From a virus, in the IMG/VR virus record IMGVR_UViG_3300037316_000032, positions 1 to 64,000 of that record: a stretch of 64,000 nt of DNA. One strand, given 5' to 3'. Positions 1-64,000 of this stretch are shown here, one piece after another (positions within the stretch are counted from its first letter, which is position 1; each line of letters begins with the position of its first letter). Both the position numbers and the translations under genes were made by a program. The notes below the pieces were generated by a model. The model had not been told where the DNA came from. It saw nothing but the letters and a program-made list of their open reading frames with translations, and did not search any database.

Positions 1-309
1 ATCAGCAGCCTCCTCGACTAGTATCTGGGCAGCCTCGCGCGCCGGCGCAATATCAACTCGATTGTGGGGGTGGGCGACCAGTTCAAGCGCTTCAAGTTTG
101 GCCATTTCAATTTTCAACCTTGCAATCCTGCGCAGGCGCCGGGTTGTCAGCCAGCGTTGGAATGTGTTGCTCTCATAAATCTGGATGCCATACCAGAATA
201 ATGCGACGATCGCGGCGACCCCAGGGAACCACCCAACAATCGCACCCGCAAGAGTGACACTAGAAAATGTGTGCCCGATCCAACCGATCAGTCCTTGTCC
301 ATTTTCCAT
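1..309 (-). CDS. partial small membrane protein (holin-like topology), 3' end outside window
   Basis: An open frame runs leftwards from an ATG at 309 to the window edge without a stop, so the C-terminus is missing. The visible 103 residues start MENGQGLIGWIGHTF, followed by a hydrophobic segment at about residues 17-45 that could span the membrane once or twice. After it comes a basic stretch (RRLRRIARLK) and an amphipathic, Glu/Ala-rich helix that may be a coiled coil. I do not recognise the family. A membrane segment followed by a charged helix is common in phage holin-like or spanin-like small proteins, but the real lysis cassette lies at 42792-44696, so a lysis role here is only a guess. 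It is the most downstream gene of the leftward accessory cluster in this window. Confidence 0.55.
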   Translation of the reverse strand, partial: MENGQGLIGWIGHTFSSVTLAGAIVGWFPGVAAIVALFWYGIQIYESNTFQRWLTTRRLRRIARLKIEMAKLEALELVAHPHNRVDIAPAREAAQILVEEAAD

Positions 310-444
310 CGGTGAACTCTGACTTAGTGACATGACGATCTCGCACAGTAAAATCGAGCCCGCCCCCCTACCTTGAGAGCCGTTGTATTCGGGCCCCCAC
401 TCAACCGAAGCTATGCTACTATGCGTTTATACCAAGTTAATCCC

Positions 445-876
445 TTAGTTGATTGTGTCGTCAGATGTGGGGACCTGCTCCACTTTCTTCATGATATTGA
501 GGACTTTATGCCGTTCTGCCTCGCCGTAGGCGACCAGCTCCTTCGCCGCCTCCTCGATCTTGGCCTGGGTGAACACGCCTTTCTCCATCATGTGCTTGAC
601 AGACTCGGCAATGCACAGCCGGCCGAGCATCCCAAATAGTGCTGTCACGCCCTCGGCCAGCGCGATGAACGACTCACGCTCCAGCCTGCGGTCGTACATG
701 GCAATGAGAGTGAGCATAGCGCCGACCTGGAGAGGATCGGCGGTTTCAACGCTGCATGGCATGGAGAGATTTCCCAGGACTGCGCGTTCAGCCAGCAGCG
801 GGTCACAGCGCCTGCGCAGGGCGTCGCGCTCCTTGCGCAGGGCAACGTTTTCTTTCAGCGCCTGTTGCAGGTCCAT
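445..876 (-). CDS. hypothetical protein, helical with N-terminal coiled coil
   Basis: Encodes 143 residues from an ATG at 876 with a GAGAG ribosome site just upstream. A longer frame begins at 948 but would overlap the preceding small gene. The N-terminal 40 residues (LQQALKENVALRKERDALRRR) form a likely coiled coil. The rest is predicted helical, with no catalytic motif visible. It is the last gene of a tight four-gene leftward operon (1789 to 445): its start lies one base after the stop of the gene at 878-1015. Function unknown. Confidence 0.7.
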   Translation of the reverse strand: MDLQQALKENVALRKERDALRRRCDPLLAERAVLGNLSMPCSVETADPLQVGAMLTLIAMYDRRLERESFIALAEGVTALFGMLGRLCIAESVKHMMEKGVFTQAKIEEAAKELVAYGEAERHKVLNIMKKVEQVPTSDDTIN

Positions 877-877
877 A

Positions 878-1015
878 TCACTCTCGATATGTGCCGGGGA
901 TGATCCAGGAGCAGTCCGAACACTGCGGACTAAAATGAGCCTCAGCATAATAATAGACTAGCTGGTACAAGAACTCGCCGCTGCGGGTGACGCGGTATAC
1001 CCATTCGTGTTTCAT
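878..1015 (-). CDS. small hypothetical protein (45 aa)
   Basis: A 45-residue frame starting MKHEWVYRVTRSGEFLYQL and ending just before the next gene. Its ATG lies one base after the TGA of the upstream gene and its own TGA lies one base before the ATG of the downstream gene, so it fits the operon exactly. It contains two Cys (CSDC) near the C-terminus and an aromatic-rich middle. No known family is recognised. The perfect stop/start packing is the main support that it is real. Confidence 0.5.
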   Translation of the reverse strand: MKHEWVYRVTRSGEFLYQLVYYYAEAHFSPQCSDCSWIIPGTYRE

Positions 1016-1016
1016 G

Positions 1017-1199
1017 TCATCCTGCCCAGGTGAAAACGAAAAGGAGGGCGGCAAAGAGGTAGCAAACGCCGGCCCAGTTGCCGTGATCGTTGAGATCGAG
1101 GTAGTAGCCGAAGACCAGGCTGCCGACAAATAGCACGCACCAGAGGGCGACAAGGCACCCTATCCATAACTTGAATTTCCACGTCACTTCCTCGGTCAC
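1017..1199 (-). CDS. small two-helix membrane protein
   Basis: A 60-residue protein starting at a GTG that overlaps the TGA of the upstream regulator gene (GTGA), implying translational coupling. Two hydrophobic helices (about residues 11-31 and 41-59) are joined by a short polar loop (YYLDLNDHGNW). There is no signal peptide or enzymatic motif. It lies between the winged-helix gene and two small unknown genes. Role unknown; possibly an inner-membrane accessory or superinfection-exclusion-type protein, which is speculation. Confidence 0.6.
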   Translation of the reverse strand: MTEEVTWKFKLWIGCLVALWCVLFVGSLVFGYYLDLNDHGNWAGVCYLFAALLFVFTWAG

Positions 1200-1789
1200 G
1201 GCTTCTTCTCCGGGATGGCACCTGTAGCATATTCCCCGAGAAGTTCAAGTGCTTTCTTCCGATTTTCGGGCTTCATGAAGTAGCCACATCCCCACATGGT
1301 TTCGATCACGCCCATGAGCGGGGTCTTCTTCAAGCGCTTGCGCAGGTTGCAGATCACCACGTCGACCATCTTGGGGTCGGTCGGCTCGTCCTTGTCGGGA
1401 CCGCGCGACTGCTCTATGATTTGATGCATCATGTCTTTGGAAACCTCATTACGCCTGATCAGAACTGACAGTAATGAACCTTGCTGGCGTGTCACCTTGA
1501 ACAGGCGCACACAGTTGAACACGATATCCTCGTCGCCCATCTTGCGACCTTGCATGGGGTCGCGGGTGGCGCGCAGCGAATTGGGTGGCCAGTCCTCGCG
1601 GGGCATATCAACGATTTTACCCTCGCCCTTGGCCTCGTACAGCGCTTCACGAACCAGAGCGGACGGCGAGCGCAGCGCGCGTGCTATTGCATAGAGTGGC
1701 ACGCCTTCATCGGCAAGCCGCACCGCGATCGGCGCGAGATCGTATCGGAGCTTGGTGGGCGCCGGGGGCGCTGTGACTTCAGTGGACAT
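1196..1789 (-). CDS. OmpR/PhoB-type winged-helix DNA-binding protein
   Basis: Encodes 197 residues from the ATG at 1789 (GGCAGG ribosome site). The N-terminal part (about residues 18-58) looks like a small helix-turn-helix (LADEGVPLYAIARALRS). The C-terminal part (about 90-173) matches the trans_reg_C winged helix of response regulators: a recognition helix with VICNLRKRLKK (146-155) and the wing IETMWGCGYFM (162-172). There is no receiver domain and no phosphoacceptor Asp, so it is an orphan DNA-binding module. First gene of a four-gene operon. It is the clearest transcription-factor candidate in the window and could bind the repeated 15-bp palindrome, but nothing in the sequence proves that. 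Confidence 0.75.
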   Translation of the reverse strand: MSTEVTAPPAPTKLRYDLAPIAVRLADEGVPLYAIARALRSPSALVREALYEAKGEGKIVDMPREDWPPNSLRATRDPMQGRKMGDEDIVFNCVRLFKVTRQQGSLLSVLIRRNEVSKDMMHQIIEQSRGPDKDEPTDPKMVDVVICNLRKRLKKTPLMGVIETMWGCGYFMKPENRKKALELLGEYATGAIPEKKP

Positions 1790-1857
1790 GATAAGCCTGC
1801 CAAGGGGTTGACCGGTGATAACCCGGTCAACTTGCCTCGACAAGTCTTAATAATTAG

Positions 1858-2091
1858 TTAATGTATGTCGGTAGGGGCGGCGGCGCCGGACGGACCAGTC
1901 GGGCCTACACTGATAACAACCGGGACGCCGGTTGCGATCTGGTGCTGAACGAGTGCTGCGTTCAAGTCCCCCTTGGCCGTGTTGGCCACGGTGGCGACGG
2001 TGGACGCTAGGCTCGGGTTGCGCCGACCAACGAGTAGGCCGACCACAAACGCGATGGCAGAAACGATGATATATCCTGTGACTTCGAACAT
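1858..2091 (-). CDS. small membrane-anchored protein with collagen-like C-terminal tag
   Basis: A 77-residue protein with a good AGGAGAG ribosome site. One N-terminal transmembrane helix (about residues 5-22, GYIIVSAIAFVVGLLVG) is followed by RR and a polar region. The C-terminus ends in the collagen-like triplets GPTGPSG and a short tail. The tag resembles those on several other small proteins in this phage. No family is recognised. The topology suggests a membrane-bound protein with its C-terminus in the cytoplasm. Confidence 0.65.
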   Translation of the reverse strand: MFEVTGYIIVSAIAFVVGLLVGRRNPSLASTVATVANTAKGDLNAALVQHQIATGVPVVISVGPTGPSGAAAPTDIH

Positions 2092-2214
2092 GGAACTCTC
2101 CTGTGATTAGGTGGGCTCGGCAGATCGCACCCCCATTAAGCATCAGTGCATAGCACGACGCCCTGCGCCTGTCGAGCCCAATCTCACTTGATCACGAACT
2201 GGTGAACAGAACGT

Positions 2215-2565
2215 TTACGCGCCTGTCGCACCGGTCGTGCCGGTTGCGCCAACTGGCGGAACCTGCGTCGCTTCGACCTTGGCGCTCTCGGTGTCGAGCG
2301 CAACTACAACGACGTCGATAGCCGTCTGAGCAGCCGCAAGCGCGGCCGGGTCATTAGCCGCGATAGCCGCAGCGAGCTGCTGCGATACCGTGGCGAGGCT
2401 GGCGCTCGTTGTCGAGGCCAGGGTGAGCAGCGTGTCCACATCGCCCACAAGACGAGCTTCGGAAGCTGCGAGTTTGGAAACGTCAATCGACATGGCAGTA
2501 GTCCTTTCATGTAGGCGGTGCAGAGACTCCATGATCCGTTCGAAGTGTGTCTCGTTCAAGAACAT
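2215..2565 (-). CDS. coiled-coil protein with C-terminal Gly-X-Thr tag
   Basis: Encodes 116 residues from the ATG at 2565, preceded by a strong GGGAGGG ribosome site. A long Ala/Ser/Thr-rich helical region (about 20-105) with heptad-like spacing suggests a trimeric or dimeric coiled coil. The protein ends [12 protein letters not shown], a short collagen-like tail. The arrangement of coiled coil plus collagen-like triplets resembles small fibre or decoration proteins, so a virion role is possible. A TTACCGCGACGGTAA palindrome lies 58 bp upstream of the start. Confidence 0.65.
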   Translation of the reverse strand: MFLNETHFERIMESLHRLHERTTAMSIDVSKLAASEARLVGDVDTLLTLASTTSASLATVSQQLAAAIAANDPAALAAAQTAIDVVVVALDTESAKVEATQVPPVGATGTTGATGA

Positions 2566-2622
2566 GGAACCCTCCCCTTGCTGGTGAGAGTGAACCATAG
2601 CTGAAGATGGTTACCGAAAGAT

Positions 2623-2637
2623 TTACCGCGACGGTAA
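2623..2637. repeat. 15-bp palindrome TTACCGCGACGGTAA (site 1)
   Basis: Perfect 6-bp arms around CGA. The left arm supplies the TAA stop of the minus-strand gene 2623-3054, and the site lies 58 bp upstream of the start of the next minus-strand gene. One of 18 copies in the window. Confidence 0.9.
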
Positions 2638-3054
2638 TTTCGCCTGTCGCAGAAGTTTTTTTACGATACCCAGCAAAACCGGCACCAGGTCGAGCGGTCG
2701 CAAACCCGGATGGTCAAACTTGAACTGGAGGATCACGTTCTCCAGGTCGAACTCCAGCACGCGCAGAAGCGGCACCGGCTCGCGGAAGTGGAACACGTCC
2801 TCCTCCAACGGGGGCAAGGTGTCATGTTTCGACGTAAAATGGGGCCCAAAAGGCGTCGGCCCGAGCGCGTTGAACGGCCACGGCTTACCGGTCGGCGGCA
2901 AGTCGACGGGCAGTGGCTCGGGTGGCCTCGGCAGCGGGCGCAGAGGAGGCGCCTCCCGCATCTGGTTGGCTCGCCGGAGTTGGTCCAGCGTGCGCCGGCC
3001 GAATGGGATCACGTTGGTCCCGCGGCGATCATAGTAGTTTGTGTAGTTCGTCAT
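2623..3054 (-). CDS. hypothetical proline-rich protein
   Basis: A 143-residue protein with a basic N-terminus (YYDRRGTNVIPFGRRT), a Pro-rich linker (RPLPRPPEPLPVDLPP) and a hydrophobic C-terminal helical part. Its TAA stop is formed by the left arm of the palindrome at 2623-2637. It overlaps the stop of the upstream gene by four bases (start at 3054, upstream stop at 3051). No recognised domain. The Pro-rich linker suggests a structural or adaptor protein. Confidence 0.65.
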   Translation of the reverse strand: MTNYTNYYDRRGTNVIPFGRRTLDQLRRANQMREAPPLRPLPRPPEPLPVDLPPTGKPWPFNALGPTPFGPHFTSKHDTLPPLEEDVFHFREPVPLLRVLEFDLENVILQFKFDHPGLRPLDLVPVLLGIVKKLLRQAKLPSR

Positions 3055-3977
3055 GCTGGTCCTGTGTAGCCGGCAACATAGACCGACTTAAAACCCGCGG
3101 CGCCGGTGGGCCCCTGGTAGACAGTCTCTACCTCGCCGCCGTCATTGTCAAGTGATTGGTTGCCAAACCCAAAGGGTCCGGCTGGCCCCGTGGCTTGGAT
3201 GGTGACAGTACGGAACGTGTGGTCGCCCGCCACGGGAGATTGTATTCGGTAGCCCTTGGCACCTTTTATGGTGGCGGGTGGGGGCGGTGCAGCGGCGGGA
3301 ACCTGCAAGGCGTCGATCGTTGCAATGTCGCCGGCAGACGTATTACCAGCCGCCCAGACGTTCCACACCTGGCCGGTTTGAACAGCAGCCAAGGCCACGT
3401 ATTCAGACACCGTGCCTTCGTTGGACAACGAGTTGGACTGATACAAGCCGGTACAAGCCGGAGACACGTCGAAGCCGGCAGAGACAATCGGGTTGTCCGT
3501 AGTCTCGACGGCGAACACGAACGTATTCGGGGTCGTCGTAGAATAGGTCACATTATGGACTGTGCGGGCAGTATTGTTGACCTGAGTATGCGCCGGCAAC
3601 GAAACGTTTGGATCAAATGGATTGTTCAAGTCGCAGCCATTGACGCCGAAAGCCGTGAGGTTTTGATCCGTGACCGCACCAAAATTCGTGTATGACGCGA
3701 CGATATTTTTGGCCGACAGCGCGAGAGCAGCGTGCAACCACCACACCGAATGGATGAGCGGCAGACCGATGCTCGATAGCGTCTGGATATAACAGCGCTG
3801 CGTCATCGCAACGCCGTCGCACGTCACGCCCGAGACAGTCACACCGGCTTGGTTGGAATGAACGTCGACAATCGCAATGATGATATCGTCCGGGAGCGTC
3901 GTCGTCAGGACAGCCGTGGTGGTGCCAACAGCGTTGCTGACTGCATTGACTTTCCCGTCAAGGGTTGGCGCGGCCAT
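3051..3977 (-). CDS. putative virion/fibre protein with collagen-like segments
   Basis: Encodes 308 residues from the ATG at 3977, which overlaps the TAA stop of the Acb2-like gene (TAATG). The sequence is rich in Thr, Val and Asn and strongly predicted beta (for example VTVSGVTCDGVAMTQR). The C-terminal third carries Pro-rich and collagen-like pieces (ATGPAGPFGFG, YQGPTGAAG, and a terminal YTGPA). This looks like a surface or fibre-type protein, although it sits in the accessory cluster rather than among the structural genes. Exact role unknown. Confidence 0.65.
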   Translation of the reverse strand: MAAPTLDGKVNAVSNAVGTTTAVLTTTLPDDIIIAIVDVHSNQAGVTVSGVTCDGVAMTQRCYIQTLSSIGLPLIHSVWWLHAALALSAKNIVASYTNFGAVTDQNLTAFGVNGCDLNNPFDPNVSLPAHTQVNNTARTVHNVTYSTTTPNTFVFAVETTDNPIVSAGFDVSPACTGLYQSNSLSNEGTVSEYVALAAVQTGQVWNVWAAGNTSAGDIATIDALQVPAAAPPPPATIKGAKGYRIQSPVAGDHTFRTVTIQATGPAGPFGFGNQSLDNDGGEVETVYQGPTGAAGFKSVYVAGYTGPA

Positions 3978-4195
3978 TATCGTGGTGTCCCGTCTGGTTG
4001 TCGCGTGATCGCTATGTTTGCCCACATGGCATTAGACCTGTGCGCACGCAAGACGAACGTCTTGTCTGGGCCTTCCGGCAATAGGCGATCGAGTTCGCGG
4101 GCATACTCCGCGGCAGCCTGGCGTGCCTGCTCCATGCTGGCAAGCTGGTCGGTCGTCGGCTTCAGGTACTCGAAGGTCGATGGGTGCAGTGGCAT
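3977..4195 (-). CDS. Acb2/Tad1-like cyclic-nucleotide sponge (anti-CBASS/anti-Thoeris) candidate
   Basis: A 72-residue helical protein beginning MPLHPSTFEYLKPTTDQL with a GGAGAG ribosome site (the longer frame would need a TTG start). Features that match my memory of the Acb2/Tad1 hammerhead family in phages are the opening FEYLKPT, a long amphipathic helix (about 15-38), the GPDKTFVLR turn (42-50) and the C-terminal MWANIAITR (57-65). Family members sequester cyclic dinucleotides, cyclic trinucleotides or gcADPR and so blunt CBASS and Thoeris immunity. It follows directly after the tRNA-Pro gene and is coupled to the next gene by TAATG. The assignment is by motif only. Confidence 0.7.
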   Translation of the reverse strand: MPLHPSTFEYLKPTTDQLASMEQARQAAAEYARELDRLLPEGPDKTFVLRAHRSNAMWANIAITRQPDGTPR

Positions 4196-4209
4196 ATCAC
4201 TCTCCAAGT

Positions 4210-4286
4210 TGGTCGGGGCGGTAGGATTTGAACCTACGGCCTGCTGGTCCCAAACCAGCCGCTCTGCCAGGCTGAGCTACGCCCTG
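4210..4286 (-). tRNA. tRNA-Pro (anticodon TGG)
   Basis: The minus strand folds into a full cloverleaf of 77 nt: a 7-bp acceptor (one A-C mismatch at pair 2-71), a D-arm starting GCTCAGCC, an anticodon stem GCTGG/CCAGC with loop TTTGGGA giving anticodon TGG, a 5-nt variable loop, a T-arm GTAGG-TTCAAAT-CCTAC, discriminator A and an encoded CCA end. It sits exactly between the stop of the gene at 4287-4472 and the ribosome site of the Acb2-like gene, so it is probably processed from the same transcript. It could support translation of the Pro-rich collagen-like proteins. Confidence 0.95.
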
Positions 4287-4472
4287 TTATGGTTGTGTGC
4301 GGATGACCTGCACATGTCCCTTGATCACCAGCTTCGCGTCAAGAACGTAGCGGGCAACCGTTACTGTTTCGTTGATGGCGACGTGATCGTTCAACGATGG
4401 CGTGGCGATCAGGAATTTTTCGTTGCCACTGTCTTCGTTGTGGACGTAGATGACTTTGGGGAATTTGGCCAT
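4287..4472 (-). CDS. small hypothetical protein (61 aa)
   Basis: Starts at the ATG at 4472 (MAKFPKVIYVHNED) with a CTGGAG ribosome site; a longer frame from 4499 lacks one. The sequence alternates short predicted beta strands (KVIYV, KFLIAT, LVIKGHVQVI), typical of a small beta-sheet phage protein. It is the first gene behind a sigma70-like promoter at 4502-4530, and its stop abuts the 5' end of tRNA-Pro. Function unknown. Confidence 0.65.
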   Translation of the reverse strand: MAKFPKVIYVHNEDSGNEKFLIATPSLNDHVAINETVTVARYVLDAKLVIKGHVQVIRTQP

Positions 4473-4501
4473 GAGAAACTCCAGGTTCCAGGTGTCCAAA
4501 A

Positions 4502-4530
4502 TTTGTATACAAACTTCGGACAGAAGTCAA
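4502..4530 (-). promoter_or_regulatory. sigma70-like promoter candidate
   Basis: On the minus strand, TTGACT (4530-4525) is followed after 17 bp by TACAAA (4507-4502). This would start transcription about 20-25 nt before the ATG at 4472 and drive the small gene, tRNA-Pro and the Acb2-like gene. It is inferred from consensus only. Confidence 0.4.
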
Positions 4531-4679
4531 GTGGGGTAGGCTCGCCGCGCGCACCAACCGTGGCCCTTTACGCTCGAACGCTTACACTATCGAGAAGCCC
4601 CCCGTTGGTCGGTGTGACCTTTATACCTTTAAAAAGGGTTAATGAGTTCAAAAAGTTGGGCTACAAAATTGCGAAGGGG

Positions 4680-4787
4680 GTCTGCCGAAGGCAGACCGGC
4701 AGGTCCCGGCCACCCTAGGGGCGGGGTCGCCCCTAGGCTAGTCGGGTTATGGCGTGGCCATGTCCGGGCAGGTTTTCACCTGCCCGG
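4680..4787 (-). other. three consecutive strong hairpins (structured RNA candidate)
   Basis: Three perfect inverted repeats lie one after another: 4680-4696 (7-bp stem, 3-nt loop), 4714-4737 (10-bp stem CCTAGGGGCG, 4-nt loop) and 4764-4787 (10-bp stem CCGGGCAGGT; read on the minus strand, the loop is GAAA, a GNRA tetraloop). None is followed by a T-run, so simple Rho-independent termination is unlikely. The cluster lies between a 58-residue gene and the promoter at 4502-4530 in the same transcription direction. A processing site, mRNA-stability element or small RNA are all possible. Confidence 0.6.
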
Positions 4788-4795
4788 TATCGTGG

Positions 4796-4972
4796 TTAGC
4801 GACCGCAGTTCAGCGAAAGCTTAACGGGGCCGTATCCAGTGAACCCGCCTGTGGTGGCCACAATGTGCATTTTGCCACCCTTGGAAAGCTCGGCCGCGTC
4901 AAGGGCCGCCTTGGACACGTCGATTTCGATTAAGAGCTTGTCGCCCTTGATTTCCGCTTTGACGTTTTTCAT
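4796..4972 (-). CDS. small beta-rich hypothetical protein (58 aa)
   Basis: A short frame starting MKNVKAEIKGDKLLIEID at 4972 with a GAGGAG ribosome site eight bases upstream, ending at a TAA at 4796. The alternating pattern (KLLIEIDVS, KMHIVATTGG, VKLSLNCG) suggests a small beta barrel or sheet. I recall many tailed phages carrying similar 55-65-residue proteins of unknown role near early promoters. It is the first gene of the leftward unit, facing the divergent control region. Confidence 0.65.
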   Translation of the reverse strand: MKNVKAEIKGDKLLIEIDVSKAALDAAELSKGGKMHIVATTGGFTGYGPVKLSLNCGR

Positions 4973-5419
4973 GGTAGGGAACTCCTCAGTTCAAATCCGA
5001 TCGGTTGACCGGACACCTATGCCGCGTCGCGCAAAAAAGCGCCCCATTATACCAGCCAGATCAAGGTGTTAAGGTAAATCTCGCTCAAGATGGTTGCACG
5101 CTAGGAAAGTTCCACCCGTTTTAGGTTGTACGTGAAAAGTTCAACCTGGAGTAAATATGATAATGTCCCAGTTAATGTCCGACATTTACCCCTCAACGTA
5201 AGCCCTTGTAACCTTTACACCTTCTGATTTGGCGAAAGTTAAATGGCCAAATGCCAGGCGGTTGAAACCGACCGACCATAGTTTACCACACCCCCCTTGC
5301 TACCTGCAACTCTCCTCTGTTTTTCGCAACTGGCGGCAAAACAGGCCCGAGCCACCGCGCAAGGTGAAAAGGTCCAGGACATTATAGTTCTAGCTGTATA
5401 TCCTATCAAAAATTATATA

Positions 5420-5436
5420 AAGGTTTATTAAACCTT
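5420..5436. repeat. AT-rich palindrome
   Basis: AAGGTTTA-T-TAAACCTT has perfect 8-bp arms around one base. It sits in the most AT-rich part of the divergent intergenic region, so it may be an operator or an unwinding element. Confidence 0.5.
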
Positions 5437-5624
5437 GAAACCAAGCCAACTCCACCACACCTATTAAGGAAAAGGAGAGTGGGTTAATAAGTGTGGTAAT
5501 CTACAGGTATGGCAAATCTGAACGCTGGCCTTTGGCCATTATCGACATTATAACCATTCGCAACTTGGTTGTAGGCGCACCTTCCGTGCGCCGTAAGGTA
5601 AACGCAGATCGTTCCCAATATGCC

Positions 5625-5643
5625 CGGGCGCGCGCCCGTTTTT
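5625..5643 (+). terminator. possible rightward terminator
   Basis: The palindrome CGGGCGCGCGCCCG is followed directly by TTTTT. No gene is visible upstream on the plus strand, so if functional it may end a short non-coding RNA or block leftover transcription. Confidence 0.35.
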
Positions 5644-5764
5644 GCGCGATCGGCCATTAGCGTCAAGGCGCGCTGGTTCCTACCCCATAGTGCCAACGTC
5701 CCCCGATCTTAAAAAATGGGCGGCTCACTGGTACGGGCTTACAAGCTGGGAACCGGCGCAAAAT

Positions 5765-5779
5765 TTACCGTCACGGTAA
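5765..5779. repeat. 15-bp palindrome TTACCGTCACGGTAA (site 2)
   Basis: Perfect arms around TCA, ending 19 bp before the ATG of the first rightward early gene (5799) and just ahead of its ribosome site. Confidence 0.9.
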
Positions 5780-5798
5780 CAACCCACAGGAGCGTCCC

Positions 5799-5996
5799 AT
5801 GACTACGAAAATCACACTGAAGCGTGTTGAAAACGCTGTCAGGCGTGAAATGTTTGGCCTAGATAACCCCGGCTTCTGCAAGGCTTGCGGCCATGAGCAA
5901 GAAGGCTGTGAGCCCGACATGGAAGGTGGAACCTGTGAAAGCTGTGGTGAACAGCAGGTCACTGGTGCTTCTAATTTGCTCATGGAAATGATATAA
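5799..5996 (+). CDS. small zinc-ribbon protein
   Basis: A 65-residue protein with ribosome site CAGGAG. Two CxxC knuckles (FCKACG at about residues 26-31 and CESCGE at about 46-51) would bind one zinc ion. Between them is an acidic loop. The layout (DNPGFCKACG, then CESCG, then a short helix LLMEMI) is, as far as I recall, common among small phage proteins of unknown role. It is the first gene of the rightward early train, immediately behind palindrome site 2. Confidence 0.7.
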   Translation: MTTKITLKRVENAVRREMFGLDNPGFCKACGHEQEGCEPDMEGGTCESCGEQQVTGASNLLMEMI

Positions 5997-5998
5997 CC

Positions 5999-6241
5999 AT
6001 GAACAGGCCGGGTCAGCGCGGGTATCGCTACCAATACCATCCCCGTTTCACAGCTTCCAGTACGCCACACCTGGGAGAATTGCCCGTGTCACCTGATCTC
6101 GACCTAACTGAGATCAGTGGCATGGGCAATGGCTGTTATCACAAGCAAGATCACATCGCGCAGGAAAGCGAGTATGAGCCTGCACTCGATCGCTGGTCTG
6201 ATATGCAGGTTCCCGTTTCCAAGCACATGAGGAAGCCATGA
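5999..6241 (+). CDS. hypothetical early protein (80 aa)
   Basis: Starts three bases after the previous stop, with no strong ribosome site of its own, so translation is probably coupled. It ends in an ATGA overlap with the next gene. The sequence is polar, with Tyr/Arg-rich ends and no motif I recognise. Its reality is supported mainly by perfect packing in the operon. Confidence 0.5.
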   Translation: MNRPGQRGYRYQYHPRFTASSTPHLGELPVSPDLDLTEISGMGNGCYHKQDHIAQESEYEPALDRWSDMQVPVSKHMRKP

Positions 6242-6450
6242 GCAACGGACACAGAGAGTACTCGCATAGGCGTCCTGAGCTGTTCCAGACGCCTTATCTC
6301 ATCGCCACTTGGTCTGCTAATGAGCGAGCCAAGTTCAAGCATGATCGGTTTCATGCACATGAAAGCAAGTTCCCCGAGCCCGGCCCGACACCGCAAGAGC
6401 GGTTCGAGGCAGCGGTGGCAAGGTGGCATGTGGAGCATCCCAATGGCTGA
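6238..6450 (+). CDS. hypothetical early protein (70 aa)
   Basis: Begins at the ATGA overlap with the preceding gene and overlaps the next start by eight bases. The protein is rich in His, Arg and Pro (HREYSHRRPEL, HDRFHAHESKF), soluble and without a recognised domain. The C-terminal half (TPQERFEAAVARWHVEH) is a likely amphipathic helix. Confidence 0.5.
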   Translation: MSNGHREYSHRRPELFQTPYLIATWSANERAKFKHDRFHAHESKFPEPGPTPQERFEAAVARWHVEHPNG

Positions 6451-6691
6451 CTTTGGCAGACGCACCAATCCGAGTGTGTCACGCTCAATCGCTGAGCTTG
6501 GTCCCGCCACACCCAAGCATGAGAGTGCGCGTGACACGCTTGGCACTCTTGTTGTGGTTGACGCAAGGCTGCCACCTTATACGTGGCGCGATAGGCAGCG
6601 CCCGTTTGCCGTGATGTGCGGGCACAAGTGTTATGGCAGCTATGCGACTGAGGCTGAGGCACAGGCGCGAGTGAGCGAGTTGGGCCGATGA
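6443..6691 (+). CDS. hypothetical early protein (82 aa)
   Basis: Chosen start is the ATG at 6443, which overlaps the previous stop; a longer in-frame extension to 6320 would fully overlap that gene. The C-terminal region (FAVMCGHKCYGSYATEAEAQARVSELG) has the look of a small beta-beta-alpha unit with one Cys-x3-Cys pair. It ends in an ATGA overlap with the next gene. Function unknown. Confidence 0.55.
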   Translation: MADFGRRTNPSVSRSIAELGPATPKHESARDTLGTLVVVDARLPPYTWRDRQRPFAVMCGHKCYGSYATEAEAQARVSELGR

Positions 6692-6879
6692 GAAAGCTTG
6701 TGTGGCATGGATATCATCATCGTGGCCGTTCCACGATATCTCCAAAGCGACGCAAGGAATACCGGCACCAACTAATGCGCTATTGCGCTGAGCGCATGGA
6801 CAAAGCCACAGACGAGCAGCACAGCGATCTGTGGCGTACTCGATACCAGATGCTAGTCAATCAGTATGGAGTAACCTAA
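6688..6879 (+). CDS. hypothetical basic early protein (63 aa)
   Basis: Starts at an ATGA overlap and ends in a TAATG overlap, so it is coupled on both sides. It is strongly basic at the N-terminus (STISPKRRKEYRHQLMRY), followed by a helix containing DEQHSDLWRTRYQML. Possibly nucleic-acid binding by charge alone. No family recognised. Confidence 0.5.
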   Translation: MRKLVWHGYHHRGRSTISPKRRKEYRHQLMRYCAERMDKATDEQHSDLWRTRYQMLVNQYGVT

Positions 6880-6989
6880 TGACCACAGGTGACAAGGTGA
6901 TCGACTGTTGCGCATGGACGTTCATCGGCCTGATCGCGTTGGTCTGTGCCACGTTGACAGGCATGGTATGGGTAGGATTTATCCAATGA
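6879..6989 (+). CDS. small membrane peptide (36 aa)
   Basis: The ATG overlaps the previous TAA (TAATG). After a short polar start (MTTGDKVIDCC), a single hydrophobic helix (WTFIGLIALVCATLTGMVW) fills the rest of the peptide. Single-span peptides of this size are common among phage early genes. Role unknown. Confidence 0.45.
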   Translation: MTTGDKVIDCCAWTFIGLIALVCATLTGMVWVGFIQ

Positions 6990-7006
6990 GCTGGGCAAAG
7001 AAGGGC

Positions 7007-7098
7007 TGCTCTTGAGAGCATATTATATTTTTGAGGGGATGGCAAGGTTTATGCTCTTAAAAGCATTTTAAATCAGTTATGGTGCTCTTGAGAGCACC
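7007..7098. repeat. three related inverted repeats (TGCTCTTGAGAGCA type)
   Basis: Three palindromes share the half-site TGCTCT/AGAGCA: 7007-7020 (perfect 6-bp arms), 7051-7066 (ATGCTCTT/AAAAGCAT, one mismatch) and 7081-7098 (GGTGCTCT-TG-AGAGCACC, perfect 8-bp arms). They are spaced about 44 and 30 bp apart in the only coding gap of the early gene train. They look like a multi-site operator for a dimeric regulator and differ from the 15-bp TTACCG palindrome. Confidence 0.65.
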
Positions 7099-7190
7099 GG
7101 ACGCCCAGGAACGGGCTACAGTGGGATTGCCAAACAGTTTGGTATTTGTGACACAGTTGCACGTCGCATCATTAAGGAGCAGTTATGGCG
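7099..7190 (+). pseudogene. fragment resembling a helix-turn-helix (no start codon)
   Basis: One frame reads GRPGTGYSGIAKQFGICDTVARRIIKEQLWR, shaped like the helix-turn-helix found in homing-endonuclease NUMOD units and phage regulators (GYSGIAKQFGI, then DTVARRIIK). No ATG, GTG or TTG is positioned to start it, and a stop lies just upstream. It could be the decayed end of an HNH endonuclease or regulator, or chance. Confidence 0.3.
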
Positions 7191-7433
7191 GTAGACAAGA
7201 CCCCATCGGTTCATGCACTTGGCATGGGCAAGACGACAGGCGGTAAGGCTAAGAAGACCCGCAAGGGTCGCAAGGTGGGCCGTAACAGCCTGTCATGCCA
7301 ACGCTACAAGCTTGAGCATCGGCGTGAGAAGAACAAGCTGCGTCGCTTGACACGCCACATCAAGAAACACCTTGCAGACCTGTGCGCCATCGCGGCGCGT
7401 GATGTGTGCAAGGTGGTATTGGGAGTGCGCTGA
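7185..7433 (+). CDS. highly basic hypothetical protein (82 aa)
   Basis: Has an AAGGAG ribosome site. After a short neutral start, Lys and Arg make up much of the middle (GKAKKTRKGRKVGRN, RREKNKLRRLTRHIKKH). Such composition suggests binding to DNA or RNA. The C-terminus contains two Cys in a helix (LCAIAARDVCKVVLG). It starts a new run of coupled genes after the inverted-repeat cluster. Confidence 0.55.
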   Translation: MAVDKTPSVHALGMGKTTGGKAKKTRKGRKVGRNSLSCQRYKLEHRREKNKLRRLTRHIKKHLADLCAIAARDVCKVVLGVR

Positions 7434-7434
7434 C

Positions 7435-7818
7435 ATGGCTGACAAGGTGAAACTCGCTGAGCGTTATGGCGCAAGCGAACATGGGAACTACTACGTGATC
7501 GACACGATGGGCGTGCCGCACCCATACGTGATTGGCGCAAGGCATGTTGGCCATGCTGCCGATCGCTTTGGTGGCGTGCTTGGTGATGCTGCAATACGCT
7601 CTGGTGAAATGGCTGGTATCCATTGCGCCATGAAGGGCTGCAAACTGAGTTATGACCAGCACGAAAAGGCCGCATTGGTATGCTGTAAAGTGGAAGGCAA
7701 TGGCGCAGACGGCAAAATCAACGCTGAGCTGCATGACTACTTGATCAAGGTGAAGCCCTTGGCTGAGGAAGATCACTATGCAGGCTTTGCGTTCATCATG
7801 GAGAAGAACACCAAATGA
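7435..7818 (+). CDS. hypothetical protein (127 aa)
   Basis: Starts at the ATG at 7435, right after the previous TGA. It is soluble, with several His and Cys (GIHCAMKGCKLSYDQHEKAALVCCKV) that could bind a metal. The opening ADKVKLAERYGASEHGNYYVID and a later HYAGFAFIMEKN suggest an alpha/beta fold. No known family recognised. It ends in an ATGA overlap. Confidence 0.6.
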   Translation: MADKVKLAERYGASEHGNYYVIDTMGVPHPYVIGARHVGHAADRFGGVLGDAAIRSGEMAGIHCAMKGCKLSYDQHEKAALVCCKVEGNGADGKINAELHDYLIKVKPLAEEDHYAGFAFIMEKNTK

Positions 7819-8012
7819 CAAAGAGTAGGTTTGAGACTACATCAACGCAATTTCTGCAAATCATGAACAGGCTCACCAAGGATGATGAAATCTCCTTGAT
7901 GGCTTACATCTTGCAGCGTGCGCCTATCATGCTGAGTGATCCAGGCGTGGCTATATGGATACGCGACAACGCCAGCTATGTCAGCATCCTTGCTGCCTTT
8001 GTGCCTAAATGA
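7815..8012 (+). CDS. small helical hypothetical protein (65 aa)
   Basis: Coupled by ATGA overlaps to both neighbours. Mostly helical (FLQIMNRLTKDDEISLMAYILQRAP), with no charged catalytic cluster. Function unknown. Confidence 0.5.
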   Translation: MTKSRFETTSTQFLQIMNRLTKDDEISLMAYILQRAPIMLSDPGVAIWIRDNASYVSILAAFVPK

Positions 8013-8245
8013 GCCGCAGTAGAACAGCCATCAAGCGTTGCTGGGGCAAGCGAAGCGGCGGCTTAGGTCGTATGGTTGGTGATGCTACGGCCACCTTGAT
8101 TGTTCGTGGTCGGCGTGCGGCAGCCACAAGACATGAGCATCAAGGGCCACACGGCAGACAGCTAGTGTGGTATCCTGGTCGTGCTATTCGGCGTCGCTTA
8201 GGCAAGCACGGTATGAAACACCAAGCAAATAGGGGCGGCAAATGA
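8009..8245 (+). CDS. highly basic hypothetical protein (78 aa)
   Basis: Coupled at both ends by ATGA overlaps. Rich in Arg, Gly and His (KRCWGKRSGG, RGRRAAATRHEH, RAIRRRLGKHG), which suggests nucleic-acid binding or a disordered basic tail. No recognised family. Confidence 0.45.
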   Translation: MSRSRTAIKRCWGKRSGGLGRMVGDATATLIVRGRRAAATRHEHQGPHGRQLVWYPGRAIRRRLGKHGMKHQANRGGK

Positions 8246-8484
8246 GCAGGACACAGACCAAGGAGCTGCACGACTGGCAGCGTGTGTTTGCACAAGAGCG
8301 CATTGATGGCGCTATTGTGTTGCTGCGCAATGCGCAGTATCACTTGCACGAAAGCCGCTGCCACGGTATGCCACGGCACCTGATCTCATCGGCCGAGCGC
8401 ATGGTCAAAATGCGTATAGATCAACTATGGGAAGCGCAAGAGCGCCTTCCCAAGCTCAAATTGGTGGAGAGCGTAACGCCATGA
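8242..8484 (+). CDS. hypothetical helical protein (80 aa)
   Basis: Begins and ends with ATGA overlaps. Predicted as two long amphipathic helices (DWQRVFAQERIDGAIVLLRN and the segment with IDQLWEAQERL) joined by a His/Arg-rich turn. Function unknown. Confidence 0.5.
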   Translation: MSRTQTKELHDWQRVFAQERIDGAIVLLRNAQYHLHESRCHGMPRHLISSAERMVKMRIDQLWEAQERLPKLKLVESVTP

Positions 8485-8687
8485 CAACACTAGAGAACGA
8501 GGTTAAGCTCTATCTGCTGAGCGATCGGCAGTGGAAGCGTGAGCAACGCGAAGCCCACGCTCGCTATAAGCTGGACACAGCGGATACGCTGCGCGATAAA
8601 GCGTTCTGGCGTGCTGTGGTCAATGCGGTCTCGCTGCCGCGCCCTATACCGTCGCGCGGTTTGCTCAAGCCGAGTGTATCGCCGTGA
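8481..8687 (+). CDS. hypothetical protein (68 aa)
   Basis: The start at 8481 forms the ATGA overlap, and a GTGA overlap follows at the end. The N-terminal two thirds form a charged helix (SDRQWKREQREAHARYK); the C-terminus is short and Pro-rich. No known family. Confidence 0.5.
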   Translation: MTTLENEVKLYLLSDRQWKREQREAHARYKLDTADTLRDKAFWRAVVNAVSLPRPIPSRGLLKPSVSP

Positions 8688-9025
8688 CGCTGGATGATCT
8701 GATACCGGACGATCAGCTTACCCCTTCTGAAATGGTGAAACTTCTGAGGCCAAGGATGCACAAGCGGCACTACCAAATGTTTGCCGATGCAATCCCTCAG
8801 ATCGAACAGGGGATAATTGACCTGCATATCCCCATGCCCGAGCATTATCGTGAGCAGATCATGGAGCTTGTGACGGCCAGGATTGCCCTGGTGTGTGCAA
8901 AGGACAATGACAAGTTTGACTCATTCCTATTTGCCGACGCGGTGCGCAAAAATGCGCGACACGGCATAAGCGCGATACGCGGGAGCGCCCCTCGTAATAG
9001 CAAGGGCGCGGGTAAAAGGAGCTAA
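8684..9025 (+). CDS. hypothetical protein (113 aa)
   Basis: Starts at a GTG overlapping the previous TGA. The start TLDDLIPDDQLTPSEMVKLL and the central helical segments suggest a compact helical protein. The C-terminal tail is basic (RGSAPRNSKGAGKRS) and may contact DNA. No recognised family. Confidence 0.55.
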   Translation: MTLDDLIPDDQLTPSEMVKLLRPRMHKRHYQMFADAIPQIEQGIIDLHIPMPEHYREQIMELVTARIALVCAKDNDKFDSFLFADAVRKNARHGISAIRGSAPRNSKGAGKRS

Positions 9026-9027
9026 CC

Positions 9028-9777
9028 ATGACCCAATCCACGATACCAAACGCATTGACGTTTGACGCTGTGAAAGCGTCAATGATAGAGCTTGGCGAAA
9101 TGGCCGGACAAGGCAAGGACACGCAAATCAAGGCGCTTATGAAAGTGTTGGAAGGTGCGTTCCACGGCAGCATTGATTTGCAGGCTGACAAGCACGGCAC
9201 TGATGTTGACGATTGCACAAAGCTGGCTGAAGCGTATGTGCAAGCTCAAAACAGCGCGACCGTGTTCGATGCCAAGGCAATGAACCAGCGCAAGCTGATC
9301 TCCACCTACCGGACCGTGACCAAACTAGGTCAATGGCCGAAAGGTGGCAACGGTGAACCGTTGGGAACGGCGAATAACCTGATCACCATGCGCCAGAAAA
9401 TGCGCGCCATCCCTGGTGAAATCAAGAAGCTGGATGATGCTGCCAACACGCTGCTGCGCTATGCACGCGCACAGCTCAAGCGTGACCAGCTCATTGACGA
9501 CAAGGAGCTGAAAACCTTCTGTTACAAGAAGGATAGCACGCTGCAAACGCCCAAGCAGATTATCGAAGGCGTGCGCAAGACACTCACAGCGTTGAAAGAT
9601 GGCAAGGCTGCGTCTGGTACGGCGCAGGATGCTTCCCAAGACATACGCGATGCTATTCGGAGCCTGACTGATCGGCTCAAGAAGATCGCGGACAAGCGTG
9701 GCGCTGCCAAAGCGCAGGCTGCGTTCAACGTGGTTGAGGATACGTCGATCCGTGCTTATCCGGTTAAGACCCAATAG
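9028..9777 (+). CDS. hypothetical early protein (249 aa)
   Basis: Strong ribosome site (AAGGAG) and ATG. The protein is almost entirely helical with many Lys/Asp/Gln heptads (IKALMKVLEGAFHGSIDL, MRQKMRAIPGEIKKLDD), consistent with an elongated or multimeric protein. No Walker, zinc or nuclease motif is visible. It is the largest product of the early small-gene train and lies directly before a zinc-finger-like gene. Function unknown. Confidence 0.7.
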   Translation: MTQSTIPNALTFDAVKASMIELGEMAGQGKDTQIKALMKVLEGAFHGSIDLQADKHGTDVDDCTKLAEAYVQAQNSATVFDAKAMNQRKLISTYRTVTKLGQWPKGGNGEPLGTANNLITMRQKMRAIPGEIKKLDDAANTLLRYARAQLKRDQLIDDKELKTFCYKKDSTLQTPKQIIEGVRKTLTALKDGKAASGTAQDASQDIRDAIRSLTDRLKKIADKRGAAKAQAAFNVVEDTSIRAYPVKTQ

Positions 9778-9784
9778 GTGAAAA

Positions 9785-9952
9785 ATGGCTATTCGACCGA
9801 CCTGTAATGCCTGCCAATTAGAACTTTCGGAGCCGGGTGCACTGCTATTCAGCCCGCCGAATATGGAGCAAGAGGTTATGAAACTGCACCTATGCGTCAA
9901 ATGCTTTGAAAAAGTCATGGACGTTCTTAAGTCGTGGGTGTCAACCGGATAA
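9785..9952 (+). CDS. small zinc-finger-like protein (55 aa)
   Basis: Starts MAIRPTCNACQLELSEPG at 9785. Two CxxC pairs (C7-x2-C10 and C40-x2-C43, in HLCVKC) make a one-zinc module. The pattern of RPTCxxC, EPGALLFSPP and LCxxC recurs, to my memory, in many phages as an uncharacterised early protein. No strong ribosome site is visible, so coupling to the preceding gene eight bases upstream is likely. Confidence 0.6.
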   Translation: MAIRPTCNACQLELSEPGALLFSPPNMEQEVMKLHLCVKCFEKVMDVLKSWVSTG

Positions 9953-10058
9953 GCATACGTCGATCAATGCGGCGCTGGCACAGGCTGGTGTCCCGACCGT
10001 TTGAGCGCGATGGTGCGAGTGACCTTGCCAAAGTAAACTCGCCGTTGACCGCGCTCAA

Positions 10059-10104
10059 GGTGCCAAGGTGGTTTGCTCCTCTCCACCTTGGCACCACCCC
10101 TTTT
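10059..10104 (+). terminator. strong hairpin, probable terminator
   Basis: A perfect 13-bp stem (GGTGCCAAGGTGG with CCACCTTGGCACC) and 11-nt loop is followed by ACCCCTTTT. The stability and trailing T-run fit a Rho-independent terminator ending the early small-gene train before the ATPase operon. Confidence 0.6.
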
Positions 10105-10123
10105 AAGGAGCAAGAGGAAGTCC

Positions 10124-10234
10124 ATGCGTCTGAAGCACCACTCGCACCACCTGCCATATACGGCGTGGGCGGCAATGATGATTGCCGTTGCGCTGTTCGG
10201 CTTGCCGTGGGTTGTTTGGTTTTTTAGTCGATAA
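10124..10234 (+). CDS. small membrane peptide (36 aa)
   Basis: Ribosome site AAGAGGAAG before the ATG. A His-rich start (LKHHSHHLPY) leads into one transmembrane helix (AWAAMMIAVALFGLPWVVWF) and a short basic end. It lies between the terminator hairpin and palindrome site 3. Role unknown. Confidence 0.4.
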   Translation: MRLKHHSHHLPYTAWAAMMIAVALFGLPWVVWFFSR

Positions 10235-10236
10235 AA

Positions 10237-10251
10237 TTACCGCGACGGTAA
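10237..10251. repeat. 15-bp palindrome TTACCGCGACGGTAA (site 3)
   Basis: Perfect arms around CGA, 21 bp before the ATG of the MoxR-type ATPase gene. A TAAAAT sequence overlaps its left edge and could be a -10 element, which would place the site at a transcription start. Confidence 0.9.
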
Positions 10252-10272
10252 AACCCCGAAAAGGAGCTAACA

Positions 10273-11415
10273 ATGAACTTACATGAAGCACAAAAGCAAA
10301 TCCGCATACTGACCCAAGCGGGCAATGCGATATTGCTGGAAGGAAGTTCTGGCCTTGGCAAATCAGCTATTTGTTTTGCCGAGTTTGAGCGAGCCAAAGC
10401 TCAAGGCGCTGCCAAGGGCGAAACATGGGGACTTGGCGTGGTGTTCGCTGCCACGCAAACGCCCCCTGATCTAATCGGCTATCAGTTCAAGGGCGAGCAT
10501 GATTTCGGGGACGGCAAGAAACTGACCGTCACAGAACCAAGCGTTCCCTTGTGGATGCTGAGCGTTCCCCACGGCGACGATCCTGGTGGCAAGCCAGCCT
10601 ATATGTACGACAAATTCTGGCTTGTGATCGAGGAATATGGACAGGGCGAGGCTGATGTAAAGCGCGCAATGGCCGAGATATTCCTGAATGGTGGCACAGC
10701 GCCGTGGTATCTGCCAGCAGGGAGTGTACGTGTTGGCTGTACCAACGTGGGCAGCCGATATGGCGTGACCAAGGACTTTGACTTCTGTATTGCTCGCAGG
10801 TCACGCATCAACATCACTGGCGATATCAACATCTTGCTGCCGTATCTGGACAAGCCATATGAAAAGCATGGCAAGGCGTGGCAGACAATGCCCGTGATGA
10901 AGTCTTGGGCTGCAACGCATCCTGAGATCGTGTTTGAGGCCGAGCCAAAGGAACAGGGGCCGTGGTGTATGCCTCGCACCCTTTGCGATGCTGACCGATA
11001 CCTGCAATGCGTCATGGCCGAGAATAACGGTGTGATCCCCACGGATGGCGGCACTATCGAAACGCTGTCGGGTATCATTGGCATGGCTGCTACGCAATCG
11101 CTGATCGGCCACTTGCAGTTCCGCTTGGAGCTGCCAAGCTATGCCGAGATCGTTGCTGATCCCGACAACACGCCAGTCCCCAAGAAGGCTGACCTGCTGT
11201 TGCTGATGGCGTATGAGCTTGCCGGGTATACGCAAATCCCGGACTTGGCAGCCTGCATTAAGTACGTGCAGCGCCTGCCCAAGGACATGGCTGTGACCTA
11301 CGTATCGTCCCTGCTGCGTCGGGACTACAAGAACATCATCAACACCCCCGCCATGCAGGGTTGGATCAACAAGAACGCTTCGCTGGTAAGCATCATCGCA
11401 TCGTTGTCACAATAA
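10273..11415 (+). CDS. MoxR-type AAA+ ATPase
   Basis: A 380-residue AAA+ protein with ribosome site AAGGAG. Walker A is GSSGLGKS (about residues 24-31), Walker B is WLVIEE (116-121), a sensor-1-like TNVGSR lies near 157-162 and an arginine-finger-like RRSR at 175-178. Proteins of this group act as ring chaperones that remodel or load partners carrying a VWA domain. A matching VWA-like gene is found two genes downstream (12345-13622), which supports the pairing. The C-terminal third is helical and unassigned. Sure about the ATPase fold, less sure about the cellular role. Confidence 0.85.
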   Translation: MNLHEAQKQIRILTQAGNAILLEGSSGLGKSAICFAEFERAKAQGAAKGETWGLGVVFAATQTPPDLIGYQFKGEHDFGDGKKLTVTEPSVPLWMLSVPHGDDPGGKPAYMYDKFWLVIEEYGQGEADVKRAMAEIFLNGGTAPWYLPAGSVRVGCTNVGSRYGVTKDFDFCIARRSRINITGDINILLPYLDKPYEKHGKAWQTMPVMKSWAATHPEIVFEAEPKEQGPWCMPRTLCDADRYLQCVMAENNGVIPTDGGTIETLSGIIGMAATQSLIGHLQFRLELPSYAEIVADPDNTPVPKKADLLLLMAYELAGYTQIPDLAACIKYVQRLPKDMAVTYVSSLLRRDYKNIINTPAMQGWINKNASLVSIIASLSQ

Positions 11416-11468
11416 AGGCGGATTTCGGTTGTAGGTGACGGATTGTAGATCGGCGGAACCTTCTACGT

Positions 11469-11483
11469 TTACCGTGACGGTAA
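11469..11483. repeat. 15-bp palindrome TTACCGTGACGGTAA (site 4)
   Basis: Perfect arms around TGA, located between the ATPase gene and the next gene. Its right end overlaps a possible but unsupported ATG at 11483. Confidence 0.9.
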
Positions 11484-11650
11484 TGAAAAACAAAACGGCA
11501 ATGCAATCGCGCACAGCGCGGCACTACAAACTAAGCGGGTTACTTGCTGATCCCGACACACTGGATAAGCTGGTAATCTGGCGCATGGGTGACATAAAAT
11601 ACAGACGGCGTACCCGCCGTGAGCAAGACGAGTTCATAAGGAGCGGATCA

Positions 11651-11947
11651 ATGCAACGCCAATTCACTATTGAGCTTAGGGTAGATTACGCAGACCCTGA
11701 GAAGAACGATGCAATGCGTACAGCATTGCAGGCTGCTGCAAGGCATGTCTACGCCACGGCAACGCTGCTGGCCGAGACTGTCAAGCCGCAGATAGCTATA
11801 TTTAGCGATGACTTCTTCGCTGGACATGAGCAGATCACGCTGCTGGAAGATACAATCCAAGCTGGCAAGGAACAGATCGGTGATACCAAAGAGGATGCAC
11901 CTAGCGATGAGCTTATCCAGGCCATGCGAGACAGTCTCATCAAGTGA
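11651..11947 (+). CDS. hypothetical phage protein (98 aa)
   Basis: The ATG at 11651 has an AAGGAGC ribosome site. An in-frame ATG at 11483 would add 56 residues but has no ribosome site. The sequence (QRQFTIELRVDYAD, then ALQAAARHVYATATLLAE, then QIAIFSDDFFAGHEQI) fits an alpha/beta protein that I recall as conserved in phages near MoxR-type ATPases, of unknown role. The acidic C-terminus ends in a helix. Confidence 0.65.
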   Translation: MQRQFTIELRVDYADPEKNDAMRTALQAAARHVYATATLLAETVKPQIAIFSDDFFAGHEQITLLEDTIQAGKEQIGDTKEDAPSDELIQAMRDSLIK

Positions 11948-12009
11948 ACCGGGCAATGACACGTATTCGAGTAGTCAACCGTCCACAGACATACCAATCA
12001 GGAGCTAAC

Positions 12010-12348
12010 ATGGACGTTACAAGGTTTCGGTCGTTTGCCGAGCGATACGTGATCGAGCGAGCAAGCACGTTTAAGAATGACACCGAAATGCAGGACGCTT
12101 GGAGCGCAGTAGAGCGAGCCAAGTCGATCTATAAGCATATCGAGAATGTGGCCAACGTAGAGAACGACAAGGATATGCGGGAAGAACACGCCACGCGCTC
12201 ACAGGGTATGCAGGCAACGCAAGGCCCACCGGGCGCTACTGGCATGACAGGGCCGAGCCAAACTATTGCGCGACACCCCATAGGCACCCGCGTTTTGGCG
12301 CCGCCCGCTAACAATTCACAAAGCTGGACAAGAAGGAACTCACCGTGA
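12010..12348 (+). CDS. hypothetical protein with internal collagen-like segment
   Basis: The ATG at 12010 has a CAGGAG ribosome site. The N-terminal 65 residues are helical (RFRSFAERYVIERASTFKND). A short collagen-like stretch (QGPPGATGMTGPS, about 75-87) precedes a polar tail. It ends in a GTGA overlap with the VWA-like gene. A collagen-like insert in an early gene is unusual because the others are in late or accessory genes. Confidence 0.55.
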   Translation: MDVTRFRSFAERYVIERASTFKNDTEMQDAWSAVERAKSIYKHIENVANVENDKDMREEHATRSQGMQATQGPPGATGMTGPSQTIARHPIGTRVLAPPANNSQSWTRRNSP

Positions 12349-13622
12349 CCGATACTCCCAAGCAAGCTCCCGAGATCGAGAAGATCGAGCCTTGTGGGCT
12401 TACGCCAGCGCAGAAGCAAAAGTGGGAAGATACCATGTCTCTGATGGCATGGACCGCCCCAGGCTTCCGGCACATATTCTACAAGCTGCTGGCAAACAAT
12501 AGTGGTGACTATGTTGCTGTGCCGACCAAGAGCATCCCTGTCGCGGCAACGGACGCCAAGAATATCCTGATCAACCCGGACACCTATTTCGAGTACGGGC
12601 TGACAGAGCGTGTGTTCATTGCGGGCCATGAGATCGTGCATAATATCTACGCAGACGTTGAACTACTGCACAGGTGCCAAGCCTCTGGCAAGGTGCCAAT
12701 GCACGACGGCTCTAGCCTGCCGTTCGACAACGAGGTAATGCAGCACTCTATGGACTATCGCATCAACGATCTGCTGGTCGATAGCAAGATTGGTACAGCG
12801 CCCAAGGGTTGTTTGCATGACAAGAAGCTGGCCGTGGCTAACGATAGCGTGCTGGACGTTTACAAGAAAGTCTACAAAAAGAAAAAGGACGATGGCACGT
12901 TGGGCAAGGGCGGATTTGATATCGTGCTGGCTCCCGGCAAGTCTACCGGGCAAACACCGTCCCAAGCCGCAGCGCAGCGCAATGCGCAGCAATGGGCTGT
13001 CGAGGTATCGGCAGCGCAAACGCTGGAACAAATCAGGACGCAAGGCAAGCTGGCTGGCTCACTGCAACGCATGTTCGCTGATATCCTGCAACCCAAGATA
13101 CCGTGGACTGAGCATATTAAGTCGATCTTCAATCGTCGCGTTGGTTCAGGCAGCTATAACTGGCGCAGGCCGGACAGGCGCTTCATTGTGCGCGACCTGT
13201 ATATGCCGTCCCGCTCCGGTCACGGTGCGGGCTGGCTGGTCATATGGGGCGACACATCGGGCAGCATTGGCGACGGCGAGCTTAACAGCTATCTGGGCGA
13301 GCTGGCTGGTATCATCGAGGACGTGCGCCCCAAGAGGCTGACTGTGATATGGTGCGATGCCAAGATACACTATGTCGATGAGTGCGAGGATGCTATGGAC
13401 TTGCATCGTATCAAATCGCGTGGCGTGGGTGGCAAGGGTGGCACTAGCGTTGATCCGGTCATGCGCTGGATTGCTGACAGTACTGAGAAGCCTGATATGT
13501 TCATTGGTTTCACGGATGGCTGTGTAACGTTTCCTGCAAAAGAGCCTGCGTTCCCTGTGATCTGGGCGGACGTGGGCGGCACTACGTACCCGTGGGGCGA
13601 GGTTGTAAGGATCAAGCCATGA
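12345..13622 (+). CDS. VWA-like/metallopeptidase-like partner of the MoxR ATPase
   Basis: A 425-residue protein starting at a GTG coupled to the previous stop. The N-terminal domain holds a zinc-peptidase-like HEIVH (95-99). The C-terminal domain holds a MIDAS-like DTSGS (303-307) and a downstream DGCVTFP segment, as in VWA-like proteins of the DUF2201 type. Such proteins are regularly paired with MoxR ATPases, which bind the VWA domain; here the ATPase gene is two genes upstream. The role in phages is unknown; remodelling of a host or phage complex is inferred. All five residues of the HExxH motif are intact. Confidence 0.8.
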   Translation: MTDTPKQAPEIEKIEPCGLTPAQKQKWEDTMSLMAWTAPGFRHIFYKLLANNSGDYVAVPTKSIPVAATDAKNILINPDTYFEYGLTERVFIAGHEIVHNIYADVELLHRCQASGKVPMHDGSSLPFDNEVMQHSMDYRINDLLVDSKIGTAPKGCLHDKKLAVANDSVLDVYKKVYKKKKDDGTLGKGGFDIVLAPGKSTGQTPSQAAAQRNAQQWAVEVSAAQTLEQIRTQGKLAGSLQRMFADILQPKIPWTEHIKSIFNRRVGSGSYNWRRPDRRFIVRDLYMPSRSGHGAGWLVIWGDTSGSIGDGELNSYLGELAGIIEDVRPKRLTVIWCDAKIHYVDECEDAMDLHRIKSRGVGGKGGTSVDPVMRWIADSTEKPDMFIGFTDGCVTFPAKEPAFPVIWADVGGTTYPWGEVVRIKP

Positions 13623-14041
13623 TAGGTGGCGTGCGCACAATACTGCTGCCTAATGGGACGCCATATCAGCGCACTCACGACTATCGTGGGCGTTGCCTGC
13701 TGTGCGGGCGCAAGCGGAGCAAGCAAGCCAAGAAGCCTTTCGTGGTCGCCATGACGCTACAAAAGGGCTGGCGCTTGATTGCGCGGCCCTTGAGCTATCG
13801 AGTGCAGACCCTGAAAATCCCGGTATGGCAGACTAATGGCAACCCGGTATGGACGGACGTTCAAAGGTTTCCGCGAACACGCAACGCATGGCTGGATGAC
13901 GAAATGATGTGCGCAGTGTCAATGCTGCATACCCGTGTACGCGAGTGGAAGGCGGGTATTGTTCCGTTGCCGCCCGAGCCGAAGCTGACAAGGGCGCAAA
14001 AGTTCATGCTGAAATTTTTGGAGTGGAAAGACCGCCTTTAA
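13619..14041 (+). CDS. hypothetical protein with N-terminal Cys pair
   Basis: Starts at an ATGA overlap and ends in a TAATG overlap. The 140-residue protein has one CxxC pair (GRCLLCGRKRSKQ) near residue 27, followed by a basic region and beta-rich core (IPVWQTNGNPVWTD), and ends in a basic helix. Possibly a single zinc half-ribbon, but a second Cys pair is not clear. Function unknown. Confidence 0.6.
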   Translation: MIGGVRTILLPNGTPYQRTHDYRGRCLLCGRKRSKQAKKPFVVAMTLQKGWRLIARPLSYRVQTLKIPVWQTNGNPVWTDVQRFPRTRNAWLDDEMMCAVSMLHTRVREWKAGIVPLPPEPKLTRAQKFMLKFLEWKDRL

Positions 14042-14397
14042 TGCCTTACCTGTCACGTAAAATAACGATGAACTGGCACGCGATCGCGACGGAAGCTGAT
14101 CTGCGTAAGGAAATCCTTATGCGGCTACAGCAACATTCGCGCGTTGCATGGTCGCATCGTATGTATGTTGGTCTACTGGCCGCTCACGGTGGCCCGCGTC
14201 GGTACACGATAGGGTTTAAGGGATGCAGCGATATAATTGGCCAGCTAACGAATGGCCAGCTTTTGGCTATCGAGGTAAAGACCGCTAACGCAGGCCCCAC
14301 AAAAGACCAGCAGGACTTTCTTGATCTTGTGAACAAAAATGGTGGAATAGGTTTTGTGGCGCGTTCCGCCGCAGATGTGAGCAGGAACATTCCCTAA
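14041..14397 (+). CDS. VRR-NUC nuclease
   Basis: A 118-residue protein whose second half matches the VRR-NUC variant of the PD-(D/E)XK fold: GCSDIIG (Asp64), then AIEVKTANAG (Glu78, Lys80) and TKDQQDFL (Gln90). These enzymes cut flaps, junctions or other branched DNA. The ATG at 14041 overlaps the previous TAA; another ATG at residue 10 is possible. It lies in the replication and recombination block. A second VRR-NUC protein is encoded at 21021-21320. Confidence 0.8.
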   Translation: MPYLSRKITMNWHAIATEADLRKEILMRLQQHSRVAWSHRMYVGLLAAHGGPRRYTIGFKGCSDIIGQLTNGQLLAIEVKTANAGPTKDQQDFLDLVNKNGGIGFVARSAADVSRNIP

Positions 14398-14442
14398 GTT
14401 CATGCGATGAACTTACCACTACGTCGAACGAAAGTCAACCCG

Positions 14443-14457
14443 TTACCGTCACGGTAA
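14443..14457. repeat. 15-bp palindrome TTACCGTCACGGTAA (site 5)
   Basis: Perfect arms around TCA, in an 84-bp intergenic gap, 24 bp before the ATG at 14482 and just upstream of its ribosome site. Confidence 0.9.
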
Positions 14458-14481
14458 CATCAAAGTGAGGAGAGATTAAAT

Positions 14482-15183
14482 ATGCCGCGAAGCAAGAGCG
14501 TGTTAGGTGGACACCACCTGGCTGTTGCAAGGTCCAAGATCGAGAGCTTGTGCCAGCGGTCGATAAAGGTGCTGGCCCCGTTCGATCCTGCCTTGCAGAG
14601 TGTGTTGGGCTGGTGTTTTTCTAATGATACATTTAATACGTTGACACATGCGCACGGATTGGTGAAGATTAACGGGTACTATAGTGGGTTGTCCATGAGT
14701 GGCAGCTATAAAATAGCTGAGGGCACAAACCTAGAATTGGAGTTTGAGTCGGTTAATATGCTGGCACCCAAAGAGGAAATGTTTATACTACATGAGCAAG
14801 GGCTAGGTGTCCCGTTGCTGGCTGCAATAGAGGAAATTAGGGCAATCAAGAGCAAGTTTGATCTGGCCGAGCATGTGCTGGACTGGCTGGACAGGCATGT
14901 GACGGCAGGGGCTATGCGCTACTACTGGCCGACCGTGCTATCCCTGGCCCCGCAAGCACCTACACTGGCGGGCGAGATACCGTCCAGGCATAACACACCT
15001 GATAACATTGCGCCGTTCCTGCCCTTCATCAGGGAGAGTGCTGGCACCATTGCGTCGGCCCTAATGCTGGCTGAAGACGTGGAGATCAACCCCAAGAAGG
15101 GAATGGCCCTGGTACTGTCGGGTGGTGGTCAGAAGATTGGCGAGGACGTTCTAAACGGCGTCAAACGAACGGTCCACATATAG
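14482..15183 (+). CDS. hypothetical protein (233 aa)
   Basis: Ribosome site GAGGAGAG. A soluble alpha/beta protein without an obvious catalytic motif. It shows a helical N-terminal part with CQRSIKVLAPFDP, a Gly/Ser beta region (INGYYSGLSMSGSYKI), and a C-terminal SGGGQKIG loop. First gene after palindrome site 5 and upstream of endonuclease VII and DNA polymerase. Function not recognised. Confidence 0.65.
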   Translation: MPRSKSVLGGHHLAVARSKIESLCQRSIKVLAPFDPALQSVLGWCFSNDTFNTLTHAHGLVKINGYYSGLSMSGSYKIAEGTNLELEFESVNMLAPKEEMFILHEQGLGVPLLAAIEEIRAIKSKFDLAEHVLDWLDRHVTAGAMRYYWPTVLSLAPQAPTLAGEIPSRHNTPDNIAPFLPFIRESAGTIASALMLAEDVEINPKKGMALVLSGGGQKIGEDVLNGVKRTVHI

Positions 15184-15220
15184 GTTGACACCGCAAGGTG
15201 AAAAGGTATACTGTTCGCCA

Positions 15221-15571
15221 ATGGACAAAACCCCCTCACGGCCTAACCAGAACGCTGATAAGGTTCGCCGCTGGCGTAAGCGCCACCCTGAAAAGGTGCG
15301 CGCTTATGGCCGTGTGAATAACAGGGCACGAAGGTTGCGGTTGCTTGGAATGACCCTAGCGGATTACGATAAAGCGTTCCAGGCGCAGGGGTCTATGTGT
15401 GCAATGGGCCACCACAAGCGCCACAAGTTGGACTACATGGTAGACCACAACCACAAAACCGGAACGTTTCGCGGTATTCTATGTGGTCATTGCAATTCAG
15501 TCATTGGTCATGCACAGGACGATCCAAAGCTGTTGCGTAAGCTGGCACGATATTTGGAGAAGCACAAATGA
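15221..15571 (+). CDS. recombination endonuclease VII-like
   Basis: The start chosen is the ATG at 15221; an upstream TTG at 15185 is possible. The C-terminal half carries the endonuclease VII signature VDHNHKTGTFRGILCGHCN, with the His pair and the CxxC zinc knuckle. The first zinc pair expected upstream is reduced to CAMGHH. Phage T4 endonuclease VII cleaves Holliday junctions and branches before packaging. The N-terminus is strongly basic (KVRRWRKRHPEK). It ends in an ATGA overlap with the polymerase gene. Confidence 0.8.
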   Translation: MDKTPSRPNQNADKVRRWRKRHPEKVRAYGRVNNRARRLRLLGMTLADYDKAFQAQGSMCAMGHHKRHKLDYMVDHNHKTGTFRGILCGHCNSVIGHAQDDPKLLRKLARYLEKHK

Positions 15572-17445
15572 AGCTGCTTTTCCTTGACGCGGAAACGTAT
15601 TTTGACCAGGATTATTCCCTGAGCAAGATGCCTACACCTAATTATATTCTTGACCCACGATTTGAGTTAATCTGTGTGGCTGTCAAAGAGGACAGGCAAC
15701 CGGCCAAGCTGATCGATGGTCCTGATTTCCCCGCCTTCCTGGCGCAGTATGATCCAAATGACACTGTGACAGTGACCTTCAATTCTCTCTTTGATAATAG
15801 CATATTTGCATGGCGCTACGGGTTTGTCCCGCGCGTCATGCTGGACGCGATGGGCATGGCGCGGGCACTCCTGGGCCACAAGCTGCGGAGCTTTTCGCTG
15901 TCGAGTGTCGCGGACTACCTACAAATAGGGAGCAAGGGAACGTCGCTATTGAAGGTCAAAGGTATGCGGCGGGCCGAGATAAAGAGCGAGCCTCTGTTGT
16001 GGGGCGAGTTCTGCCACTATGCCGTTGGCGATGTGAACCTATGTGCTGGAATTTACGATAGGCTTTCCCCGCGTTTCCCCGCAGCCGAGCGCCGCGTCAT
16101 GGACTTGGTATTGCGTTGCTGTGTCGAGCCCAAGTTCCAAGTCGATATCCCTATGCTCACGCAACATTTGCAGGACGTGAAGGACGCCAAGAGCGCGATG
16201 CTTGCAGTATCAGGTGCGACTGTGGATGAGCTTATGTCCACCAAGAAGTTCACCGAGCTGTTGACCGGGCTTGGAGTTTCGATCCAGAACAAGCTGTCGC
16301 CTACCGGGAAGATGATCCCGGCGCTGGCGAAAACCGACCAATTCATGGCCGAGCTTCAAGAGCATCCCGATATGAGGGTGCAGGCTCTGGCGTGCGCGCG
16401 GCTAGGGCATAAGTCTACGCTCGAAGAAACGCGATCCGAGAAACTCCTTTCAATCGCGCAGTTGCCGTGGGCGCGTTACCTTGACGGTAATCCGCGCCTC
16501 TACAGTGGCGGCACAATGCCGGTCCCCCTCCGGTACGGTGGCGCGCATACCCACCGGCTGAGCGGCGACTGGGGTATGAACATGCAGAACCTCCCGACCG
16601 AGCGCGGGAGCAAAGGGAAATCAAAACTGCGTAAATCTTTGGTCGCGCCACCCGGACATAGCGTGGTGGTGGCGGACTTGGGCCAAATCGAAGCGCGGCT
16701 GTGCGCCTGGATATGCGGCGAGTATCGGCTGTTGCAGCAGTTCATCGACAAGAAAGACCCCTATGCGCTGCTGGCGGAAGATATCTTTGGTTACAAAGTT
16801 GACCGCAAGGTGCAGAAGCTGGAAGGGTTCATTGGCAAAACGGGTATTCTGGGCCTACAATATGGCGCGGGAGCAGACAAGTTCTACAACATGGTGATCG
16901 TCCTGGCCCGCAACGCTGAGCTTGATCTGGGAACGATGTGGACGCCTGAGCTTGCCAAGAAGTCCGTGGACACATACCGCCGCAAATACAATCAGATACC
17001 CGCAGGCTGGCGTCGTCTGGACTGGATACTAGCAGCGCCGTGGCTGCACAAGCACCTTGGGCCGTCCAAGTTCGGCCCATGCCTAATCTCCTACGGCAAG
17101 GTGGAAGGCCCTGGTGGGCTCTGTCTGGAATACGATGATCCCAAGAAGGAGACTTACCGCTACGGTAAATTCACGCATAAAATCTACGGGGCGAAGTTCC
17201 TGGAGAACATCGTGCAGTTCCTCGCACGCATCATCGTAATGAACGCCGCGTTGCGCCTTCGGGATAGGGGACTTAGGTTTGTTCTTCAAGCGCACGACGA
17301 GCTTGTGTTCATTGTGCCGAACGAGGGACTTGACAACGCTAAAAAGATCGTGCATGAGGAAATGACACGAAGGCCGTCATGGGCACCTGATCTGCCCGTT
17401 ACAGCCGAAGTCGGTTCCGGTCCCTCTTACGGAGATTGTAAATAA
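15568..17445 (+). CDS. family A DNA polymerase with 3'-5' exonuclease domain
   Basis: A 625-residue T7-like polymerase. The N-terminal exonuclease shows Asp7/Glu9 (FLDAETY), FNSLFDN (71-77) and YAVGDV (151-156). The polymerase domain shows motif A VVVADLGQIEARL (Asp370), a motif B region ending LGLQYGAG (about 428-435) and motif C AHDELVF (575-581). It is the replicative polymerase candidate. The thumb region (about 200-340) is shorter than in E. coli Pol I, as in other phage enzymes. Two palindrome copies (16476-16490, 17154-17168) lie inside the coding sequence. Confidence 0.93.
   Translation: MKLLFLDAETYFDQDYSLSKMPTPNYILDPRFELICVAVKEDRQPAKLIDGPDFPAFLAQYDPNDTVTVTFNSLFDNSIFAWRYGFVPRVMLDAMGMARALLGHKLRSFSLSSVADYLQIGSKGTSLLKVKGMRRAEIKSEPLLWGEFCHYAVGDVNLCAGIYDRLSPRFPAAERRVMDLVLRCCVEPKFQVDIPMLTQHLQDVKDAKSAMLAVSGATVDELMSTKKFTELLTGLGVSIQNKLSPTGKMIPALAKTDQFMAELQEHPDMRVQALACARLGHKSTLEETRSEKLLSIAQLPWARYLDGNPRLYSGGTMPVPLRYGGAHTHRLSGDWGMNMQNLPTERGSKGKSKLRKSLVAPPGHSVVVADLGQIEARLCAWICGEYRLLQQFIDKKDPYALLAEDIFGYKVDRKVQKLEGFIGKTGILGLQYGAGADKFYNMVIVLARNAELDLGTMWTPELAKKSVDTYRRKYNQIPAGWRRLDWILAAPWLHKHLGPSKFGPCLISYGKVEGPGGLCLEYDDPKKETYRYGKFTHKIYGAKFLENIVQFLARIIVMNAALRLRDRGLRFVLQAHDELVFIVPNEGLDNAKKIVHEEMTRRPSWAPDLPVTAEVGSGPSYGDCK
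16476..16490. repeat. 15-bp palindrome TTACCTTGACGGTAA (site 6, one mismatch)
   Basis: Inside the polymerase gene. The left arm is TTACCT instead of TTACCG. It reads Tyr-Leu-Asp-Gly in frame, so it does not follow the usual VT-x-V register. Confidence 0.7.
17154..17168. repeat. 15-bp palindrome TTACCGCTACGGTAA (site 7)
   Basis: Perfect arms around CTA, inside the polymerase gene between motifs B and C, encoding Tyr-Arg-Tyr-Gly in frame. Confidence 0.85.
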
Positions 17446-17446
17446 G

Positions 17447-17689
17447 ATGCCCTACATCAAACAGGATCGTCGCATCCCTCTGACGATAGCCTGCCCGCTA
17501 ACTCCTGGCGAGTTGAACTATGCGTTTACCCGCATGGCGCTTGGGTACATCGAGCGGCACGGCAAGGACTATCAGCATATCAGTGAAGTGATTGGCGCGT
17601 TTGAATGTGCCAAGCTGGAGTTCTACCGCAGGCTGGCCGCGCCCTACGAGGACAAAAAGATCGCTGAGAATGGGGACGTATTTCCATGA
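17447..17689 (+). CDS. conserved phage protein (80 aa, MPYIKQ family)
   Basis: Begins MPYIKQDRRIPL, one base after the polymerase stop, and contains the segment HISEVIGAFECAKLEFYRR followed by PYEDKKIAENGDV. I recall this pattern as a widespread phage protein (DUF6899-like) usually found near replication genes, with no proven role. Mostly helical. It ends in an ATGA overlap. Confidence 0.75.
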   Translation: MPYIKQDRRIPLTIACPLTPGELNYAFTRMALGYIERHGKDYQHISEVIGAFECAKLEFYRRLAAPYEDKKIAENGDVFP

Positions 17690-18363
17690 ACGCCGGTCAT
17701 AGGTCCACACGCGGAGGCACAGTTGCCCGCCGAAAGTGGCTCTTAAAATATCCCGAGGCAAAGGTGCTTAATTCAGCACGTTCAAGCGCGTGGTATTATG
17801 ATCGAGAGTTCTCGCTAAAGCAGAGCGATATTGTCATTCCGCCTACTTGCCCGGTGCTTGGTATTCCCTTATTTTTTACTCCTGGACGGAGGACAGCCAA
17901 CACCCCGTCGCTGGATAGGCTGGACAATTCAAAGGGATATACCAAAGACAATGTTGCAGTTGTGAGTTGGCGTGCTAACGACGCCAAGGGGGACTTGTCC
18001 CTACCTGAGCTAAAAAAGTTGGCGGCATTTTATTTGCCGGTACAGCATCCCCGCTTGTACTTGGCCGGGCCAATGAGGGGATATAAGGACTACAATTTTC
18101 CTGCCTTTGACTACGCAGCAAAGCTGTTACGCGCAGAGGGCTACTTTGTTTTTTCCCCCGCTGACAACGATAGGGCGAAGGGTCGTAAGGACCCACCAAT
18201 CCGAGACTGTCTGCTTGACGACACACACTGGATATGTAAACATGCTGATGTAGTCGCGCTTTTACCCGGTTGGGAAAAGAGTACCGGGGCACAAGCGGAA
18301 CGGTCCCTTGCCCTTGCACTAGGTTTATCTGTCACAATCTTAGGAAGGAAATACTATGTCTAA
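17686..18363 (+). CDS. fusion of HNH-like endonuclease domain and DUF4406 (deoxyribosyltransferase-like) domain
   Basis: A single 225-residue frame joins two modules. Residues about 20-118 match the phage nuclease type with ending TCPVLGIPLF, SLDRLDNSKGYTKDNV and VVSWRANDAKGD. Residues about 124-225 match DUF4406: RLYLAGPMRGYKDYNFPAF, then DTHWICKHADVVALLPGWE and GAQAERSLALALG, a fold related to nucleoside 2-deoxyribosyltransferases. The two are normally separate proteins in my recollection. It starts by ATGA overlap and runs into the dATP/dGTP pyrophosphohydrolase-like gene, so a link to nucleotide metabolism is plausible. Confidence 0.75.
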   Translation: MNAGHRSTRGGTVARRKWLLKYPEAKVLNSARSSAWYYDREFSLKQSDIVIPPTCPVLGIPLFFTPGRRTANTPSLDRLDNSKGYTKDNVAVVSWRANDAKGDLSLPELKKLAAFYLPVQHPRLYLAGPMRGYKDYNFPAFDYAAKLLRAEGYFVFSPADNDRAKGRKDPPIRDCLLDDTHWICKHADVVALLPGWEKSTGAQAERSLALALGLSVTILGRKYYV

Positions 18364-18733
18364 GTCCACCCCATCGCGCGCGCGTTCTTTAAAATCCGCC
18401 GCCGCGCCGCTGCCGACCGATAGCGCCGCCCGCAAACGCATACCCATCGTCACCGGCGTACTGGATTATTTCCCTGATGCCGTGGCGGCTGTCGCTGAGG
18501 TTTCGTTTGTCGGTAACGAGAAGCACAACCCCGGCCAGCCGCTGCATTGGTCCCGCGACAAGTCGCCCGACCACGCCGACTGTATCGGACGGCACCTGTT
18601 GGAACGCGGCACGTTGGACCCTGGGACGAAGGTTCGCCACAGCGCCCAACTTGCATGGCGCGCACTTGCATTGTTGCAAATCGAAATCGAAGCCGAGCGA
18701 GCTGCCGTTATGGGGTCTGAACGCAAGATTTGA
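18356..18733 (+). CDS. dATP/dGTP diphosphohydrolase-type protein (DUF5664-like)
   Basis: Ribosome site AAGGAAG; overlaps the end of the fusion gene by eight bases. After a basic start, residues about 27-115 contain RIPIVTGVLDYFPDAV, VSFVGNEKHNPGQP, SPDHADCIGRHLLERG and a final helical HSAQLAWRALALLQIEIE. This matches my memory of the family formerly DUF5664, annotated as the N-terminal domain of phage dATP/dGTP diphosphohydrolases. It would lower specific dNTP pools. No PurZ-like gene is seen here, so a modified-base genome is not indicated. Confidence 0.65.
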   Translation: MSKSTPSRARSLKSAAAPLPTDSAARKRIPIVTGVLDYFPDAVAAVAEVSFVGNEKHNPGQPLHWSRDKSPDHADCIGRHLLERGTLDPGTKVRHSAQLAWRALALLQIEIEAERAAVMGSERKI

Positions 18734-18736
18734 AAT

Positions 18737-18751
18737 TTACCGGGACGGTAA
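18737..18751. repeat. 15-bp palindrome TTACCGGGACGGTAA (site 8)
   Basis: Perfect arms around GGA, three bases after the stop of the preceding gene and 37 bp before the next ATG (18789). Confidence 0.9.
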
Positions 18752-18788
18752 TTCGCTGGTTGCGCCGGCCTGGTATACAGAGTGAAAT

Positions 18789-19070
18789 ATGACCCCGCAA
18801 GCCGCGCGTGTAGCGCAGACAAACCGAGAAATGGAGCGCGGCCGTGCAATGGTCGAGCGAAGCACAAGGTACGCGCTGGTCGAGAAGTGGCTGGCGGAAA
18901 AGCGGATACTCGTCGCGGATCCGATAGACAAAGAGTACGACAATGTTGCACATGGCCTGCGCCCGACGTTGGTATCGATCGGGACGCAGACATTTAGGGA
19001 GCCGACCGAGAAGTTCCCGAGCAAGAAGATGATCGCAGACGTTTATCTAGCGTTGGAGTTCAACAAGTGA
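18789..19070 (+). CDS. hypothetical protein (93 aa)
   Basis: ATG at 18789, no strong ribosome site. Helical N-terminal half (REMERGRAMVERSTRYALVEKW), then a mixed region and a C-terminal helix. No known family. Placed between palindrome site 8 and the RecB/Cas4-like nuclease gene. Confidence 0.5.
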   Translation: MTPQAARVAQTNREMERGRAMVERSTRYALVEKWLAEKRILVADPIDKEYDNVAHGLRPTLVSIGTQTFREPTEKFPSKKMIADVYLALEFNK

Positions 19071-19100
19071 CTTCGATCCAGGCGGGATTGGAATACTGAC

Positions 19101-19781
19101 ATGGCAAAAGCATTTGCATGGTCATTCTCAAAACTCAAGAATTTTGAGACTTGCCCGAAGCGGCATGAGCAGATTGACATACTCAAGAACTACCATGAGG
19201 ACGAAGAACCGGGTGGTGCGCTTGAGTGGGGCAACCGAGTGCATCATGCCCTTCATGCCACGCTTGGTAAGGGCACGCCCTTGCCGTCCGAAATGAAGGA
19301 TTACCAAAAATACGTGGACATGGTGGGTAAGCTGCCGGGCAAACTGTATGTGGAGCAAAAATATGCAATCACAGTGGACTTTGGCCCCACGACATACTTC
19401 GCCCCCAACGTCTGGTATCGCGGGATAGGCGACGTTGTGAAGATTGCCGGGACACGCGGCACGATCTTGGACTGGAAAACGGGTGCCATCAAGGTGGACT
19501 CTGTTCAGCTAATGCTGATGGCGCAATGCGTGTTCAGTCATTTCCCGCAGGTACAGCGTGTCCATACCGGCTACATCTGGCTCAAAGAGGACGCCACGAC
19601 CGTAGAGATTTATGACCGACGCGACATGGCTACCAGTTGGGTCGGGTTGTTGGACCGCGTAGGGCAACTCGAACATGCAGCAGTGACGCAATCATACCCG
19701 GCAAAGCCGAGCGGGCTGTGCCTCAACTGGTGCCCGGTCGCAAGCTGTCAGTTCTATAAGAAGGGCGCGCGACGACGATGA
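19101..19781 (+). CDS. PD-(D/E)XK exonuclease (RecB/Cas4-like)
   Basis: A 226-residue protein with N-terminal WSFSKLKNFETCPKR (Cys18), a typical entry motif for this group, catalytic GDVV (Asp111) and LDWKTG (Asp124, Lys126), and three C-terminal Cys (GLCLNWCPVASC) that together with Cys18 would bind an iron-sulfur cluster as in Cas4/AddB nucleases. Likely degrades or resects DNA during recombination. ATGA overlap at its end leads into two small membrane peptides. Confidence 0.85.
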   Translation: MAKAFAWSFSKLKNFETCPKRHEQIDILKNYHEDEEPGGALEWGNRVHHALHATLGKGTPLPSEMKDYQKYVDMVGKLPGKLYVEQKYAITVDFGPTTYFAPNVWYRGIGDVVKIAGTRGTILDWKTGAIKVDSVQLMLMAQCVFSHFPQVQRVHTGYIWLKEDATTVEIYDRRDMATSWVGLLDRVGQLEHAAVTQSYPAKPSGLCLNWCPVASCQFYKKGARRR

Positions 19782-19867
19782 CATACACCGATAAAATGAC
19801 ATTGTGGGGCGTGGCCCTGTGGTCGAGCGTGGTGATATTTCTGCTGATCCTATGGTGGACAGTATGA
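19778..19867 (+). CDS. small membrane peptide (29 aa)
   Basis: ATGA overlaps at both ends define this very short frame. It is polar for six residues and then a single hydrophobic helix (LWGVALWSSVVIFLLILWW). Supported only by packing and hydrophobicity. Confidence 0.35.
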   Translation: MTYTDKMTLWGVALWSSVVIFLLILWWTV

Positions 19868-20028
19868 AAGAGGCCATTTGTTTTATCATCGTCGCTGCCG
19901 CTGTGGTGTGGGTGTTTCACGCCGAGTACGCGCGCAAGCACCCCGATTTTACCGCGACGGTAAATTGCGGGGGAAGCTATTCCACGTTTGGACGCAACGC
20001 GACCGACAACGGGCAGGACTGTAAATGA
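19864..20028 (+). CDS. small membrane-anchored protein (54 aa)
   Basis: Starts at an ATGA overlap. One N-terminal transmembrane helix (EAICFIIVAAAVVWVFHAEYA) precedes a short polar domain with two Cys. Palindrome site 9 falls inside and encodes Phe-Thr-Ala-Thr-Val-Asn. Ends in an ATGA overlap. Function unknown. Confidence 0.5.
   Translation: MKEAICFIIVAAAVVWVFHAEYARKHPDFTATVNCGGSYSTFGRNATDNGQDCK
19949..19963. repeat. 15-bp palindrome TTACCGCGACGGTAA (site 9)
   Basis: Perfect arms around CGA, inside a small membrane-protein gene, in the common register giving FTATV. Confidence 0.9.
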
Positions 20029-20336
20029 AAGACTTTGTTGGACCGAGGATGCCGCTGGACATTCCGCTGTTCCTGATCATACCGCAGGAGGAACGGAACC
20101 AATCGTGGAAAGGTCGCACGGTCACAAGCCAGTTCCACAGCGAAACAGAAGATGCTTGGCGAGTTCGGGAGCAAGAACGACGCGATCTCATTGCTGCCGA
20201 GATCAAGGCCAAGAACGCGCGCGGGCTGGCTAGATTAAAGGCGCAGCACGAAGGCCAGAAGTATGACCGCAAGACACGGACTTGGGTAAGGGTCGATGAG
20301 TTAATGGAGGATGCCGATGCGTTACCTGTCGAGTGA
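20025..20336 (+). CDS. hypothetical protein (103 aa)
   Basis: ATGA-coupled start. A short Pro-rich beta-like region (PRMPLDIPLFLIIPQEE) is followed by a long charged helix (EDAWRVREQERRDLIAAEIK), likely coiled coil. Function unknown. Confidence 0.55.
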   Translation: MKDFVGPRMPLDIPLFLIIPQEERNQSWKGRTVTSQFHSETEDAWRVREQERRDLIAAEIKAKNARGLARLKAQHEGQKYDRKTRTWVRVDELMEDADALPVE

Positions 20337-20511
20337 ACGTGGTGAGCAACAAGCAAAACTGGCGCTAGGAATAGGAATGATTGTTTTTCCTTGTCTTGGC
20401 GCTGCCGCTTTTCTAGGTGGATGGCACGGATTTTTTCTCGCACTTGGTCTTTGTGTGGCAACGATAATGGTAATTAGCGGGATCATCGTAATCCTTCAAG
20501 CTCTGGATTGA
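20317..20511 (+). CDS. small two-helix membrane protein (64 aa)
   Basis: The ATG at 20317 lies six bases after a GGAGG ribosome site; an ATG at 20311 is also in frame. Overlaps the end of the preceding gene. Two transmembrane helices (about 16-36 and 42-62) with a short Gly-rich turn (GGWHG) form a hairpin. Function unknown; a holin-like shape, but it is far from the lysis genes. Confidence 0.55.
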   Translation: MRYLSSERGEQQAKLALGIGMIVFPCLGAAAFLGGWHGFFLALGLCVATIMVISGIIVILQALD

Positions 20512-20522
20512 CGGAGAGAATT

Positions 20523-20768
20523 GTGCGTTGGCAAAGCGAGACATATCAACAGTGGGAAACCCGCTGTTCCGAGTGGCACGAATGGTTCGCATGGCGTCCA
20601 GTGAAGGACCGCGAGAACGGTTACCGCATGTGGATGGAAAAGGTGTTGCGCAAGCTAAGCAAAAGTCCACACCGCTTATGGGACTTTAGGCCCATCACCA
20701 TTCTGGAGAGTGACCTGAAATCACAGGCGACCATAGATGCGTGTATTCGGCGGGGAACTCGCAAATGA
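20523..20768 (+). CDS. hypothetical protein (81 aa)
   Basis: A GTG at 20523 with GGAGAG just upstream is preferred over a TTG at 20508. Rich in Trp and Arg (WQSETYQQWETRCSEWHEWFAW), with a basic C-terminal half. No recognised domain. ATGA overlap with the next gene. Confidence 0.5.
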   Translation: MRWQSETYQQWETRCSEWHEWFAWRPVKDRENGYRMWMEKVLRKLSKSPHRLWDFRPITILESDLKSQATIDACIRRGTRK

Positions 20769-21055
20769 CGCCCGAAAAAAACAAAGTGCGCTGCGCCGAG
20801 TGTGATTGGTTCGGCAAGGCCGAGCAGATCGACCGGGTAAAGGACCCCTATCCCGGCAGCGACATGGTGTGGGATATCTGTCCTCGATGCCGCAACGCCG
20901 AGTGCGTCCATGCAGTATGCGACGAGCCCGGCTGTACCCGTGAAGTAAGCTGTGGAGCGCCGTCTGAGGATGGCTATCGCTCGACCTGTAGTGAACACTC
21001 AATGTGGAGGAAAGAGCAACGTGACGCCCGAAGGCAAAGTCAAAGCGAAGGTTAA
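20765..21055 (+). CDS. zinc-ribbon protein (96 aa)
   Basis: Starts by ATGA overlap. Cys pairs at CAECDWFG, ICPRCRN, then CVHAVCDEPGC and TCSEHS suggest two small zinc sites. Ends in a charged tail. Probably binds nucleic acid or protein; role unknown. The next gene starts within its end. Confidence 0.6.
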   Translation: MTPEKNKVRCAECDWFGKAEQIDRVKDPYPGSDMVWDICPRCRNAECVHAVCDEPGCTREVSCGAPSEDGYRSTCSEHSMWRKEQRDARRQSQSEG

Positions 21056-21320
21056 CGCCGCGCTTAAACCACTTATTGAGAAGGGGCTGGTATGGAAGTT
21101 CATGCCAGTCCAGTCGGGGTACGGAACCCCGGCCTTGGACTATTTGCTATGCGTTAATGGCCGTTTCATAGTGATCGAAACTAAGGAAACGGGAAAGAAG
21201 CTGACCGGGCGCCAAACGACCACAGCCTGTGCTATGATAAATGCAGGTGCTGTTGTGTTCGTGGTCGATGGGCCAATTTCACTTGACCGAGCAATAGGAA
21301 AAATACTCAAATGTCTTTAG
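21021..21320 (+). CDS. VRR-NUC-type nuclease (second copy)
   Basis: A GTG at 21021 is preceded by GGAGGAAAGAG. The 99-residue protein shows the compact PD-(D/E)XK layout: SGYGTPALDY (Asp40), VIETKETG (Glu53, Lys55) and TGRQ (Gln65), as in VRR-NUC enzymes that cut branched DNA. It lacks the N-terminal extension of the copy at 14041-14397. Overlaps both neighbours. Directly upstream of a small helical gene and the SNF2-like helicase, fitting a repair or recombination unit. Confidence 0.75.
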   Translation: MTPEGKVKAKVNAALKPLIEKGLVWKFMPVQSGYGTPALDYLLCVNGRFIVIETKETGKKLTGRQTTTACAMINAGAVVFVVDGPISLDRAIGKILKCL

Positions 21321-21562
21321 AACACACCTTCGGGTTACAGCCCGACGCCAAGCAAAAAGTCGCCAAGATGGATGCCAAGGTGCGCAAGTTCATTAGCCGC
21401 TGTCTGGTCGAGGGCGACACGGCTGTAACCTTGGCTCCAGCACTCCTGGCGGCCGGGTGCGACATGCTGGAAACCGCAACGGGCAACCACGACAAAGCGG
21501 TACTCGCCCTCAAGGCGATGACCTTTATGTTCTCGCAGGCACATAAGACGAAGCCACACTGA
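21311..21562 (+). CDS. hypothetical helical protein (83 aa)
   Basis: Overlaps the previous gene by ten bases and the helicase start by one. Predicted helical throughout (KQKVAKMDAKVRKFISRCLV, NHDKAVLALKAMTFMF). No known motif. The position suggests a helper for the helicase, which is inference. Confidence 0.55.
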   Translation: MSLEHTFGLQPDAKQKVAKMDAKVRKFISRCLVEGDTAVTLAPALLAAGCDMLETATGNHDKAVLALKAMTFMFSQAHKTKPH

Positions 21563-23118
21563 TGCCGGTAATCGTTTCCAAAGCCACGAAACAACTCTTG
21601 GTGCCGCGCGTTACCGCGGTGGTAAATCTTTTTCCCGAGGCCGACACGCTGACTCACCAGTCGCAAGATTACCTCGTCTTGCCGCACAAGCTGCGCGAAT
21701 ATAAAATCCTCAAGCATCTGGGCTTCAAACTCCCCAACCCGTTCCTGACGTATTACGATTGGAAAGGTGGCAAGCCCTTCGCCGTGCAACGCTCGACGGT
21801 TGGACTTTGCACCACCAACCCGCGCGCCTATGTGTTGAATGACATGGGCACCGGCAAGACCAGGGCGGCGCTGTGGGCGTGGGATGCACTGAATGACGAA
21901 GGGTATGCGAAAAAACTCTTGGTCGTCGCACCCTTGTCTACTCTCAATTTCGTGTGGGCGCGGGAGTGTTTTGCGACACTTCCAAGGCGCAAGGTGGTCG
22001 TGCTACATGGCACGAAACAGCAGCGCCTAAACAAGCTGGCCGAGAACGCCGACATTTACGTCATCAATCACGATGGGATAAAAGTGATCCACGAAGCGTT
22101 GGAAGCGCGCATGGATATCGACACGCTGATCCTCGATGAGTTAGCTGTGTATCGGAACAACTCTGATCGCTCCAAGCTCATGCGCAAGTTCGCAGAACGC
22201 TTCCAGTGGGTCTGGGGTATGAGCGGCGAGCCGATGCCCAACTCACCTGTCGATGTGTGGTCGCAATGCAAGATCATCACTCCGTCCAGTGTGCCGAAGT
22301 ACAAGCGGCAGGCCGAGGACATGCTGATGACCCGCGTAAGCCAGTTCATCCTGCGCCCTAAGCCCGATGCCGTGGACACAGCGTTTCGCTGGATGCAGCC
22401 GGCAGTTCGGTTCGCCCTCGATGATGTGGTGGAGCTACCGGATAGTATCTCGCGCACGATCGACGTGGAGCTGAGCGCCCAGCAGAAAGAAATCTACCAC
22501 AAGGTAGCGACCGAGTTCCAGGCGATGGTCAAGGACAAGTCCATCACCGCGTTGAACGCCGGGGTGGCCATGAACAAGCTCCTTCAGATCGCGGGCGGGT
22601 GGGTTTACTCTGGTTCGCCAGTTCAGACGATTAAGCTCGATAACAAGGCGCGGATTGACACTCTTGTAGACTTGGTAAATTCTGCCGCGCGCAAGGTGTT
22701 GGTGTTCGCACCGTTCAGGCACACGATCCAAGGCATATCGGAAGTGTTCTCCGGTCTGAAAGAACCCATCGAGCATGTGGTCATACATGGGGATGTGGCC
22801 GACCGGGACCAGATATTTAATTTGTTCCAAAACACCGACAAATACAAGGTGTTACTGGCGCACCCACAGTGCTTGGCGCACGGCCTGACTCTGACAGCCG
22901 CTGACACTATCATTTGGTACTCGCCAACGGCGTCTTTGGATATCTACGACCAAGCGAACGCCCGCATCCGGCGCGTGGGGCAGCATCACAAACAACAAAT
23001 TCTTCATATCCAATCAACTCCTGTTGAACGGAAGATTTACTCTTTACTTCGGACCAAAACTAAGATACAGGATCAACTACTGGAAATGTTTGAGAACGCA
23101 ACGGAGAAGGCAACATGA
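21562..23118 (+). CDS. SNF2/DEAD-type superfamily 2 helicase
   Basis: A 518-residue SF2 protein. Motif I is GTGKT (96-100), motif II is LILDELA (189-195), a SAT-like MSGEPMPNSP follows motif II, and the C-terminal RecA domain shows the segment with IHGDVADRD and motif VI QANARIRRVGQ. The order and the spacing of motif VI with HxGQ fit SNF2-type ATPases that translocate on double-stranded DNA. Many phages carry one in the replication block. Motif II is DELA rather than DEAH. Palindrome site 10 lies near the start, encoding VTAVV. Confidence 0.88.
   Translation: MPVIVSKATKQLLVPRVTAVVNLFPEADTLTHQSQDYLVLPHKLREYKILKHLGFKLPNPFLTYYDWKGGKPFAVQRSTVGLCTTNPRAYVLNDMGTGKTRAALWAWDALNDEGYAKKLLVVAPLSTLNFVWARECFATLPRRKVVVLHGTKQQRLNKLAENADIYVINHDGIKVIHEALEARMDIDTLILDELAVYRNNSDRSKLMRKFAERFQWVWGMSGEPMPNSPVDVWSQCKIITPSSVPKYKRQAEDMLMTRVSQFILRPKPDAVDTAFRWMQPAVRFALDDVVELPDSISRTIDVELSAQQKEIYHKVATEFQAMVKDKSITALNAGVAMNKLLQIAGGWVYSGSPVQTIKLDNKARIDTLVDLVNSAARKVLVFAPFRHTIQGISEVFSGLKEPIEHVVIHGDVADRDQIFNLFQNTDKYKVLLAHPQCLAHGLTLTAADTIIWYSPTASLDIYDQANARIRRVGQHHKQQILHIQSTPVERKIYSLLRTKTKIQDQLLEMFENATEKAT
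21611..21625. repeat. 15-bp palindrome TTACCGCGGTGGTAA (site 10, one mismatch)
   Basis: Right arm is TGGTAA rather than CGGTAA. Inside the N-terminal part of the helicase gene, encoding Val-Thr-Ala-Val-Val-Asn in the common register. Confidence 0.75.
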
Positions 23119-23324
23119 CAATCCCCAAACAGACAAAAGCGCGCATGGCAGCGTACAAAAAGAAAGCCATGTGGTCCCCGCCCGCATGTACCTACTGTGG
23201 CACAAAATTCGGTGGCCGCGACCTCGGGTCACATGTAGACAACGAGCATAGGTTTACCCCCCTCTGTTGCGGGTGTTATTATGATGATCCGCGTCGGCGT
23301 GCTACAAGGTGGACGATGCCGTGA
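23115..23324 (+). CDS. small zinc-finger protein (69 aa)
   Basis: ATGA-coupled to the helicase. After a basic start, CTYCGTKFGGRDLGSHVDNEH forms a C2H2-like finger (CxxC then H-x5-H). A further CCGC motif follows. Likely nucleic-acid binding. Ends in a GTGA overlap with the HNH gene. Confidence 0.6.
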   Translation: MTIPKQTKARMAAYKKKAMWSPPACTYCGTKFGGRDLGSHVDNEHRFTPLCCGCYYDDPRRRATRWTMP

Positions 23325-23767
23325 GGCGAAGTTACGCAGGAATAGGAAACCCGAAGTTTCGCCACGGCGAAACTGGTTCGCGGCGATGGCGCGCGTGGGT
23401 AGATATGCGCCTACGTTGTACCAACAAGAACCGAAAAGATTTTAATAATTATGGTGGCCGCGGTATTTGTGTCTGCAAGCGGTGGGAGGACTACGATGCC
23501 TTTGCGGTTGACATGGGGCCGCACCCAGGCAAGGGGTGGACACTTGACCGGCGAAACACCAACGGCCACTACTGCAAATCGAATTGCCGGTGGGCTACTC
23601 GCACGACCCAGAATAGGAACCAGCGACGTACAAAATTTACTGCCTTGGTAGTCGGAGAAATCCGTAGCCGGTATGCGGCTGGAGAAACACAAGTCGCCCT
23701 TGCTAAAGAGTTCAAAACGTGGCAGGGGTATATCTCTAACTTGATCAGTCGGAGGGTATGGAAATGA
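23321..23767 (+). CDS. HNH homing-type endonuclease
   Basis: The GTG at 23321 overlaps the previous TGA. The 148-residue protein shows the common layout of phage HNH enzymes with AP2-like features: WVDMRLRCTNKNRKDF, YGGRGICVCKRWEDYDAF, a later TLDRRNTNGHYCKSNCRWAT and NRNQRRT. A C-terminal helix-turn-helix (VGEIRSRYAAGETQVALAKEF) resembles DNA-targeting modules. Likely a free-standing homing endonuclease inserted between replication genes; the canonical final H is replaced in part by CKSNCRW. Confidence 0.8.
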   Translation: MRRSYAGIGNPKFRHGETGSRRWRAWVDMRLRCTNKNRKDFNNYGGRGICVCKRWEDYDAFAVDMGPHPGKGWTLDRRNTNGHYCKSNCRWATRTTQNRNQRRTKFTALVVGEIRSRYAAGETQVALAKEFKTWQGYISNLISRRVWK

Positions 23768-24165
23768 GCGACCTTCAAACTACAATCGATAAAAGAGTGG
23801 ACCAGTATATCCAGGTTCGCAACGCGCTCAAAAAGCTTGATGATGAGTTTGAGCAGAAGCGGAAACCTCTCGTTGAGGTTCAACAAATGTTGAGCGGCTG
23901 GATGCAGGCGTTCTTAACGAAGGCAAAAGCAGATAGTGTTAAGACCGCGCATGGGACTTGCTACCAGTCCACGCGATACACCGCGTCGTTGGCCGACCCC
24001 GAGGCATTTATGAATTTCGTGATCGCCAATCAGGCGTTCGATCTCATTGACCGCAAAGCTAACGCTACAGCTTGTAGGGACTATGCGACCGAACACAAGA
24101 CATTGCCGCCCGGCGTAAATATGAGCGCCGTCAAGACCGTGGGTGTTCGTAGCCCACGCACCTAA
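23764..24165 (+). CDS. conserved phage protein (133 aa), replication block
   Basis: ATGA-coupled start (MSDLQTTIDKRVDQYIQVRNAL). An N-terminal coiled-coil helix (to about residue 55) leads to a domain reading SVKTAHGTCYQSTRYTASLADPEAF and ending PPGVNMSAVKTVGVRS. I recall this pattern as a frequent phage protein located before SSB-like and primase genes, of unproven function. Palindrome site 11 begins right after the stop. Confidence 0.65.
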   Translation: MSDLQTTIDKRVDQYIQVRNALKKLDDEFEQKRKPLVEVQQMLSGWMQAFLTKAKADSVKTAHGTCYQSTRYTASLADPEAFMNFVIANQAFDLIDRKANATACRDYATEHKTLPPGVNMSAVKTVGVRSPRT

Positions 24166-24166
24166 A

Positions 24167-24181
24167 TTACCGTGACGGTAA
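24167..24181. repeat. 15-bp palindrome TTACCGTGACGGTAA (site 11)
   Basis: Perfect arms around TGA, one base after the stop at 24165 and 20 bp before the ATG at 24202, directly ahead of its ribosome site. Confidence 0.9.
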
Positions 24182-24201
24182 TCAACCCCCAGGAGAACCC
24201 G

Positions 24202-25296
24202 ATGGGAACGGAAATGGAAGTGTTCAAAAACTCTAAGCCCGCGCAGGCTTTTACCGGGGAACCGGTGGAGAGCTTGGCCGAGGGCATTGGCTCCAGTTAC
24301 GGGGTCATCCACTACAAAGGGAAGGTGTGGTCGCTGCGCTACCGCGGCGAACAGTTCACCTTTACTCGCCCCGACGATGGCACCCCGGTAGGGCACATCG
24401 ACGTGATCATATTGGGAAAGGGCAAACAAAAGTCCAAATCCTACTATGAAGCATATGACCAGAACGCCACTGGTGGGCGCCCGATCTGCGCCTCTATCGA
24501 CGGGGTTGTGCCCGACGATGACGTGACCAAGCAACAGTCAGTAGCGTGTGGCATCTGCCCGCGCAACGTCTGGAAGACCAACGCCGAGGGTCGCAAGAGC
24601 CGGGAATGTTCCGACTATATGCGCCTTGCCGTCCTGCTCCTGCCGACGCAGACCAAGCTCGCTATTGGCTCTGCTCTGATGGAGCCGGTGTTCCTCCGTG
24701 TCCCGCCTGCATCGCTAAACAATCTGGCGGTGTTTGGCGAAACCATGAGCGGGCAGGGCTGGCCGATGCACTCGTTCGTGACCCGCATCCGGTTCAACCC
24801 GGACGTGGCGCACCCCGAAATGGTGTTTTCGGCGCTCCAGGCCCTGACCGATGCCGAAGGCCCTGTGATCAACCCTCTGCGCAAGGACGCGCTTACCCTG
24901 CGCATTACAGGGGGCGATCAGGCTCCCAGGGAGCAGCCGGTGGCCCTGGCAGCCTCAGCGGCCCCGCCAGCGGCTCCAGCGCCTGCGCCTGCGCCTGTTA
25001 CCGCCACGGTAATCCCCCCGAAGCCTGTTGAGCCCACAACGGTAGATACGGGCCTATCCAGCCTGACGGGCAAGGATACGTTGATCAAGATCGTGGAACC
25101 CCCGCCGCCGAAGGTACAGTTGGCTGAAACGGTTCAGGTAGACCCGCCTCTGGCTGGTCCAATCCTGGATTTGACCGCCAACCCCCCGGCAGCTCCGGCT
25201 CCGCAAGCAGCCGCACAAACTGTGCAAGATACCGGTGAACCCGAGGTAAGCGATGCAGCGTTGGACGCGCGGATTTCAGGTCTTCTGAAAATCTAA
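24202..25296 (+). CDS. conserved replication-associated protein, possible ssDNA-binding type
   Basis: The ATG at 24202 has an AGGAG ribosome site. Residues 1-245 form a globular domain (VWSLRYRGEQFTFTRPDDG, HIDVIILGKG, a Cys set with ACGICPRNVWK and RECSDYMRLAVLLLP). The rest is a long Pro/Ala-rich disordered linker ending in an acidic-to-helical tail. The layout, the acidic C-terminus and the location before the primase-helicase suggest a replication accessory or single-strand-binding role, but I cannot name the family. Palindrome site 12 lies in the Pro-Ala linker. Confidence 0.65.
   Translation: MGTEMEVFKNSKPAQAFTGEPVESLAEGIGSSYGVIHYKGKVWSLRYRGEQFTFTRPDDGTPVGHIDVIILGKGKQKSKSYYEAYDQNATGGRPICASIDGVVPDDDVTKQQSVACGICPRNVWKTNAEGRKSRECSDYMRLAVLLLPTQTKLAIGSALMEPVFLRVPPASLNNLAVFGETMSGQGWPMHSFVTRIRFNPDVAHPEMVFSALQALTDAEGPVINPLRKDALTLRITGGDQAPREQPVALAASAAPPAAPAPAPAPVTATVIPPKPVEPTTVDTGLSSLTGKDTLIKIVEPPPPKVQLAETVQVDPPLAGPILDLTANPPAAPAPQAAAQTVQDTGEPEVSDAALDARISGLLKI
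24998..25012. repeat. 15-bp palindrome TTACCGCCACGGTAA (site 12)
   Basis: Perfect arms around CCA, in the disordered Pro-Ala linker of the preceding gene, encoding Val-Thr-Ala-Thr-Val. The surrounding residues are PAPAP and PPKP, so the block looks inserted. Confidence 0.9.
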
Positions 25297-25301
25297 GTCC
25301 A

Positions 25302-28300
25302 ATGGCTACATTAAGCGAGTTCATGTCCCGAGTTGTGGCGTGGCCGTCCGATCCAACGGGCGGCTACGTCAACTTGCATTGGAAAACCCGCAACCCAAAA
25401 TATCCGGGGAAAGAGTTCTGGAGCGGCAGGCCGACGCAGACAGTGAAGGGGTTCGTTGATATTGTTCATTGGTCAGTGGGCAGCAAAAATATCACGGATA
25501 TCTATTACTGCCTGTCCACACAGAACGCGATTGGCAAGGACAGTCACGGCCGTACTAAGGTGCTAAGGTTGCAAGACAACGCCACGGCGCTCAAGGCAAT
25601 CTGGCTCGACATTGATATCAAGACGCCGCCACACGGCTACGCTACAATAGGGGAGGCCCTCGATGCACTGGAAAACTTCATCCGAGCCGCCGCCCTACCT
25701 GTGCCTACTGCCCTTGTCGGTAGCGGCGGCGGTCTTCATGTGTACTGGATTAGTGATCGTCCTCTTACGGTAGCGGAATGGAGGCCATATGCGGAAGGGC
25801 TTAAAACAGTTGCTCTCCAATTCGGATTGCGTTGCGATGCCGGTGTCACTACTGACTGTGCCAGGGTGCTTCGCGTACCCGAAACATCCAACTTCAAATC
25901 AGAGCCACCCAAGCCGGTACGCCTCCTCGGCCTCCGAGCCGACGATTATGTTTTCGCAACAGACCTTTCTGCGCTGGCTCAAGTGGCGCCGACAGCTCCA
26001 AGCCCCGTACACCCGAAAACGACGCTTGATGAAACTAAATTCCCCAAGCGCCCCATTCCTCCTGGGGGCATTGAAAGCCTTGCAGAAGGACTTGGATATG
26101 AGGATGGCCCGCCTTTAGACCCGAAGCCAATAATCAAAGGGTGCCCGTTCCTGCGCACGGCCTTTGTCACTGGCGGCAAAGACTACACACAGCCGATGTG
26201 GAACCTCTCGACGTTGGCCGCAACATGGATGGAGAACGGACATGCGCTCGCTCATCAGTTTGGCAATAAGCATCCTGGCTACAGCGTGGACAGTACTGAG
26301 GCTCTTTGGAACCGGAAAAATAAAGAGCGCGAGGTTCGTAACCTCGGATGGCCATCATGTACCGCTATCCAAGCTGCCGGCTGCGCTGCATGTGCTAGTT
26401 GCCCGCACCTTGCGAAACGAAAATCGCCGCTGAATTTGGCTGCGCCAGTAGTGACAAATGTGTCACAGCCCGCGCCTGGAGTTGTCGTTCAGAAAAGCGA
26501 TATCCTGCTTCCGGCTGGATACTCGCTCGACCCGAATGGGTTGATCAGCAAGATCGTTGAGGAGCCGGTAAAAGGGGGACCGCCGATCACCAAGTTGGTC
26601 CCGATATTTCACTGTAAGATCACAGCCCCGTGGCACCAGCTTGGGCCCGAGGCTTTGAATTTCACAGTGTCCACAGATAAAGGAAACTTGAAAGCAGTAT
26701 CAGTGCCGATGAAAGATATGGCCACCGCGTCCGATCTCATGCGATGGATGCTTGGTCACTCGATTACCCCTTGCGTCAAGCACGCAACAACCGTACAGGA
26801 GTTCGCCGTGAGCTGGATATCAAAACTGCGCGACGCGCAAAAGGCTACTTCATCGCTACCGTTTGGCTGGCTGTATGACCAGGGCAAGCGCCGTGGGTTC
26901 GTCTACGGCGGCATAATCATGAAGGACGATGGCACCGACAGCCCCTCTGGGTATGGCGATGCCGAAATCCGCAAGCAGTACAGCCCGACCGGGCAACTGA
27001 CGCCGTGGCTGGATGCGCTCAAGGTCATCCTCGATCAGAAGCGCCCCGAGCTGGAGTGCATCGTGGCGACAGCTTTCGCGGCGCCGCTGATGGTCTGCCC
27101 CGGCGAGTATAACATGCTGCTCAGCGTGTATGGAGAAACCGGCGCTAACAAATCCTCAGCTATGAACGTGGCGACGGCTGTGTGGGGGCACCCCAAGCTG
27201 GCGAAGGAAGTCACCTTGACGACTTCCCGATCAGCCGTTGGCAAGATGGGCGAGATAAGGAACCTGCCATTGTATTGGGACGAAATCAAGAACAAGAAGA
27301 CCCAGGTCAAAGTTTTCGATGCCATCTTCGGCACCGAGGGCGTCGGCCCTGGTCGCATGGCCTCTGACACATCGCAGCGTCCCAAGACTGATTGGCAAAC
27401 GATGATGTGCATCTGCGCCAATATCAGCTTCATCGACTGCGTGGCCAAGGAGTTGCGGCAGTCAGCGGCGGGCATGCAGCGCGTCATGGAATACAAGATC
27501 AAGAAGCCGCCAGCCGGGGCACCAGGACAGCTACAGTCTTACGATGCCACCCGCATCATGCAGCATCTGGAACACAACTACGGGGTCATGGGCCTCAAGT
27601 ATGCCAAGATGCTCGCGTCAGACCCGGTGGCGATTGACGGCTACGTCATGCAGGTCGTGGACTCGTTCGCCAGGGAGCTTGGCATGGTTCCGGAAGAACG
27701 GTTCTGGGCGGCGGGAGCGGGCGTGATCCTGGCCGGTGCTGGTCTGGCTAACGAGCTGTTGAAAGTATCAGGCTTCGCTGGGCAGTTCGATATACCCGGT
27801 CTGCGCAAGCTGCTCAAAGCGACAGTCATCCACATGCGCACCCGCATCCTCACCGATAACGTGGAAGGTGGCACGGAGGACAATACCGAGAGTGTGCTGA
27901 CCGGGTTCCTCAAGGCGTTCACCGCCGAGACTGTCTACACGGACACCTATCCGATGGGCCAAGGCAAGCCGAAGCTGGTGACGGTCTTGGAGCCGTCGCC
28001 GTCGCTTCAGCACCCGAAGCCGATCCAGGTTCATTGGGCGGTCCAGGACAAGCTGTTGCGGATTAGCCGGGATGCTTTTACCGAGTGGTTAGGCACCAAC
28101 AACATGTCCGTGGCAGACGTGATGGATGGGCTAAAAAATCATTTCAAAATGACCACCGTGAAGTCTCGGTTGGCGGCTGGGACGCTCTATCCGTGCGGGC
28201 GAGAAATGCTCATGCACATTCCAGTCCCTGACGACTCGCCACTGGCCGAGCAAATGTACGCGCACGGCGGGGCGCCCGATGGGTGGACCCCGCCAGTTAC

Positions 28301-28412
28301 CGCGGCGGTAACGCCCAAATTTGAAGGGACACCGGCGCCGCTTAGCGTGGACATGGATAAAGCCCGCGCGCAGGCAGTGAAGGACTTAGAACTTGTCAGG
28401 AGTCAAACATGA
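25302..28412 (+). CDS. primase-helicase (AEP primase domain plus DUF927-type ATPase domain)
   Basis: A 1036-residue protein. The N-terminal domain matches archaeo-eukaryotic primases: motif 1 IWLDIDIK (Asp103, Asp105), motif 2 GGGLHVYW (His146) and a third segment near CARVLRVPETSNFK. The C-terminal half carries Walker A GETGANKSS (about 610-618) and a Walker B-like LYWDEIK (about 656-662), in the style of DUF927 helicase-like ATPases. A Cys cluster (CAACASC) near residue 365 may bind zinc. It is the replicative primase-helicase candidate. Palindrome site 13 lies near the C-terminus, in a linker. Confidence 0.82.
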   Translation: MATLSEFMSRVVAWPSDPTGGYVNLHWKTRNPKYPGKEFWSGRPTQTVKGFVDIVHWSVGSKNITDIYYCLSTQNAIGKDSHGRTKVLRLQDNATALKAIWLDIDIKTPPHGYATIGEALDALENFIRAAALPVPTALVGSGGGLHVYWISDRPLTVAEWRPYAEGLKTVALQFGLRCDAGVTTDCARVLRVPETSNFKSEPPKPVRLLGLRADDYVFATDLSALAQVAPTAPSPVHPKTTLDETKFPKRPIPPGGIESLAEGLGYEDGPPLDPKPIIKGCPFLRTAFVTGGKDYTQPMWNLSTLAATWMENGHALAHQFGNKHPGYSVDSTEALWNRKNKEREVRNLGWPSCTAIQAAGCAACASCPHLAKRKSPLNLAAPVVTNVSQPAPGVVVQKSDILLPAGYSLDPNGLISKIVEEPVKGGPPITKLVPIFHCKITAPWHQLGPEALNFTVSTDKGNLKAVSVPMKDMATASDLMRWMLGHSITPCVKHATTVQEFAVSWISKLRDAQKATSSLPFGWLYDQGKRRGFVYGGIIMKDDGTDSPSGYGDAEIRKQYSPTGQLTPWLDALKVILDQKRPELECIVATAFAAPLMVCPGEYNMLLSVYGETGANKSSAMNVATAVWGHPKLAKEVTLTTSRSAVGKMGEIRNLPLYWDEIKNKKTQVKVFDAIFGTEGVGPGRMASDTSQRPKTDWQTMMCICANISFIDCVAKELRQSAAGMQRVMEYKIKKPPAGAPGQLQSYDATRIMQHLEHNYGVMGLKYAKMLASDPVAIDGYVMQVVDSFARELGMVPEERFWAAGAGVILAGAGLANELLKVSGFAGQFDIPGLRKLLKATVIHMRTRILTDNVEGGTEDNTESVLTGFLKAFTAETVYTDTYPMGQGKPKLVTVLEPSPSLQHPKPIQVHWAVQDKLLRISRDAFTEWLGTNNMSVADVMDGLKNHFKMTTVKSRLAAGTLYPCGREMLMHIPVPDDSPLAEQMYAHGGAPDGWTPPVTAAVTPKFEGTPAPLSVDMDKARAQAVKDLELVRSQT
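28297..28311. repeat. 15-bp palindrome TTACCGCGGCGGTAA (site 13)
   Basis: Perfect arms around CGG, near the 3' end of the primase-helicase gene, encoding Val-Thr-Ala-Ala-Val in a Pro-rich linker. Confidence 0.9.
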
Positions 28413-28561
28413 GTCGGAAGCACCAAGGATATTCGGACTTAGCGATGGCGTTCGGGCGCGCTTGTGGGTTTATTTTAGTCGTTAGCTTCAGCGCGTTCGT
28501 TGCAATCTGGAGCATCAGTTGGATCATCAAGGCTGTCAAAATAATTTACGCCAGTATATAG
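28409..28561 (+). CDS. small membrane protein (50 aa)
   Basis: ATGA-coupled to the primase-helicase. A polar start is followed by one long hydrophobic helix (GFILVVSFSAFVAIWSISWI) and a short basic end. Its 3' end overlaps the 3' end of the convergent acetyltransferase gene by 26 bases. Last gene of the rightward block. Confidence 0.5.
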   Translation: MSRKHQGYSDLAMAFGRACGFILVVSFSAFVAIWSISWIIKAVKIIYASI

Positions 28562-28982
28562 TGTGGCGGAACCCCCACGGCGTTTTTGGCGCGTAGATTT
28601 TATAGCCCTCGTTGATCAAGCTGTTGGCCGACGCCGGTGTGTCACTGGTGTCAGATACGCACCCTTTCCATTTTAGTTTTCGGGCATAACGTTCACGCAC
28701 CCTGATCATTCGTTGCTGGATGCCCTGGCCGCGATATTTCGGATGCACACCGGCCCGCGCAAGGTAGCCAAACCCTTTATTCAGTTTGCCCGGCAGGAGG
28801 CCAGCAAAGGCAATCGGCTTGGCGTCGTCAAAAACGAGCCACCAATAGCCGCCTTCAAATTCTTCAGTTTTTAGACGGGGGCAAGTGTCGTCCGTAAAGC
28901 AAAGGGCGTGGAGAGCGTGCAGCTCCTCAGCCCAAAACTCATCAGTAGCGTCCACACGCTTGATGGCGAACGGCCTATACAT
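28536..28982 (-). CDS. GNAT-family acetyltransferase
   Basis: The ATG at 28982 (MYRPFAIKRVD) has a GGGGGG purine-rich site; the longer frame runs into the upstream gene. The 148-residue protein shows the GNAT motif A, GVHPKYRGQGIQQRMI (about 78-93), with the acetyl-CoA-binding R/QxxGxG/A loop at RGQG, and the order of strands fits a full GNAT fold. Similar enzymes occur at the end of phage structural operons. The substrate is unknown. Tail-to-tail with the rightward replication genes. Confidence 0.8.
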   Translation of the reverse strand: MYRPFAIKRVDATDEFWAEELHALHALCFTDDTCPRLKTEEFEGGYWWLVFDDAKPIAFAGLLPGKLNKGFGYLARAGVHPKYRGQGIQQRMIRVRERYARKLKWKGCVSDTSDTPASANSLINEGYKIYAPKTPWGFRHTIYWRKLF

Positions 28983-28995
28983 AATCGCCCCCCGG

Positions 28996-29325
28996 TCATC
29001 GCTTGAGGACCTTCGCGGTATTCTTCGGCACGACACCGGGGCTTTTGGTTCCCTTGCCAAAGTCTTCATCTGAGGATTTGTTCTTTTCCGTGGTGAACTC
29101 GTTCGGCGTTTTCAGAAAGTCAGTCGTGCGCCCGAGAACGGACCCACCCTTGGCATATTTGACATTGGCGATATCGCCACCTTTTGCATATGACATGTGC
29201 CGCCCCTTGTCTGCTTGGTTGAAGTCTTTCGCTACTGAAACGGGCGGTCCGCCGCCACCTGGTTTATGCCACCCGTGGGCCACTGCGGCCATCAGGCGGG
29301 CTTGAGCTTTTGATGTGCTTGGCAT
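28996..29325 (-). CDS. conserved small structural-region protein (109 aa)
   Basis: Starts MPSTSKAQARLMAAVAHGW and includes PVSVAKDFNQADKGRHM, a pattern I recall as common in phage structural regions (SKAQxRLM, then VAKDFxxADKG). The rest is low-complexity with two AKGG repeats and a basic C-terminus. Downstream of the largest virion protein. Possibly a minor virion protein. Confidence 0.6.
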   Translation of the reverse strand: MPSTSKAQARLMAAVAHGWHKPGGGGPPVSVAKDFNQADKGRHMSYAKGGDIANVKYAKGGSVLGRTTDFLKTPNEFTTEKNKSSDEDFGKGTKSPGVVPKNTAKVLKR

Positions 29326-29345
29326 AACACGCTCCCCTTAAAAAG

Positions 29346-32300
29346 TTATTTATGCCCAAGGATGCTGTTTAGCCAGCCTTCCACGGGGTTCGAAGGATGG
29401 GCATAGCGGGTAACGGCGGCCTGCTCGTTCTTGCTGGGGGCCATCTTTTCATAGGCGCGCGATTTGGCACTTGGGTTCTTGATACCCAGGGCCTGGTCGC
29501 GGATGCCCTTCAGGATGCCCTGATTACGGCTGGCATTTACTGCGGTGCCGACCGGACTCACCAGCCCCTGCGCAGTATGGAGCCCTTCCTGAGCGGCCAC
29601 GCGAACGCCTGCCCTGGCGCTCCCGTGCAGCGCGGTCGTAACATCACCTGGTTCCACGATATTCTTGTTTGCAAAGTCCTTATTGTGGAGAGCTTCAAGA
29701 CCCGTGTTGGCCAGCGGCGGAATGGTAAAGGTGTCCCGCGCTGCCTGCAACGCATCGCCTGTACCAGCTCGGGCTCGCGCAATCGCGTTCGGGATCGCTA
29801 TTGGGCCACGGCGATACACAGACGCATCCGGGTTGTTCGTGATCCACTGTGCCACCTTGTCGAGGGCGGGGTAGATGCCAAAGGCCAAAACACCCATCAT
29901 CAGTAAATGGCCGACTGCTTCTGCGCGATCCTTCCCAGTCGCGTTCGGACTGAGCAGGTCCTTTGCGACATTGGCGTAGGCGTTCCACACGCCAGCATGG
30001 TAGCGGCCGAACGCTGACAGTTCAGGCGACTGCATCACTTTGGATAGGAAGCGTGACCCCATCAGGCGCGACGCCACCCGATAATTGGGGAAGTATTTCT
30101 CAGCCTGGGTGATCGCGTCCTCCATTGACATGCCGTTGCGCATGTTCTCTTTAAGATGCTGGACCAAGAACACGTCATTGGAATACCACATGGCGTGCTT
30201 CGACGCATTGTAGATGCCCTTCACCATATCGTCCACGCCGACACCAAATGTCTTCGCAACCGGCCCCCATGTCGCTGGATCGCTTTTTATAGTTAGACCG
30301 GCTGCATGGGCGATTTGTCCGACGATATCCTGAGTGACCGTGCTGCCGTAAATAAGCCCGGCGCCCTTGTCCAGCGCTTCCTTGTAGAACGCATCCTGGG
30401 TCATCACGGACTTCATTGCGTCACTGCCGTCCAAATAAAGGCTCTTATAGCCCCGAGGACGAAGCCACTCCAAGCCGCGTGCAGTGAACCAATGGGTTCC
30501 CACGTTCTCGAAATGGGCTGTCGGCAACCAGAACAGGAGCTTGGTGACTTGCTGCGAGAACCGCCGCACTTTATCCCAGGCACTATCGGCAGCACCAAAG
30601 CCGGGCCGCTGGAAGTCGTCCATGACTTCGGCAAGCCGCGGGTGCATATACCAGCCCTTGAAGGCTTTAAGGTCTGTCGTCTGCCATTTATTTTCCGCTC
30701 CCAGCTTGGCGTTCTGAGTGGCAAGCTGCCGATCGCCGGACTGGAACTCAGGCGAAGATTTCTGTTTGTCGATATATTCCAAATGCCGCAAGACAGTAGA
30801 CAAGCGTTGTTCCGCCAGGATCGCTGACATGATGGCGCTCTTATGGTACTTGACGCCAGTCTGCGCTTCGATCTCGTCGGTCGTAGCCTGCCCCATCTTA
30901 TAAGTGTTCTGGCCATTGGTGTACGTGTCCCCGTCTTTGAACTCAAAGGTGGGGTCCTTGACCATGTGTGGTTTGCCGTTGCGCCACGACAGGAAGCCAC
31001 CCTTCTCGGAAGGTGAAATAACGAAACGCTGCCCGTCCGAACGCTCCAACCCAACGAACTTGCGTTCGTACATGGGTCCCACCTTGCCACTATAGAGCGG
31101 GTTGGTAGTACCTTGGATAGGGTCGCCACTGATACCGGTTTTCAAGTTATCGGGAGCCAGCTCATCGCCCTCACCGCCGATACGCATACGCCAGATATGG
31201 TTTGCCACTTTTGGGCCGAGCAGCCCTGGTGCAAGCTTTTCGATCTTGGCAAACATCGTATCGGCGTTATCAAGGTGGGGTTTGATCCAGCGGTCAAACA
31301 GCGTCTTATCGCCCTTATTCAGGCTGCTTACTGTGTCCGTGTCCTGCGCCTTATAGAGTTTGCCGTCGATGGCCTGGACTTCTTTCGGCATATTCTTCGC
31401 GGCCTGGCGTGCGTCAATCTTGTCGCGTGTGTCCCCACCCCGTAGATTGGCAAAATCCTGGCTCAAAGAATTGGCATAGTCCTCCTCGGCCGACCGGGAC
31501 CCCTTTGCGGCATAAGTCTTGGACTTAGGCGCGTCGAACGTCTTGGCGATTGCCTTCGGATTTAGACTGCCAGCCTCGTCAGTGAACATCGTCTTAAGCG
31601 TGTTAGCCGCGGGTTCTTCCTTGACACCACGCTCCAGCGCTTGCAGCTCAGACTCACGCTGGGCTTGCTCCTTGACTTCTTTCGACTTGCCAGCGTACTT
31701 CGCCTTGATCTCGTCCGTTACCTCTACCTTGCGTACCTCGCTTGGCTTGTCCTCGGGCGCCTTCGTAGCGGTCTTGGCCGCAAGAGTACGGGCCTCCCGT
31801 TGCCGCTTCTGCACAGCCATTTTCTCTTGCTGCGCGGCCAAGCGATCGTTGTTCTCTAGCTCCCACTTCGACTTTGCCGGTTGGCCAGTCAGGTCATCGG
31901 GAGCGTTCACCAGTCCCTCAGTGGTCTTCGCCATGTCCGCTTTAATGTCCGCCTGCTTAGCCGCGGGCAGCTCAGCGATATCAAGGGTCTTCGTGCGCTC
32001 AACCGGGGCCAAGTCCGCAGCCTTGACCGGCACAGGAGGCGTGTCCTTCTCGGCTTCCTCATGCGGTGTCTCGCCGGGGAACTTACGCGCCTGCTCAGCT
32101 TCAGCGCCGGCAAGAGCAGCGTCGCCCGATCGCGGGTTGTTGGCGGTTTCGCCTTCGCCCCGCTTGTCAGCCTTGTAGGCAGCGATATCTTCCTCGCCGC
32201 CGCGCAACAACTTTTCATTGGCGACAAATTTGGCGATCTGTTTCTCAGTCATACGGCCCTTGATCAAGCGTTGGGCTTCATTCAACCAATGCCAATGCTC

Positions 32301-34625
32301 GGGCGGGTCCTGTGGCCGATACGCGGCTACGGCGTCCTTGTCATCGTTCGCGGCTTTCGCTTCGCCTACTGCCCGAGTTAGGCGCGCGCGTAGCTGGTCT
32401 TTAGTCTCCGTGCCCTTTGGCGTGTTGTTATCAAACGCCTTCTCAACAGCTTCGATCGCCTTAGTACGCGCGTCGGCCAGTTTCTGGGTCTTGGCAGTGA
32501 CACCAAGATCATCAATCTCGAACCCGGTCTTGTCCAGGCGTGGCGTAGCCAGCGTTTTTGTGAAGTCTGCCTTTCCGCCCCGGCTGTTGAGCAGTTTTGC
32601 AGCTTTACCGGCTTCGGATATTTGTTTAGCCCGCGGTAGGTCACGTATTTTGGTTTCAAGAGCATCAGCCGCTGGTCGTGACTTTTCGTTTGCACGTAGT
32701 CCTTCGAGAGTACGCTTCACAAACTTCGGATAGGTTGGCGCCGCAGGTGCCTTTGCAGGTATTTCGGCGGTCTTGAACCCCTCGATCTGTTTTTGGAACG
32801 CATCGGCGTCATAACCGCGCTTCTCCAGCCACATACGTTCGGCATGGAGGCCAGCTTCCTTCGACGCCTCAAGCTGGGTAGCGAAGGGCATTTTTTGCTC
32901 AGGCTCTTTACCGAGCATGTCAAGAATTTGGCGGCGGGTATTTTCACGGATAGCCAAGGCGTGCGCCGGGTCAAGCGATTTAGTTGGCTGCTCGCTGCCA
33001 GGTACAGTCTTTGCCTCGATCACGCGCGGTACGCGCGGATCAATAAGCGCTTCGGTGTTGGCCCGGTTCGACGCCACCATATTCGGCGCCGGCTGCTCGC
33101 GCCGTATAAGTGTGCCACGCATAGATTGGTCGACATGAGGGTAGGAGTCGCCTACCCCAGGCGCCTCATAAGACGTAGGCTTGGCGCCAGTAGGAATAGT
33201 TTCCGAGTCGGCCGACTCGGGGGCAGTCGCAGCTTTCGCTGGGCGCTCAGGCACCGCGGCTTGTTCGGCTGTCTCCGGCTTGAACGCTTCACCCTTTTGC
33301 GGGGCGGTGACTTTTGCCTGGACCTTGGCGCCAGCTTCCCGTTGTGCTTTGGAAGCGTCAACCAGGTCCTCATCAGACGTGCGGCTCAAGTCGGCCTCGG
33401 GCGCCGTAGCCTTGGCGTTCTTGTTGAACTCAGGTGTCTTGGGCGCAGCTTCAGCAGTCAGTGGTTCCACCTTCCCAGGGGCCCGCACACGGGGGAATTG
33501 AGCGTCTAATTTTGCTCCGTCTTGTGTCGGCGCGTTCTCAGTGTTATCGTTGGCCGCGGGAGGCGCGGTCTGTGAAACAGGCGATCCAGTAGTGGACTCC
33601 TTGGTGGCGTCCGCCGTAGAGAGTACGTCCTGGAACTCTTGCGACACGCCGTTTTGCACGTTTTCAACGGCCGCTGAGCCATCTGACACAGGCGCCTTTT
33701 TCGCGTATGATCCGTCATTGCCGCCATCGCGCTCACCCGGCTGCGTGTCCGTATTGCCTATACCAGGCACGTCTTCCTTGACCGGCGTGGCTTCTTGCGC
33801 AACGCCACTGGCGGCCAGCGGACCGGGCGTGCCGTGACCCATATATTTAACGATACGATCTCCAACAGTTTCACCAAGCTTGGCGAGCTTTGTAGGAAGG
33901 CCACCGCGGACTTCGTTGAACACGCCACCTTCCAACGCAGAAAGGGCAATAGCTTTCGGGTTATACCCCTCGCCTTCCACAGCTTGTTGTGCAGTGGTGA
34001 CACCGCCCATGAACCCAGCGGTGGTCAAGTGCGACGCGATATTAGCCGCGCCCTTCCACGCACCAGACTTGAACCCGGCAACGACGCCTGGCACACTGCC
34101 GAGCAAAGCGGCGTTGGGGTTTGCTTCCGCATTTACGCGCTGCTGTTCCGTGTCATCTATGCCAAGCACACGCTTCACAATGTCCTGAGCCTTGGTAAGC
34201 GCGCCGCCTGCAATCAAGCCACCGCCGAGTGCGCCGATGCCCATACCAACGAACCCACCTACCGGGTTGCCGCCAGTGAGCGCTAGACCAGCGACGCCGC
34301 CAACACGGGCGCCAGCGGTCATAGCCGGGATCGCGCCAACGGCTGGAATGATATCGCTCGCGGCGGCGCGCGCGGTAGTCATAGTCGGGCTCTCGGCTGC
34401 TGGATGGGCCGCCATATCAGCATCAGAAATGAAGTCCGGCGACGCCGCTTGCTGCGGCTGCGACCGCTGCATATCAGCGTCAGAAATGAAGTCAGGTTGG
34501 GCAGATTGCTGCTGTGACTGCTGCATATCAGCATCAGAAATGAAGTCACGGCTCTGCGAGTCCGGTGGCGGTGGAAGGCGCGCCCCCTGTTGCATTTCAC
34601 TGTCTGGAATAAAATCAGCAGCCAC
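29346..34625 (-). CDS. very large internal virion/DNA-ejection-type protein (1759 aa)
   Basis: The longest gene of the window. The N-terminus contains four acidic repeats of DFISDADM/DFIPDSEM type within a Gln-rich region (to about residue 75). A Gly/Ala-rich hydrophobic stretch (about 85-150) could insert into membranes. A long charged, Ala/Lys-rich disordered region (about 250-1050) leads to a folded C-terminal part containing WLPTAHFENVGTHWF. No enzyme motif is clear. Size, layout and position match ejection or internal-core proteins of podoviruses, or polyvalent-type proteins. That role is inferred. Confidence 0.65.
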   Translation of the reverse strand: MAADFIPDSEMQQGARLPPPPDSQSRDFISDADMQQSQQQSAQPDFISDADMQRSQPQQAASPDFISDADMAAHPAAESPTMTTARAAASDIIPAVGAIPAMTAGARVGGVAGLALTGGNPVGGFVGMGIGALGGGLIAGGALTKAQDIVKRVLGIDDTEQQRVNAEANPNAALLGSVPGVVAGFKSGAWKGAANIASHLTTAGFMGGVTTAQQAVEGEGYNPKAIALSALEGGVFNEVRGGLPTKLAKLGETVGDRIVKYMGHGTPGPLAASGVAQEATPVKEDVPGIGNTDTQPGERDGGNDGSYAKKAPVSDGSAAVENVQNGVSQEFQDVLSTADATKESTTGSPVSQTAPPAANDNTENAPTQDGAKLDAQFPRVRAPGKVEPLTAEAAPKTPEFNKNAKATAPEADLSRTSDEDLVDASKAQREAGAKVQAKVTAPQKGEAFKPETAEQAAVPERPAKAATAPESADSETIPTGAKPTSYEAPGVGDSYPHVDQSMRGTLIRREQPAPNMVASNRANTEALIDPRVPRVIEAKTVPGSEQPTKSLDPAHALAIRENTRRQILDMLGKEPEQKMPFATQLEASKEAGLHAERMWLEKRGYDADAFQKQIEGFKTAEIPAKAPAAPTYPKFVKRTLEGLRANEKSRPAADALETKIRDLPRAKQISEAGKAAKLLNSRGGKADFTKTLATPRLDKTGFEIDDLGVTAKTQKLADARTKAIEAVEKAFDNNTPKGTETKDQLRARLTRAVGEAKAANDDKDAVAAYRPQDPPEHWHWLNEAQRLIKGRMTEKQIAKFVANEKLLRGGEEDIAAYKADKRGEGETANNPRSGDAALAGAEAEQARKFPGETPHEEAEKDTPPVPVKAADLAPVERTKTLDIAELPAAKQADIKADMAKTTEGLVNAPDDLTGQPAKSKWELENNDRLAAQQEKMAVQKRQREARTLAAKTATKAPEDKPSEVRKVEVTDEIKAKYAGKSKEVKEQAQRESELQALERGVKEEPAANTLKTMFTDEAGSLNPKAIAKTFDAPKSKTYAAKGSRSAEEDYANSLSQDFANLRGGDTRDKIDARQAAKNMPKEVQAIDGKLYKAQDTDTVSSLNKGDKTLFDRWIKPHLDNADTMFAKIEKLAPGLLGPKVANHIWRMRIGGEGDELAPDNLKTGISGDPIQGTTNPLYSGKVGPMYERKFVGLERSDGQRFVISPSEKGGFLSWRNGKPHMVKDPTFEFKDGDTYTNGQNTYKMGQATTDEIEAQTGVKYHKSAIMSAILAEQRLSTVLRHLEYIDKQKSSPEFQSGDRQLATQNAKLGAENKWQTTDLKAFKGWYMHPRLAEVMDDFQRPGFGAADSAWDKVRRFSQQVTKLLFWLPTAHFENVGTHWFTARGLEWLRPRGYKSLYLDGSDAMKSVMTQDAFYKEALDKGAGLIYGSTVTQDIVGQIAHAAGLTIKSDPATWGPVAKTFGVGVDDMVKGIYNASKHAMWYSNDVFLVQHLKENMRNGMSMEDAITQAEKYFPNYRVASRLMGSRFLSKVMQSPELSAFGRYHAGVWNAYANVAKDLLSPNATGKDRAEAVGHLLMMGVLAFGIYPALDKVAQWITNNPDASVYRRGPIAIPNAIARARAGTGDALQAARDTFTIPPLANTGLEALHNKDFANKNIVEPGDVTTALHGSARAGVRVAAQEGLHTAQGLVSPVGTAVNASRNQGILKGIRDQALGIKNPSAKSRAYEKMAPSKNEQAAVTRYAHPSNPVEGWLNSILGHK
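34413..34620 (-). repeat. direct repeats encoding the DFISDADM peptide
   Basis: Three near-identical 24-bp blocks (34413-34436, 34470-34493, 34524-34547) and one degenerate fourth copy near 34593-34620 encode the same acidic octapeptide at the N-terminus of the 1759-residue protein. Spacing is 57 and 54 bp, so frame is kept. Confidence 0.8.
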
Positions 34626-34637
34626 CGTAACACCCTA

Positions 34638-36881
34638 TCATTGTGGCGGCTGAGAAGACCATCCGCCCTGGACCTTGTAGTACGTCTTCCCATCCTTCTG
34701 CATCGTGGGAACATTTGCAGACGGTGCATTAGCGGTGGCACCTGGAGGAGCAGCGCCCCTAGCTGGAGCCCCTTGTGTTTTATCCAAGAAGTATTTCGCA
34801 ATAGCTTTACTCTGCGCCGATCGCTCTGTTCCAAGTAACCCAGCGGTTTTTTCCTCAGCGTTATACACGCTTGCAAGATGGGCGTCCTGCGCGCTTGCAC
34901 CCGCTGAATTGGCTTTCGCCAATTCACCAGCCAGCTTCTGGTCGGCCTGGTAGTCCTTCCCCTTCACATAATTATCGCTGGAGTACATCTTGGCCTTGGC
35001 TCCCTCTTGAGCGCCATACAAGCGTGAGTTCTTGGCCACTGAAAGGGAGCTTGCGTGCGTGGCCTGTGCAGCCATCGTGTCTTGAACATACTTCTGACGA
35101 CGCGGATCACCGGCCATTGGATATATGTCCGCCGCGTCCTGTTTGATTTGCTGCATTGACTTTGAGTTGAACCCCATTGGATCATCAGGATCAGCCGACT
35201 TCTGCGGTGTCTGCCCAACCTGGTCACTCTGGACAGACGTTTGCTTCTGTTGTCGTTCGCGCAACCACTGTTGCGGGCTAACGGTTGCGCCGGGTTGGTC
35301 GCCTGTACCCTTGTCAAAATAAGCTTCGTGCCCGCTGTCCGTGTTCGGACCAACGTTGTCGCTGTAGACCTTCGTCTTGCCACCATACGGCGCGGACTCA
35401 ACGTGACGGCCTGGCGGCTGCCAGACGCCGTTCGGGTCCTGGACCCACCCCTGCGCTTTCGCTGCCTGGGGGTCAGTCACCTGGCCCTGTTTATTGAACT
35501 GTAGCGACTGGCGGCCTTGCGGCTGACCTTGCCCTTGCGTCTGATCGGCCTGACCCGGCGCCTGGCTGGAACCCTGCGTCTGATCTGCCTGACCCTGTGG
35601 CTGTGACTGGCCGCCGCTCTCGTTGAGCCGTTGCGCCGGCACAGACATGTTCTTTTGCTGTTTGAGCGTCTGGAGAACAGGCGTCAGTCCGCGCTCATAC
35701 AGATTATCATACAGACCGCTTTTGCCCATATGCAAAAGATCATCGAATTGCTGTGTGTTCAGATCGACTGGCGCTGCCGGTTTATCTTCGCCCAATGTTT
35801 TTACCGCCACGGTAACACCAGTGGCAGTCGGAGTGAACACCGCACTTTTGCCGTCGAGCATGTGCGTGAACGCCTGCGTCGCGGCCTGGGCGGCAGCAGG
35901 AATATCGGGTGCCTTATTAGGGCTGCCATTAAGCGCTGCGCGCGCGAACGCCTGTTTAGCGTTAAACGACTGCATGTTGGCGGCAACAACTTTAGCGGCT
36001 GCCTCCGGGCCACCATCTTCATGGGCGGCTTCGACCGCTTTCAGGTTGCGCGTATCAGGGTCCATCTGGCCTTGCGGATCGACCTTCTGCGCCATCTGGT
36101 TCGCCAGGTTCTGGTCGCCGTCACCGCCCCTAATGTAATTGATGAGCCGCTGGGCGCCCTGGCGTAGCAGTTGATGTGGCGCCGTTCCGCCTGGGAATGA
36201 AGGTTGCCCCTGTTCCGGGATAGCCTGTTGCGGCTGCCCCTGGCTGGATTGGTCGGTGCTGTCATCCGAACCCTGCTGGATCGGCTGTGGCGCCGGCGCG
36301 GGTCCGCCCGCCTGGTCAGTACTGTCATCCGAACCCTGTTGTAGTTGGTCTTCTACCGAGCCGCCTGGATCGAACGCCTGGACCGAACCACCCTTGGCGA
36401 GCGACTGGGTATCCTCGTCGCCGGTATCGAGCGCTGAAGTCTTCTGCTTGTTTATAAACGCACGCGGATCAAACTTGATAGGGCCGCGCACAGTCTGAGT
36501 TGCGGCGTTCCCACCCCACGACTGGGGACTGTTGTCATTGATCTCCGACTGCGAGGCTGGCATAGCGCGCGTCTTCGGGGTATCCGCAGCGGCGACTTGC
36601 TGGTTGCCGCCGCCGAGCCCGTTCTGTTGCCGGCGCAAGCCAATCGCTTCCTTGACAATATCTAGCGCCGAGGAAACGTCCCCAGTGTCTTGGGCCTGAC
36701 CTTGACCCTGATCGGAACCAGCGCTGGCCTCAGTCGGAATAGCTCCTTGAGCTTGCGAGTTATCGCCTCCACTACCTTCGTCATCGACTGGTCCCCCCAT
36801 ATCAAACGCTTGCGCAGCGCCAAAGTCTGCTGACGCGCCGAGATAGGGTTTCGTCGGGTTCACTGTATAGGAATTGGACAT
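34638..36881 (-). CDS. Gln/Asp-rich virion protein (747 aa)
   Basis: Starts at the ATG at 36881 (MSNSYTVNPTKPYLG) with a GGGAG ribosome site. Extremely rich in Gln, Ser, Asp and Gly, with internal repeats such as QQGSDDSTDQ (twice) and GQADQTQG (twice). Two more ordered helical parts lie near residues 270-390 and 560-680. Probably a disordered or internal virion protein that works with the 1759-residue protein directly downstream. Palindrome site 14 lies in the middle. Confidence 0.6.
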   Translation of the reverse strand: MSNSYTVNPTKPYLGASADFGAAQAFDMGGPVDDEGSGGDNSQAQGAIPTEASAGSDQGQGQAQDTGDVSSALDIVKEAIGLRRQQNGLGGGNQQVAAADTPKTRAMPASQSEINDNSPQSWGGNAATQTVRGPIKFDPRAFINKQKTSALDTGDEDTQSLAKGGSVQAFDPGGSVEDQLQQGSDDSTDQAGGPAPAPQPIQQGSDDSTDQSSQGQPQQAIPEQGQPSFPGGTAPHQLLRQGAQRLINYIRGGDGDQNLANQMAQKVDPQGQMDPDTRNLKAVEAAHEDGGPEAAAKVVAANMQSFNAKQAFARAALNGSPNKAPDIPAAAQAATQAFTHMLDGKSAVFTPTATGVTVAVKTLGEDKPAAPVDLNTQQFDDLLHMGKSGLYDNLYERGLTPVLQTLKQQKNMSVPAQRLNESGGQSQPQGQADQTQGSSQAPGQADQTQGQGQPQGRQSLQFNKQGQVTDPQAAKAQGWVQDPNGVWQPPGRHVESAPYGGKTKVYSDNVGPNTDSGHEAYFDKGTGDQPGATVSPQQWLRERQQKQTSVQSDQVGQTPQKSADPDDPMGFNSKSMQQIKQDAADIYPMAGDPRRQKYVQDTMAAQATHASSLSVAKNSRLYGAQEGAKAKMYSSDNYVKGKDYQADQKLAGELAKANSAGASAQDAHLASVYNAEEKTAGLLGTERSAQSKAIAKYFLDKTQGAPARGAAPPGATANAPSANVPTMQKDGKTYYKVQGGWSSQPPQ
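35801..35815. repeat. 15-bp palindrome TTACCGCCACGGTAA (site 14)
   Basis: Perfect arms around CCA. Within the 747-residue protein gene, where the minus strand reads Val-Thr-Val-Ala-Val in the common register. Confidence 0.9.
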
Positions 36882-36882
36882 A

Positions 36883-38127
36883 TTAGGCTCCCATCGCCTG
36901 CGAGGCAAACGCCGGCGCACCTTGCGGGGGTGCAACGCCGCCTGGCTTGCCGTGCGCTGGCGCCGTCATGCGGGCTTTGCGCGACTGCGCGATAAGCTTC
37001 TGGAAGAACTCCTCGCCCTTCCAGCGGGCCACGTCACGCGGCACAACGAACTCCTCGGCGTTCAACTGCGCCGGAACGTCATCGGTCTGCATACCTTGGC
37101 TCGGGCTGGCGTCCTGGGGAACTTGTCCGCCAGATGTGCTATCGTCCCCGATCGCGCCGCCCGCTGCATACCCAGTGCTGTCATACTGTGACGGATCGCT
37201 ATATCCGCCTGGACTATCTGACAGACTTGGATCAGTAGTAGGATCAAGCGAGCCCCCGCCACCGCCGCTGCTGTCGGGGGTAGTACCCCAATCATAATTC
37301 GAAGGCACATTCTGGATGCCGCTGCCGCCGCCACCGCCGCTGCCGCCACCACCGGATTGCGCGCCGGTATTGTCTATAAGCTGGCCGCCGCTGTAGGCGC
37401 CACTATCTTGCGGGTTTATACTATCCGCAGTCGAGCCACCGCTGCCACCGCTGCTGCCACCGCTGCTGCCACCGCTGCTTTTACTTGGCTGCGCCGGGTC
37501 CGTCGACCGGCTGGACGAAGTAGAGCTACCCGTACCCTGGGAATTGCTAACCGTGTTCTGGGCGGTCGGCGCATATTTAAGCGCGTTGGCAGCAGTGTTC
37601 TCGAAGCCACCCGCAACTTGCTTCCCGGCCGTTGCCGTATTCGTGTTAGCCAAGCTCGCATTGACAGCCTGAGCCCGGAGCTGTTGGCCCATAGTGATAG
37701 TGCGATCTCGCGCGGTCTGTCCAGCGCCGGCTTGCGCCGCTGCCTTTTGAGCAGCCTGGGCGGTCTTGGTGGCGATCGACATACCCGAGTCCGGGTTCAC
37801 GCCATACTGGCGAAGCTGTTCCGAGGCATTGGCCGCGCCGGCGTCCATCGCCTGACCGGTATCAGTCTCGGCTTTGCCCATTTCCGAGCCAATACGGGAC
37901 TGGCTGGAATAGGTGTTGGCGTCATTGACCATTGCGTCCGTAACCTGGGACGTTTTGGCAAATTGGTCATTGGCCCACTTATAGGTGTCGGCCGCGTACC
38001 CTTGGGCCGCGCCGGACAAGTTCTGGAGAAGCCCAGCAATTTCCGTGTTAATTGGCGCCACGGATGGCGTGGAGGTACTGGAGCTGGTGCTTTGGTTGAC
38101 TGAATTTGAACCTGATGTAGACGCCAT
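36883..38127 (-). CDS. Ser/Gly-rich virion protein (414 aa)
   Basis: Begins with a Ser/Thr-rich tail, followed by a helical domain (about 25-190) and long Gly-Ser stretches (SGGSSGGSSGGSGG, GGGGSGGGGGSG). The C-terminal domain reads VPAQLNAEEFVVPRDVARWKG then FFQKLIAQSRKARM, a recurring signature in phage structural regions in my recollection. Likely a minor virion or internal protein. Its stop lies one base before the ATG of the next gene. Confidence 0.6.
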   Translation of the reverse strand: MASTSGSNSVNQSTSSSTSTPSVAPINTEIAGLLQNLSGAAQGYAADTYKWANDQFAKTSQVTDAMVNDANTYSSQSRIGSEMGKAETDTGQAMDAGAANASEQLRQYGVNPDSGMSIATKTAQAAQKAAAQAGAGQTARDRTITMGQQLRAQAVNASLANTNTATAGKQVAGGFENTAANALKYAPTAQNTVSNSQGTGSSTSSSRSTDPAQPSKSSGGSSGGSSGGSGGSTADSINPQDSGAYSGGQLIDNTGAQSGGGGSGGGGGSGIQNVPSNYDWGTTPDSSGGGGGSLDPTTDPSLSDSPGGYSDPSQYDSTGYAAGGAIGDDSTSGGQVPQDASPSQGMQTDDVPAQLNAEEFVVPRDVARWKGEEFFQKLIAQSRKARMTAPAHGKPGGVAPPQGAPAFASQAMGA

Positions 38128-38195
38128 GTGCAGCCCCCGCGACAGTCGGTGGAATAGCTTTATAGCGAAGGGGTTTACAGGAGGTTAACCCCCAT

Positions 38196-38753
38196 TTAGA
38201 ACACAAATGCTGGGTCAGCCACGTCAGACGCTCCAGAGGAGGCGAGGGCGGCATTGGAGAACGCGGGTGGCCGCGTAATCGTATACGTATAAATGGGCGG
38301 ATAGCCCCTCTGGCCGAAGGTGACAGTGGCAGTATCCACCGCTGGGTTTGCTATCAGATAGCGCCCAACGGCGAAATAGGGTGTCCAGTGGACCGAACAC
38401 AGCGCGGCCTGTACTCCGAGGACTGTCCCATATGTCCCGGTCAAAGTGGCAAAAAGCATGTTGCCATTTACCAGTGCTTTACGTTTTTCCACCGTGTCCA
38501 TGATACTTCGGTCGCCAATGTTGGCCGACGAAGACAAGGTTCCTATGGGAGTTATTAAATCATAAAACGTACCGGGAGGGCCCCAAGTAGCGTTTGCATC
38601 AGCTTCAGAAACGGGAGCATCGACCGTGGGAAGCTCACCAGGTAAAGGCGCCCTACCGCCGTTAAGGGCTCCCTGCCACACCCAAGATGGTTTGAGCGGG
38701 TTCCAATGAACACCGACGATGGTCTGAAGAAAATCCTCCTGGAAAGAAGTCAT
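38196..38753 (-). CDS. hypothetical structural-region protein (185 aa)
   Basis: Start chosen at the ATG at 38753 (MTSFQEDFLQTIVG), which forms an ATGA overlap with the upstream stop; an ATG at 38768 is possible. Beta-rich in the second half (ANPAVDTATVTFGQRGYPP, then TYTITRPP). No family recognised. Likely a tail or fibre-accessory protein. Confidence 0.6.
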   Translation of the reverse strand: MTSFQEDFLQTIVGVHWNPLKPSWVWQGALNGGRAPLPGELPTVDAPVSEADANATWGPPGTFYDLITPIGTLSSSANIGDRSIMDTVEKRKALVNGNMLFATLTGTYGTVLGVQAALCSVHWTPYFAVGRYLIANPAVDTATVTFGQRGYPPIYTYTITRPPAFSNAALASSGASDVADPAFVF

Positions 38754-39106
38754 CGGTTCCACTGCCATGAGTCGCCCGTGATGCCATCTTTCATCGACAG
38801 ACTCTTGATACGCTCGATCTCCACGTACTGTGATGGGTCATCCGGGTTGGTAATTTTCACCTTCTCAGTGGTGCGCGTGGCCTGGGTCCAACGAGGCTGC
38901 TTCACAGGCGGCGTAGTGTTAATTGTCTGACCCCCACCGCCGTTGTCTATATGCGGCTGCGTGAGGTTTTCCACAATCTGTTTCAGCACAGAAATCGCAG
39001 CTAGTGCGCTTTTCAAATCAGTCGCAACCGGGATCGCCGGATGCTGCTTCGGCGGCGGTTGGATAATCACTTGATCGCGTGAGTCGTGGCAAACTGGAGC
39101 GCCCAT
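38750..39106 (-). CDS. hypothetical structural-region protein (118 aa)
   Basis: Begins MGAPVCHDSRDQVII, has a helix (SALAAISVLKQIVENLTQ), a poly-Gly link and a C-terminal beta part (EKVKITNPDDPSQYVEIERI). No recognised domain. Coupled downstream by ATGA. Probably a minor virion component. Confidence 0.55.
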   Translation of the reverse strand: MGAPVCHDSRDQVIIQPPPKQHPAIPVATDLKSALAAISVLKQIVENLTQPHIDNGGGGQTINTTPPVKQPRWTQATRTTEKVKITNPDDPSQYVEIERIKSLSMKDGITGDSWQWNR

Positions 39107-39115
39107 GTTAATCTC

Positions 39116-39214
39116 TCAACTTGTTCGGTTGTATTTGCGGATTATCGCGTTGACCGTCGCGTTGATGCCGCGAAAGATCATGACGATGACGACTAGAGCA
39201 AGTAGAGCTTCCAT
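39116..39214 (-). CDS. small membrane peptide (32 aa)
   Basis: ATG at 39214 with GGAGGGG eight bases upstream. One hydrophobic helix (EALLALVVIVMIF) is followed by a short basic tail. It fits exactly between the 996-residue protein and the next gene. Confidence 0.4.
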   Translation of the reverse strand: MEALLALVVIVMIFRGINATVNAIIRKYNRTS

Positions 39215-39215
39215 T

Positions 39216-42206
39216 TTATGCCCCTCCAGCTTGCGCTAGTTCTTTGACGCTTGTTGCAATATGCACACTGGAGATCGCCACGCGCCCCTCTAACTCAAAG
39301 TACCACTGGTCAGCTTTGAAGCCGGCAAGGATACGCAGAAGTTCACCAGAATTGCGAATTTCGCGCGTTGTAACTAGCACGTTGTCCGCATACACCCGGA
39401 CGATGCCATACTGGTTGGCGCCCAACGTAAGCCAACTTGGGTCGAGCGTTGGAGTCTCATTGCGCACAGCGCTCTGAGTTGGCGAGCCTGGCGGTATGTC
39501 GAAGAACACCTTCATCGCGGCATAGTTGTTCTTGGTCTGCGACTGATAGGTCTTAGAGCGCCACTTGTACGGCGTGATGGTCGGCGCAGTGTCCGTGAAG
39601 TCGTAATACCAAATTTGACCGTTCTGGATGATCAACCCAATGCCGGTCCACTGGTCAACGAACAGGTTGTCGATATCGTAGCCGTTCGGCGCTGTGAGCT
39701 GGCAGAAGCCGATGCGATGCCCGCCTGGCTGTGGCCAGATCGTGAAGCTCTGGGCGTCAGCAGGGTTGATCTCGATCGTATACCCCATGCGTGCGATCCC
39801 TGGGGTAGGGTCGGAAGTCGTCCCAAAGGCAAAGTAGCAGGACGATTGCATGATCGCCTGGATCGACGGCGACGCAGGAACGAGTTTTTTCCACTTCTCG
39901 CGGGTGATCCACAGCTCTGTAGTGTTAGACGCTACACCTGACGGCGCGACCTTGATCAGGCCGTTGGGAGACTGATAGTATACGCCATCGGCGGCGCTCA
40001 CCACGGAGCAGCGCGCGATGCACGGCTCGGGAAACATGATCTTCTGCACGGACATAGAAGACGGCGAAGCGCCTTGCGCGATGTATGGATAGGCGCTGGT
40101 GCAAGCCACAACAGCTTGCCCTACGACGCCGATACCCACGATGGGAAACTCCGTGGTCTGCACGTATCCGATCGGCCAAGCGTGCGGCCGATAGGGCTCG
40201 CAGAACCACAGCTCGTTACCTTTCCAGGCGACGGTGACGCCGTTCGGCATTGACTTGAAGCCCTGCAACCCCGCGGGCGGCGGGAACCAGTTTGTGCTGG
40301 CAAGCTGATAGTTTAACGCGATCACGCTGTCATCCACATTGTCAACATACTGCGCGGTGCCAACCGGCACATCCGCGACCCAGTAGTAGACTGCGTTGCC
40401 AGTACTGCCGCTAATCGTGCGGTAAATCCTGACTGTCTTGATGTTGCGCACCTTACCCATATCGTCCGCAGGCGGCTGGAAAAGGTCAATAGTCCAGGTC
40501 GCATTAGACCATCCGGTGATCAAGGTAGGCGGGCTTGGCGGGCCCTCCTCGTCATACTCGGTGACATAGGTGTAGAAATACGCGCGCGCTTCGACAAGCG
40601 ACGCGGTAGACAGGTCGGCCCACATTTGCAGGTTGAAATTGTGCTTGATCGGCGGCGATACACCGCCAACAGGGGCGCCCGTAATCGACCCTGGATTGGT
40701 CAAATCCGTAATGGCAATGCCAACCGCAGGGCAGCCTTGTCCAATAAAAACCTGTATCTCTATGACCGTGGCGCCAGCGGGTGCATCAGCATAGACAACG
40801 GCAAACAGACCGTACACGATACCGTTCTGCATGGTGCCATATTTAAGGCTATCACCTTTGTACACCGGACCAGCGAGCGGGGTGTCAAGCGTGACCGTGA
40901 ACAGAGAATGGGGTTTGTCTGTCGCTACAACGTTCGTTACCTTGACCGGATGTTCTACAGGCGGCGCAGAACTTGGTATCGAAGTGAACGGCGTCTTGAA
41001 CGTATATCCAGACGGCGGGGGGATGCCAGGCGGTATTGAGTTTGGCGTATTTGACTGTTGAATTTGGATACCAGTATCACAGACCAATCCAATCCAGTAG
41101 GGCACGCCCTGGGTCAAACCGGGTGGATTTGAAAACGAGAGGATCATGTTCTGCTGTGACGGGGCTGGCGTCAAAACGTCACCGGTACTCAGGAGCGTGC
41201 CAGGCACACCATTATCGTCCGAGTAGAGAAGCGCAGCTATGTGAATAGTTAGCGCGTCGGCGCCTTGAAAGTTGAACGTTACGTCCTGAAGGCTCATTGC
41301 ACCAGGCGGCGTAATCTGCATCAGATACGCAGTGTTAGCGTTCAACTGAAATATATCCGATGTTTCTGTATTGACGTTCCCTAGGCTAGCAACGTCGCCC
41401 CCGCCAGTTACATCGACACCAGGCGCGCAGCCTGGAGGCGGCACACCAAGCAGCCACCACGGCATACCGGCGTCGATACGATCGTGGGTGTTGTATTGCG
41501 GCGGCAGGCTGGGGCTCGCCGCGTAATAGCGATCGAACGTGTCGCCAACGACAGGCGACTTCATAACATCCGTGTTCTGGTCCAAGAACTCCAGCCACGT
41601 CGATGGGCCTGTGATCGTGTTGTCGGCAGTCGGGTTGTGGCCGCCAACGAACGTAGGGTTGTCCCACGCCATGTTCGCGCCAACGGAAGACACCGTGGTT
41701 GTATTATACTGCTCCCCGTAGTCAGGCGCTTTTATGGTGATTACGCTTCCATTCACCGTATTATCTGCGGTGATTATCGAGATCGACGGGTTGGCCACTG
41801 TGGCGCCGCCGTATAATAGTCCTTCACCGACGCCGACTGTCAGGGCGGCAAAGAGATTAGCAGCGCTATCAGGTGCGCTGGCCCCGAGCAGCACGTCATA
41901 GGGGTTTGTTACCGTGGCGGTAAACGTGTAGGTTTCCTCGCCCACCGTCACTGTGTTGCCCGCGACCACGTTCGAAGTAAAGCGCAACGTCGCAGTGGCC
42001 GCGGCCTTGGTGATCTTCGGGATACGGAACGCGGCTTGCGCCGAGGAGTTGTTGAGTTGGCGAAGAAGCTTGGGCTGGCGCCAACCGGTCAACCCGCCAG
42101 AGAACAGGTAGCCGTTGATCGACAACGACGCCTGTCCGTGCGGCAAAAGAGTGTTGTCCCAGGCGGGTAGCATACCGCCAAACTGCTCAAGCTTAATCGC
42201 AGACAT
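39216..42206 (-). CDS. large virion tail-type protein (996 aa)
   Basis: Starts MSAIKLEQFGGMLPAWDNTLLP, then GYLFSGGLTGWRQPKLL, an N-terminal pattern I recall from tail proteins of podovirus-like phages that are sometimes called tail tubular protein B-like. The rest is beta-rich, with Ig-like stretches (YTFTATVTN, FTVTLDTPL) and a region of repeated WQP/WKG motifs resembling a propeller. Possibly the nozzle or hub of a short tail; the exact role is inferred. Palindrome site 15 falls in an Ig-like part. Confidence 0.65.
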   Translation of the reverse strand: MSAIKLEQFGGMLPAWDNTLLPHGQASLSINGYLFSGGLTGWRQPKLLRQLNNSSAQAAFRIPKITKAAATATLRFTSNVVAGNTVTVGEETYTFTATVTNPYDVLLGASAPDSAANLFAALTVGVGEGLLYGGATVANPSISIITADNTVNGSVITIKAPDYGEQYNTTTVSSVGANMAWDNPTFVGGHNPTADNTITGPSTWLEFLDQNTDVMKSPVVGDTFDRYYAASPSLPPQYNTHDRIDAGMPWWLLGVPPPGCAPGVDVTGGGDVASLGNVNTETSDIFQLNANTAYLMQITPPGAMSLQDVTFNFQGADALTIHIAALLYSDDNGVPGTLLSTGDVLTPAPSQQNMILSFSNPPGLTQGVPYWIGLVCDTGIQIQQSNTPNSIPPGIPPPSGYTFKTPFTSIPSSAPPVEHPVKVTNVVATDKPHSLFTVTLDTPLAGPVYKGDSLKYGTMQNGIVYGLFAVVYADAPAGATVIEIQVFIGQGCPAVGIAITDLTNPGSITGAPVGGVSPPIKHNFNLQMWADLSTASLVEARAYFYTYVTEYDEEGPPSPPTLITGWSNATWTIDLFQPPADDMGKVRNIKTVRIYRTISGSTGNAVYYWVADVPVGTAQYVDNVDDSVIALNYQLASTNWFPPPAGLQGFKSMPNGVTVAWKGNELWFCEPYRPHAWPIGYVQTTEFPIVGIGVVGQAVVACTSAYPYIAQGASPSSMSVQKIMFPEPCIARCSVVSAADGVYYQSPNGLIKVAPSGVASNTTELWITREKWKKLVPASPSIQAIMQSSCYFAFGTTSDPTPGIARMGYTIEINPADAQSFTIWPQPGGHRIGFCQLTAPNGYDIDNLFVDQWTGIGLIIQNGQIWYYDFTDTAPTITPYKWRSKTYQSQTKNNYAAMKVFFDIPPGSPTQSAVRNETPTLDPSWLTLGANQYGIVRVYADNVLVTTREIRNSGELLRILAGFKADQWYFELEGRVAISSVHIATSVKELAQAGGA
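41909..41923. repeat. 15-bp palindrome TTACCGTGGCGGTAA (site 15)
   Basis: Perfect arms around TGG. The minus strand reads Phe-Thr-Ala-Thr-Val-Thr inside a beta-rich tail protein. Confidence 0.9.
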
Positions 42207-42209
42207 TCT

Positions 42210-42587
42210 TCACCCCTTGAAAGGCACAGCATTTTTACTTTCGTGCTGATATTCGTGGGGGCGGAAGACCGGGGTCATCGTTCCGTCAGTCGCGCTCGGC
42301 GCGGGGCGCGCCGGGCGTCGTAGTTCTTGTTCCTGGGAGTATTTCACACGCTCAGCACCCTTCGCCATTTCGCGTGTGGTCTGGTCGAGCTGGCGGGTAG
42401 TGGCCTGCTCGGGCGGCGGCGGCGCCGGTTGGGGCTTGCGCGCTTCAATTACTTGCTGGACGAAGGCTTCCTTGCGCAGCTCGTCGCCAGTCTTTTCGAC
42501 AGGCGCAGTTTGCTTAAGCTGGGGAAGGTCAGCGGCAGCTTCGACTAGGCCAGTATCGAGCGGGTCAGAGAGGGGGTCTTTTGACAT
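42210..42587 (-). CDS. hypothetical small structural-region protein (125 aa)
   Basis: Polar and probably disordered, with a Pro stretch (KPQPAPPPPEQ) and helical segments (LRKEAFVQQVIEARK). Three bases before the large tail gene. No family recognised. Confidence 0.55.
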   Translation of the reverse strand: MSKDPLSDPLDTGLVEAAADLPQLKQTAPVEKTGDELRKEAFVQQVIEARKPQPAPPPPEQATTRQLDQTTREMAKGAERVKYSQEQELRRPARPAPSATDGTMTPVFRPHEYQHESKNAVPFKG

Positions 42588-42626
42588 GGGTATCTCCTGC
42601 GGTTTGTGTCCCGCTGAGGCTACCCG

Positions 42627-42788
42627 TCAACCCTTTACCCTTCGTAAACGTGGGTTCTTAGCCTTCGCTTTGGCCGACGCTTTACGGGTGCTGGACGCCA
42701 GTATGGCGCCGGCAGCCTGGGACGAAACGCCACGTTGGCTGGCGATCTTGGCCTGGACGGCCGAGAAGCCGGGATGGGCGCTGGACAT
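42627..42788 (-). CDS. small conserved basic protein (53 aa)
   Basis: Reads MSSAHPGFSAVQAKIASQRG, then AGAILASSTRKASAKAK and NPRLRRVKG. The pattern GFxAxQxxIAxxxGVS, AxAILAxSTRKAS and NPRL is, in my recollection, a common small protein in phage structural and lysis regions. Basic, helical, possibly DNA-associated in the virion. Confidence 0.65.
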   Translation of the reverse strand: MSSAHPGFSAVQAKIASQRGVSSQAAGAILASSTRKASAKAKAKNPRLRRVKG

Positions 42789-42791
42789 GGC

Positions 42792-43043
42792 TCAAACCTT
42801 CACGTTTAGGACACTAGGGCAGTGGAGCCCAGTCCAGACCTGGTTTCGCTGTTTCAGGTCCAGCACCAGCGTCTTGCCGGCGTACCGGAAGCTCTGGGGC
42901 TTGGACGAATTGTAGCGGATCGGGCCGATCAGGGCCTTGCATATCGTCTTGATCGTGGCCTCGTCTAGCCCCTCAGCCGGGTCGCAGGCCGTGAGCAGCG
43001 GCAGCGAAAGGGTGAGAACGAGCAGTATGGCTATGCGTTTCAT
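42792..43043 (-). CDS. lipoprotein of the lysis region (outer spanin candidate)
   Basis: Start at the ATG at 43043 (MKRIAILLVLTLSLPLLTACDP) with a GGAGAA ribosome site. A classic lipobox LTAC puts the lipidated Cys at residue 19, so the mature protein is about 65 residues and would sit in the outer membrane. The mature part includes CKALIGPIRYNSSKPQS and HCPS. Together with the membrane gene just upstream it may form a spanin pair, but it lacks the Pro-rich character of classical Rz1. Small lipoproteins with GPIRYN recur near phage lysozymes. Confidence 0.65.
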   Translation of the reverse strand: MKRIAILLVLTLSLPLLTACDPAEGLDEATIKTICKALIGPIRYNSSKPQSFRYAGKTLVLDLKQRNQVWTGLHCPSVLNVKV

Positions 43044-43044
43044 G

Positions 43045-43419
43045 TCAATTCTCCGGGTCATCAAAGGGGTCTTTGGCGGCGCGCGCAGCAGGTGTCTTAG
43101 TCTTTTCCACCACTTTGTCAACCGTTTTTTCCACAATGACCTGTTTGGCTACATCGTGCAAGGCGGTGTCTTTGGCGCCCACGAACATGCCACTCAGGAA
43201 CACGGCAACAACGAAGGCCACTGCTAGGAAATCCCAGCGCAGCGGCTTGAGCGCATTGGCGATCGGCAAGCCGATCACAGGGATCGCGGCGAACAGGGTC
43301 GTGCCAAAGGCGCCCAGGAAACAAAGGAGGATGATCGCAACGCCGCTGCCCCAGTGCCAGATAGTAGCCCAGGCACCGGCAAAGAGCATGTGAACCCACC
43401 CAAAGAGGAAGTATTCCAT
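43045..43419 (-). CDS. multi-span membrane protein of the lysis region
   Basis: A 124-residue protein with ribosome site GGAGAGG. Two or three transmembrane helices (about 5-20, 23-50 and 65-85) are followed by a charged segment (AKQVIVEKTVDKVVEKTK) that may be a short coiled coil, and a tail. It lies between the lysozyme and the lipoprotein. Candidate for a holin partner or an inner spanin; the sequence cannot decide. Confidence 0.6.
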   Translation of the reverse strand: MEYFLFGWVHMLFAGAWATIWHWGSGVAIILLCFLGAFGTTLFAAIPVIGLPIANALKPLRWDFLAVAFVVAVFLSGMFVGAKDTALHDVAKQVIVEKTVDKVVEKTKTPAARAAKDPFDDPEN

Positions 43420-43420
43420 T

Positions 43421-44140
43421 TTACCTCTCCATAAGCCAGTCTTTGACGCGCTGCCCAGCGCTGGGCTGCGGCTGCGGCGCCGGCTCGGGCACCACGATAA
43501 CCTTTTCCTTATCGGGAACGACCGAGATTATAGGCTGTGGGTTATCGGGCCGCAAGATATCAATGTGCAGCTCGGGCGGCACGGGCGGGCCCGCCTCTAT
43601 GGTGGCGTTCGGGTTATTTGCGTCAGACAAGCACATGATGCGCTCAGCTTTCCGGCGCCGTTCCAAGCCAGGAATGATCTTGCCGTTGGCGCGGTCATAG
43701 AGCAGTAGCGCGTTACAGCCGCCCTTCACGTCGCCGGCGTTCAATTTACGCGCCACGCTAGAACCACAAAGGCCACCTTTTGCAGGTCGATTATGCGTAG
43801 CCGGCTTGCCGCCGCCCACATTGTAGGTGAACGAGAGGATCGCCGCATGACGATAGTCCGGCATGGGGACATGGATACAGCGCTGAACCATCGCTTCATA
43901 GCGTGGCAGGTCCTTCGCCAGCATGTCCTTGCACTCAATTCGAGTGTACCGATCGCCAATATGCACGTCCTCAATATGACCAGTGCAAACCGTGTTGACA
44001 CCGGGCGGATCAATCCTGTCGTGATATCCGACTAGGACCGTACCTTCCAGTGTCAGCAAGACCGCCACCGCTATCGGCACATAACCCTTACCGCGAATTA
44101 GCGTAGTTCCGGGTGGAAGTGGGGGAGGAATGTCGGTCAT
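43421..44140 (-). CDS. GH24-type lysozyme (endolysin)
   Basis: A 239-residue endolysin. The GH24 centre shows Glu32 (LEG), Asp41 (YHDR) and a Thr50 within GVNTVCTGH, so there is a short insertion between Asp and Thr compared with T4 lysozyme. A hydrophobic N-terminal segment (VPIAVAVLLT, about 21-30) may be an anchor or signal-arrest helix. A further motif, LSFTYNVGGG, and Cys residues follow. The C-terminal 60 residues are a Pro-rich tail. It cuts the peptidoglycan sugar chain. It starts by ATGA overlap with the holin-like gene. Confidence 0.85.
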   Translation of the reverse strand: MTDIPPPLPPGTTLIRGKGYVPIAVAVLLTLEGTVLVGYHDRIDPPGVNTVCTGHIEDVHIGDRYTRIECKDMLAKDLPRYEAMVQRCIHVPMPDYRHAAILSFTYNVGGGKPATHNRPAKGGLCGSSVARKLNAGDVKGGCNALLLYDRANGKIIPGLERRRKAERIMCLSDANNPNATIEAGPPVPPELHIDILRPDNPQPIISVVPDKEKVIVVPEPAPQPQPSAGQRVKDWLMER

Positions 44141-44454
44141 AGGTCAGTGCCTTTTTGGTTCATCAGGCGCGTAATCCCGAGCGCGCAAACAATTACCAAG
44201 CACAGCAGCGCGAACATGCGGGGCGGAACCCAATTTACGAACGCAGGAACAGCCAGTTCAGCCGCCGACAATAACATGACAAGGAACGCCAGTCGCAGCG
44301 ACCACAGCTTATGGAAGTCACGCCAGTTAGGATCGAACCATAGAACAGCTTTTTGTCGCGCTGTCTCGACGCCAATCTGCGTCGGGTCAGTCTGCACGAC
44401 GCGAGCGGGAGCGACTTCAAGAACGATTGGGGCGGGGGCACCGGTTGGCATCAT
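44137..44454 (-). CDS. putative holin (two transmembrane helices)
   Basis: A 105-residue protein with an N-terminal polar part (about 1-45) and two transmembrane helices (about 51-70 and 77-96). The segment FHKLWSLRLAFLVMLLSAAEL resembles the conserved WSxR..A..LSAAE pattern I recall in holin-type proteins next to phage lysozymes. Short basic C-terminus. Start is one of two adjacent ATG codons. Its position immediately before the lysozyme supports the role. Confidence 0.65.
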   Translation of the reverse strand: MMPTGAPAPIVLEVAPARVVQTDPTQIGVETARQKAVLWFDPNWRDFHKLWSLRLAFLVMLLSAAELAVPAFVNWVPPRMFALLCLVIVCALGITRLMNQKGTDL

Positions 44455-44696
44455 GCACCTTTGTCGGGGGATTTTACCTTTTTAACCAGGTCCGCAATCT
44501 CCTCCTGGTTCATGCACGCGCTGACTTTGACCACAAGGTCCTTCTCGGCCAAACGATTATTGAGCATGGCCACTACAGCGGGACGAGCCGCCATACATTC
44601 CTCCTTGCTCATGTACGAAGCCTGATTGTACAGCACCGCGGAAACAGTATGCCCTGTTGACGTGGCAAGTATCAGGACGAGAAAGATCGTGGCCAT
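44451..44696 (-). CDS. small secreted or membrane-anchored protein (81 aa)
   Basis: Starts MATIFLVLILATSTGHTVSAV at 44696, overlapping the previous gene's stop region. The N-terminal hydrophobic stretch looks like a signal peptide or membrane anchor. The mature part has two Cys (KEECMAA and SACMNQEE), probably a disulfide, and a charged helix. It precedes the holin-like gene. Possibly a periplasmic lysis accessory. Confidence 0.55.
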   Translation of the reverse strand: MATIFLVLILATSTGHTVSAVLYNQASYMSKEECMAARPAVVAMLNNRLAEKDLVVKVSACMNQEEIADLVKKVKSPDKGA

Positions 44697-44697
44697 A

Positions 44698-44985
44698 TCA
44701 CTTCCCCGTGGCGCCGCGATACCGCGTTGGGCCAGTCGGACCAGACGGACCAGTGGTGCCCGTTGCGCCATGTGGCCAACGGCCGCCTGGACCAACGTCA
44801 AACACGCCCTTGCCGCCAGTCGTACCTTCGTAAGCAAGGTGTTCCCTGGACGGATCAACAGCCCGCTTCGGCGCATCGCCATGTGGCTTCAGCGGCGGCG
44901 GGTTTGGTTGGGGCGCGGAGCCTACGATTGGAGCCGGAACGGGACCAAACGGCACAGCAGCCGGAACGCGAATTGGATCGGACAT
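44698..44985 (-). CDS. Pro-rich protein with collagen-like C-terminus
   Basis: A 95-residue protein. The first 45 residues are Pro/Val-rich and probably disordered (VPAAVPFGPVPAPIVG). The C-terminal 25 residues are collagen-like (GATGTTGPSGPTGPT). Ribosome site GGAG upstream. Likely a virion decoration or linker; it belongs to the series of small genes carrying collagen-like tags. Confidence 0.55.
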   Translation of the reverse strand: MSDPIRVPAAVPFGPVPAPIVGSAPQPNPPPLKPHGDAPKRAVDPSREHLAYEGTTGGKGVFDVGPGGRWPHGATGTTGPSGPTGPTRYRGATGK

Positions 44986-44997
44986 GGGAGTCTCCTG

Positions 44998-45276
44998 TTA
45001 TGGTGCGACAACGAAGAAGGTCATGGTGTCGTTTTTGACCCCCGTTTTGCTGTCTACCATAGATATCGAAGCGGTAAATTCTTCGTTAAGAACACCCCCA
45101 TTAACGAAGAAAATTACCCAGTTACCGGCCACAGACACGGTATCAATCGTCGCCGTCGATGACGAAGATGTGACCGTGGCACTGACCACCGTGACACCTT
45201 CATCCAGCCAATCCTCATAATTGACCCGGTATCGGCGCCTATTTCCGACCGTGTGCGGGCGCTTTGCTTGCATCAT
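44998..45276 (-). CDS. small beta-rich protein (92 aa)
   Basis: Overlaps the upstream stop (ATGATG). After a basic start (KRPHTVGNRRRYRVNYEDW), the sequence is Ser/Thr/Val-rich beta (VTVVSATVTSSSSTATID). It resembles the first 60-100 residues of the large fibre protein at 45824-48937 ([18 protein letters not shown], then [21 protein letters not shown]), so it may be a paralogue of that N-terminal virion-attachment domain. Confidence 0.6.
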   Translation of the reverse strand: MMQAKRPHTVGNRRRYRVNYEDWLDEGVTVVSATVTSSSSTATIDTVSVAGNWVIFFVNGGVLNEEFTASISMVDSKTGVKNDTMTFFVVAP

Positions 45277-45572
45277 AGCGTAGCTCCGTTTGTTGCCTCC
45301 AGCACGTCATCAATTAGCCGGAGGATATCCTTGTGCGCCACCCGGAAGGGGCCAGGATTGGCGTTGAGCGCGGTCGTGAGAATTGCGTACTCATCGCTAT
45401 CGAAAGTCACCGTATCGACTGCACCTTCGATCTTATCGAGCATCCGGATGCGCGTTCGCATTTCAGCCGGGCCCATTCCATGCTGGCTTTGCGATACTGT
45501 AACCAGCTCAGCCAGTAAGCGCTTCGCCGGGAAGGCGCCATCCTTAACGGTCAAGGGGATAAGTTTCGACAT
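45273..45572 (-). CDS. hypothetical protein (99 aa)
   Basis: Starts MSKLIPLTVKDGAFPAKRLL. Helix-rich with a region EMRTRIRMLDKIEGAVDTV and a C-terminal helix. I recall similar proteins encoded near tail fibres. No functional motif. Coupled to the next gene. Confidence 0.55.
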   Translation of the reverse strand: MSKLIPLTVKDGAFPAKRLLAELVTVSQSQHGMGPAEMRTRIRMLDKIEGAVDTVTFDSDEYAILTTALNANPGPFRVAHKDILRLIDDVLEATNGATL

Positions 45573-45586
45573 AGGGGTATCTCCTG

Positions 45587-45811
45587 TTACGCGCCAGTTG
45601 GCCCAGTTGGCCCTGGACGCGCTGCCACTATAACAGATAATACTGCAATGTCAAATAGGTCCGCCGCCTGCTTCAGCTCGGACTTTTTGAGTTGCAGCGG
45701 GTTTGATGTATTTTGAGTCGTCTTCCCATCAACCACATCACCAACGAACACTGTCACTACTGGATCAGCATCGGTCGGGTCACATTGAAAACGCCAAATT
45801 GCTTGTGTCAT
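45587..45811 (-). CDS. small protein with collagen-like C-terminal tag (74 aa)
   Basis: A small beta/alpha protein (AIWRFQCDPTDADPVVTVF, then KSELKQAADLFDIAVLSVI) that ends [10 protein letters not shown]. The tag is identical in style to those on other small proteins here. Located directly downstream of the large collagen-containing fibre gene. Confidence 0.55.
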   Translation of the reverse strand: MTQAIWRFQCDPTDADPVVTVFVGDVVDGKTTQNTSNPLQLKKSELKQAADLFDIAVLSVIVAARPGPTGPTGA

Positions 45812-45823
45812 TGGAGCCTCCTG

Positions 45824-48800
45824 TTACCATATAATCCAAGTATCGGTCGCTATCTTTTGCATACAGACACCTTTGACGGTCGAAGAAGCAGCGCCGACCC
45901 ACCACAACAAGGCTGATCCACGGATTGTGACACTTGCCCCGGATATTGTCAAGGTGCCTGTCCCTGTGCCGCCCGTGACAGTCACGAAGATTTTTGTCCC
46001 AATCACGAACGGCACGGAAGCGTTCGTTGGGATCGTTAACGTGCGCGCCGTTGTCGCCAAGGCGAATGTGAGTTCCTTCCAAGCGTCAGTGAGGAGCAAC
46101 GTATAGGACACATCGCCCTTTGCAACTGAAGTAGGCACAGCATCATAAACATGGCCGCCGATCCACACGTCACCACCGATACCCACGCCGCCTGTAACAA
46201 CCAAGGCACCTGTGCCAGTCGTAGTCGCTGCGGTCGCAGCAGTAAGGGAAACAATACCAGACGCTCCTATCGTTGTCACACCCGTTAGAGCGCCCGCTAT
46301 TGTGAGCGCCCCATTTATGTTCGCCAAGCCACCAACCCACAACGCGCCCCCGATACCCACGCCGCCTGTAACAACCAAGGCACCTGTGCCAGTCGTAGTC
46401 GCTGCGGTCGCAGCAGTAAGGGAAACAATACCAGACGCTCCTATCGTTGTCACACCCGTTAGAGCGCCTGCGATTGTCAGAGCCCCGGCTATGTTCGCTA
46501 AGCCACCAACCCAGAGAGCGCCAGAAATACCGACACCACCCGTCACAACCACCGAACCAGTAGTCGTGCTAGAACTAGCGACGCCGCCGAGGAATGAGAA
46601 CACGCCATTCACGTCACATGTCAGCGTAAAGCCGAAAACGCTGTTATAGATGAAAAATTTGCTTGGCTGACCAGACGTGGTGCCTCCATAGCCGAACTGA
46701 TAAAACGTTCCAGCATCGTTTGCGAGAATGACTTGATTGTAGCCAGCCGCACCGGCGTCACTAATGGAGACACTACCAGGCACGAAGACTGCATAGTTGG
46801 GTCCTCCAAAAGTGCGGAAGTTGACACCCACTCCATCCAAATACGCACTGCCACCACCAGCAAAGTCTACATATAAATTGCCGGCCACGCCGCCAACTTC
46901 CAAGGCAGACAAGCCCGCAGTGACGTTAGCGATATGCACACCGCCGCCTACGTACAGCTTACCAGCTATGCCAACGCCGCCTGCAACAACAAGCGCACCA
47001 GTCGCGGTCGAAGTTGAAGCGGTCGTTGCTAGGATACTGCCCATCGCATTGATGGTGAATAGAGAAGCGTTTACAGTTGCCGCAGCTTTAGCGTGAAAGA
47101 TGTTATCACCAAGCAAAACAGAATAGGCGCGAAACTTGTCTGCCACAGCAGCGTCGGAGCCAAAAAACCAACGATCCGCTCCCGTAGTGATACTCCCGCA
47201 CCAAAGACCGGCCCCAGTGCCGCTAACAAACGTGAAATGGGCGTTGATACCAACATAGAGTGCGCCGCCAATACCAACGCCGCCCGTAACTTGAAGCGCA
47301 CCAGTCGTGGTCGAAGTGGAAGCTGTCGTAGCGGGGATTGTCATGCCGCTCACATAGAGCGACATAAGCAACGTAGCCGCTGAAGCCCCGGTAAGCTGAT
47401 AGAACTCATATGAGAGCGTAGAGAGAATATCGGTATTGAAAAGGGCTATTTCCCGATGCCCGCTCGAATAATTCCATCCGGCAGCAAGAGCGGAATGGCC
47501 GACTGAACTTGGATAGGAACCGCCCGAATTAAAGTCTCCATAGTAGGACCACGCTCCAAAACTGTGATTGCCTGTCCATGCTGGCGAAATTGTTACGTCG
47601 ATGGCTGGCGCGCCATCAGACCGCATTGCCGTTGGCAGGCTGCCGTTGACCGCCGTCAGTTTGACCAGCCCAGTTGGATTTGCAAGCACAGCGCCGGCGC
47701 CTGTTGCACCTGTTGATCCAGTTGGTCCCGTGTTGCCAGTGGGCCCTGTAGCGCCTACGCCGCCCACGCCACCCGCCGTACCCTGGGAGCCAGTCGGTCC
47801 TGTGCTGCCGGTTGGCCCAGTGCTGCCGGTTGGTCCTGCGCCGCCCGCCGCGCCGCCGCTACCCGCTGAACCTGTTGGCCCAGTGCTGCCGGTAGCGCCC
47901 GCTGCGCCATTCGAGCCAGCCGTACCCTGCGAGCCTGTTGGTCCAGTCTTGCCAGTTGGGCCAGTCGCACCCGCCGCGCCGCCAGAGCCTGCGCTGCCGG
48001 TGTCGCCCGTGTTGCCGGTCGCGCCGGTGGGCCCAGTGTTGCCAGTTGAACCGCCTGGCCCATTCGCTCCAACATCGCCGGTGACGGTAATGTTCCAACC
48101 AGTGTAGGGGCCAAAGACACCGGCATTGAAATCAACCAACACCTGCATCGTTGTGCCGTCATAATACGTACAAGTGCCCTCGAAATAAATTACAGGGTTG
48201 GTTTGATAAGCCACGCGCACCCGAGTACCCGGCAGATAGGCCAGGTTCGGCTCGTTTGGCGTAATATATTGATATCCGTTGACTGGGAATGTCCATGTGT
48301 CGGACGTTGTTGCAACAAAAGTAGGAGCATCAAGGCCAGTCGCGCCGGTTGGCCCGGTGCTACCTGTTGCACCTGCCGCGCCCGCTGTACCACCGCTCCC
48401 GGTGTCGCCCTTGTTGCCAGTCGCGCCGGTTGGCCCGGTGCTGCCAGTGCCGCCCGCTGCGCCCGCCGTGCCGCCTGCGCCGGTGTCGCCCTTGTTGCCA
48501 GTCGCGCCGGTTGGCCCGGTGCTGCCGGTTGGCCCGGTACTGCCAGTGGTCCCGCTACCGCCGCTCCCGCCGCCGCCCGGCCCAGTGGGACCAGTACCGC
48601 CTGTAGGCCCAACGATAGAAAGCATGAGGGCCTTATTTTCTGCATCAACAGTGGGCCCACCGTTGATCTCAACGAAGAACTCCATGTGTCCGTAACGAAT
48701 TTGGGAAAATGACGTAGTGAACTCTATGATCACATTAAATTGATCACCAAGATCACCGCCGTTCAAGAAAAACACCGCGGTATCGCCGCCCTCGATTGAA

Positions 48801-48937
48801 GTCGTGTCGACGGTCGCGCTTCCCTGGTCGACCGTGTATACAACGCTGGTCAAGACTTCGCCATCAGCCAACCAGTCACAATCGACTGCGTGCCGCCTGC
48901 GGTCCCCCACTTTTTGATGGTGACGACCTAGGTTCAT
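45824..48937 (-). CDS. large collagen-like tail fibre protein (1037 aa)
   Basis: The ATG at 48937 overlaps the previous TGA (TGATG) after a GGAGGG site. The N-terminal 110 residues resemble the 92-residue protein at 44998-45276. Next come two collagen-like blocks (about 115-200 and 275-410) with many Gly-Pro-Thr and Gly-Asn-Thr triplets. The C-terminal part contains repeats of the [22 protein letters not shown] type, a beta-helix-like fibre motif. Two copies are near identical at the DNA level (see 46177-46524). Likely the main receptor-binding or side fibre. Confidence 0.75.
46177..46524 (-). repeat. 174-bp tandem duplication in the fibre gene
   Basis: Two adjacent 174-bp copies (46177-46350 and 46351-46524). 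Their first about 118 bases match perfectly and the remainder diverges slightly. Each encodes a 58-residue fibre repeat. The length is a multiple of three, so the frame is kept. Confidence 0.85.
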
Positions 48938-49119
48938 CACACCCTCCGGACATACAGAAGGGTGTCGTCCTCCGGGTCAATGTTAATGCAAGACGGCGCT
49001 TCTGCGGCAACTATGATTGTGGCAGGCTGATCGGGTGGCATGTCCAACGTGAAACATTCAGCGCCGAGGCTTATTTCGGAGCTGTCGGCTTGGACATGGA
49101 TTTCCTCGTCCTCGTACAC
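48937..49119 (-). CDS. small acidic protein (60 aa)
   Basis: A GTG at 49119 starts a 60-residue acidic, beta-rich protein ([18 protein letters not shown], ending TLLYVRRV). Its TGA is shared with the ATG of the large fibre gene. Possibly a small fibre-assembly or neck protein. No family recognised. Confidence 0.5.
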
Positions 49120-49129
49120 CTTGTCACCT

Positions 49130-49630
49130 TTACGTACCGAGCGTTCCAGATTTGATCAGGTCATTGATCAGACCCATAATGGTTTGCGCGCATTGCTGCG
49201 TCGTCGCGGTGGATGTATCCAACGTCGCGCGATTGATTACACCAGTCCAATTATGCCAGCCAGTTTGTGGCCCAGTAGGACCGCTAGAACGACCTGTCGG
49301 GCCCGTGGCGCCCGTGTTACCTGTACCCGGCCCAGTTGGGCCTGTTACACCGGCAGCGCCAGCAATCCCGGTATCACCAGCAACGCCAGGTGATCCGTCA
49401 GTACCCGCGGGACCAGTGGGACCTGGCGTACCGGTTGGACCTTGGGCGCCGGTCGTCCCCGTGGCCCCGCCGCCCGTTGGCCCCGTGCCAAACGGACCGG
49501 TCGGACCGGTTGGGCCAGGGCCAGTCGGGCCAGTGCTACCAGTCGGGCCTCCAGCAGGCCCGGTTGGGCCGCCAAGCAAGATGATCGGCAGAGCCGAGAC
49601 AGGTGATGGTGAAACATCGGTGACTGGCAT
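49130..49630 (-). CDS. collagen-like protein (166 aa)
   Basis: After a short N-terminal segment ([11 protein letters not shown]), about 100 residues are Gly-X-Y triplets, mostly Gly-Pro-Thr, Gly-Ala-Thr and Gly-Pro-Gly. The C-terminal 45 residues ([17 protein letters not shown]) form a small helical domain that could trimerise. Typical of a short fibre or decoration protein. Confidence 0.75.
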
Positions 49631-49634
49631 GACC

Positions 49635-50000
49635 TTACCCCGTTACGCCTTGGCGTACTTTGAGTTCACCGCGCATCAGCGGCACGCGAATAGCAGGAGT
49701 TGACCCGTCGATCATGACCAGATCATATTGATATTCAGCAACGGGCAACGTAGACAGGATCGTTGCATCGGGCACATGGAAGTGAAGTATACGTTGCACA
49801 ACATCATCGACAACAATCGTGCCCCCGGCCGAGGTAAGCGATAGGATCGGCGTCACATCGTACTTGTTCGCCTTGATATCCATCTTGAACGTCTGGCCAG
49901 TGAAGCTCCATGACGTATCGCCCGTGGTGCCAAACATGAAGGCATCCTCGAACGTGGCGTTGTTGGCAATCTCAATGTCTACGCGCGCTGCTGTGAGCAT
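49635..50000 (-). CDS. hypothetical virion protein (121 aa)
   Basis: Beta-rich ([43 protein letters not shown]). I recall this type as a common phage structural-region protein between adaptors and fibres. It starts by TAATG overlap with the upstream adaptor gene. Possibly a fibre-attachment or baseplate-like component. Confidence 0.6.
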
Positions 50001-50635
50001 TAGAATGTCACCGGGTTGCCAACGCTAGTGCCGCCGCGTTGATTACGGGTACGATACGTCTGTGGGAAATTCCAAGACTGGGAACCGAACGTGTTGCGGC
50101 GGAACGTGGCGATCTTCGCCAGCCCAATACCGTCCTTGAATTGCGCGAGATCAAACACGCCACCCTTCATATCCGAGTAGCTTTTGTTCATCTGGCCTTT
50201 CATCTTGCCAAGCAGGCCGCTGAGGATCGTGCGGCCATACAACGGCAGAACCCAGTCGGGCACATCCGGAGTCGCTTGCTTATCTACCGGAAACTTGACG
50301 TTCTTGATGACGACCACTGAATAAGTCTGCGCGATGTTCACTGGGTACATCAGATGCAAGACGCCTACTTCCACCATGAGAGCCGGAACGGGAACTGTGT
50401 TGAGATCGAGAACGCCACCTAGCCGAATAATCTGCCCGCTGCTTGGCACAATGTTGTAGTCCACCACGCCGGGGATAGCCATAACTGAAATGGTTTCCAC
50501 CCAGGAGTCCGAGTCGTTGAAGAACTCATGGAACACATCGAACAGCTCGCCCTTGAGGCCAGCATCCGACGAGCCCGGAAGTTTGGTCCGCGCTTGGTCG
50601 AGCAGATGATCGAGATCAACCTGACGAGCGCTCAT
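50000..50635 (-). CDS. head-tail adaptor-type protein (211 aa)
   Basis: N-terminal helices (VDLDHLLDQARTKLPG, ELFDVFHEFFND) and a beta central part (VDYNIVPSSGQIIRLGG) match proteins that I recall directly behind the DUF6682 adaptor in podovirus-like genomes. The C-terminus is basic (RTRNQRGGTSVG). Likely part of the connector or neck. Starts overlapping the adaptor stop. Confidence 0.65.
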   Translation of the reverse strand: MSARQVDLDHLLDQARTKLPGSSDAGLKGELFDVFHEFFNDSDSWVETISVMAIPGVVDYNIVPSSGQIIRLGGVLDLNTVPVPALMVEVGVLHLMYPVNIAQTYSVVVIKNVKFPVDKQATPDVPDWVLPLYGRTILSGLLGKMKGQMNKSYSDMKGGVFDLAQFKDGIGLAKIATFRRNTFGSQSWNFPQTYRTRNQRGGTSVGNPVTF

Positions 50636-51042
50636 TTTCGCACTCCAGCACCGGGCGTAGCGCCCATGATTGGGATCGGTTTAATACCAGTCAACATTTC
50701 CGTGAACATCGCATTAAAGGATGTGGCCCGCTGATCCTGAACGTCTTCCTGGTCACGCATGATCGCATGAGAGGCGCCGGCAAAAACGAAGGCCAACCGG
50801 AACATCGGCTCGATATTCACTTCAGTATTATCTACGGTTTTGAAGCTGGGGACCTTCGAATGATGGGAGTACACAAACAGGTCGGGGCGCACGCGCCGCC
50901 CTTCAAGCAGCGCCACGTTGAAGGCTGTCAGCAACGAGGGGTCATCGTACCGATACGGCTGCACCACATCTTGGAGGAGCGTCCGGATATCGGTGACGTA
51001 ATCCTGCACGGTTTCTAGGGTGGTCTGCGGCTGCACGGGCAA
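50632..51042 (-). CDS. DUF6682-like phage adaptor protein (136 aa)
   Basis: Helical protein with the pattern TVQDYVTDIRTLLQDVVQP, YRYDDPSLLTAFNVALLEG, RRVRPDLFV, which I recall as DUF6682, a probable connector or head-completion protein. It is the first gene after the coat terminator, ten bases downstream of palindrome site 16, which therefore lies in its leader. Confidence 0.75.
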   Translation of the reverse strand: MPVQPQTTLETVQDYVTDIRTLLQDVVQPYRYDDPSLLTAFNVALLEGRRVRPDLFVYSHHSKVPSFKTVDNTEVNIEPMFRLAFVFAGASHAIMRDQEDVQDQRATSFNAMFTEMLTGIKPIPIMGATPGAGVRK

Positions 51043-51051
51043 CTCCCAAAT

Positions 51052-51066
51052 TTACCGTGACGGTAA
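51052..51066. repeat. 15-bp palindrome TTACCGTGACGGTAA (site 16)
   Basis: Perfect arms around TGA. It lies between the coat-gene terminator (51094-51121) and the adaptor start (51042, minus strand). Only 27 bp separate it from the terminator, so it must overlap or replace part of any promoter there. Confidence 0.9.
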
Positions 51067-51093
51067 GACAGAGGAGTTAAGAAACTCATAAGA

Positions 51094-51121
51094 AAAAGCC
51101 GGGGTTTTACCCCCGGCTTTT
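51094..51121 (-). terminator. Rho-independent terminator after the coat gene (bidirectional)
   Basis: A perfect 11-bp stem (AAAAGCCGGGG/CCCCGGCTTTT) with a 6-nt loop, flanked by A and T runs on both sides. On the minus strand it follows the coat gene stop (51149) by 27 bp. Confidence 0.85.
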
Positions 51122-51148
51122 GTGTTCATTACCAGTTATTACCGGTTA

Positions 51149-52174
51149 TTAGCTGTTCGGATGGACGCGGGCTTCGGCCAGCGCCTTGCCGTCCAGGACC
51201 GAGTAGCCATAGACCTGCAATCCGCGCAGGATTTGGCCAAAGGTCAGCTCGGACCGCAGGGTTTCCACCTTGCTGATCTGGCTCGCAAACGTCAGTGCGT
51301 GCGCGTGGCCGGCAAAGATCGGCCATTCACCCGCAGCGAAGTCAGCGGCGTCCGTACCGTGGTTCGGCAGCAAGTTCGACACGTAGATCGTGAACCGATC
51401 AACCATGCCGAGGCGGCCGTTACGCAGCATCGAAACGCTGTCACCAGACAGATACGCCTGGCGAAGTTCGGACTGCTTGATCATACGACCAGCCCATGAC
51501 GGGAGGACGACCCAGCGGCCTTCCTCCGGGATGTTCTGCTCGTCCAGGACCTGACCCAGACGCATAAGAACGTCCAGGAGTTCCACGTCGCCGGCGCCTG
51601 GGTTACGACCCACGACCGACAGCGGGGAGCCACCGGCGCCCAGGTTGATGCTTCCGGAGATCACGCCGGCAACGGTGCCACGGTTGTTGACGGCAGTGGC
51701 GCCGTTAACGATACCCTGGAGAACGTCGCGGTCGACGGTGATCTTGAGCTGTTGCGCCGCATCGTCCGACCACATGGACAGAATGTTCAGATCGCTCTGA
51801 ATTTCCATCACGTCATCGAGGATGAGCGAGAAGTACTTGCCCGTGCCGATATACAACTCCACGCTGGCGCCGACTGGGCGATCGAGCCCGAGCAAGCTGT
51901 CAGCAGTGTAGTCATGGATGGTGATCGTCGGCTTCGTGCGGATTTTGACGCGATCGCCCTTGGTCTTGATCTCGCCCTCGTAATCGGTATTCGAGATCGC
52001 GGCCAGCACCGTGCTGGCATAGAACTTCTCGATCAGCTTGCCCGACCAAATTTCCGGAATAAACCCGGCCTGTTGGAAGACGTTGCCTGACGGAGAGGCG
52101 ACAAACGTCGACGTACCCGGAGGATTTGGGTAGGACGTTGCGGAACCTGGAAAACCTGAAGTATTGCTTGGCAT
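51149..52174 (-). CDS. major capsid protein, P22-coat-like
   Basis: A 341-residue protein encoded directly downstream of the scaffold. Features that fit the P22-type coat family: FIPEIWSGKLIEKFYASTVLAA near residue 40, GDRVKIRTKPTITIHDY, a DRPVGASVELYIGTGKYFSL loop near 100, and the C-terminal part VPQ-like RWVVLPSWAGRMIK. It would form the HK97-fold shell. Ribosome site AGGGG lies inside a hairpin (52179-52201). Followed by a strong terminator. Confidence 0.88.
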   Translation of the reverse strand: MPSNTSGFPGSATSYPNPPGTSTFVASPSGNVFQQAGFIPEIWSGKLIEKFYASTVLAAISNTDYEGEIKTKGDRVKIRTKPTITIHDYTADSLLGLDRPVGASVELYIGTGKYFSLILDDVMEIQSDLNILSMWSDDAAQQLKITVDRDVLQGIVNGATAVNNRGTVAGVISGSINLGAGGSPLSVVGRNPGAGDVELLDVLMRLGQVLDEQNIPEEGRWVVLPSWAGRMIKQSELRQAYLSGDSVSMLRNGRLGMVDRFTIYVSNLLPNHGTDAADFAAGEWPIFAGHAHALTFASQISKVETLRSELTFGQILRGLQVYGYSVLDGKALAEARVHPNS

Positions 52175-52178
52175 TGGA

Positions 52179-52201
52179 AGCCCCTGTAGCGTTGTGGGGC
52201 T
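52179..52201 (-). promoter_or_regulatory. leader hairpin covering the coat-gene ribosome site
   Basis: On the minus strand AGCCCC pairs with GGGGCT across an 11-nt loop. The second arm contains the AGGGG ribosome site of the coat gene and ends four bases before its ATG. It could moderate coat translation or act as an mRNA end after the scaffold gene. Confidence 0.5.
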
Positions 52202-52227
52202 CTCACGTTATTGTGATATGCCCCGAT

Positions 52228-53337
52228 TTAACCCCTGACGCGCCCTTCCCGTTGCGCCGCGAAAATCTCTTGTTCGTCGCGGGCTTTGTCCTTATCCCTA
52301 CCGCTGTACACGCCTTTGCGCACATCGGTATAGAAATTTTGGATTTGGGTGCGTGTGAAAACTGGCTTGTCAGCGGGTCCAGGCGTATTACCTGTGGCCG
52401 GCCTTGCCCTTCCAGGAGCTGCCAGAGTTTCCAGTTGGACCGCGGCTTTTCGAGGCGCTGTGTGCGGCTCGGGCTGCGGGACTAGATCGGCATCGCCCGT
52501 GGCTGTCTCGTCTTTCAGAAAACCTTTGAAAAAAGCCAACACCGTAGGAGCGTCCGCTGCTTGGTAGGCTTCATCCAACATGCTATGACGTACATGACGA
52601 GAGTAAACGTCTGGTAAACGAAGCCAAGAAATAAATCGCGGGTCCTTATTGATCACCCGCCAGTTCGGCAGAGCGATAGTGAGCGCGTCGAACATCTTCC
52701 GCTTGGCCTCAGTGATAACCCTTTGTTTTAATTCCTTATTTTCGTTTTTCAGGGTATTCAGCTCCGGCCCGATAGCCTGGCGCGCGGCGCGCGTCGCCAG
52801 GTCGATCAGCTCGGGGCCATAGGCGGCCTCATCCTCGGGGGTGATCAGCTTGGGCGTCTGCGTATCCGGGACACGCTCAACCTGTTGATTTCGCACCATT
52901 TCTTGGGTCCGGACGAGTTCGTCGCCCAGCTCGGCCATCTGCTGTTGCAGGGAGCCCACATTGCGCTGGGACGCTTGAAACCGCCCCTGCATCGAGAGGT
53001 ATCGGTGCTGCCAGCTTTCCTCAGTCACGTTATCGTGAACGGGCTCGGGGGCGGGCGGCGCGGCGTCGGCAGCCGGCGCGGGCTCGGGCCGGGGCTCTAG
53101 CTCGGCCTCAGCCGCAAGGGAGGGGGTGAGTGGCTCGACAGGCGCATCCGCGGGCGGCGCTGCCGCTGCGGGAGCCGGGGGTGCTGGCTCGGTTGTGCCT
53201 GGTTGAGGGGCCGGAGTCTTTCCGTAGAAGCTCTCGGCTTTGGCCGCTGCACGTTTGACGGCGGCGGGGACAACGACTGACGTATCAATAGGTGGCTGCG
53301 GCTTAACGGGGCCGTCCCGAGTTACTTCGGTAGGCAT
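52228..53337 (-). CDS. scaffolding protein (369 aa)
   Basis: Located directly upstream of the coat gene, as is usual. The first 130 residues are Pro/Ala-rich and disordered; the middle is a long coiled coil (ASQRNVGSLQQQMAELGDELVRT); a helical region (ELNTLKNENKELKQRVITE) and a basic C-terminal tail (SGRDKDKARDEQEIFAAQ) follow. Composition and place fit a phage scaffold that guides capsid assembly. Ribosome site AGGAGAG. Confidence 0.8.
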   Translation of the reverse strand: MPTEVTRDGPVKPQPPIDTSVVVPAAVKRAAAKAESFYGKTPAPQPGTTEPAPPAPAAAAPPADAPVEPLTPSLAAEAELEPRPEPAPAADAAPPAPEPVHDNVTEESWQHRYLSMQGRFQASQRNVGSLQQQMAELGDELVRTQEMVRNQQVERVPDTQTPKLITPEDEAAYGPELIDLATRAARQAIGPELNTLKNENKELKQRVITEAKRKMFDALTIALPNWRVINKDPRFISWLRLPDVYSRHVRHSMLDEAYQAADAPTVLAFFKGFLKDETATGDADLVPQPEPHTAPRKAAVQLETLAAPGRARPATGNTPGPADKPVFTRTQIQNFYTDVRKGVYSGRDKDKARDEQEIFAAQREGRVRG

Positions 53338-53360
53338 GACACTCTCCTATGCGCACACGG

Positions 53361-53609
53361 TCAGGGGGACAGCGGTGTGGGCTTGGTTGGTTTCACTTTA
53401 TCGCACTCACGTAGAACACGCAGTATAGCCCGGCATTGCTGAGCGCGACCTTGCATCACCAGGACCGTATCGGGGCCGGCTTCCGTTACCGCCACGGTAA
53501 CTTCGTCCGTGTACTCCCCAAAAACCTGCAGACAATGCTCAAACCCCTCCGGGTTCGCATTGCGTAGTCCGAGGAAAGAGTTGCTTAAAAGTTCAACGTT
53601 TGTAGCCAC
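53361..53609 (-). CDS. hypothetical small head-region protein (82 aa)
   Basis: A GTG at 53609 with GGAGG five bases upstream. Alpha/beta, with HCLQVFGEYTDEVTVAVTE and a final helix RAQQCRAILRVLRECD. Palindrome site 17 sits inside. Located between the scaffold and other small head genes. Function unknown. Confidence 0.6.
   Translation of the reverse strand: MATNVELLSNSFLGLRNANPEGFEHCLQVFGEYTDEVTVAVTEAGPDTVLVMQGRAQQCRAILRVLRECDKVKPTKPTPLSP
53486..53500. repeat. 15-bp palindrome TTACCGCCACGGTAA (site 17)
   Basis: Perfect arms around CCA. The minus strand reads Val-Thr-Val-Ala-Val-Thr within the 82-residue gene. Confidence 0.9.
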
Positions 53610-53861
53610 TTAGCCTCCGGGGGGCCCAAAGGAGCCTGGGGTCGACATGTCGTTAATGTCGGGGGAGTCCAGGTTGGGGTTAGCCATAGGGGTTGCTTTG
53701 GAGTAATTCTGCATCGTGCGTTGAGCGGGGTCGCCAGCCGTCAGAGTGTTGAGGGCGCCACGCGATGGCAGCGTTTGCTCGACTGCGCCCTTGCCTTTGT
53801 GAACATTGATCTGACCACCCTTGGTGAGGGGGGTCAAGCTCTTTTTGAAAACACGGGACAT
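53610..53861 (-). CDS. small disordered head-region protein (83 aa)
   Basis: Starts MSRVFKKSLTPLTKGGQINVH with an AGGAGAAAC leader. Polar, Pro/Asn-rich and probably disordered. Ends in FGPPGG. Its TAA is followed by a GTG start. Possibly a head-decoration or cement peptide; no evidence beyond location. Confidence 0.55.
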   Translation of the reverse strand: MSRVFKKSLTPLTKGGQINVHKGKGAVEQTLPSRGALNTLTAGDPAQRTMQNYSKATPMANPNLDSPDINDMSTPGSFGPPGG

Positions 53862-53862
53862 G

Positions 53863-54081
53863 TCAGGTTTCTCCTGTCAGGCCAGTAGTGCCAAACCCAG
53901 TTGATTGCTGGGTTTTCCCGTAATTACGCTGGCCAGTCATCGGCTGGACGCGCGGTGCCATATTTTGGGGGGTGTTCCCCACCGGAGCAATAGGCGGAAC
54001 GGCCTGGTTAGGCAGCCGATCCTTGATCAGGAACGGCTTCGCCTTCCATTTAGTAACCGCCCTTGGTATACGGACGGACAC
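53863..54081 (-). CDS. small basic protein (72 aa)
   Basis: A GTG start at 54081 directly after the previous stop. Basic N-terminus (SVRIPRAVTKWKAKPFLIKD), then a Pro/Asn-rich segment and a Gly/Thr tail (TGFGTTGLTGET). A longer frame in the same register would lie wholly within the neighbouring gene. Function unknown. Confidence 0.5.
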   Translation of the reverse strand: MSVRIPRAVTKWKAKPFLIKDRLPNQAVPPIAPVGNTPQNMAPRVQPMTGQRNYGKTQQSTGFGTTGLTGET

Positions 54082-54082
54082 C

Positions 54083-54310
54083 TTAGCGGGCGCCCGTAAT
54101 GCCCGCGCGCGCCGGCAGCGACGGCGAGTAGCCATACATCTTGCGCGAGCCGCCCGCGGCGAACTTGGCACCCGGAGCGCCGCCCTTGGCTTCGGTATCG
54201 GTAACGCCCGGCGTCTGCGGGCCAGCAGCCTGCTTGCCGAACATGTGGCTATTACCACCCTCCGCGAACTTGGCGGATTTCGTGGTTTCCTTCGTGAATT
54301 TTGCAGCCAT
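54083..54310 (-). CDS. conserved small head-region protein (75 aa)
   Basis: The pattern KFAEGGNSHMFGKQAAG, then GAKFAAGGSRKMYGYSPSLPARAG fits a small protein that I recall from many podovirus-like genomes, always near the scaffold or coat. Gly-rich with basic ends. Likely a virion component of unknown function. Confidence 0.6.
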   Translation of the reverse strand: MAAKFTKETTKSAKFAEGGNSHMFGKQAAGPQTPGVTDTEAKGGAPGAKFAAGGSRKMYGYSPSLPARAGITGAR

Positions 54311-54374
54311 GACAGTTCTCCCAAGGAGTTGAAACTCGATACGGACACCCTGCCACAGAGCTACTAATGAGGAG

Positions 54375-55043
54375 TTAACGTGGGGGGCTCGCTAGCAGCG
54401 CTCGTATCCGGTCGTACATTTGCACCTTCTCGGCGCTTTGGTTCCAAGCATGAACAGCAATCGGGTCCCCCTCTTTGAACACGGGATTGAACGCGCCGCG
54501 CTCATAGGTCGCGTCCATAGTGGCAGTGCCATAAATTGGGTGATTGGAGTGTGTGATCACATCCGGCAGAACGCGAATAATTCCAAAGTCCTTCCCAATC
54601 ATGCTCCACACAACATCAGAGTAATTGTGGTGAACACCAGCAATAGGAAGGATACCGTTCATTGCTCGCACTAGATCACCACCAAAACACGGGGCGCCAG
54701 GCAACGCCGCGGTCACGCCGGGCTCAGTCGACGTAGCCAAGTATCGTGATCCAGCCGCAGCTTCAAGTTTTTCCCACCACTGCGGCGTCATGGGCACTTG
54801 GTCGTCAGTGAGCAGGCCATAACAAGACTCATTCGGAAAATGCGGCAGTATCCACCGTAGCACATCACCAAACGATGTGGCGGAAATTTCATGTTTTTCG
54901 AACGGCCAACAATTATACTCACAAAGCTTTGGGTCTTCGAGGGTGAGCAGAACTTGAAATTTATCCCACGGTGGAAGGCCACCTGGCGATGACACCAACT
55001 GGTCAAGATGGTGCGGGCGTCCGTAAGTTGGCATGAACCACAT
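54375..55043 (-). CDS. glycosyltransferase-like protein (222 aa)
   Basis: Begins MWFMPTYGRPHHLDQLV, an alpha/beta start typical of GT-A enzymes, and has an acidic centre LLTDDQVPM (Asp80, Asp81) where a metal-binding DxD would be expected. A further region, NYSDVVWSMIGKDFG, and HSNHPIYGTAT resemble acceptor-side parts of family 2-like enzymes. Shorter than typical GT2 proteins, so it may be a minimal catalytic domain. Last gene of a four-gene glycan module. Confidence 0.65.
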   Translation of the reverse strand: MWFMPTYGRPHHLDQLVSSPGGLPPWDKFQVLLTLEDPKLCEYNCWPFEKHEISATSFGDVLRWILPHFPNESCYGLLTDDQVPMTPQWWEKLEAAAGSRYLATSTEPGVTAALPGAPCFGGDLVRAMNGILPIAGVHHNYSDVVWSMIGKDFGIIRVLPDVITHSNHPIYGTATMDATYERGAFNPVFKEGDPIAVHAWNQSAEKVQMYDRIRALLASPPR

Positions 55044-55054
55044 TTCGTTTATCC

Positions 55055-55759
55055 TTAAACTGGAGAAAGCAGCAGCATCCCGTTTCCAACAGCTAACACA
55101 TGCGTCCGAATGTTTTTTCGGTTTTTGTAGTAGGTAAGTAAATCACGACAGCCCCGCCCCTTGTCTGAACCTGGCACGGCGTTGAGCGCATCGCCATGAA
55201 AAAACACGTCATCAACGACGAGAAGACCGTGGGGGGACAACAGGCGTTCGCAATCCAAAGCAGCAGCGAGATAGTCCTGCTTGCCGCCATCAAGAAAGAT
55301 AAAGTCAAACTTGCGGTGTGCGACCGCGAGGCGCGGGAGAACTACCTTTCCGTCGCCAACGATCAGCTCAATCTTGTGAGCCAGATCGTTAGCCAAAAAA
55401 TTCCGTGCGGCTATACCCGCGAAATCGGGACCTTTCTCAATAGTCGTTACACGCGCGCCATCGCCGGCCGCCACTGCCAGGTGCATCGTAGTGGAACCAA
55501 GAAGGGTGCCGACTTCCAAGATTGATTTTGCTTTGGTGAGCCGAATTAGGAACGACAAAAAAGCCACTGCCGCAGGCGTACTGGTCAGCCGCTTAATGTC
55601 TACCCCAGGAGGTTTTTCTACGGTGAACTTGTCTGATGAAAAATTAGCCGAAAAATCCAACAGCATCTGAGCTAGTTTTTGCTCATAGTTCTCCGGGTCA
55701 TCAGCGAGATTTTTGAAAAAGGGTTGAGTAGGGAACATTTTATCTACATACCCGACCAT
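55055..55759 (-). CDS. class I SAM methyltransferase
   Basis: The ATG at 55759 overlaps the stop upstream (TGATG) after GGGAGG. The SAM-binding motif is ILEVGTLLGSTTMHLA (about 80-95), then TTIEKGP (motif II-like) and DFIFLDGGKQDY (motif IV). The order and the DGGKQDY segment resemble catechol-type O-methyltransferases. Target unknown; because it sits between glycosyltransferase-like genes, sugar or glycan methylation is a fair inference. Confidence 0.75.
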   Translation of the reverse strand: MVGYVDKMFPTQPFFKNLADDPENYEQKLAQMLLDFSANFSSDKFTVEKPPGVDIKRLTSTPAAVAFLSFLIRLTKAKSILEVGTLLGSTTMHLAVAAGDGARVTTIEKGPDFAGIAARNFLANDLAHKIELIVGDGKVVLPRLAVAHRKFDFIFLDGGKQDYLAAALDCERLLSPHGLLVVDDVFFHGDALNAVPGSDKGRGCRDLLTYYKNRKNIRTHVLAVGNGMLLLSPV

Positions 55760-56439
55760 CACGGCCTCCCTTGGTAGTTGTCAAACATCGTGTTGTTGTG
55801 ATCGGCAGAGTACCATCGGATAGGCAATATGTTCGCACGCTCGATGCGCGCCCAGGAGTTGACTTCCCACCCAATGGTATTTGTCTTGATTATATTTTGC
55901 TTGCTCTCGGCCGCTGCTTCAATCGCAAACGGTCCAACCAGCGACCGGGGACAAATAACGACACCGCCGCAGAAGCGCCAGCACGGGCTACTGTTGTTGT
56001 CCATGAAGAAGTCCGACCGATTGCCTTTATCCCAGCATCCCGGCATGACGATCTCATCCATACTGCCGGACTGCTCGACCCGGTGCAGCATGGCAGAAAT
56101 GCACTCCTCCGTCACGCCATAGCAGTGCATGATCCCGTAGTCGATCCACACAAAGATATCTGTCTCGGGGTCCTCTTGGCGTGCCTGCAACATCCACATC
56201 AGCTTTTGTTGTTGAATACATACACCATCCCGTGGGGTTTGGTCCGGCCAATAGAAGAACCTCGCATTAGGAACTGATTTCAAGAAAGCGTACAGCCAGC
56301 AATTCTCCAGAGCGCCAAAGAACACCCTCTTGGAGAACGGAAGCGCTTCCAGGCGCGCGCCAAGCGCCATGAACTCCTCATGCGAGCGGCGGTGGTTGTC
56401 TGACAGCGGAACATATCCGCTCACGATTTTGATTTTCAC
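55759..56439 (-). CDS. glycosyltransferase-like protein (226 aa)
   Basis: Starts MKIKIVSGYVPLSDNHRRS. A beta strand with acidic end, IFVWIDYGI (Asp100), a MW-rich acceptor helix and later NNSSPCWRFCGGVVICP resemble bacterial glycosyltransferases that take a sugar nucleotide. No clear DxD pair. Coupled by an ATGA-like overlap to the large glycosyltransferase gene upstream. Sure of a soluble alpha/beta enzyme fold, moderate about the class. Confidence 0.6.
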   Translation of the reverse strand: MKIKIVSGYVPLSDNHRRSHEEFMALGARLEALPFSKRVFFGALENCWLYAFLKSVPNARFFYWPDQTPRDGVCIQQQKLMWMLQARQEDPETDIFVWIDYGIMHCYGVTEECISAMLHRVEQSGSMDEIVMPGCWDKGNRSDFFMDNNSSPCWRFCGGVVICPRSLVGPFAIEAAAESKQNIIKTNTIGWEVNSWARIERANILPIRWYSADHNNTMFDNYQGRP

Positions 56440-58448
56440 GGGTGCAACATTTCTATCAGGTCGTGATCATCAATGGTGGCAACCCAAGCTTCCTTATCCG
56501 CGACGCCGTAGGAAACGATAATCCTCTTTCGGTCGGGGTGGCGCGCGAGCCCGTTGGCAAACTCGATCTGCTTAGAGTGGAACACGAACGGCAGGCTGAT
56601 GCACCGCGCGTGATAAGCTGCATCAAAAAACACGAACCTGTGCTGGTAGTAGCGTGTCACCTTGTCAACTTGGTAACGGGCTTCATGAACAAGGCCAAGC
56701 CAGCCGCCCTTGAACGGAATGACCTGTGAGCTGCCGCTCATGTGGTCTACCGCAAACGGAAGAAGGCTCTTGTTAACCGGCTGACCATAGCTGTCTACCA
56801 GCTCATCCAGTCGATAGGCAAAACGCAAGTTGGCGCCGTCAACCCACGGCATCCAGTTCTTTTCATGTTGACGCCGGTTGGGGAGCATCTGGCTCCACTC
56901 GATGATGTGCGGCTGCGTCGTGCTGCGGTCAATCTTCGCCAGTACTTGCTCGCACCAGCCCTCTTTGTTCAGTTCTCGAACCGTGGACGTACTCCACATG
57001 GCGCCGCGCCATTCAAAAATGCGCATGTCCTCGAAGCCAAGCACCATAGGGTATTCCGGTTTCGGCAGGAGGGGCGGAAGAATTTCATTCACAGTTTGAA
57101 TTTCAAGCTCGTTGCTAAGTTTGGCTAAGTAATTCCGGGTCCGAACGGGATGGTCCGCCGAGATTTCCCCATTGTTGACCAGGTAGCGGCCGTCTTTGTC
57201 CATCTTATAGTTGACAGTTCGGACCGTTGTGTATACTTCTTTGTTGACAACGGCCACAGAGGGATTGAGTAGTGCGTAACCAGTTGGGTGGAACCCGGTT
57301 GGTCCAGCCGTCGCCGCCTCCATAGGAACGAACTCCAGCCGCTTCGGCGTGAAGGATGGCGCCAGCTCCTTGAGCGGCTTCAGATAGTGGAACAGGTTCG
57401 TGCGCGCCAGCTCGCGCGCTCCGGTGTACTCCGTCTTGGACAGCGCCAACTTATTACATACGTCAAATCCCTGCTGACGTTTAGCTATATTATAATAAGC
57501 ACTGATCGAGAACTCCTCAGCGGCGCCAACTGTGTGAGCATAACGGTTGATGAACAGAACATCGTCTGGATACGGCAGAGAGAGGATGGGCTCAGAGAAC
57601 AAAAGGCTGGCCATGTTCTTCCCCTTCATGCGGTAGTAATGCGCCAACTCCCACGGCGCCTCGGCGCGCGTCGGGCGCAAGTTATACGCATTGAGCAAAG
57701 TGCGTATAAAGCCTGCATCGTCGCCGGTAGCCAGCAGGCTGTGGGCCAACTTCACATGGGAAATGTAAATCTCCTCAGCAAAGCCGCCCAGCTCTATTCG
57801 TTTGCGGTAGGCCGCAATCGCGCCTTTGTGTTTGCCGCTGTCACCGTAGGACTGGGCAAGATAAAACCAATAGCGCGCGTTCTTCGGTTCTTTCTTCAGC
57901 GCGGCCACCAGCAGCAGAATATCTCGGGAAAATTTGTCCTTCCGGTTGGCGCCATCTGCATGATCTATGAAGTAAATTCCATGCAAAAGCTCCTCACCAG
58001 AAATGGCAAGATATTCGTGCGTGACCCCGACATACTTGCCGGTGGTCGATCGCGCGATGAGGCGCCGGTTGCTGTAGGAAAGCGTGCCACCCTTTTGGAC
58101 TACATCGTAAGCTTGCGCCGTAAGCGTTTCACGAAACGCTTTATCGTCCGCCACCAACTCCATATCTGCATCAACCAGCAATAAATAATCCCACGGAATG
58201 GTGGATGCACGGGCGTAGGCGAGGGCGCTATTGCGAGCTTGTTCGAAATTAACGAAGGGTCCGCGATGGATTTCACCGGGAACACCACGTTCGTCAAAAA
58301 ATCGCTCAATAAGTGCCAATGTGTCATCGGTCGATCCTGTGTCAAAAATTACATAGGCGTCGATGAACGGCACAACGCTGGTGAGACAGCGCACGATCCG
58401 CGCTGCTTCGTTCTTCACTATCATGTTCAGGCAAAGTTTTGGTCGCAC
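56436..58448 (-). CDS. family 2-type glycosyltransferase with TPR and GH130-like domains (670 aa)
   Basis: GTG start at 58448. Domain 1 (about 1-190) is a GT2 enzyme: LCLNMIVKNEAARI, FDTGSTDDT (Asp41/42) and LVDADME with the DxD pair Asp93/Asp95. A helical repeat region (about 195-330) of TPR type follows, including YWFYLAQSYGDSGKHKGAI. The C-terminal half has GFEDMRIFEWRG and WMPWVDGANLRF, resembling a GH130-like propeller. The three-part chain suggests a processive or multi-step glycan enzyme. First gene of the glycan module. Confidence 0.72.
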   Translation of the reverse strand: MRPKLCLNMIVKNEAARIVRCLTSVVPFIDAYVIFDTGSTDDTLALIERFFDERGVPGEIHRGPFVNFEQARNSALAYARASTIPWDYLLLVDADMELVADDKAFRETLTAQAYDVVQKGGTLSYSNRRLIARSTTGKYVGVTHEYLAISGEELLHGIYFIDHADGANRKDKFSRDILLLVAALKKEPKNARYWFYLAQSYGDSGKHKGAIAAYRKRIELGGFAEEIYISHVKLAHSLLATGDDAGFIRTLLNAYNLRPTRAEAPWELAHYYRMKGKNMASLLFSEPILSLPYPDDVLFINRYAHTVGAAEEFSISAYYNIAKRQQGFDVCNKLALSKTEYTGARELARTNLFHYLKPLKELAPSFTPKRLEFVPMEAATAGPTGFHPTGYALLNPSVAVVNKEVYTTVRTVNYKMDKDGRYLVNNGEISADHPVRTRNYLAKLSNELEIQTVNEILPPLLPKPEYPMVLGFEDMRIFEWRGAMWSTSTVRELNKEGWCEQVLAKIDRSTTQPHIIEWSQMLPNRRQHEKNWMPWVDGANLRFAYRLDELVDSYGQPVNKSLLPFAVDHMSGSSQVIPFKGGWLGLVHEARYQVDKVTRYYQHRFVFFDAAYHARCISLPFVFHSKQIEFANGLARHPDRKRIIVSYGVADKEAWVATIDDHDLIEMLHP

Positions 58449-58485
58449 TTGGGGGTCTTCCTCGTTAGGGTCCGAGGACTATAGC

Positions 58486-59136
58486 TCATCCTTGCGAAAC
58501 ACGCAAGGCCCCTGTTGCACCTGCCGCGGCGAATGTTCCGGTGGCGCTATAAACTGCGCCAACCACATGCGGATCATTGGTCGGTGGCGTGTACGAAGTG
58601 TTGAGGACTGGGCCAGCCGGGCCTTGATATCCGGTAGGTCCGGTTGCACCGGTCGCGCCGAGTGCGCCGTTCGCGCCAGTCACGCCGATACCGCCTGCGG
58701 GACCAGAAGGACCAGAAGGACCAGTAACTCCCGTGGCTGCGGCTGGACCAGTAACACCAACAGCACCGTATGGCCCCTGATCTGGCCCTATAGCGCCGGT
58801 TGGACCAGACGGCCCAGTAGTACCAGTCGCGCCAGTATTGCCAACTGCACCAGCCGGGCCTGGATAGCCAACGTTTCCGGTAGGACCAGTAGGGCCAGCC
58901 GGTAAAGCGTTCGGCCCTTGCGGACCCGCAGTGCCGGCCGGGCCGGTAAAGCCTGTCGTGCCAGCCGGGCCAGTGGCGCCGGTTGCCGCACCAGTAGGAC
59001 CAGTGGCCCCAGGCGGACCTTGAAGGCCCGAAGGGCCCTGAATGGCATCAACGACTTGTTTCAGGACCGACCCTTCGATGTTGTCATCATAAGTGTCGAG
59101 AGCGCCCAGCGGGCCGGGGCTTGGAATGTTCGCCAT
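58486..59136 (-). CDS. collagen-like protein (216 aa), paralogue 1
   Basis: An N-terminal anchor domain (YDDNIEGSVLKQVVDAIQG) leads into about 110 residues of Gly-X-Y repeats and a C-terminal beta segment with PPTNDPHVVGAVY. The same anchor and C-terminal motifs occur in the paralogue at 59149-59751. It shares the leader AGGGGTTTG before the ATG. Probably a trimeric fibre or whisker protein. Next to the glycan module. Confidence 0.75.
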   Translation of the reverse strand: MANIPSPGPLGALDTYDDNIEGSVLKQVVDAIQGPSGLQGPPGATGPTGAATGATGPAGTTGFTGPAGTAGPQGPNALPAGPTGPTGNVGYPGPAGAVGNTGATGTTGPSGPTGAIGPDQGPYGAVGVTGPAAATGVTGPSGPSGPAGGIGVTGANGALGATGATGPTGYQGPAGPVLNTSYTPPTNDPHVVGAVYSATGTFAAAGATGALRVSQG

Positions 59137-59148
59137 GTCAAACCCCTA

Positions 59149-59751
59149 TTATGGACCGCCTGAAATTGTCAGCACGCCGCCGTTGCTCCAGACCTGGCCA
59201 GTGACGCCAGGATTGGAAGTCGGCGGAATGAACAAGGCGGGATTGTTACCTGTCGGGCCTGTTATGCCTTGGGCACCGTTATTACCTTGAGCGCCGGCAG
59301 CACCAGCGTTACCTTGCGGGCCAGTTGGACCAGCAGGGCCAGTGACGCCAGTCGGGCCGGCTGGGCCGGTTGCGGCACCAGTAGGACCGGTCGCACCTTG
59401 CAGACCTGTTACGCCGCTCGATTGACCAGCAGGGCCTTGTGGACCCTGGACACCTGCATAACCTTGCGCGCCAACCGGACCTTGCGGACCTGTGGCACCA
59501 GTGGCGCTAGTGGCACCAGCGGGACCACCTGGGCCTGTTGGGCCAACGGCGGGGCCAGTGGCACCAGTCACACCAGTCGGACCAGTCGAACCTGTGGAGG
59601 CGCCGGCTGCGCCAGTCGGGCCGGCTGAACCTGTCGGGCCAGCAGCGCCAGTCACGCCACCGGTGGGACCTGCATTGATAAAGTCCACGACCTGTTTCAG
59701 AACAGGACCAATTTGGTTGCGATCATAATTGTTTGAGGACAAGATCGTCAT
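59149..59751 (-). CDS. collagen-like protein (200 aa), paralogue 2
   Basis: Anchor ([20 protein letters not shown]), about 120 residues of Gly-X-Y triplets rich in Gly-Pro-Thr, Gly-Ala-Thr and Gly-Pro-Gln, and a C-terminal motif [17 protein letters not shown]. The leader before the ATG is the same AATAGGGGTTTG as in paralogue 1, so a duplication is likely. Confidence 0.75.
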
Positions 59752-59763
59752 GGCAAACCCCTA

Positions 59764-59961
59764 TTACGGTCCTGTCGGACCAGTTGCACCCGCCGTACCA
59801 GTCGGGCCAGCAGGCCCCGTTGGTCCACCCGCACCAGCATCGGCGTTCAAGATGAGAACAATGTCTCGAAGGATCGAGCCAATCGCGTTTACGTCCGGCC
59901 GTTCCGGAACAGGAAGCGGAAGGGTCGGCATATAGTTCGGATCGGTTGCGCCTGTCGGCAT
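59764..59961 (-). CDS. short collagen-like protein (65 aa), paralogue 3
   Basis: The ATG at 59961 has a GGAG site. The anchor (VNAIGSILRDIVLILNADAG) is followed by only about 20 residues of Gly-X-Y ([13 protein letters not shown]) and no C-terminal head. It looks like a trimmed version of paralogues 1 and 2, either a functional short whisker base or a degraded copy. Confidence 0.6.
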   Translation of the reverse strand: MPTGATDPNYMPTLPLPVPERPDVNAIGSILRDIVLILNADAGAGGPTGPAGPTGTAGATGPTGP

Positions 59962-60011
59962 GGTGAACTCCAAATCTGTAGTTGGTCTATCTGCTATTCC
60001 TTACGAACTCC

Positions 60012-62282
60012 TTAACCGACCCCACCATGAACCGGCAAAGCGTTCGGCCCCTTCATATTGCCCGTAAGCGCGGTGGTCGGGCCCATCTGGTGGCCCGAAA
60101 TGCGTGATGGTTGAGAGCCTTGCGCCTGGGCCGAGGCAGTGGCCATATCCAGTCCTCCGGTGGATGCGGGTCCCTGGGCTCCCTCGGGCGTGCCAATATG
60201 AGCAGGCGGACCTTCCGGCATGTGGGCGCGCGCGGCCAGTACACCGGCTGTCAGTTCGGTGGCGATGCGCTTAACACCCGCGTCGACGCCGGCCTGGACA
60301 GCCTTCTGGATCGCTTCGTCCACGCCGCCTTGCTGCTGTTGCTGCTGTTGCTGTGCTTCCATTTTCTCGATCACATCTTCGGGCGGCACAATGTCGCTGC
60401 CCATACCAATCGTCGCGGCGATAGACCGGATGATATTGGCGCGACCCTTGAGCCCGATGATCTTCATGTCGACAGGGTTCTGCGTGGCCTGCGCAAACTC
60501 GATCTGGCGCTGGCGCTGTGTCTCGCGCTGGATGGCTACGTTGACACCCTGGACGGTTATCTTCTCCTCGCCGGTGAGCAAGCCGCTCGTATCCGTGAGC
60601 ATGATCAAGTCGCCCAACTGCATGAGGGCCGTTTCCAGCACGTCACGGTCTATATTGGCGCTAACAGTCTGCAAAATCTTACTGGCGTTGCCCATTAACA
60701 TCGCAAGGCCAGACGCGGTACGCCCAGCCCCGCTGCCCGCTTGTCCACCTACGTATTTTGGTATGGCGGAAACGTCGTCCGAAATACTTACAAACTCCTG
60801 GAACACGGAGATCAGTTGTTGCGCGTTCGACTGCGGCTGGAAGAACGTGATCGGTAGCGATTTGTTGTCGCCTACCGGATCGTTGCGCACATGCCATCGT
60901 TTCCACGGGTACATATCCTCCCCATTTTCCTCCGGCGACAGACGAGAGTCGTTGACCACGACCTGCGGACCCGACGCGATGCTGAGATTGTTGATAAGGC
61001 TGCGCAGCGTGCTGTTGGCCGCGTCCTGCAAGTCCGAGAGCAGATCGGTCAGTCCATTTCCAATGGGCGTACCAGGTACTTTTTCGAATGATGTAATGAA
61101 GTACGGGTGGCGCTGGCGCGGCGACGGCGACAAATGCGCCTTGATAACGTGACTACCCACAACCCAAGCCTGAATGGAATAATCACGCAGTTCGTCAGGA
61201 ACTGCAAGGCCATACTCCTGAAGGACACGTCCTTGAACATTGCCATTGAACTCCATCATCGAGATCAAGCCTGACCGGTTCCAGGCGGGATTTTCGCGGC
61301 TCTCCAACACGGCACGCTCGGCGTCCGTGGTATCCCAGTTGTCGTACAGGCCGCCGCGGCCATACTCATCCAAGACCGCTTTTACTTCGTCTTGGTTGTA
61401 GCCCGGCAGATCGAGCAGATCATTCAGCTCGGCGCGCGTGATGCGCAGCTTCTCGATCACGTTTGCGTTTTCGATATCAGCGACGCCGGGCGTAAACCAT
61501 AGGTCGAACGGCGAGACACGGTTCCATGTAAGTGTTGGCTGTTGCACAACAGTAGGCTGTCCACCCCCTTCGGGCCAGACCACCGCAGGTATGACTTTAA
61601 CCACCGGGCCCTTGAGGCAGGCGAACGGAAAAATAGGGAGATCGACAAGGAACTCTGCGAGCGCATGATAGAACCCTCCTTCACGCAATAGCCCCTCGAT
61701 CTTGTCTTCGCTGTCGCGGGCCTGCTCTACTGCTTTCTTTTTCGCTGCTTCCTTCGCGCTCTCCAACAGCGCGCGCTTGCGCTCGGCGGTATCTGATGGG
61801 TCAGGCGGCTTACCCTGTTGGTGCTGAGTGACTTGCTGCGCCTCGGACTGCATCAACTGGTCGATGTTCTGAAGGATGTTCTGCGGAATGTCCGGGTCGG
61901 CGGACGGCCGGATGGCCCACGGCCGATCTTCCCCGAGGTACACGTCACGCAAAAGTGAACTGGCGGCGCGGCACTTCTGGGCGATCAGGCGGGCATAGAT
62001 TTCGCTGCCATTGAACTTCTTCAAGTCCTGGAGCTTCTGAGGATCATATTGTCCATTAAACGTCCGCAGAGCCGATAACAGGCGCTCAGACCACCCGTTC
62101 ACCGTGTTGCGGTGGTTGCGGAAAATCTCGAACTGCCCTTTAATGTAGCCCGCCAGCGGCGTCACGTCCGGCTCGGCAGGCTGCGCGGCAGCGGCCTTAT
62201 CAGTGGCTTGCTGCTGGAGCTGCTGTTCGAGGGCGGCGGGCGGCACCACGGAGATAACGCCAGATTGACCAAGGTCTGCCAT
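60012..62282 (-). CDS. portal protein (756 aa)
   Basis: Start at the ATG at 62282 (MADLGQSGVISVV) or a GTG at 62318. A podovirus-type portal: N-terminal crown part after a Gln-rich stretch, clip and wing regions in the middle (VSPFDLWFTPGVADIEN, WNRSGLISMMEFNG), a conserved segment near QSNAQQLISVFQEF, and a C-terminal region with a Gln run (QQQQQQQQGG). It would form the DNA-entry vertex and bind the terminase. First of the leftward structural genes. Confidence 0.82.
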   Translation of the reverse strand: MADLGQSGVISVVPPAALEQQLQQQATDKAAAAQPAEPDVTPLAGYIKGQFEIFRNHRNTVNGWSERLLSALRTFNGQYDPQKLQDLKKFNGSEIYARLIAQKCRAASSLLRDVYLGEDRPWAIRPSADPDIPQNILQNIDQLMQSEAQQVTQHQQGKPPDPSDTAERKRALLESAKEAAKKKAVEQARDSEDKIEGLLREGGFYHALAEFLVDLPIFPFACLKGPVVKVIPAVVWPEGGGQPTVVQQPTLTWNRVSPFDLWFTPGVADIENANVIEKLRITRAELNDLLDLPGYNQDEVKAVLDEYGRGGLYDNWDTTDAERAVLESRENPAWNRSGLISMMEFNGNVQGRVLQEYGLAVPDELRDYSIQAWVVGSHVIKAHLSPSPRQRHPYFITSFEKVPGTPIGNGLTDLLSDLQDAANSTLRSLINNLSIASGPQVVVNDSRLSPEENGEDMYPWKRWHVRNDPVGDNKSLPITFFQPQSNAQQLISVFQEFVSISDDVSAIPKYVGGQAGSGAGRTASGLAMLMGNASKILQTVSANIDRDVLETALMQLGDLIMLTDTSGLLTGEEKITVQGVNVAIQRETQRQRQIEFAQATQNPVDMKIIGLKGRANIIRSIAATIGMGSDIVPPEDVIEKMEAQQQQQQQQGGVDEAIQKAVQAGVDAGVKRIATELTAGVLAARAHMPEGPPAHIGTPEGAQGPASTGGLDMATASAQAQGSQPSRISGHQMGPTTALTGNMKGPNALPVHGGVG

Positions 62283-62415
62283 GAATGTCCCGGATGAAAA
62301 ATGATGCGCTCCAGGCACGCTACCTGCTACCCGCTAACAATTTCTTAAGATATTTGACTTGCTTTTTTATTACCTTCACGGTAAAAGGGGGGCATCCTCC
62401 TGGGAAGAAAGACCA
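62283..62415. promoter_or_regulatory. divergent region between portal and terminase genes
   Basis: About 130 bp separate the leftward portal gene from the rightward terminase genes. It contains an AT-rich segment around 62340-62370 (including TTGACT) and palindrome site 18. Divergent promoters are expected here; no confident -10/-35 pair could be chosen. Confidence 0.4.
62370..62384. repeat. 15-bp palindrome TTACCTTCACGGTAA (site 18, one mismatch)
   Basis: Left arm is TTACCT. Located 31 bp before the ATG at 62416 in the divergent portal/terminase gap. Confidence 0.75.
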
Positions 62416-62961
62416 ATGCCCGAACCGTTCCAAGCGCTTGTCCCCATCGACACCGGCATAGTGGCGCCGGTCGCGCTACCCGCCCTCTCGCCCCCCGAAC
62501 TCGGCGCTCTGGCCGCCGAGATCGCGCGTGATCTCCGTGATCTGGAGCTGGTCCTGGCTGACTACAAGCTCACCCTAGAGCAGTACAACTACCTGAAATA
62601 TAATCCTTTTTTTAAGAAAATCCTTGAAATTGCCATAATTGACTGGAATAGTTCGAACTCGGTTCACAAACGACTTCAAATCGAGGCAGCCACCTACCTT
62701 GAACAGGGTATGCCCGTCATGGGCGCCCGCATGTTGAACGAACGGGAGGAACTGAAAGATGTTGTTGAAACAGCGAAAATGTTTGCCAAAGTCGCAGGTA
62801 TCGGGGAAGATAAAAGCTCGGTCGGCACGGGCGAAAAATTCTCGATCCACATCGACTTGGGTGGCGACAAAACCCTCCGAGTTACGAAAGATATCACTCC
62901 AGCATCAGGCGCAAAAGAAAGCGCGGCTGGCGACGAACCGCCCAAGGGTGGCGTTCTTTGA
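62416..62961 (+). CDS. small terminase subunit-like protein (181 aa)
   Basis: Start at the ATG at 62416 (ribosome site GGGAAGAAAG). The N-terminal half is helical (LAAEIARDLRDLELVLADYK, then LEQYNYLKYNPFFKKIL). The region VETAKMFAKVAGIG then GEKFSIHIDLGGDKTLRV is a pattern I recall from small terminase-like proteins of podovirus-type phages. A basic/acidic mixed tail follows. Two genes before terL, so the role in DNA recognition for packaging is likely but not proven. Confidence 0.7.
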   Translation: MPEPFQALVPIDTGIVAPVALPALSPPELGALAAEIARDLRDLELVLADYKLTLEQYNYLKYNPFFKKILEIAIIDWNSSNSVHKRLQIEAATYLEQGMPVMGARMLNEREELKDVVETAKMFAKVAGIGEDKSSVGTGEKFSIHIDLGGDKTLRVTKDITPASGAKESAAGDEPPKGGVL

Positions 62962-63682
62962 TATCGAAAACGGCCCGTCGCTCGGCTACTTCTGGGGCAA
63001 GCTGTGGGAAACCAGCATCCTGCGCGTCGAGCAGCCGTGGTACATGCTCTCGTTCTCGTACAAGTGGCTAGGCGAAAAGAAAGTCTACACCCACTCACTC
63101 CCAGAATATCCTGGGTACAATCGAAACCCAGAAGACGACAGCTCCCTGTTGCGGGACCTGCACAAACTATTTGATGAAGCAGACGTGTTGATTGCGCACA
63201 ACGGCGATCGGTTCGACATTCGAAAATCAAACGCCCGCTTCATTATCAACGGCATGACGCCGCCGTCGCCTTATAAGACGATTGACACGCTGAAAGTAGC
63301 GCGCCGCTATTTTCACTTCGAGAGCAACAAGCTAAATGACCTAGCCAGGTATTTCGGGCTCGGCCAAAAGCTCGTCCACACTGGGTTCGATCTGTGGGCC
63401 CGGTGTATGCGCAAAGACCCCAAAGCGTGGGACATGATGTGCCGCTACAATCGCCACGATATCGTTTTGCTGGAAGGCGTCTATCAGCGCCTCAAGCCAT
63501 ATATGGTTAATCACCCCGATTTAACCTTATATACAGACAAACCGGACAATCCTGAGTGCCCAACGTGCAAGTCTACGCACGTCACCCGTCAGGGCTTCAA
63601 GGTAAGCCGGACCAGGAAATACCGGCAATACAAGTGCCAGGACTGCGCTTCGTGGTTCCAAGGCGCCCTCATAAAGGACTGA
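62948..63682 (+). CDS. RNase H-like (DnaQ-type) exonuclease with zinc ribbon (244 aa)
   Basis: A GTG at 62948 overlaps the end of the previous gene by 14 bases. This start places the first strand directly at FFDIENG (Asp5, Glu7); a frame open to 62759 would mostly shadow the terminase gene. Further catalytic segments are LIAHNGDRFDIRKSN and NRHDIVLLEG, giving the DEDD set of 3'-5' exonucleases. The C-terminus has a zinc ribbon (CPTCKSTHVTRQG and CQDCASW). Located between terminase genes, which suggests a role at genome ends or in packaging. Confidence 0.78.
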   Translation: MAFFDIENGPSLGYFWGKLWETSILRVEQPWYMLSFSYKWLGEKKVYTHSLPEYPGYNRNPEDDSSLLRDLHKLFDEADVLIAHNGDRFDIRKSNARFIINGMTPPSPYKTIDTLKVARRYFHFESNKLNDLARYFGLGQKLVHTGFDLWARCMRKDPKAWDMMCRYNRHDIVLLEGVYQRLKPYMVNHPDLTLYTDKPDNPECPTCKSTHVTRQGFKVSRTRKYRQYKCQDCASWFQGALIKD

Positions 63683-63686
63683 CCCC

Positions 63687-64000
63687 GTGGCTGACTTAGA
63701 TTACGTCGCACCCCCGACCTGCGCAGCGTTCATGAAATCAGATGCGTTCGGTCGTCTTATCGCTGGCCCAGTGGGTTCCGGCAAGACGACCGCGTGTGTG
63801 ATCGAGCTGCTGCGCCGGTCGATCCTTCAGACACCGGGCAAGGACGGCAAGCGGTACACCCGCCACGCCGTTGTCCGGCAGACATTGAAGCAGTTGAAGG
63901 ACACCGTTCTCAAAGACTGCCGCGCATGGCTCGGCCATTTAGGCGAATGGAAAGTGTCCGAGGGCACCTTCCACCTTCAATTCGATGACGTGATCTCCGA
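63687..64000 (+). CDS. terL: terminase large subunit, N-terminal part (continues beyond window)
   Basis: A GTG at 63687 starts a frame open to the right edge. The visible 104 residues begin with VADLDYVAPPTCAAF, then the ATPase P-loop AGPVGSGKTTA (Walker A about 27-34), and an HAVVRQTLKQLKDTVLKDC segment typical of terminase large subunits in podovirus-type phages. The Walker B and nuclease domain lie outside the window. It powers genome packaging into the procapsid. Confidence 0.85.
   Translation, partial: MADLDYVAPPTCAAFMKSDAFGRLIAGPVGSGKTTACVIELLRRSILQTPGKDGKRYTRHAVVRQTLKQLKDTVLKDCRAWLGHLGEWKVSEGTFHLQFDDVIS

Follow-up and report, generated by a model that had tools for sequence, protein, structure and literature searches.

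Dispersed palindromes linked to an early ATPase gene cassette in a group of phages are putative sites of a phage-encoded DNA reader

The window (64,000 nucleotides of a 66,558-bp IMG/VR virus record) carries 18 copies of a 15-bp palindrome, and in related phages such palindromes are present or absent together with an early cassette of five genes (A, B, C, E and F). On balance, the sequences favour the reading that the palindromes are putative binding sites of a cassette-borne phage reader of double-stranded DNA, likely the product of gene A, through which transcription would be controlled. Sequence analysis shows the sites themselves, their link with the cassette, the conservation of their positions, their joint presence or absence with the cassette and the change of motif. 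A recount returned every one of the 18 coordinates given in the initial annotation, as well as its division into 15 perfect copies and three with one mismatch (16476, 21611 and 62370; Table 1). The 2,558 bases of the record outside the window contain no further site; one more match (the 19th), at 45063, differs at two positions and probably arose by chance.

The expectation that chance would give essentially none of these copies was borne out by shuffling. In dinucleotide shuffles, perfect copies averaged 0.01 against the 15 observed; with up to two mismatches allowed, the mean was 1.65 matches and the largest number in 100 shuffles was 5. Together with the conserved positions described below, the shuffles rule out chance or coding bias as the origin of the sites. 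No conservation was found outside the 15-bp palindrome. Within it, the central triplet is mostly Y-N-R in the window (Y first in 17/18 copies, R last in 18/18), a rule that is reverse-complement symmetric in itself. The palindrome behaves as a double-stranded DNA site.

Table 1. Palindromic sites and cassette genes in the window.
Feature	Sequence	Coordinates	Strand	Remarks
Gene A, 249 aa, candidate site reader		9028..9777	+	all-helical model, pLDDT 89
Gene B, AAA+ ATPase		10273..11415	+	phrog_1297 'ATPase'; phage homologs named MoxR-like ATPase
Gene C, small cassette protein		11435..11947	+	cassette linkage
Gene E, metallopeptidase-like and VWA-like		12345..13622	+	Pfam DUF2201_N, DUF2201; phrog_1314
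Gene F, 233 aa		14482..15183	+	fast evolving; pLDDT 88.5
Site	TTACCGCGACGGTAA	2623..2637	.	palindrome match
Site	TTACCGTCACGGTAA	5765..5779	.	ends 19 bp ahead of ATG, ORF 5799-5996
Site	TTACCGCGACGGTAA	10237..10251	.	ends 21 bp ahead of ATG, AAA+ gene
Site	TTACCGTGACGGTAA	11469..11483	.	gene C start
Site	TTACCGTCACGGTAA	14443..14457	.	ends 24 bp ahead of ATG, gene F
Site, 1 mismatch	TTACCTTGACGGTAA	16476..16490	.	within polA
Site	TTACCGCTACGGTAA	17154..17168	.	within polA, relative position 0.85
Site	TTACCGGGACGGTAA	18737..18751	.	palindrome match
Site	TTACCGCGACGGTAA	19949..19963	.	palindrome match
Site, 1 mismatch	TTACCGCGGTGGTAA	21611..21625	.	within helicase gene
Site	TTACCGTGACGGTAA	24167..24181	.	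start of gene 24172-25296
Site	TTACCGCCACGGTAA	24998..25012	.	within gene 24172-25296
Site	TTACCGCGGCGGTAA	28297..28311	.	within gene 25302-28412
Site	TTACCGCCACGGTAA	35801..35815	.	within late gene 34638-36935
Site	TTACCGTGGCGGTAA	41909..41923	.	within late gene 39216-42206
Site	TTACCGTGACGGTAA	51052..51066	.	directly upstream of minus-strand gene 50632-51042
Site	TTACCGCCACGGTAA	53486..53500	.	within late gene 53361-53609
Site, 1 mismatch	TTACCTTCACGGTAA	62370..62384	.	past portal gene start 62318; at divergent gene's called start 62359

When genes are called by homology, 11 of the 18 sites in the window fall within genes and seven outside. The initial remark that sites tend to lie shortly before start codons is right for sites such as those at 5765, 10237 and 14443. 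Three of the 11 in genes lie at gene starts (11469, 24167 and 62370) and may be intergenic if the true start codon is a later one; the true start of gene C may be the ATG at 11483. Over the 18 motif-bearing genomes, where the gene calls come from homology alone, 132 of the 366 sites lie in non-coding DNA, compared with 76 expected by area. Sites occur in genes of both strands.

Compared across related phages, as the initial annotation had proposed, the sites recur at orthologous positions, both at matching gene boundaries and at matching places within genes. The site at relative position 0.84–0.85 of polA is also found in seven relatives, and gene 53361-53609 has an internal site in 12 of 15 genomes (relative position 0.47–0.58). 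By script, gene 24172-25296 is preceded by a site in 13 of 17 genomes (G005 is a 14th, by eye) and gene C homologs in 5 of 15, a count that leaves out the window's own site at 11469 because its longest called ORF starts before that site; gene F is preceded by one in 9 of 16. At one in-gene site, silent changes turn one motif into another in place.

The window's phage was compared with 22 relatives, which makes 23 records in all. The palindrome family is present in 18 of them and absent from five, and 15 of the 22 relatives have 11–25 sites each. The motif is TTACCG-N3-CGGTAA in 16 of the 18 (one with a different centre), TTACGG in one and TTACAG in one, and among relatives the spacer varies from two to four bases. 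Presence of sites and presence of the early cassette agree in all 21 informative records, the fragments G015 and G016 having been dropped from this comparison as they are without the polA region. Parsimony gives four joint changes of sites and cassette; random labels give a mean of 4.7, which is equally scattered. In the cassette-less relatives, a scan of seven ORFs for substitute genes gave no clear replacement; two of them (G004 and G007) each encode a protein of 547 aa next to a peptidase-like one.

Further records extend the association. All seven new records that were found by a scan with gene A and searched whole carry 7–15 TTAC-N7-GTAA sites; two of these records share the same DNA over gene A and show a new TTACTG form. 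In the cultured Rhizobium phage TM3_14A, the count is 46 sites, with a motif of its own kind. An out-of-sample set of 22 contigs comprised 21 of the 22 new contigs from a scan with the ATPase (L240, 4.3 kb, was omitted) and L206; five fall short of P 0.05 per contig, uncorrected for the 22 tests (L214, L216, L217, L234 and L247), and in two (L212 and L249) the top palindrome is of a type other than TTAC/ACTAC. A bacterial or prophage origin was rejected on a search of genome_contigs (84,980 species) with two peptide patterns of gene A, which had no match, although distant copies could escape such patterns. That phages of one group hold about 20 palindrome copies each, and that different phages have switched the word, looks like phage-made addressing or control.

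In the cassette, an AAA+ ATPase near a VWA protein is the arrangement of a CobS/CobT-type pair (phrog_1297, phrog_1314, DUF2201), and gene E is, in our reading, 'CobT-like'; gene B has no match in Pfam. Fold searches of genes A and F against the PDB gave nothing at E 0.001, and for gene A the VIA-align Z scores (≤5.8) are inside the stated noise for helical proteins. When profiles of genes A, F and C were compared with solved structures, no hit was below E 0.16. In BFVD at E 0.001, gene A has two matches only, both uncharacterised phage proteins, and in Pfam it has only a sub-threshold match to EAD4 (E 0.004, 18.1 bits vs 27). No ParB-like Pfam match was found among ten proteins scanned. As a point against the favoured reading, gene A was not found in the 10 kb preceding the ATPase in several new contigs (L219, L220, L238 and L250).

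Covariation with the motif suggests gene A as the best candidate reader. Its helix 85–101 differs in phages with other motifs: Q87 and S92 are invariant in 21 sequences taken as TTACCG-type, a class that includes the short contigs L181, L186 and L192 with one perfect site each, and one or both are altered in all five variants (Q87 in four, S92 in three). L195, whose sites are part TTACCG and part looser and which has S92 changed to A, was excluded from both groups. The contrast with motif class is as strong in gene A window 129–140 as in helix window 85–96. Conserved columns that covary with the motif number 6 of 69 in gene A, 5 of 32 in gene C (one of them by gaps) and none of 18 in gene F. 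It is rather unlikely, though compatible with any output of the sites, that the reader is instead gene C, gene F or an unrecognised cassette partner. Gene C is likewise tied to the sites and shares the covariation; it was, however, undetected in L212, L213 and L252, where gene A is present and 6, 7 and 31 TTAC-N7-GTAA or TTAC-N8-GTAA matches occur. Since gene C is small and diverged, its absence is weak evidence. Gene F has no covarying column and was undetected in Rhizobium phage TM3_14A.

The protein at 1196-1789, which the initial annotation had suggested as the binder, was rejected. It is found in 12 of 14 TTACCG relatives (the two without it are fragments), in all three that have another form and in all five that lack sites. 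The recognition region of its winged helix looks alike whether a phage has TTACCG, TTACGG, TTACAG or no sites.

Nor is the binder at all likely to be a regulator or nucleoid protein of the host. Host CtrA binds and regulates some phages of Alphaproteobacteria, at TTAA-N7-TTAA sites (PMC9437464), and TTAC-N7-GTAA likewise has two outer tetramers seven bases apart. The sequence differs, however, the phage has 2 TTAA-N7-TTAA and 20 TTAC-N7-GTAA matches, and the sites are spread over the whole genome, as opposed to the gap and end regions. The complete match with the phage cassette also speaks against a host protein, as does the difference in motif between G005 and G017 despite 83.7 percent identical core proteins. 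The host regulator offered by the initial annotation is thus made improbable by close relatives that differ in motif and by site-less relatives that have no cassette. Just as improbable is a hairpin, be it in RNA, as an element for antitermination, leader function or stability, or in DNA, as a promoter of the N4 type. The palindrome would form a six-base stem with a three-base loop, and several sites lie directly ahead of a ribosome site; yet on the sense strand, sites with one mismatch do not favour G-U pairs (of 63, 13 are G-T and 21 A-C), on which ground the RNA hairpin, including the earlier idea of a translation leader, was rejected. The symmetric triplet rule, the variable spacers and the sites in genes of both strands are further points against a hairpin. 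Hairpin promoters of the N4 virion RNA polymerase are few, lie at the early end and go with a giant virion RNA polymerase. The sites here span the whole genome; the largest protein, of 1759 aa, has no Pfam or PHROG match.

The sites may instead serve to handle the genome, in its replication, segregation, condensation or packaging, and the AAA+/VWA machine would then act on the DNA there; this is possible, though we think it improbable. Many sites are within genes, and their spread is rather even: random placement would be as even with a probability below 0.5 in 18/18 genomes and below 0.05 in 7/18. Sites are also denser in the block that holds polA and the genes for helicase and primase. In six genomes whose block limits are clean, the early block has 59 sites in 115 kb vs 32 in 197 kb in the late block; the late sites make up about a quarter of the total (32/118). 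The early excess also fits the favoured reading, and the late share speaks against it. Against genome handling, positions are fixed at specific gene boundaries and codons, beyond what a density function needs, and five relatives manage without sites and cassette. Short palindromes dispersed along a replicon and each read by one protein are known as address sites (parS, matS and SlmA sites); here both the sequences and the linked genes are different.

Under the favoured reading, gene A would be the reader, two copies of which would recognise TTAC and about two inner bases per arm, and would sit at fixed, spaced points along the phage genome. The AAA+/VWA machine would perhaps load or remove it. 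Transcription would be controlled at the sites as with stoperators, mainly over early and replication genes. As specificity drifts between phages, each phage would address its own DNA.

In Cluster A mycobacteriophages (L5, Bxb1, Trixie), a genome holds as many as about 30 stoperators, short sites that lie partly within genes and at syntenic positions, with motifs that drift with the binding protein (PMC6550527). The present system appears, by analogy, to work like them, one short site being scattered over the genome in some tens of copies, but it fails a defining feature: stoperators have an asymmetric 13-bp core mostly in one orientation, while the sites here are palindromic. Stoperators bind a lysogeny repressor; among the genes linked to the present sites are those for the AAA+ ATPase and the VWA protein. 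No integrase was found in the ORFs scanned (part of all ORFs), and the sole regulator seen among them, 1196-1843, does not track the sites; the lysogeny logic of stoperators therefore appears to be missing. The initial proposal that the palindromes are operators of a dimeric phage regulator, placed over the whole genome by analogy with stoperators, pointed in the right direction, but the evidence speaks against its details (the named binder, the host regulator and the hairpin). Among the literature matches listed, none describes such a system of palindromes and cassette.

The AAA+/VWA pair compares most closely with gp24/gp25 of N4-like phages and with phage CobS/CobT pairs. Homologs of both proteins (B and E) are present in the N4-like phages N4, LUZ7, TR2 and pVa5. 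These four phages have no homolog of gene A, C or F and, in 50 kb each, no palindrome family above simulation, so the pair was rejected as a sufficient cause of the sites. TR2 has six TTAC-N7-GTAA matches; neighbouring spacers give at most four, and its top palindrome is within simulation. N4 genes 24 and 25 are given as core genes, labelled 'Unknown' and 'vWFA domain', in PMC4193335, and viral CobST is read as a cobalamin helper where it is treated in PMC8651126. The link of the AAA+/VWA pair to DNA sites in this group suggests a non-cobalamin role.

Tentatively, the palindromes and the cassette may form a phage-encoded, ATPase-coupled address system, in which a site-specific protein of undescribed fold and a CobS/CobT-like AAA+/VWA engine read the phage's own genome. 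If so, some 20–46 palindromes would mark the phage genome, which would be treated differently from host or competitor DNA, and specificity would diversify per phage, reader and many sites together, as immunity types do. Such a system would also give a first clue to the role of the widespread N4 gp24/gp25-type pair. Dispersed control sites of this kind are familiar chiefly from a single group of mycobacteriophages, which are temperate; the palindromes would constitute a second dispersed-site system, with other machinery, whose occurrence not just in uncultured phages but also in a Rhizobium phage that is in culture makes it testable at the bench. The function of a core phage AAA+ plus VWA gene pair becomes testable with it, and the group offers a natural experiment in which a protein and some twenty target sites shift specificity jointly.

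All 18 positions at which the initial annotation placed the palindrome TTACCG-N3-CGGTAA are correct (15 copies are perfect, three have one mismatch), and shuffled controls gave 1.65 matches at up to two mismatches and 0.01 perfect copies. The complete record (66,558 bp) adds no copies, and the conserved block is exactly 15 bp long. The phage is probably podovirus-like, since its genes include an SU10-type portal, a family A DNA polymerase, an SNF2-like helicase and a lysozyme. A megablast search of 24 kb of the window against 50,697 phage records returned no matches; by terminase, the closest of these records are Rhizobium phages TM3_14A, TM27A, TM27B and TM29 (47.6 percent identity). A search by phage name in the Tepoztlan Rhizobium phage paper (PMC8245606), which is probably the source of TM3_14A, did not find them.

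Features of the window and of related loci, with their coordinates
Feature	Record	Coordinates	Remark
OmpR-type winged-helix protein	Window	1196-1843	Conserved in relatives with and without sites
tRNA-Pro (TGG) gene	Window	4210-4286	Minus strand
Imperfect 30-bp palindrome TGTCCAAAATTTGTATACAAACTTCGGACA	Window	4493-4522	Arms 90 percent complementary; no relation to the 15-bp motif; possible operator
Gene A	Window	9028-9777	Cassette
Gene D	Window	11944-12348	Not universal
Gene F	Window	14482-15183	Cassette
Two small endonuclease or Holliday-junction-resolvase-like proteins	Window	13909-14397; 20952-21320	Near the cassette
Collagen-like Gly-X-Y repeat blocks	Window	47700-49580; 58500-59820	In late genes
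547-aa protein adjoining phrog_4191 peptidase-like protein	L102; L114	7687-10732; 13986-17047	Upstream of polA in cassette-less relatives G004, G007
'Putative integrase'	L174 (MN988472)	42239-45322	In the place of the window's primase/helicase-like DUF927 gene (position only); name looks doubtful

Polymerase and portal protein scans (80 of 177 portal loci kept) provided 22 related records of 43–69 kb, which are non-independent samples and environmental contigs, possibly chimeric or incomplete in some cases, with genes called by homology only. Fifteen of them carry 11–25 copies of TTACCG-N3-CGGTAA with at most one mismatch, including G003, where the site is GTTACCG-N3-CGGTAAC with a mostly RNY centre. 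A motif-free search for spaced palindromes revealed the relatives' own forms: TTACGG-N3-CCGTAA in G005 (18 perfect copies) and GTTACAG-N3-CTGTAAC in G020 (six perfect copies and further ones with mismatches). Sites in G011 and G012 are looser (18 and 17 with TTACC arms, 9 and 10 with TTACCG arms). By this search and the count of the core TTAC-N7-GTAA, the site family is absent from G004, G007, G019, G021 and G022; the core is found 10–25 times in each of the 18 records with sites (a number that counts the window's own) and 0–4 times in each of these five.

When all ORFs of the window's phage were compared against its relatives, a cassette in the early region stood out: genes A, B (AAA+), C, E (VWA) and F are found in site-bearing genomes and missing from all five site-less ones (G002 starts within E and retains E and F). 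Setting aside G015 and G016, fragments lacking the cassette region, sites and cassette are both present in 16 records and both absent from five, with no discordant record. Four of the five site-less records span the cassette's place, from the winged-helix gene to polA; the polA homolog is missing from G019. On the core tree (four proteins, some nodes weakly supported), presence takes four changes by parsimony versus 4.7 for random labels. With no discordance, this indicates that sites and cassette are gained or lost jointly and that relatedness does not account for the pattern. ATPase and VWA genes alone do not accompany sites, because N4, LUZ7, TR2 and pVa5 have both, while in the 50 kb read from each, A, C, F and sites were not found. 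'HNH endonuclease', the annotation given to the VWA homologs in N4-like phages, looks doubtful as a name. N4 gene 24 carries the entry 'Unknown' in PMC4193335, and viral CobS/CobT pairs are interpreted as cobalamin helpers in PMC8651126.

Sites recur at orthologous places, both at gene boundaries, the point that the initial annotation asked to check in related phages, and within genes. Upstream of the gene at 24172 the script found a site in 13 of 17 genomes, and inspection by eye added a 14th (G005); another lies within the gene at 53361 in 12 of 15. Those in polA lie mostly at relative positions 0.11–0.14, 0.48–0.50 and 0.84–0.85. In the codon alignment the 0.85 group is in exact register; in the middle group G000, G003, G011 and G012 are in register and G001, G002, G009 and G020 are not. 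In the 53361 gene, GTT ACC GTG GCG GTA ACG of the window's phage corresponds to GTT ACG GTG GCC GTA ACC in G005; both encode the peptide VTVAVT, and silent changes convert TTACCG/CGGTAA to TTACGG/CCGTAA. G005 and G017, its closest relative, share the location of four of nine mappable sites (of 23), versus 0.09 expected, which argues for in-place conversion of some sites and turnover of others. The early block is denser in sites (59 in 115 kb versus 32 in 197 kb in six genomes; 0.547 versus 0.305 per kb pooled over 11, in five of which the late block wraps into the early block). Sites are at least 412 bp apart; the one exception is a pair in G012 separated by 69 bp.

A translation-leader hairpin, also proposed initially, would favour G-U in its stem, yet the sense-strand mismatched pair in 63 in-gene one-mismatch sites is G-T in 13 and A-C in 21, which suggests that the site acts as DNA, not RNA. 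The mycobacteriophage stoperators are the nearest kind, with similar numbers per genome and motif drift; however, they have one main orientation and bind a repressor (PMC6550527). We do not class the sites here as stoperators, because their palindromic form departs from a defining property of that kind and the ORFs scanned yielded no lysogeny repressor. Host CtrA acts on phages of Alphaproteobacteria via TTAA-N7-TTAA (PMC9437464).

The winged-helix protein, initially suggested as the binder, is a poor candidate: its recognition region is the same whatever the motif class, site-less phages included. The gene A product is predicted to be all-helical (pLDDT 89), and profile and fold searches found no solved relative. 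In its helix 85–101, Q87 and S92 are invariant in 21 sequences taken as TTACCG-type, which include G011 and G012 at about 35 percent identity. In five phages with other motif forms, Q33 is changed in four, Q87 in four and S92 in three (L195, a locus with mixed sites and a changed S92, was set aside). Columns that are kept in four TTACCG controls but differ in at least three variants amount to 6/69 in A, 5/32 in C, 2/147 in AAA+, 5/170 in VWA and 0/18 in F; this covariation control is imperfect, and within A the window of residues 129–140 contrasts as strongly as that of 85–96. Gene A is favoured over C as the candidate reader because three further loci (L212, L213, L252) have A and no detectable C.

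A gene A profile scan found 26 loci, several already known. All seven new records searched whole carry 7–15 TTAC-N7-GTAA sites, and five other new loci, searched in partial DNA, carry 1–7. L198 and L201, identical in gene A DNA, have a further form, TTACTG-N3-CAGTAA. Rhizobium phage TM3_14A has homologs of A, B, C and E and 46 TTAC-N7 or N8-GTAA matches (consensus GTTACCT-N4-AGGTAAC; other spacers, 0–1). Among 22 further contigs (21 from an ATPase scan plus L206), the top palindrome is non-significant or of another type in seven, reaches P 0.033 in L251, and in 14 has a TTAC, TACC or ACTAC/ACTAT core and exceeds all 60 simulations. The far-drifted forms among them, TTACGAC-N1-GTCGTAA (L250) and CACTAC-N2-GTAGTG (L237), point to a wide wandering of specificity.

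What the first reader, a model, noticed from the sequence alone, without database searches (positions are those of the whole stretch)
3977..4195. Likely Acb2/Tad1-type anti-defence protein next to a tRNA gene
The 72-residue product has the FEYLKPT opening, the GPDKTFVLR turn and the MWANIAIT end of the Acb2/Tad1 hammerhead group as I remember it. Established knowledge: such proteins sequester cyclic oligonucleotides or gcADPR and block CBASS or Thoeris. If right, this phage is adapted to hosts with nucleotide-signalling immunity, and the surrounding leftward cluster may hold more anti-defence genes.
Basis: partly seen in the sequence, partly recalled or inferred. Interest (0 to 1): 0.62.

Follow-up and report, generated by a model that had tools for sequence, protein, structure and literature searches.

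The report
Short Acb2-like phage nucleotide sponge
A soil phage, probably of alphaproteobacteria, carries a tiny gene from the family of proteins that mop up bacterial alarm molecules; the family membership is solid, the molecule it binds is unknown, and it belongs to a large, so far unstudied branch whose pocket residues differ from the characterised proteins.

Summary
The 72-aa ORF at 3977-4195 (-) is real and under selection. It matches Pfam PF24729 (Acb2/Tad1 hairpin domain) above the curated cut-off, and all 19 representatives of its family match too. With a 32-sequence alignment AlphaFold2 gives a confident model (pLDDT 93): one short N-terminal helix plus two long antiparallel helices, the layout described for Acb2, without the N-terminal beta-sheet of Tad1. 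A profile comparison joins it (97%, E 9e-11) to short 'GREK' homologues of actinophages, which match a PDB chain named 'Acb2 homolog 43'. Ligand binding and anti-defence activity are inferred, not shown. Of five T4 Vs.4 residues that touch cGAMP, Tyr8 and Lys23 have counterparts (Tyr10, Arg25, nearly invariant), while His11, Arg79 and Phe82 do not (Pro, Ile, Thr). Most of the clade, this protein included, has also replaced the common KLxE face of the last helix by HRSN. The ligand range may therefore differ. The tRNA-Pro neighbour is incidental (absent near the relatives), and no second anti-defence gene was found around it. It is a new, uncharacterised branch of a known sponge family.

The parts
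3977..4195 (-). 72-aa Acb2-like hairpin (nucleotide sponge) gene
   Evidence: PF24729 E 6.3e-7 over the curated cut-off; predicted fold pLDDT 93, helices 6-10, 15-38, 43-64; 84 viral relatives
4202..4205 (-). GGAG Shine-Dalgarno sequence of the sponge gene
   Evidence: read directly; most relatives carry a similar GGAG/AGGA at a similar distance
4210..4286 (-). tRNA-Pro(TGG) with encoded CCA, ending 14 nt before the sponge ATG; probably on the same transcript, not part of the function
   Evidence: not conserved next to relatives
3051..3977 (-). 308-aa gene with collagen-like C-terminus, start overlapping the sponge stop (TAATG); probably co-transcribed, likely virion protein
   Evidence: no Pfam or PHROG match

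Best explanation
The gene encodes a minimal (72-aa) Acb2-type sponge. Each chain is a helical hairpin with a short N-terminal helix. By analogy with T4 Vs.4 and PaMx33 Acb2, the chains would assemble into a compact hexamer whose pockets between subunits hold cyclic nucleotide signals. Made during infection, it would bind and hold the second messenger of a host CBASS-like system so that the effector is not triggered. Shown here: the gene, family, fold and purifying selection. Inferred: hexamer, binding, anti-defence action. The ligand is open. Tyr10 and Arg25 could stack on a base and hold a phosphate as Tyr8/Lys23 do in T4, and the invariant GPDKT at the hairpin tip lies where GREK (short Acb2 homologues) and REN (Tad1) lie.
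For: PF24729 over its cut-off for the window protein and matched by all 19 family representatives; PHROG 1454 E 1e-10. hhalign of the family against the short GREK homologues gives 97.2%, E 8.8e-11, against at most 0.6% in 50 column-shuffled controls. The GREK homologues match PF24729 at 53-76 bits and the PDB chain 9ptq_A 'Acb2 homolog 43'. AlphaFold2 pLDDT 93 with the three-helix Acb2 layout (layout described in PMC10419184). The best BFVD fold matches are Acb2/Tad1 hairpin proteins, Foldseek probability 0.94-1.00. Tyr10 in 97% and Arg25 in 99% of 67 unique sequences, in the alignment columns of Vs.4 Tyr8 and Lys23, which contact cGAMP (PMC10097602). The gene recurs in unrelated phage contexts with almost no shared neighbours, as expected of an accessory anti-defence gene. 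CD-NTase (SMODS) genes occur in 11 of 150 genomes of the order of a Rhizobiales isolate that carries a homologue.
Against: Vs.4 His11, Arg79 and Phe82 correspond to Pro13, Ile61 and Thr64; F82A costs Vs.4 more than 25-fold in binding (PMC10097602). Direct profile comparison with the T4/PaMx33 Acb2 group is weak (36%, E 4e-4; 4% with the larger alignment), and so is the PDB fold search (Vs.4 TM 0.6 but E 5.6, among other hairpins). Hexamer and ligand could not be modelled. Relatives were found through exact peptide patterns, so conservation is somewhat overestimated.
Confidence: 0.77

Rival explanations
1. It is a sponge of the same fold, but for a different signal than Acb2 takes: for example only a cyclic trinucleotide at the hairpin tip, or a Thoeris or type III CRISPR signal, so that it is not an anti-CBASS protein in the strict sense.
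For: Arg79 and Phe82 positions are lost; 60 of 66 rows form a clade in which the common KLxEV face of the last helix has become HRSN, while the two rows outside all others keep KLREV (tree). The tip motif GPDKT and R50, R53, R65 are invariant in the set. Acb2 homologues are reported to differ in ligand range (PMC12043709).
Against: Tyr10 and Arg25, counterparts of the CDN-site residues, are kept. No direct data on any ligand.
Confidence: 0.3
2. The Acb2/Tad1 hairpin here has a non-immune job, such as binding a phage or host nucleotide, or acting as a small virion or assembly protein.
For: In the window the next gene, overlapping by TAATG, encodes a collagen-repeat protein of the likely virion set; in some relatives the gene lies beside terminase or portal genes.
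Against: Relatives also lie in replication regions and next to glycosyltransferases, the position is not kept, and the related Rhizobium phage RHph_TM27A lacks any PF24729 gene, so it is dispensable.
Confidence: 0.12
3. It is a Tad1 protein acting on Thoeris through gcADPR.
For: Shared hairpin domain; MWxN near the end also occurs in Tad1.
Against: No N-terminal beta-sheet domain: the whole protein is 72 aa, the Tad1 chains in the PDB are 123-138 aa.
Confidence: 0.05

Closest known systems
Short 'GREK' Acb2 homologues of actinophages and others (e.g. Mycobacterium phage Farewell gp93; PDB 9ptq 'Acb2 homolog 43')
   Same: Same length class, same PF24729 domain, same ...R...LPxG-xx-K...W-AN-AI-R frame; hhalign 97%, E 8.8e-11
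   Different: GPDKT instead of GREK at the hairpin tip; HRSN instead of KLEE on the last helix; about 26-42% identity
Acb2 / Vs.4 of phage T4 (PDB 7uq2)
   Same: Short N-terminal helix plus hairpin; Tyr8 and Lys23 of the cGAMP pocket correspond to Tyr10 and Arg25; T12 helix cap corresponds to T14; MW motif
   Different: About 17 residues shorter in the hairpin; His11, Ser74, Arg79, Phe82 not kept; 16% identity in the alignment
Acb2 of Pseudomonas phages (PaMx33/PaP2 p26; PDB 8h2j, 8ixz)
   Same: Tyr11 and Lys26 at the same columns; also lacks the Phe82 aromatic
   Different: Longer hairpin (92-94 aa); no GPDKT tip
Tad1 (PDB 7uav, 8kbb)
   Same: Hairpin domain of PF24729, MWxN near the end
   Different: Tad1 has an N-terminal beta-sheet domain and is 123-138 aa; this protein is the hairpin alone

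Membership tests
Acb2/Tad1 hairpin superfamily (PF24729) | Match to the curated profile above its gathering score | tested here: met
   29.9 bits against 27; all 19 representatives match
Acb2/Tad1 hairpin superfamily (PF24729) | Two long antiparallel helices | tested here: met
   predicted helices 15-38 and 43-64, pLDDT 93; BFVD matches
Acb2 (T4 Vs.4 type) | One short N-terminal helix before the hairpin, no other domain | tested here: met
   predicted helix 6-10
Acb2 (T4 Vs.4 type) | Aromatic and basic pocket residues Tyr8 and Lys23 | tested here: met
   Tyr10 97%, Arg25 99% of 67 sequences
Acb2 (T4 Vs.4 type) | His11, Arg79, Phe82 contacts to cGAMP (not universal in Acb2: the Pseudomonas Acb2 also lacks His11 and Phe82) | tested here: not met
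   Pro13, Ile61, Thr64
Acb2 (T4 Vs.4 type) | Solved structure of a close sequence relative or a significant PDB fold match | tested here: inconclusive
   no direct sequence hit; fold match E 5.6; link through GREK homologues to 9ptq
Acb2 (T4 Vs.4 type) | Homohexamer | not testable with these tools
   only monomers can be predicted
Acb2 (T4 Vs.4 type) | Binds cyclic oligonucleotides and blocks CBASS | not testable with these tools
   needs a binding assay and an infection assay
Tad1 | N-terminal beta-sheet domain before the helices | tested here: not met
   72 aa, no beta-sheet in the model
Tad1 | Binds gcADPR | not testable with these tools
   needs a binding assay

The most novel reading that the evidence does not exclude
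The GPDKT/HRSN clade is a separate lineage of minimal sponges whose pockets were rebuilt to hold a signal that known Acb2 and Tad1 proteins do not take, revealing a nucleotide-signalling defence common in soil alphaproteobacteria.
Probability: 0.2. Interest if true: 0.65.

Novelty: new variant of a known kind. Interest (0 to 1): 0.38.

Why it matters
It confirms a family call made by eye and defines a clade of at least 66 distinct sponge sequences in environmental viruses that tblastn with the window protein (E 1e-3) did not find in 50,697 phage records. The clade keeps the Acb2 fold in 72 residues while replacing several characterised ligand contacts. It is a compact natural test of which residues set the ligand range of viral sponges, and may point to signals used by soil bacteria.

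Tried and rejected
Direct sequence search of the PDB: only chance hits. tblastn against phages and plasmids with the window protein: nothing; a divergent relative (L077) reached actinophages at E 3e-6, which gave the bridge to Acb2. Single-sequence structure prediction: poor (pLDDT 63), replaced by the alignment-based model. PDB fold search: inconclusive, small hairpins match many things. tRNA linkage as a clue: rejected. Anti-defence island: PADLOC, Pfam and PHROG on neighbours gave nothing. NCBIfam: no match. First dN/dS script failed on a wrong pattern, corrected. Paper for PDB 9ptq: not found.

Full report
Observation. The ORF is at 3977-4195 on the minus strand, 72 aa, starting with ATG preceded by GGAG at 4205-4202. 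An upstream in-frame TTG at 4207 exists, but most relatives start at M-(x)-(L)-H, which supports the ATG. The stop TAA overlaps the ATG of the next gene (TAATG). ARAGORN and Rfam both find tRNA-Pro(TGG) at 4210-4286 (-); its encoded CCA ends 14 nt before the sponge ATG.

Family. The window protein matches Pfam PF24729 (Acb2/Tad1 hairpin) at E 6.3e-7, 29.9 bits, cut-off 27, and PHROG 1454 at 1.3e-10. It is the only PF24729 match in the 66,558-base virus record. An IMG/VR scan found 84 stretches encoding relatives; the best 80 were fetched, at 54-77% identity. All 19 representatives match PF24729, best 9.2e-11. tblastn at E 1e-3 and 1e-2 respectively finds no relative in 50,697 phage records or in PLSDB plasmids. 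Searching with the divergent relative L077 reaches actinophage proteins (Mycobacterium phage Farewell gp93, Gordonia phage Hanem gp24). These and similar ones score 53-76 bits against PF24729. The Farewell protein hits PDB chain 9ptq_A, 'Acb2 homolog 43', at 1.5e-4, and a four-sequence profile hits it at 6.3e-7. A profile of the window family against a profile of 80 such homologues gives 97.2%, E 8.8e-11; 50 column-shuffled controls reach at most 0.6%. Directly against the T4/Pseudomonas Acb2 group the link is weak (36.5%, E 3.7e-4; 3.7%, E 0.0037 with the larger alignment), so the bridge matters.

Fold. AlphaFold2 on 32 sequences gives pLDDT 93, pTM 0.73, helices 6-10, 15-38 and 43-64. [quoted passage not shown]). 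The architecture is Acb2-like. In BFVD nearly all of the best 16 matches are named Acb2/Tad1 hairpin proteins, probability 0.94-1.00, best E 0.005; those names probably rest on Pfam. In the PDB T4 Vs.4 appears with TM 0.6 but E 5.6, among unrelated hairpins: inconclusive alone.

Pocket. In T4 Vs.4, Tyr8 and Phe82 stack on the bases of cGAMP; Tyr8, His11, Lys23 and Arg79 make polar contacts; Leu29, Ala66, Ala73 and Ala77 form the hexamer interface (PMC10097602). In the MAFFT alignment Tyr8 falls on Tyr10, Lys23 on Arg25, Thr12 on Thr14, Met75-Trp76 on Met57-Trp58; His11 falls on Pro13, Arg79 on Ile61, Phe82 on Thr64, Ser74 on Ala56. Across 67 unique sequences Tyr10 is 97% and Arg25 99%; Gln17, Pro40, Gly42-Thr46 (GPDKT), Arg50, Arg53, Met57, Trp58 and Arg65 are invariant. 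The search used exact peptides from the query, and my extraction pattern required T7, DKT and [DN]G, so the invariance of those positions is partly imposed. GPDKT at the tip aligns with GREK of the short homologues and with REN of Tad1. My recollection that this tip carries the cyclic-trinucleotide site in Pseudomonas Acb2 (Arg67) was not checked in a paper here.

A change inside the clade. In the tree (few columns, rough support) the two rows outside all others (L075, L077) keep KLREV before MW, as in the short homologues (KLEE) and Tad1 (KLQE). Next come LRTV forms. A 60-row group (97/88), which includes the window, has HRSN or HRTT. This is a rebuilt helix face next to the pocket and the main reason to call it a variant. 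The tree is midpoint-rooted with a long outgroup branch, so the direction of change is likely, not proven.

Selection and context. Median dN/dS is 0.23 (138 pairs with dS below 1.2). Neighbours of the window gene have almost no homologues beside the relatives. Among relatives the gene lies in replication regions, near portal or terminase, or near glycosyltransferases (functions of these neighbours read from their sequences, not searched): an accessory gene that moves. None of 60 related loci has a tRNA-Pro; the few tRNAs seen are Met, Gln or Ser. PADLOC, Pfam and PHROG on window neighbours give no second defence-related gene.

Phage and host. The window is most of a 66.6-kb tailed-phage record with a 756-aa portal-like protein 58.5% identical over 79% of its length to that of Rhizobium phage RHph_TM27A, which has no PF24729 gene. 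A homologue lies on a phage-like contig of a Rhizobiales isolate. An alphaproteobacterial host is likely. In 150 genomes of that isolate's order, 11 carry a SMODS nucleotidyltransferase over the cut-off and 8 a PF24729 protein.

Mechanism. Most likely the protein forms a small oligomer that holds a cyclic nucleotide alarm signal, as Acb2 does. Family, fold and selection are shown; oligomer, ligand and effect are inferred. Whether the ligand is a CBASS cyclic dinucleotide is left open, because three of the five T4 contacts are missing; the Pseudomonas Acb2, which binds cGAMP (PMC10419184), also lacks two of these (His11, Phe82), so their absence does not exclude it.

Noticed in passing
window 4195-4286 (-): The tRNA-Pro carries its own CCA and ends only 14 nt before the sponge start codon, with the Shine-Dalgarno sequence between; tRNA 3' processing would leave a very short leader on the sponge mRNA.
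   Followed up: partly
window 1858-2091, 2215-2565, 3051-3977, 12010-12348, 49130-49630, 58486-59136, 59149-59751, 59764-59961: Many short proteins carry collagen-like GPT/GAT repeats, including one small protein with an N-terminal membrane-like segment (1858-2091).
   Followed up: no
window 1196-1789 (-): Winged-helix protein (Pfam Trans_reg_C, E 1e-7) without a receiver domain in a phage.
   Followed up: no
window 18356-18733 (+) and 17686-18363 (+): A protein with the dATP/dGTP diphosphohydrolase N-terminal domain (PF18909, 3e-11) next to a DUF4406 protein: possible nucleotide-pool or modified-base genes.
   Followed up: no
window 9028-9777 (+): 249-aa protein with a sub-threshold match to Effector-associated domain 4 (E 0.004), probably chance.
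   Followed up: no
L062 5001-5234 and 5256-6749: In a phage with a related portal (59%) the sponge gene lies just upstream of a likely terminase large-subunit gene, a different place from that in the window.
   Followed up: partly
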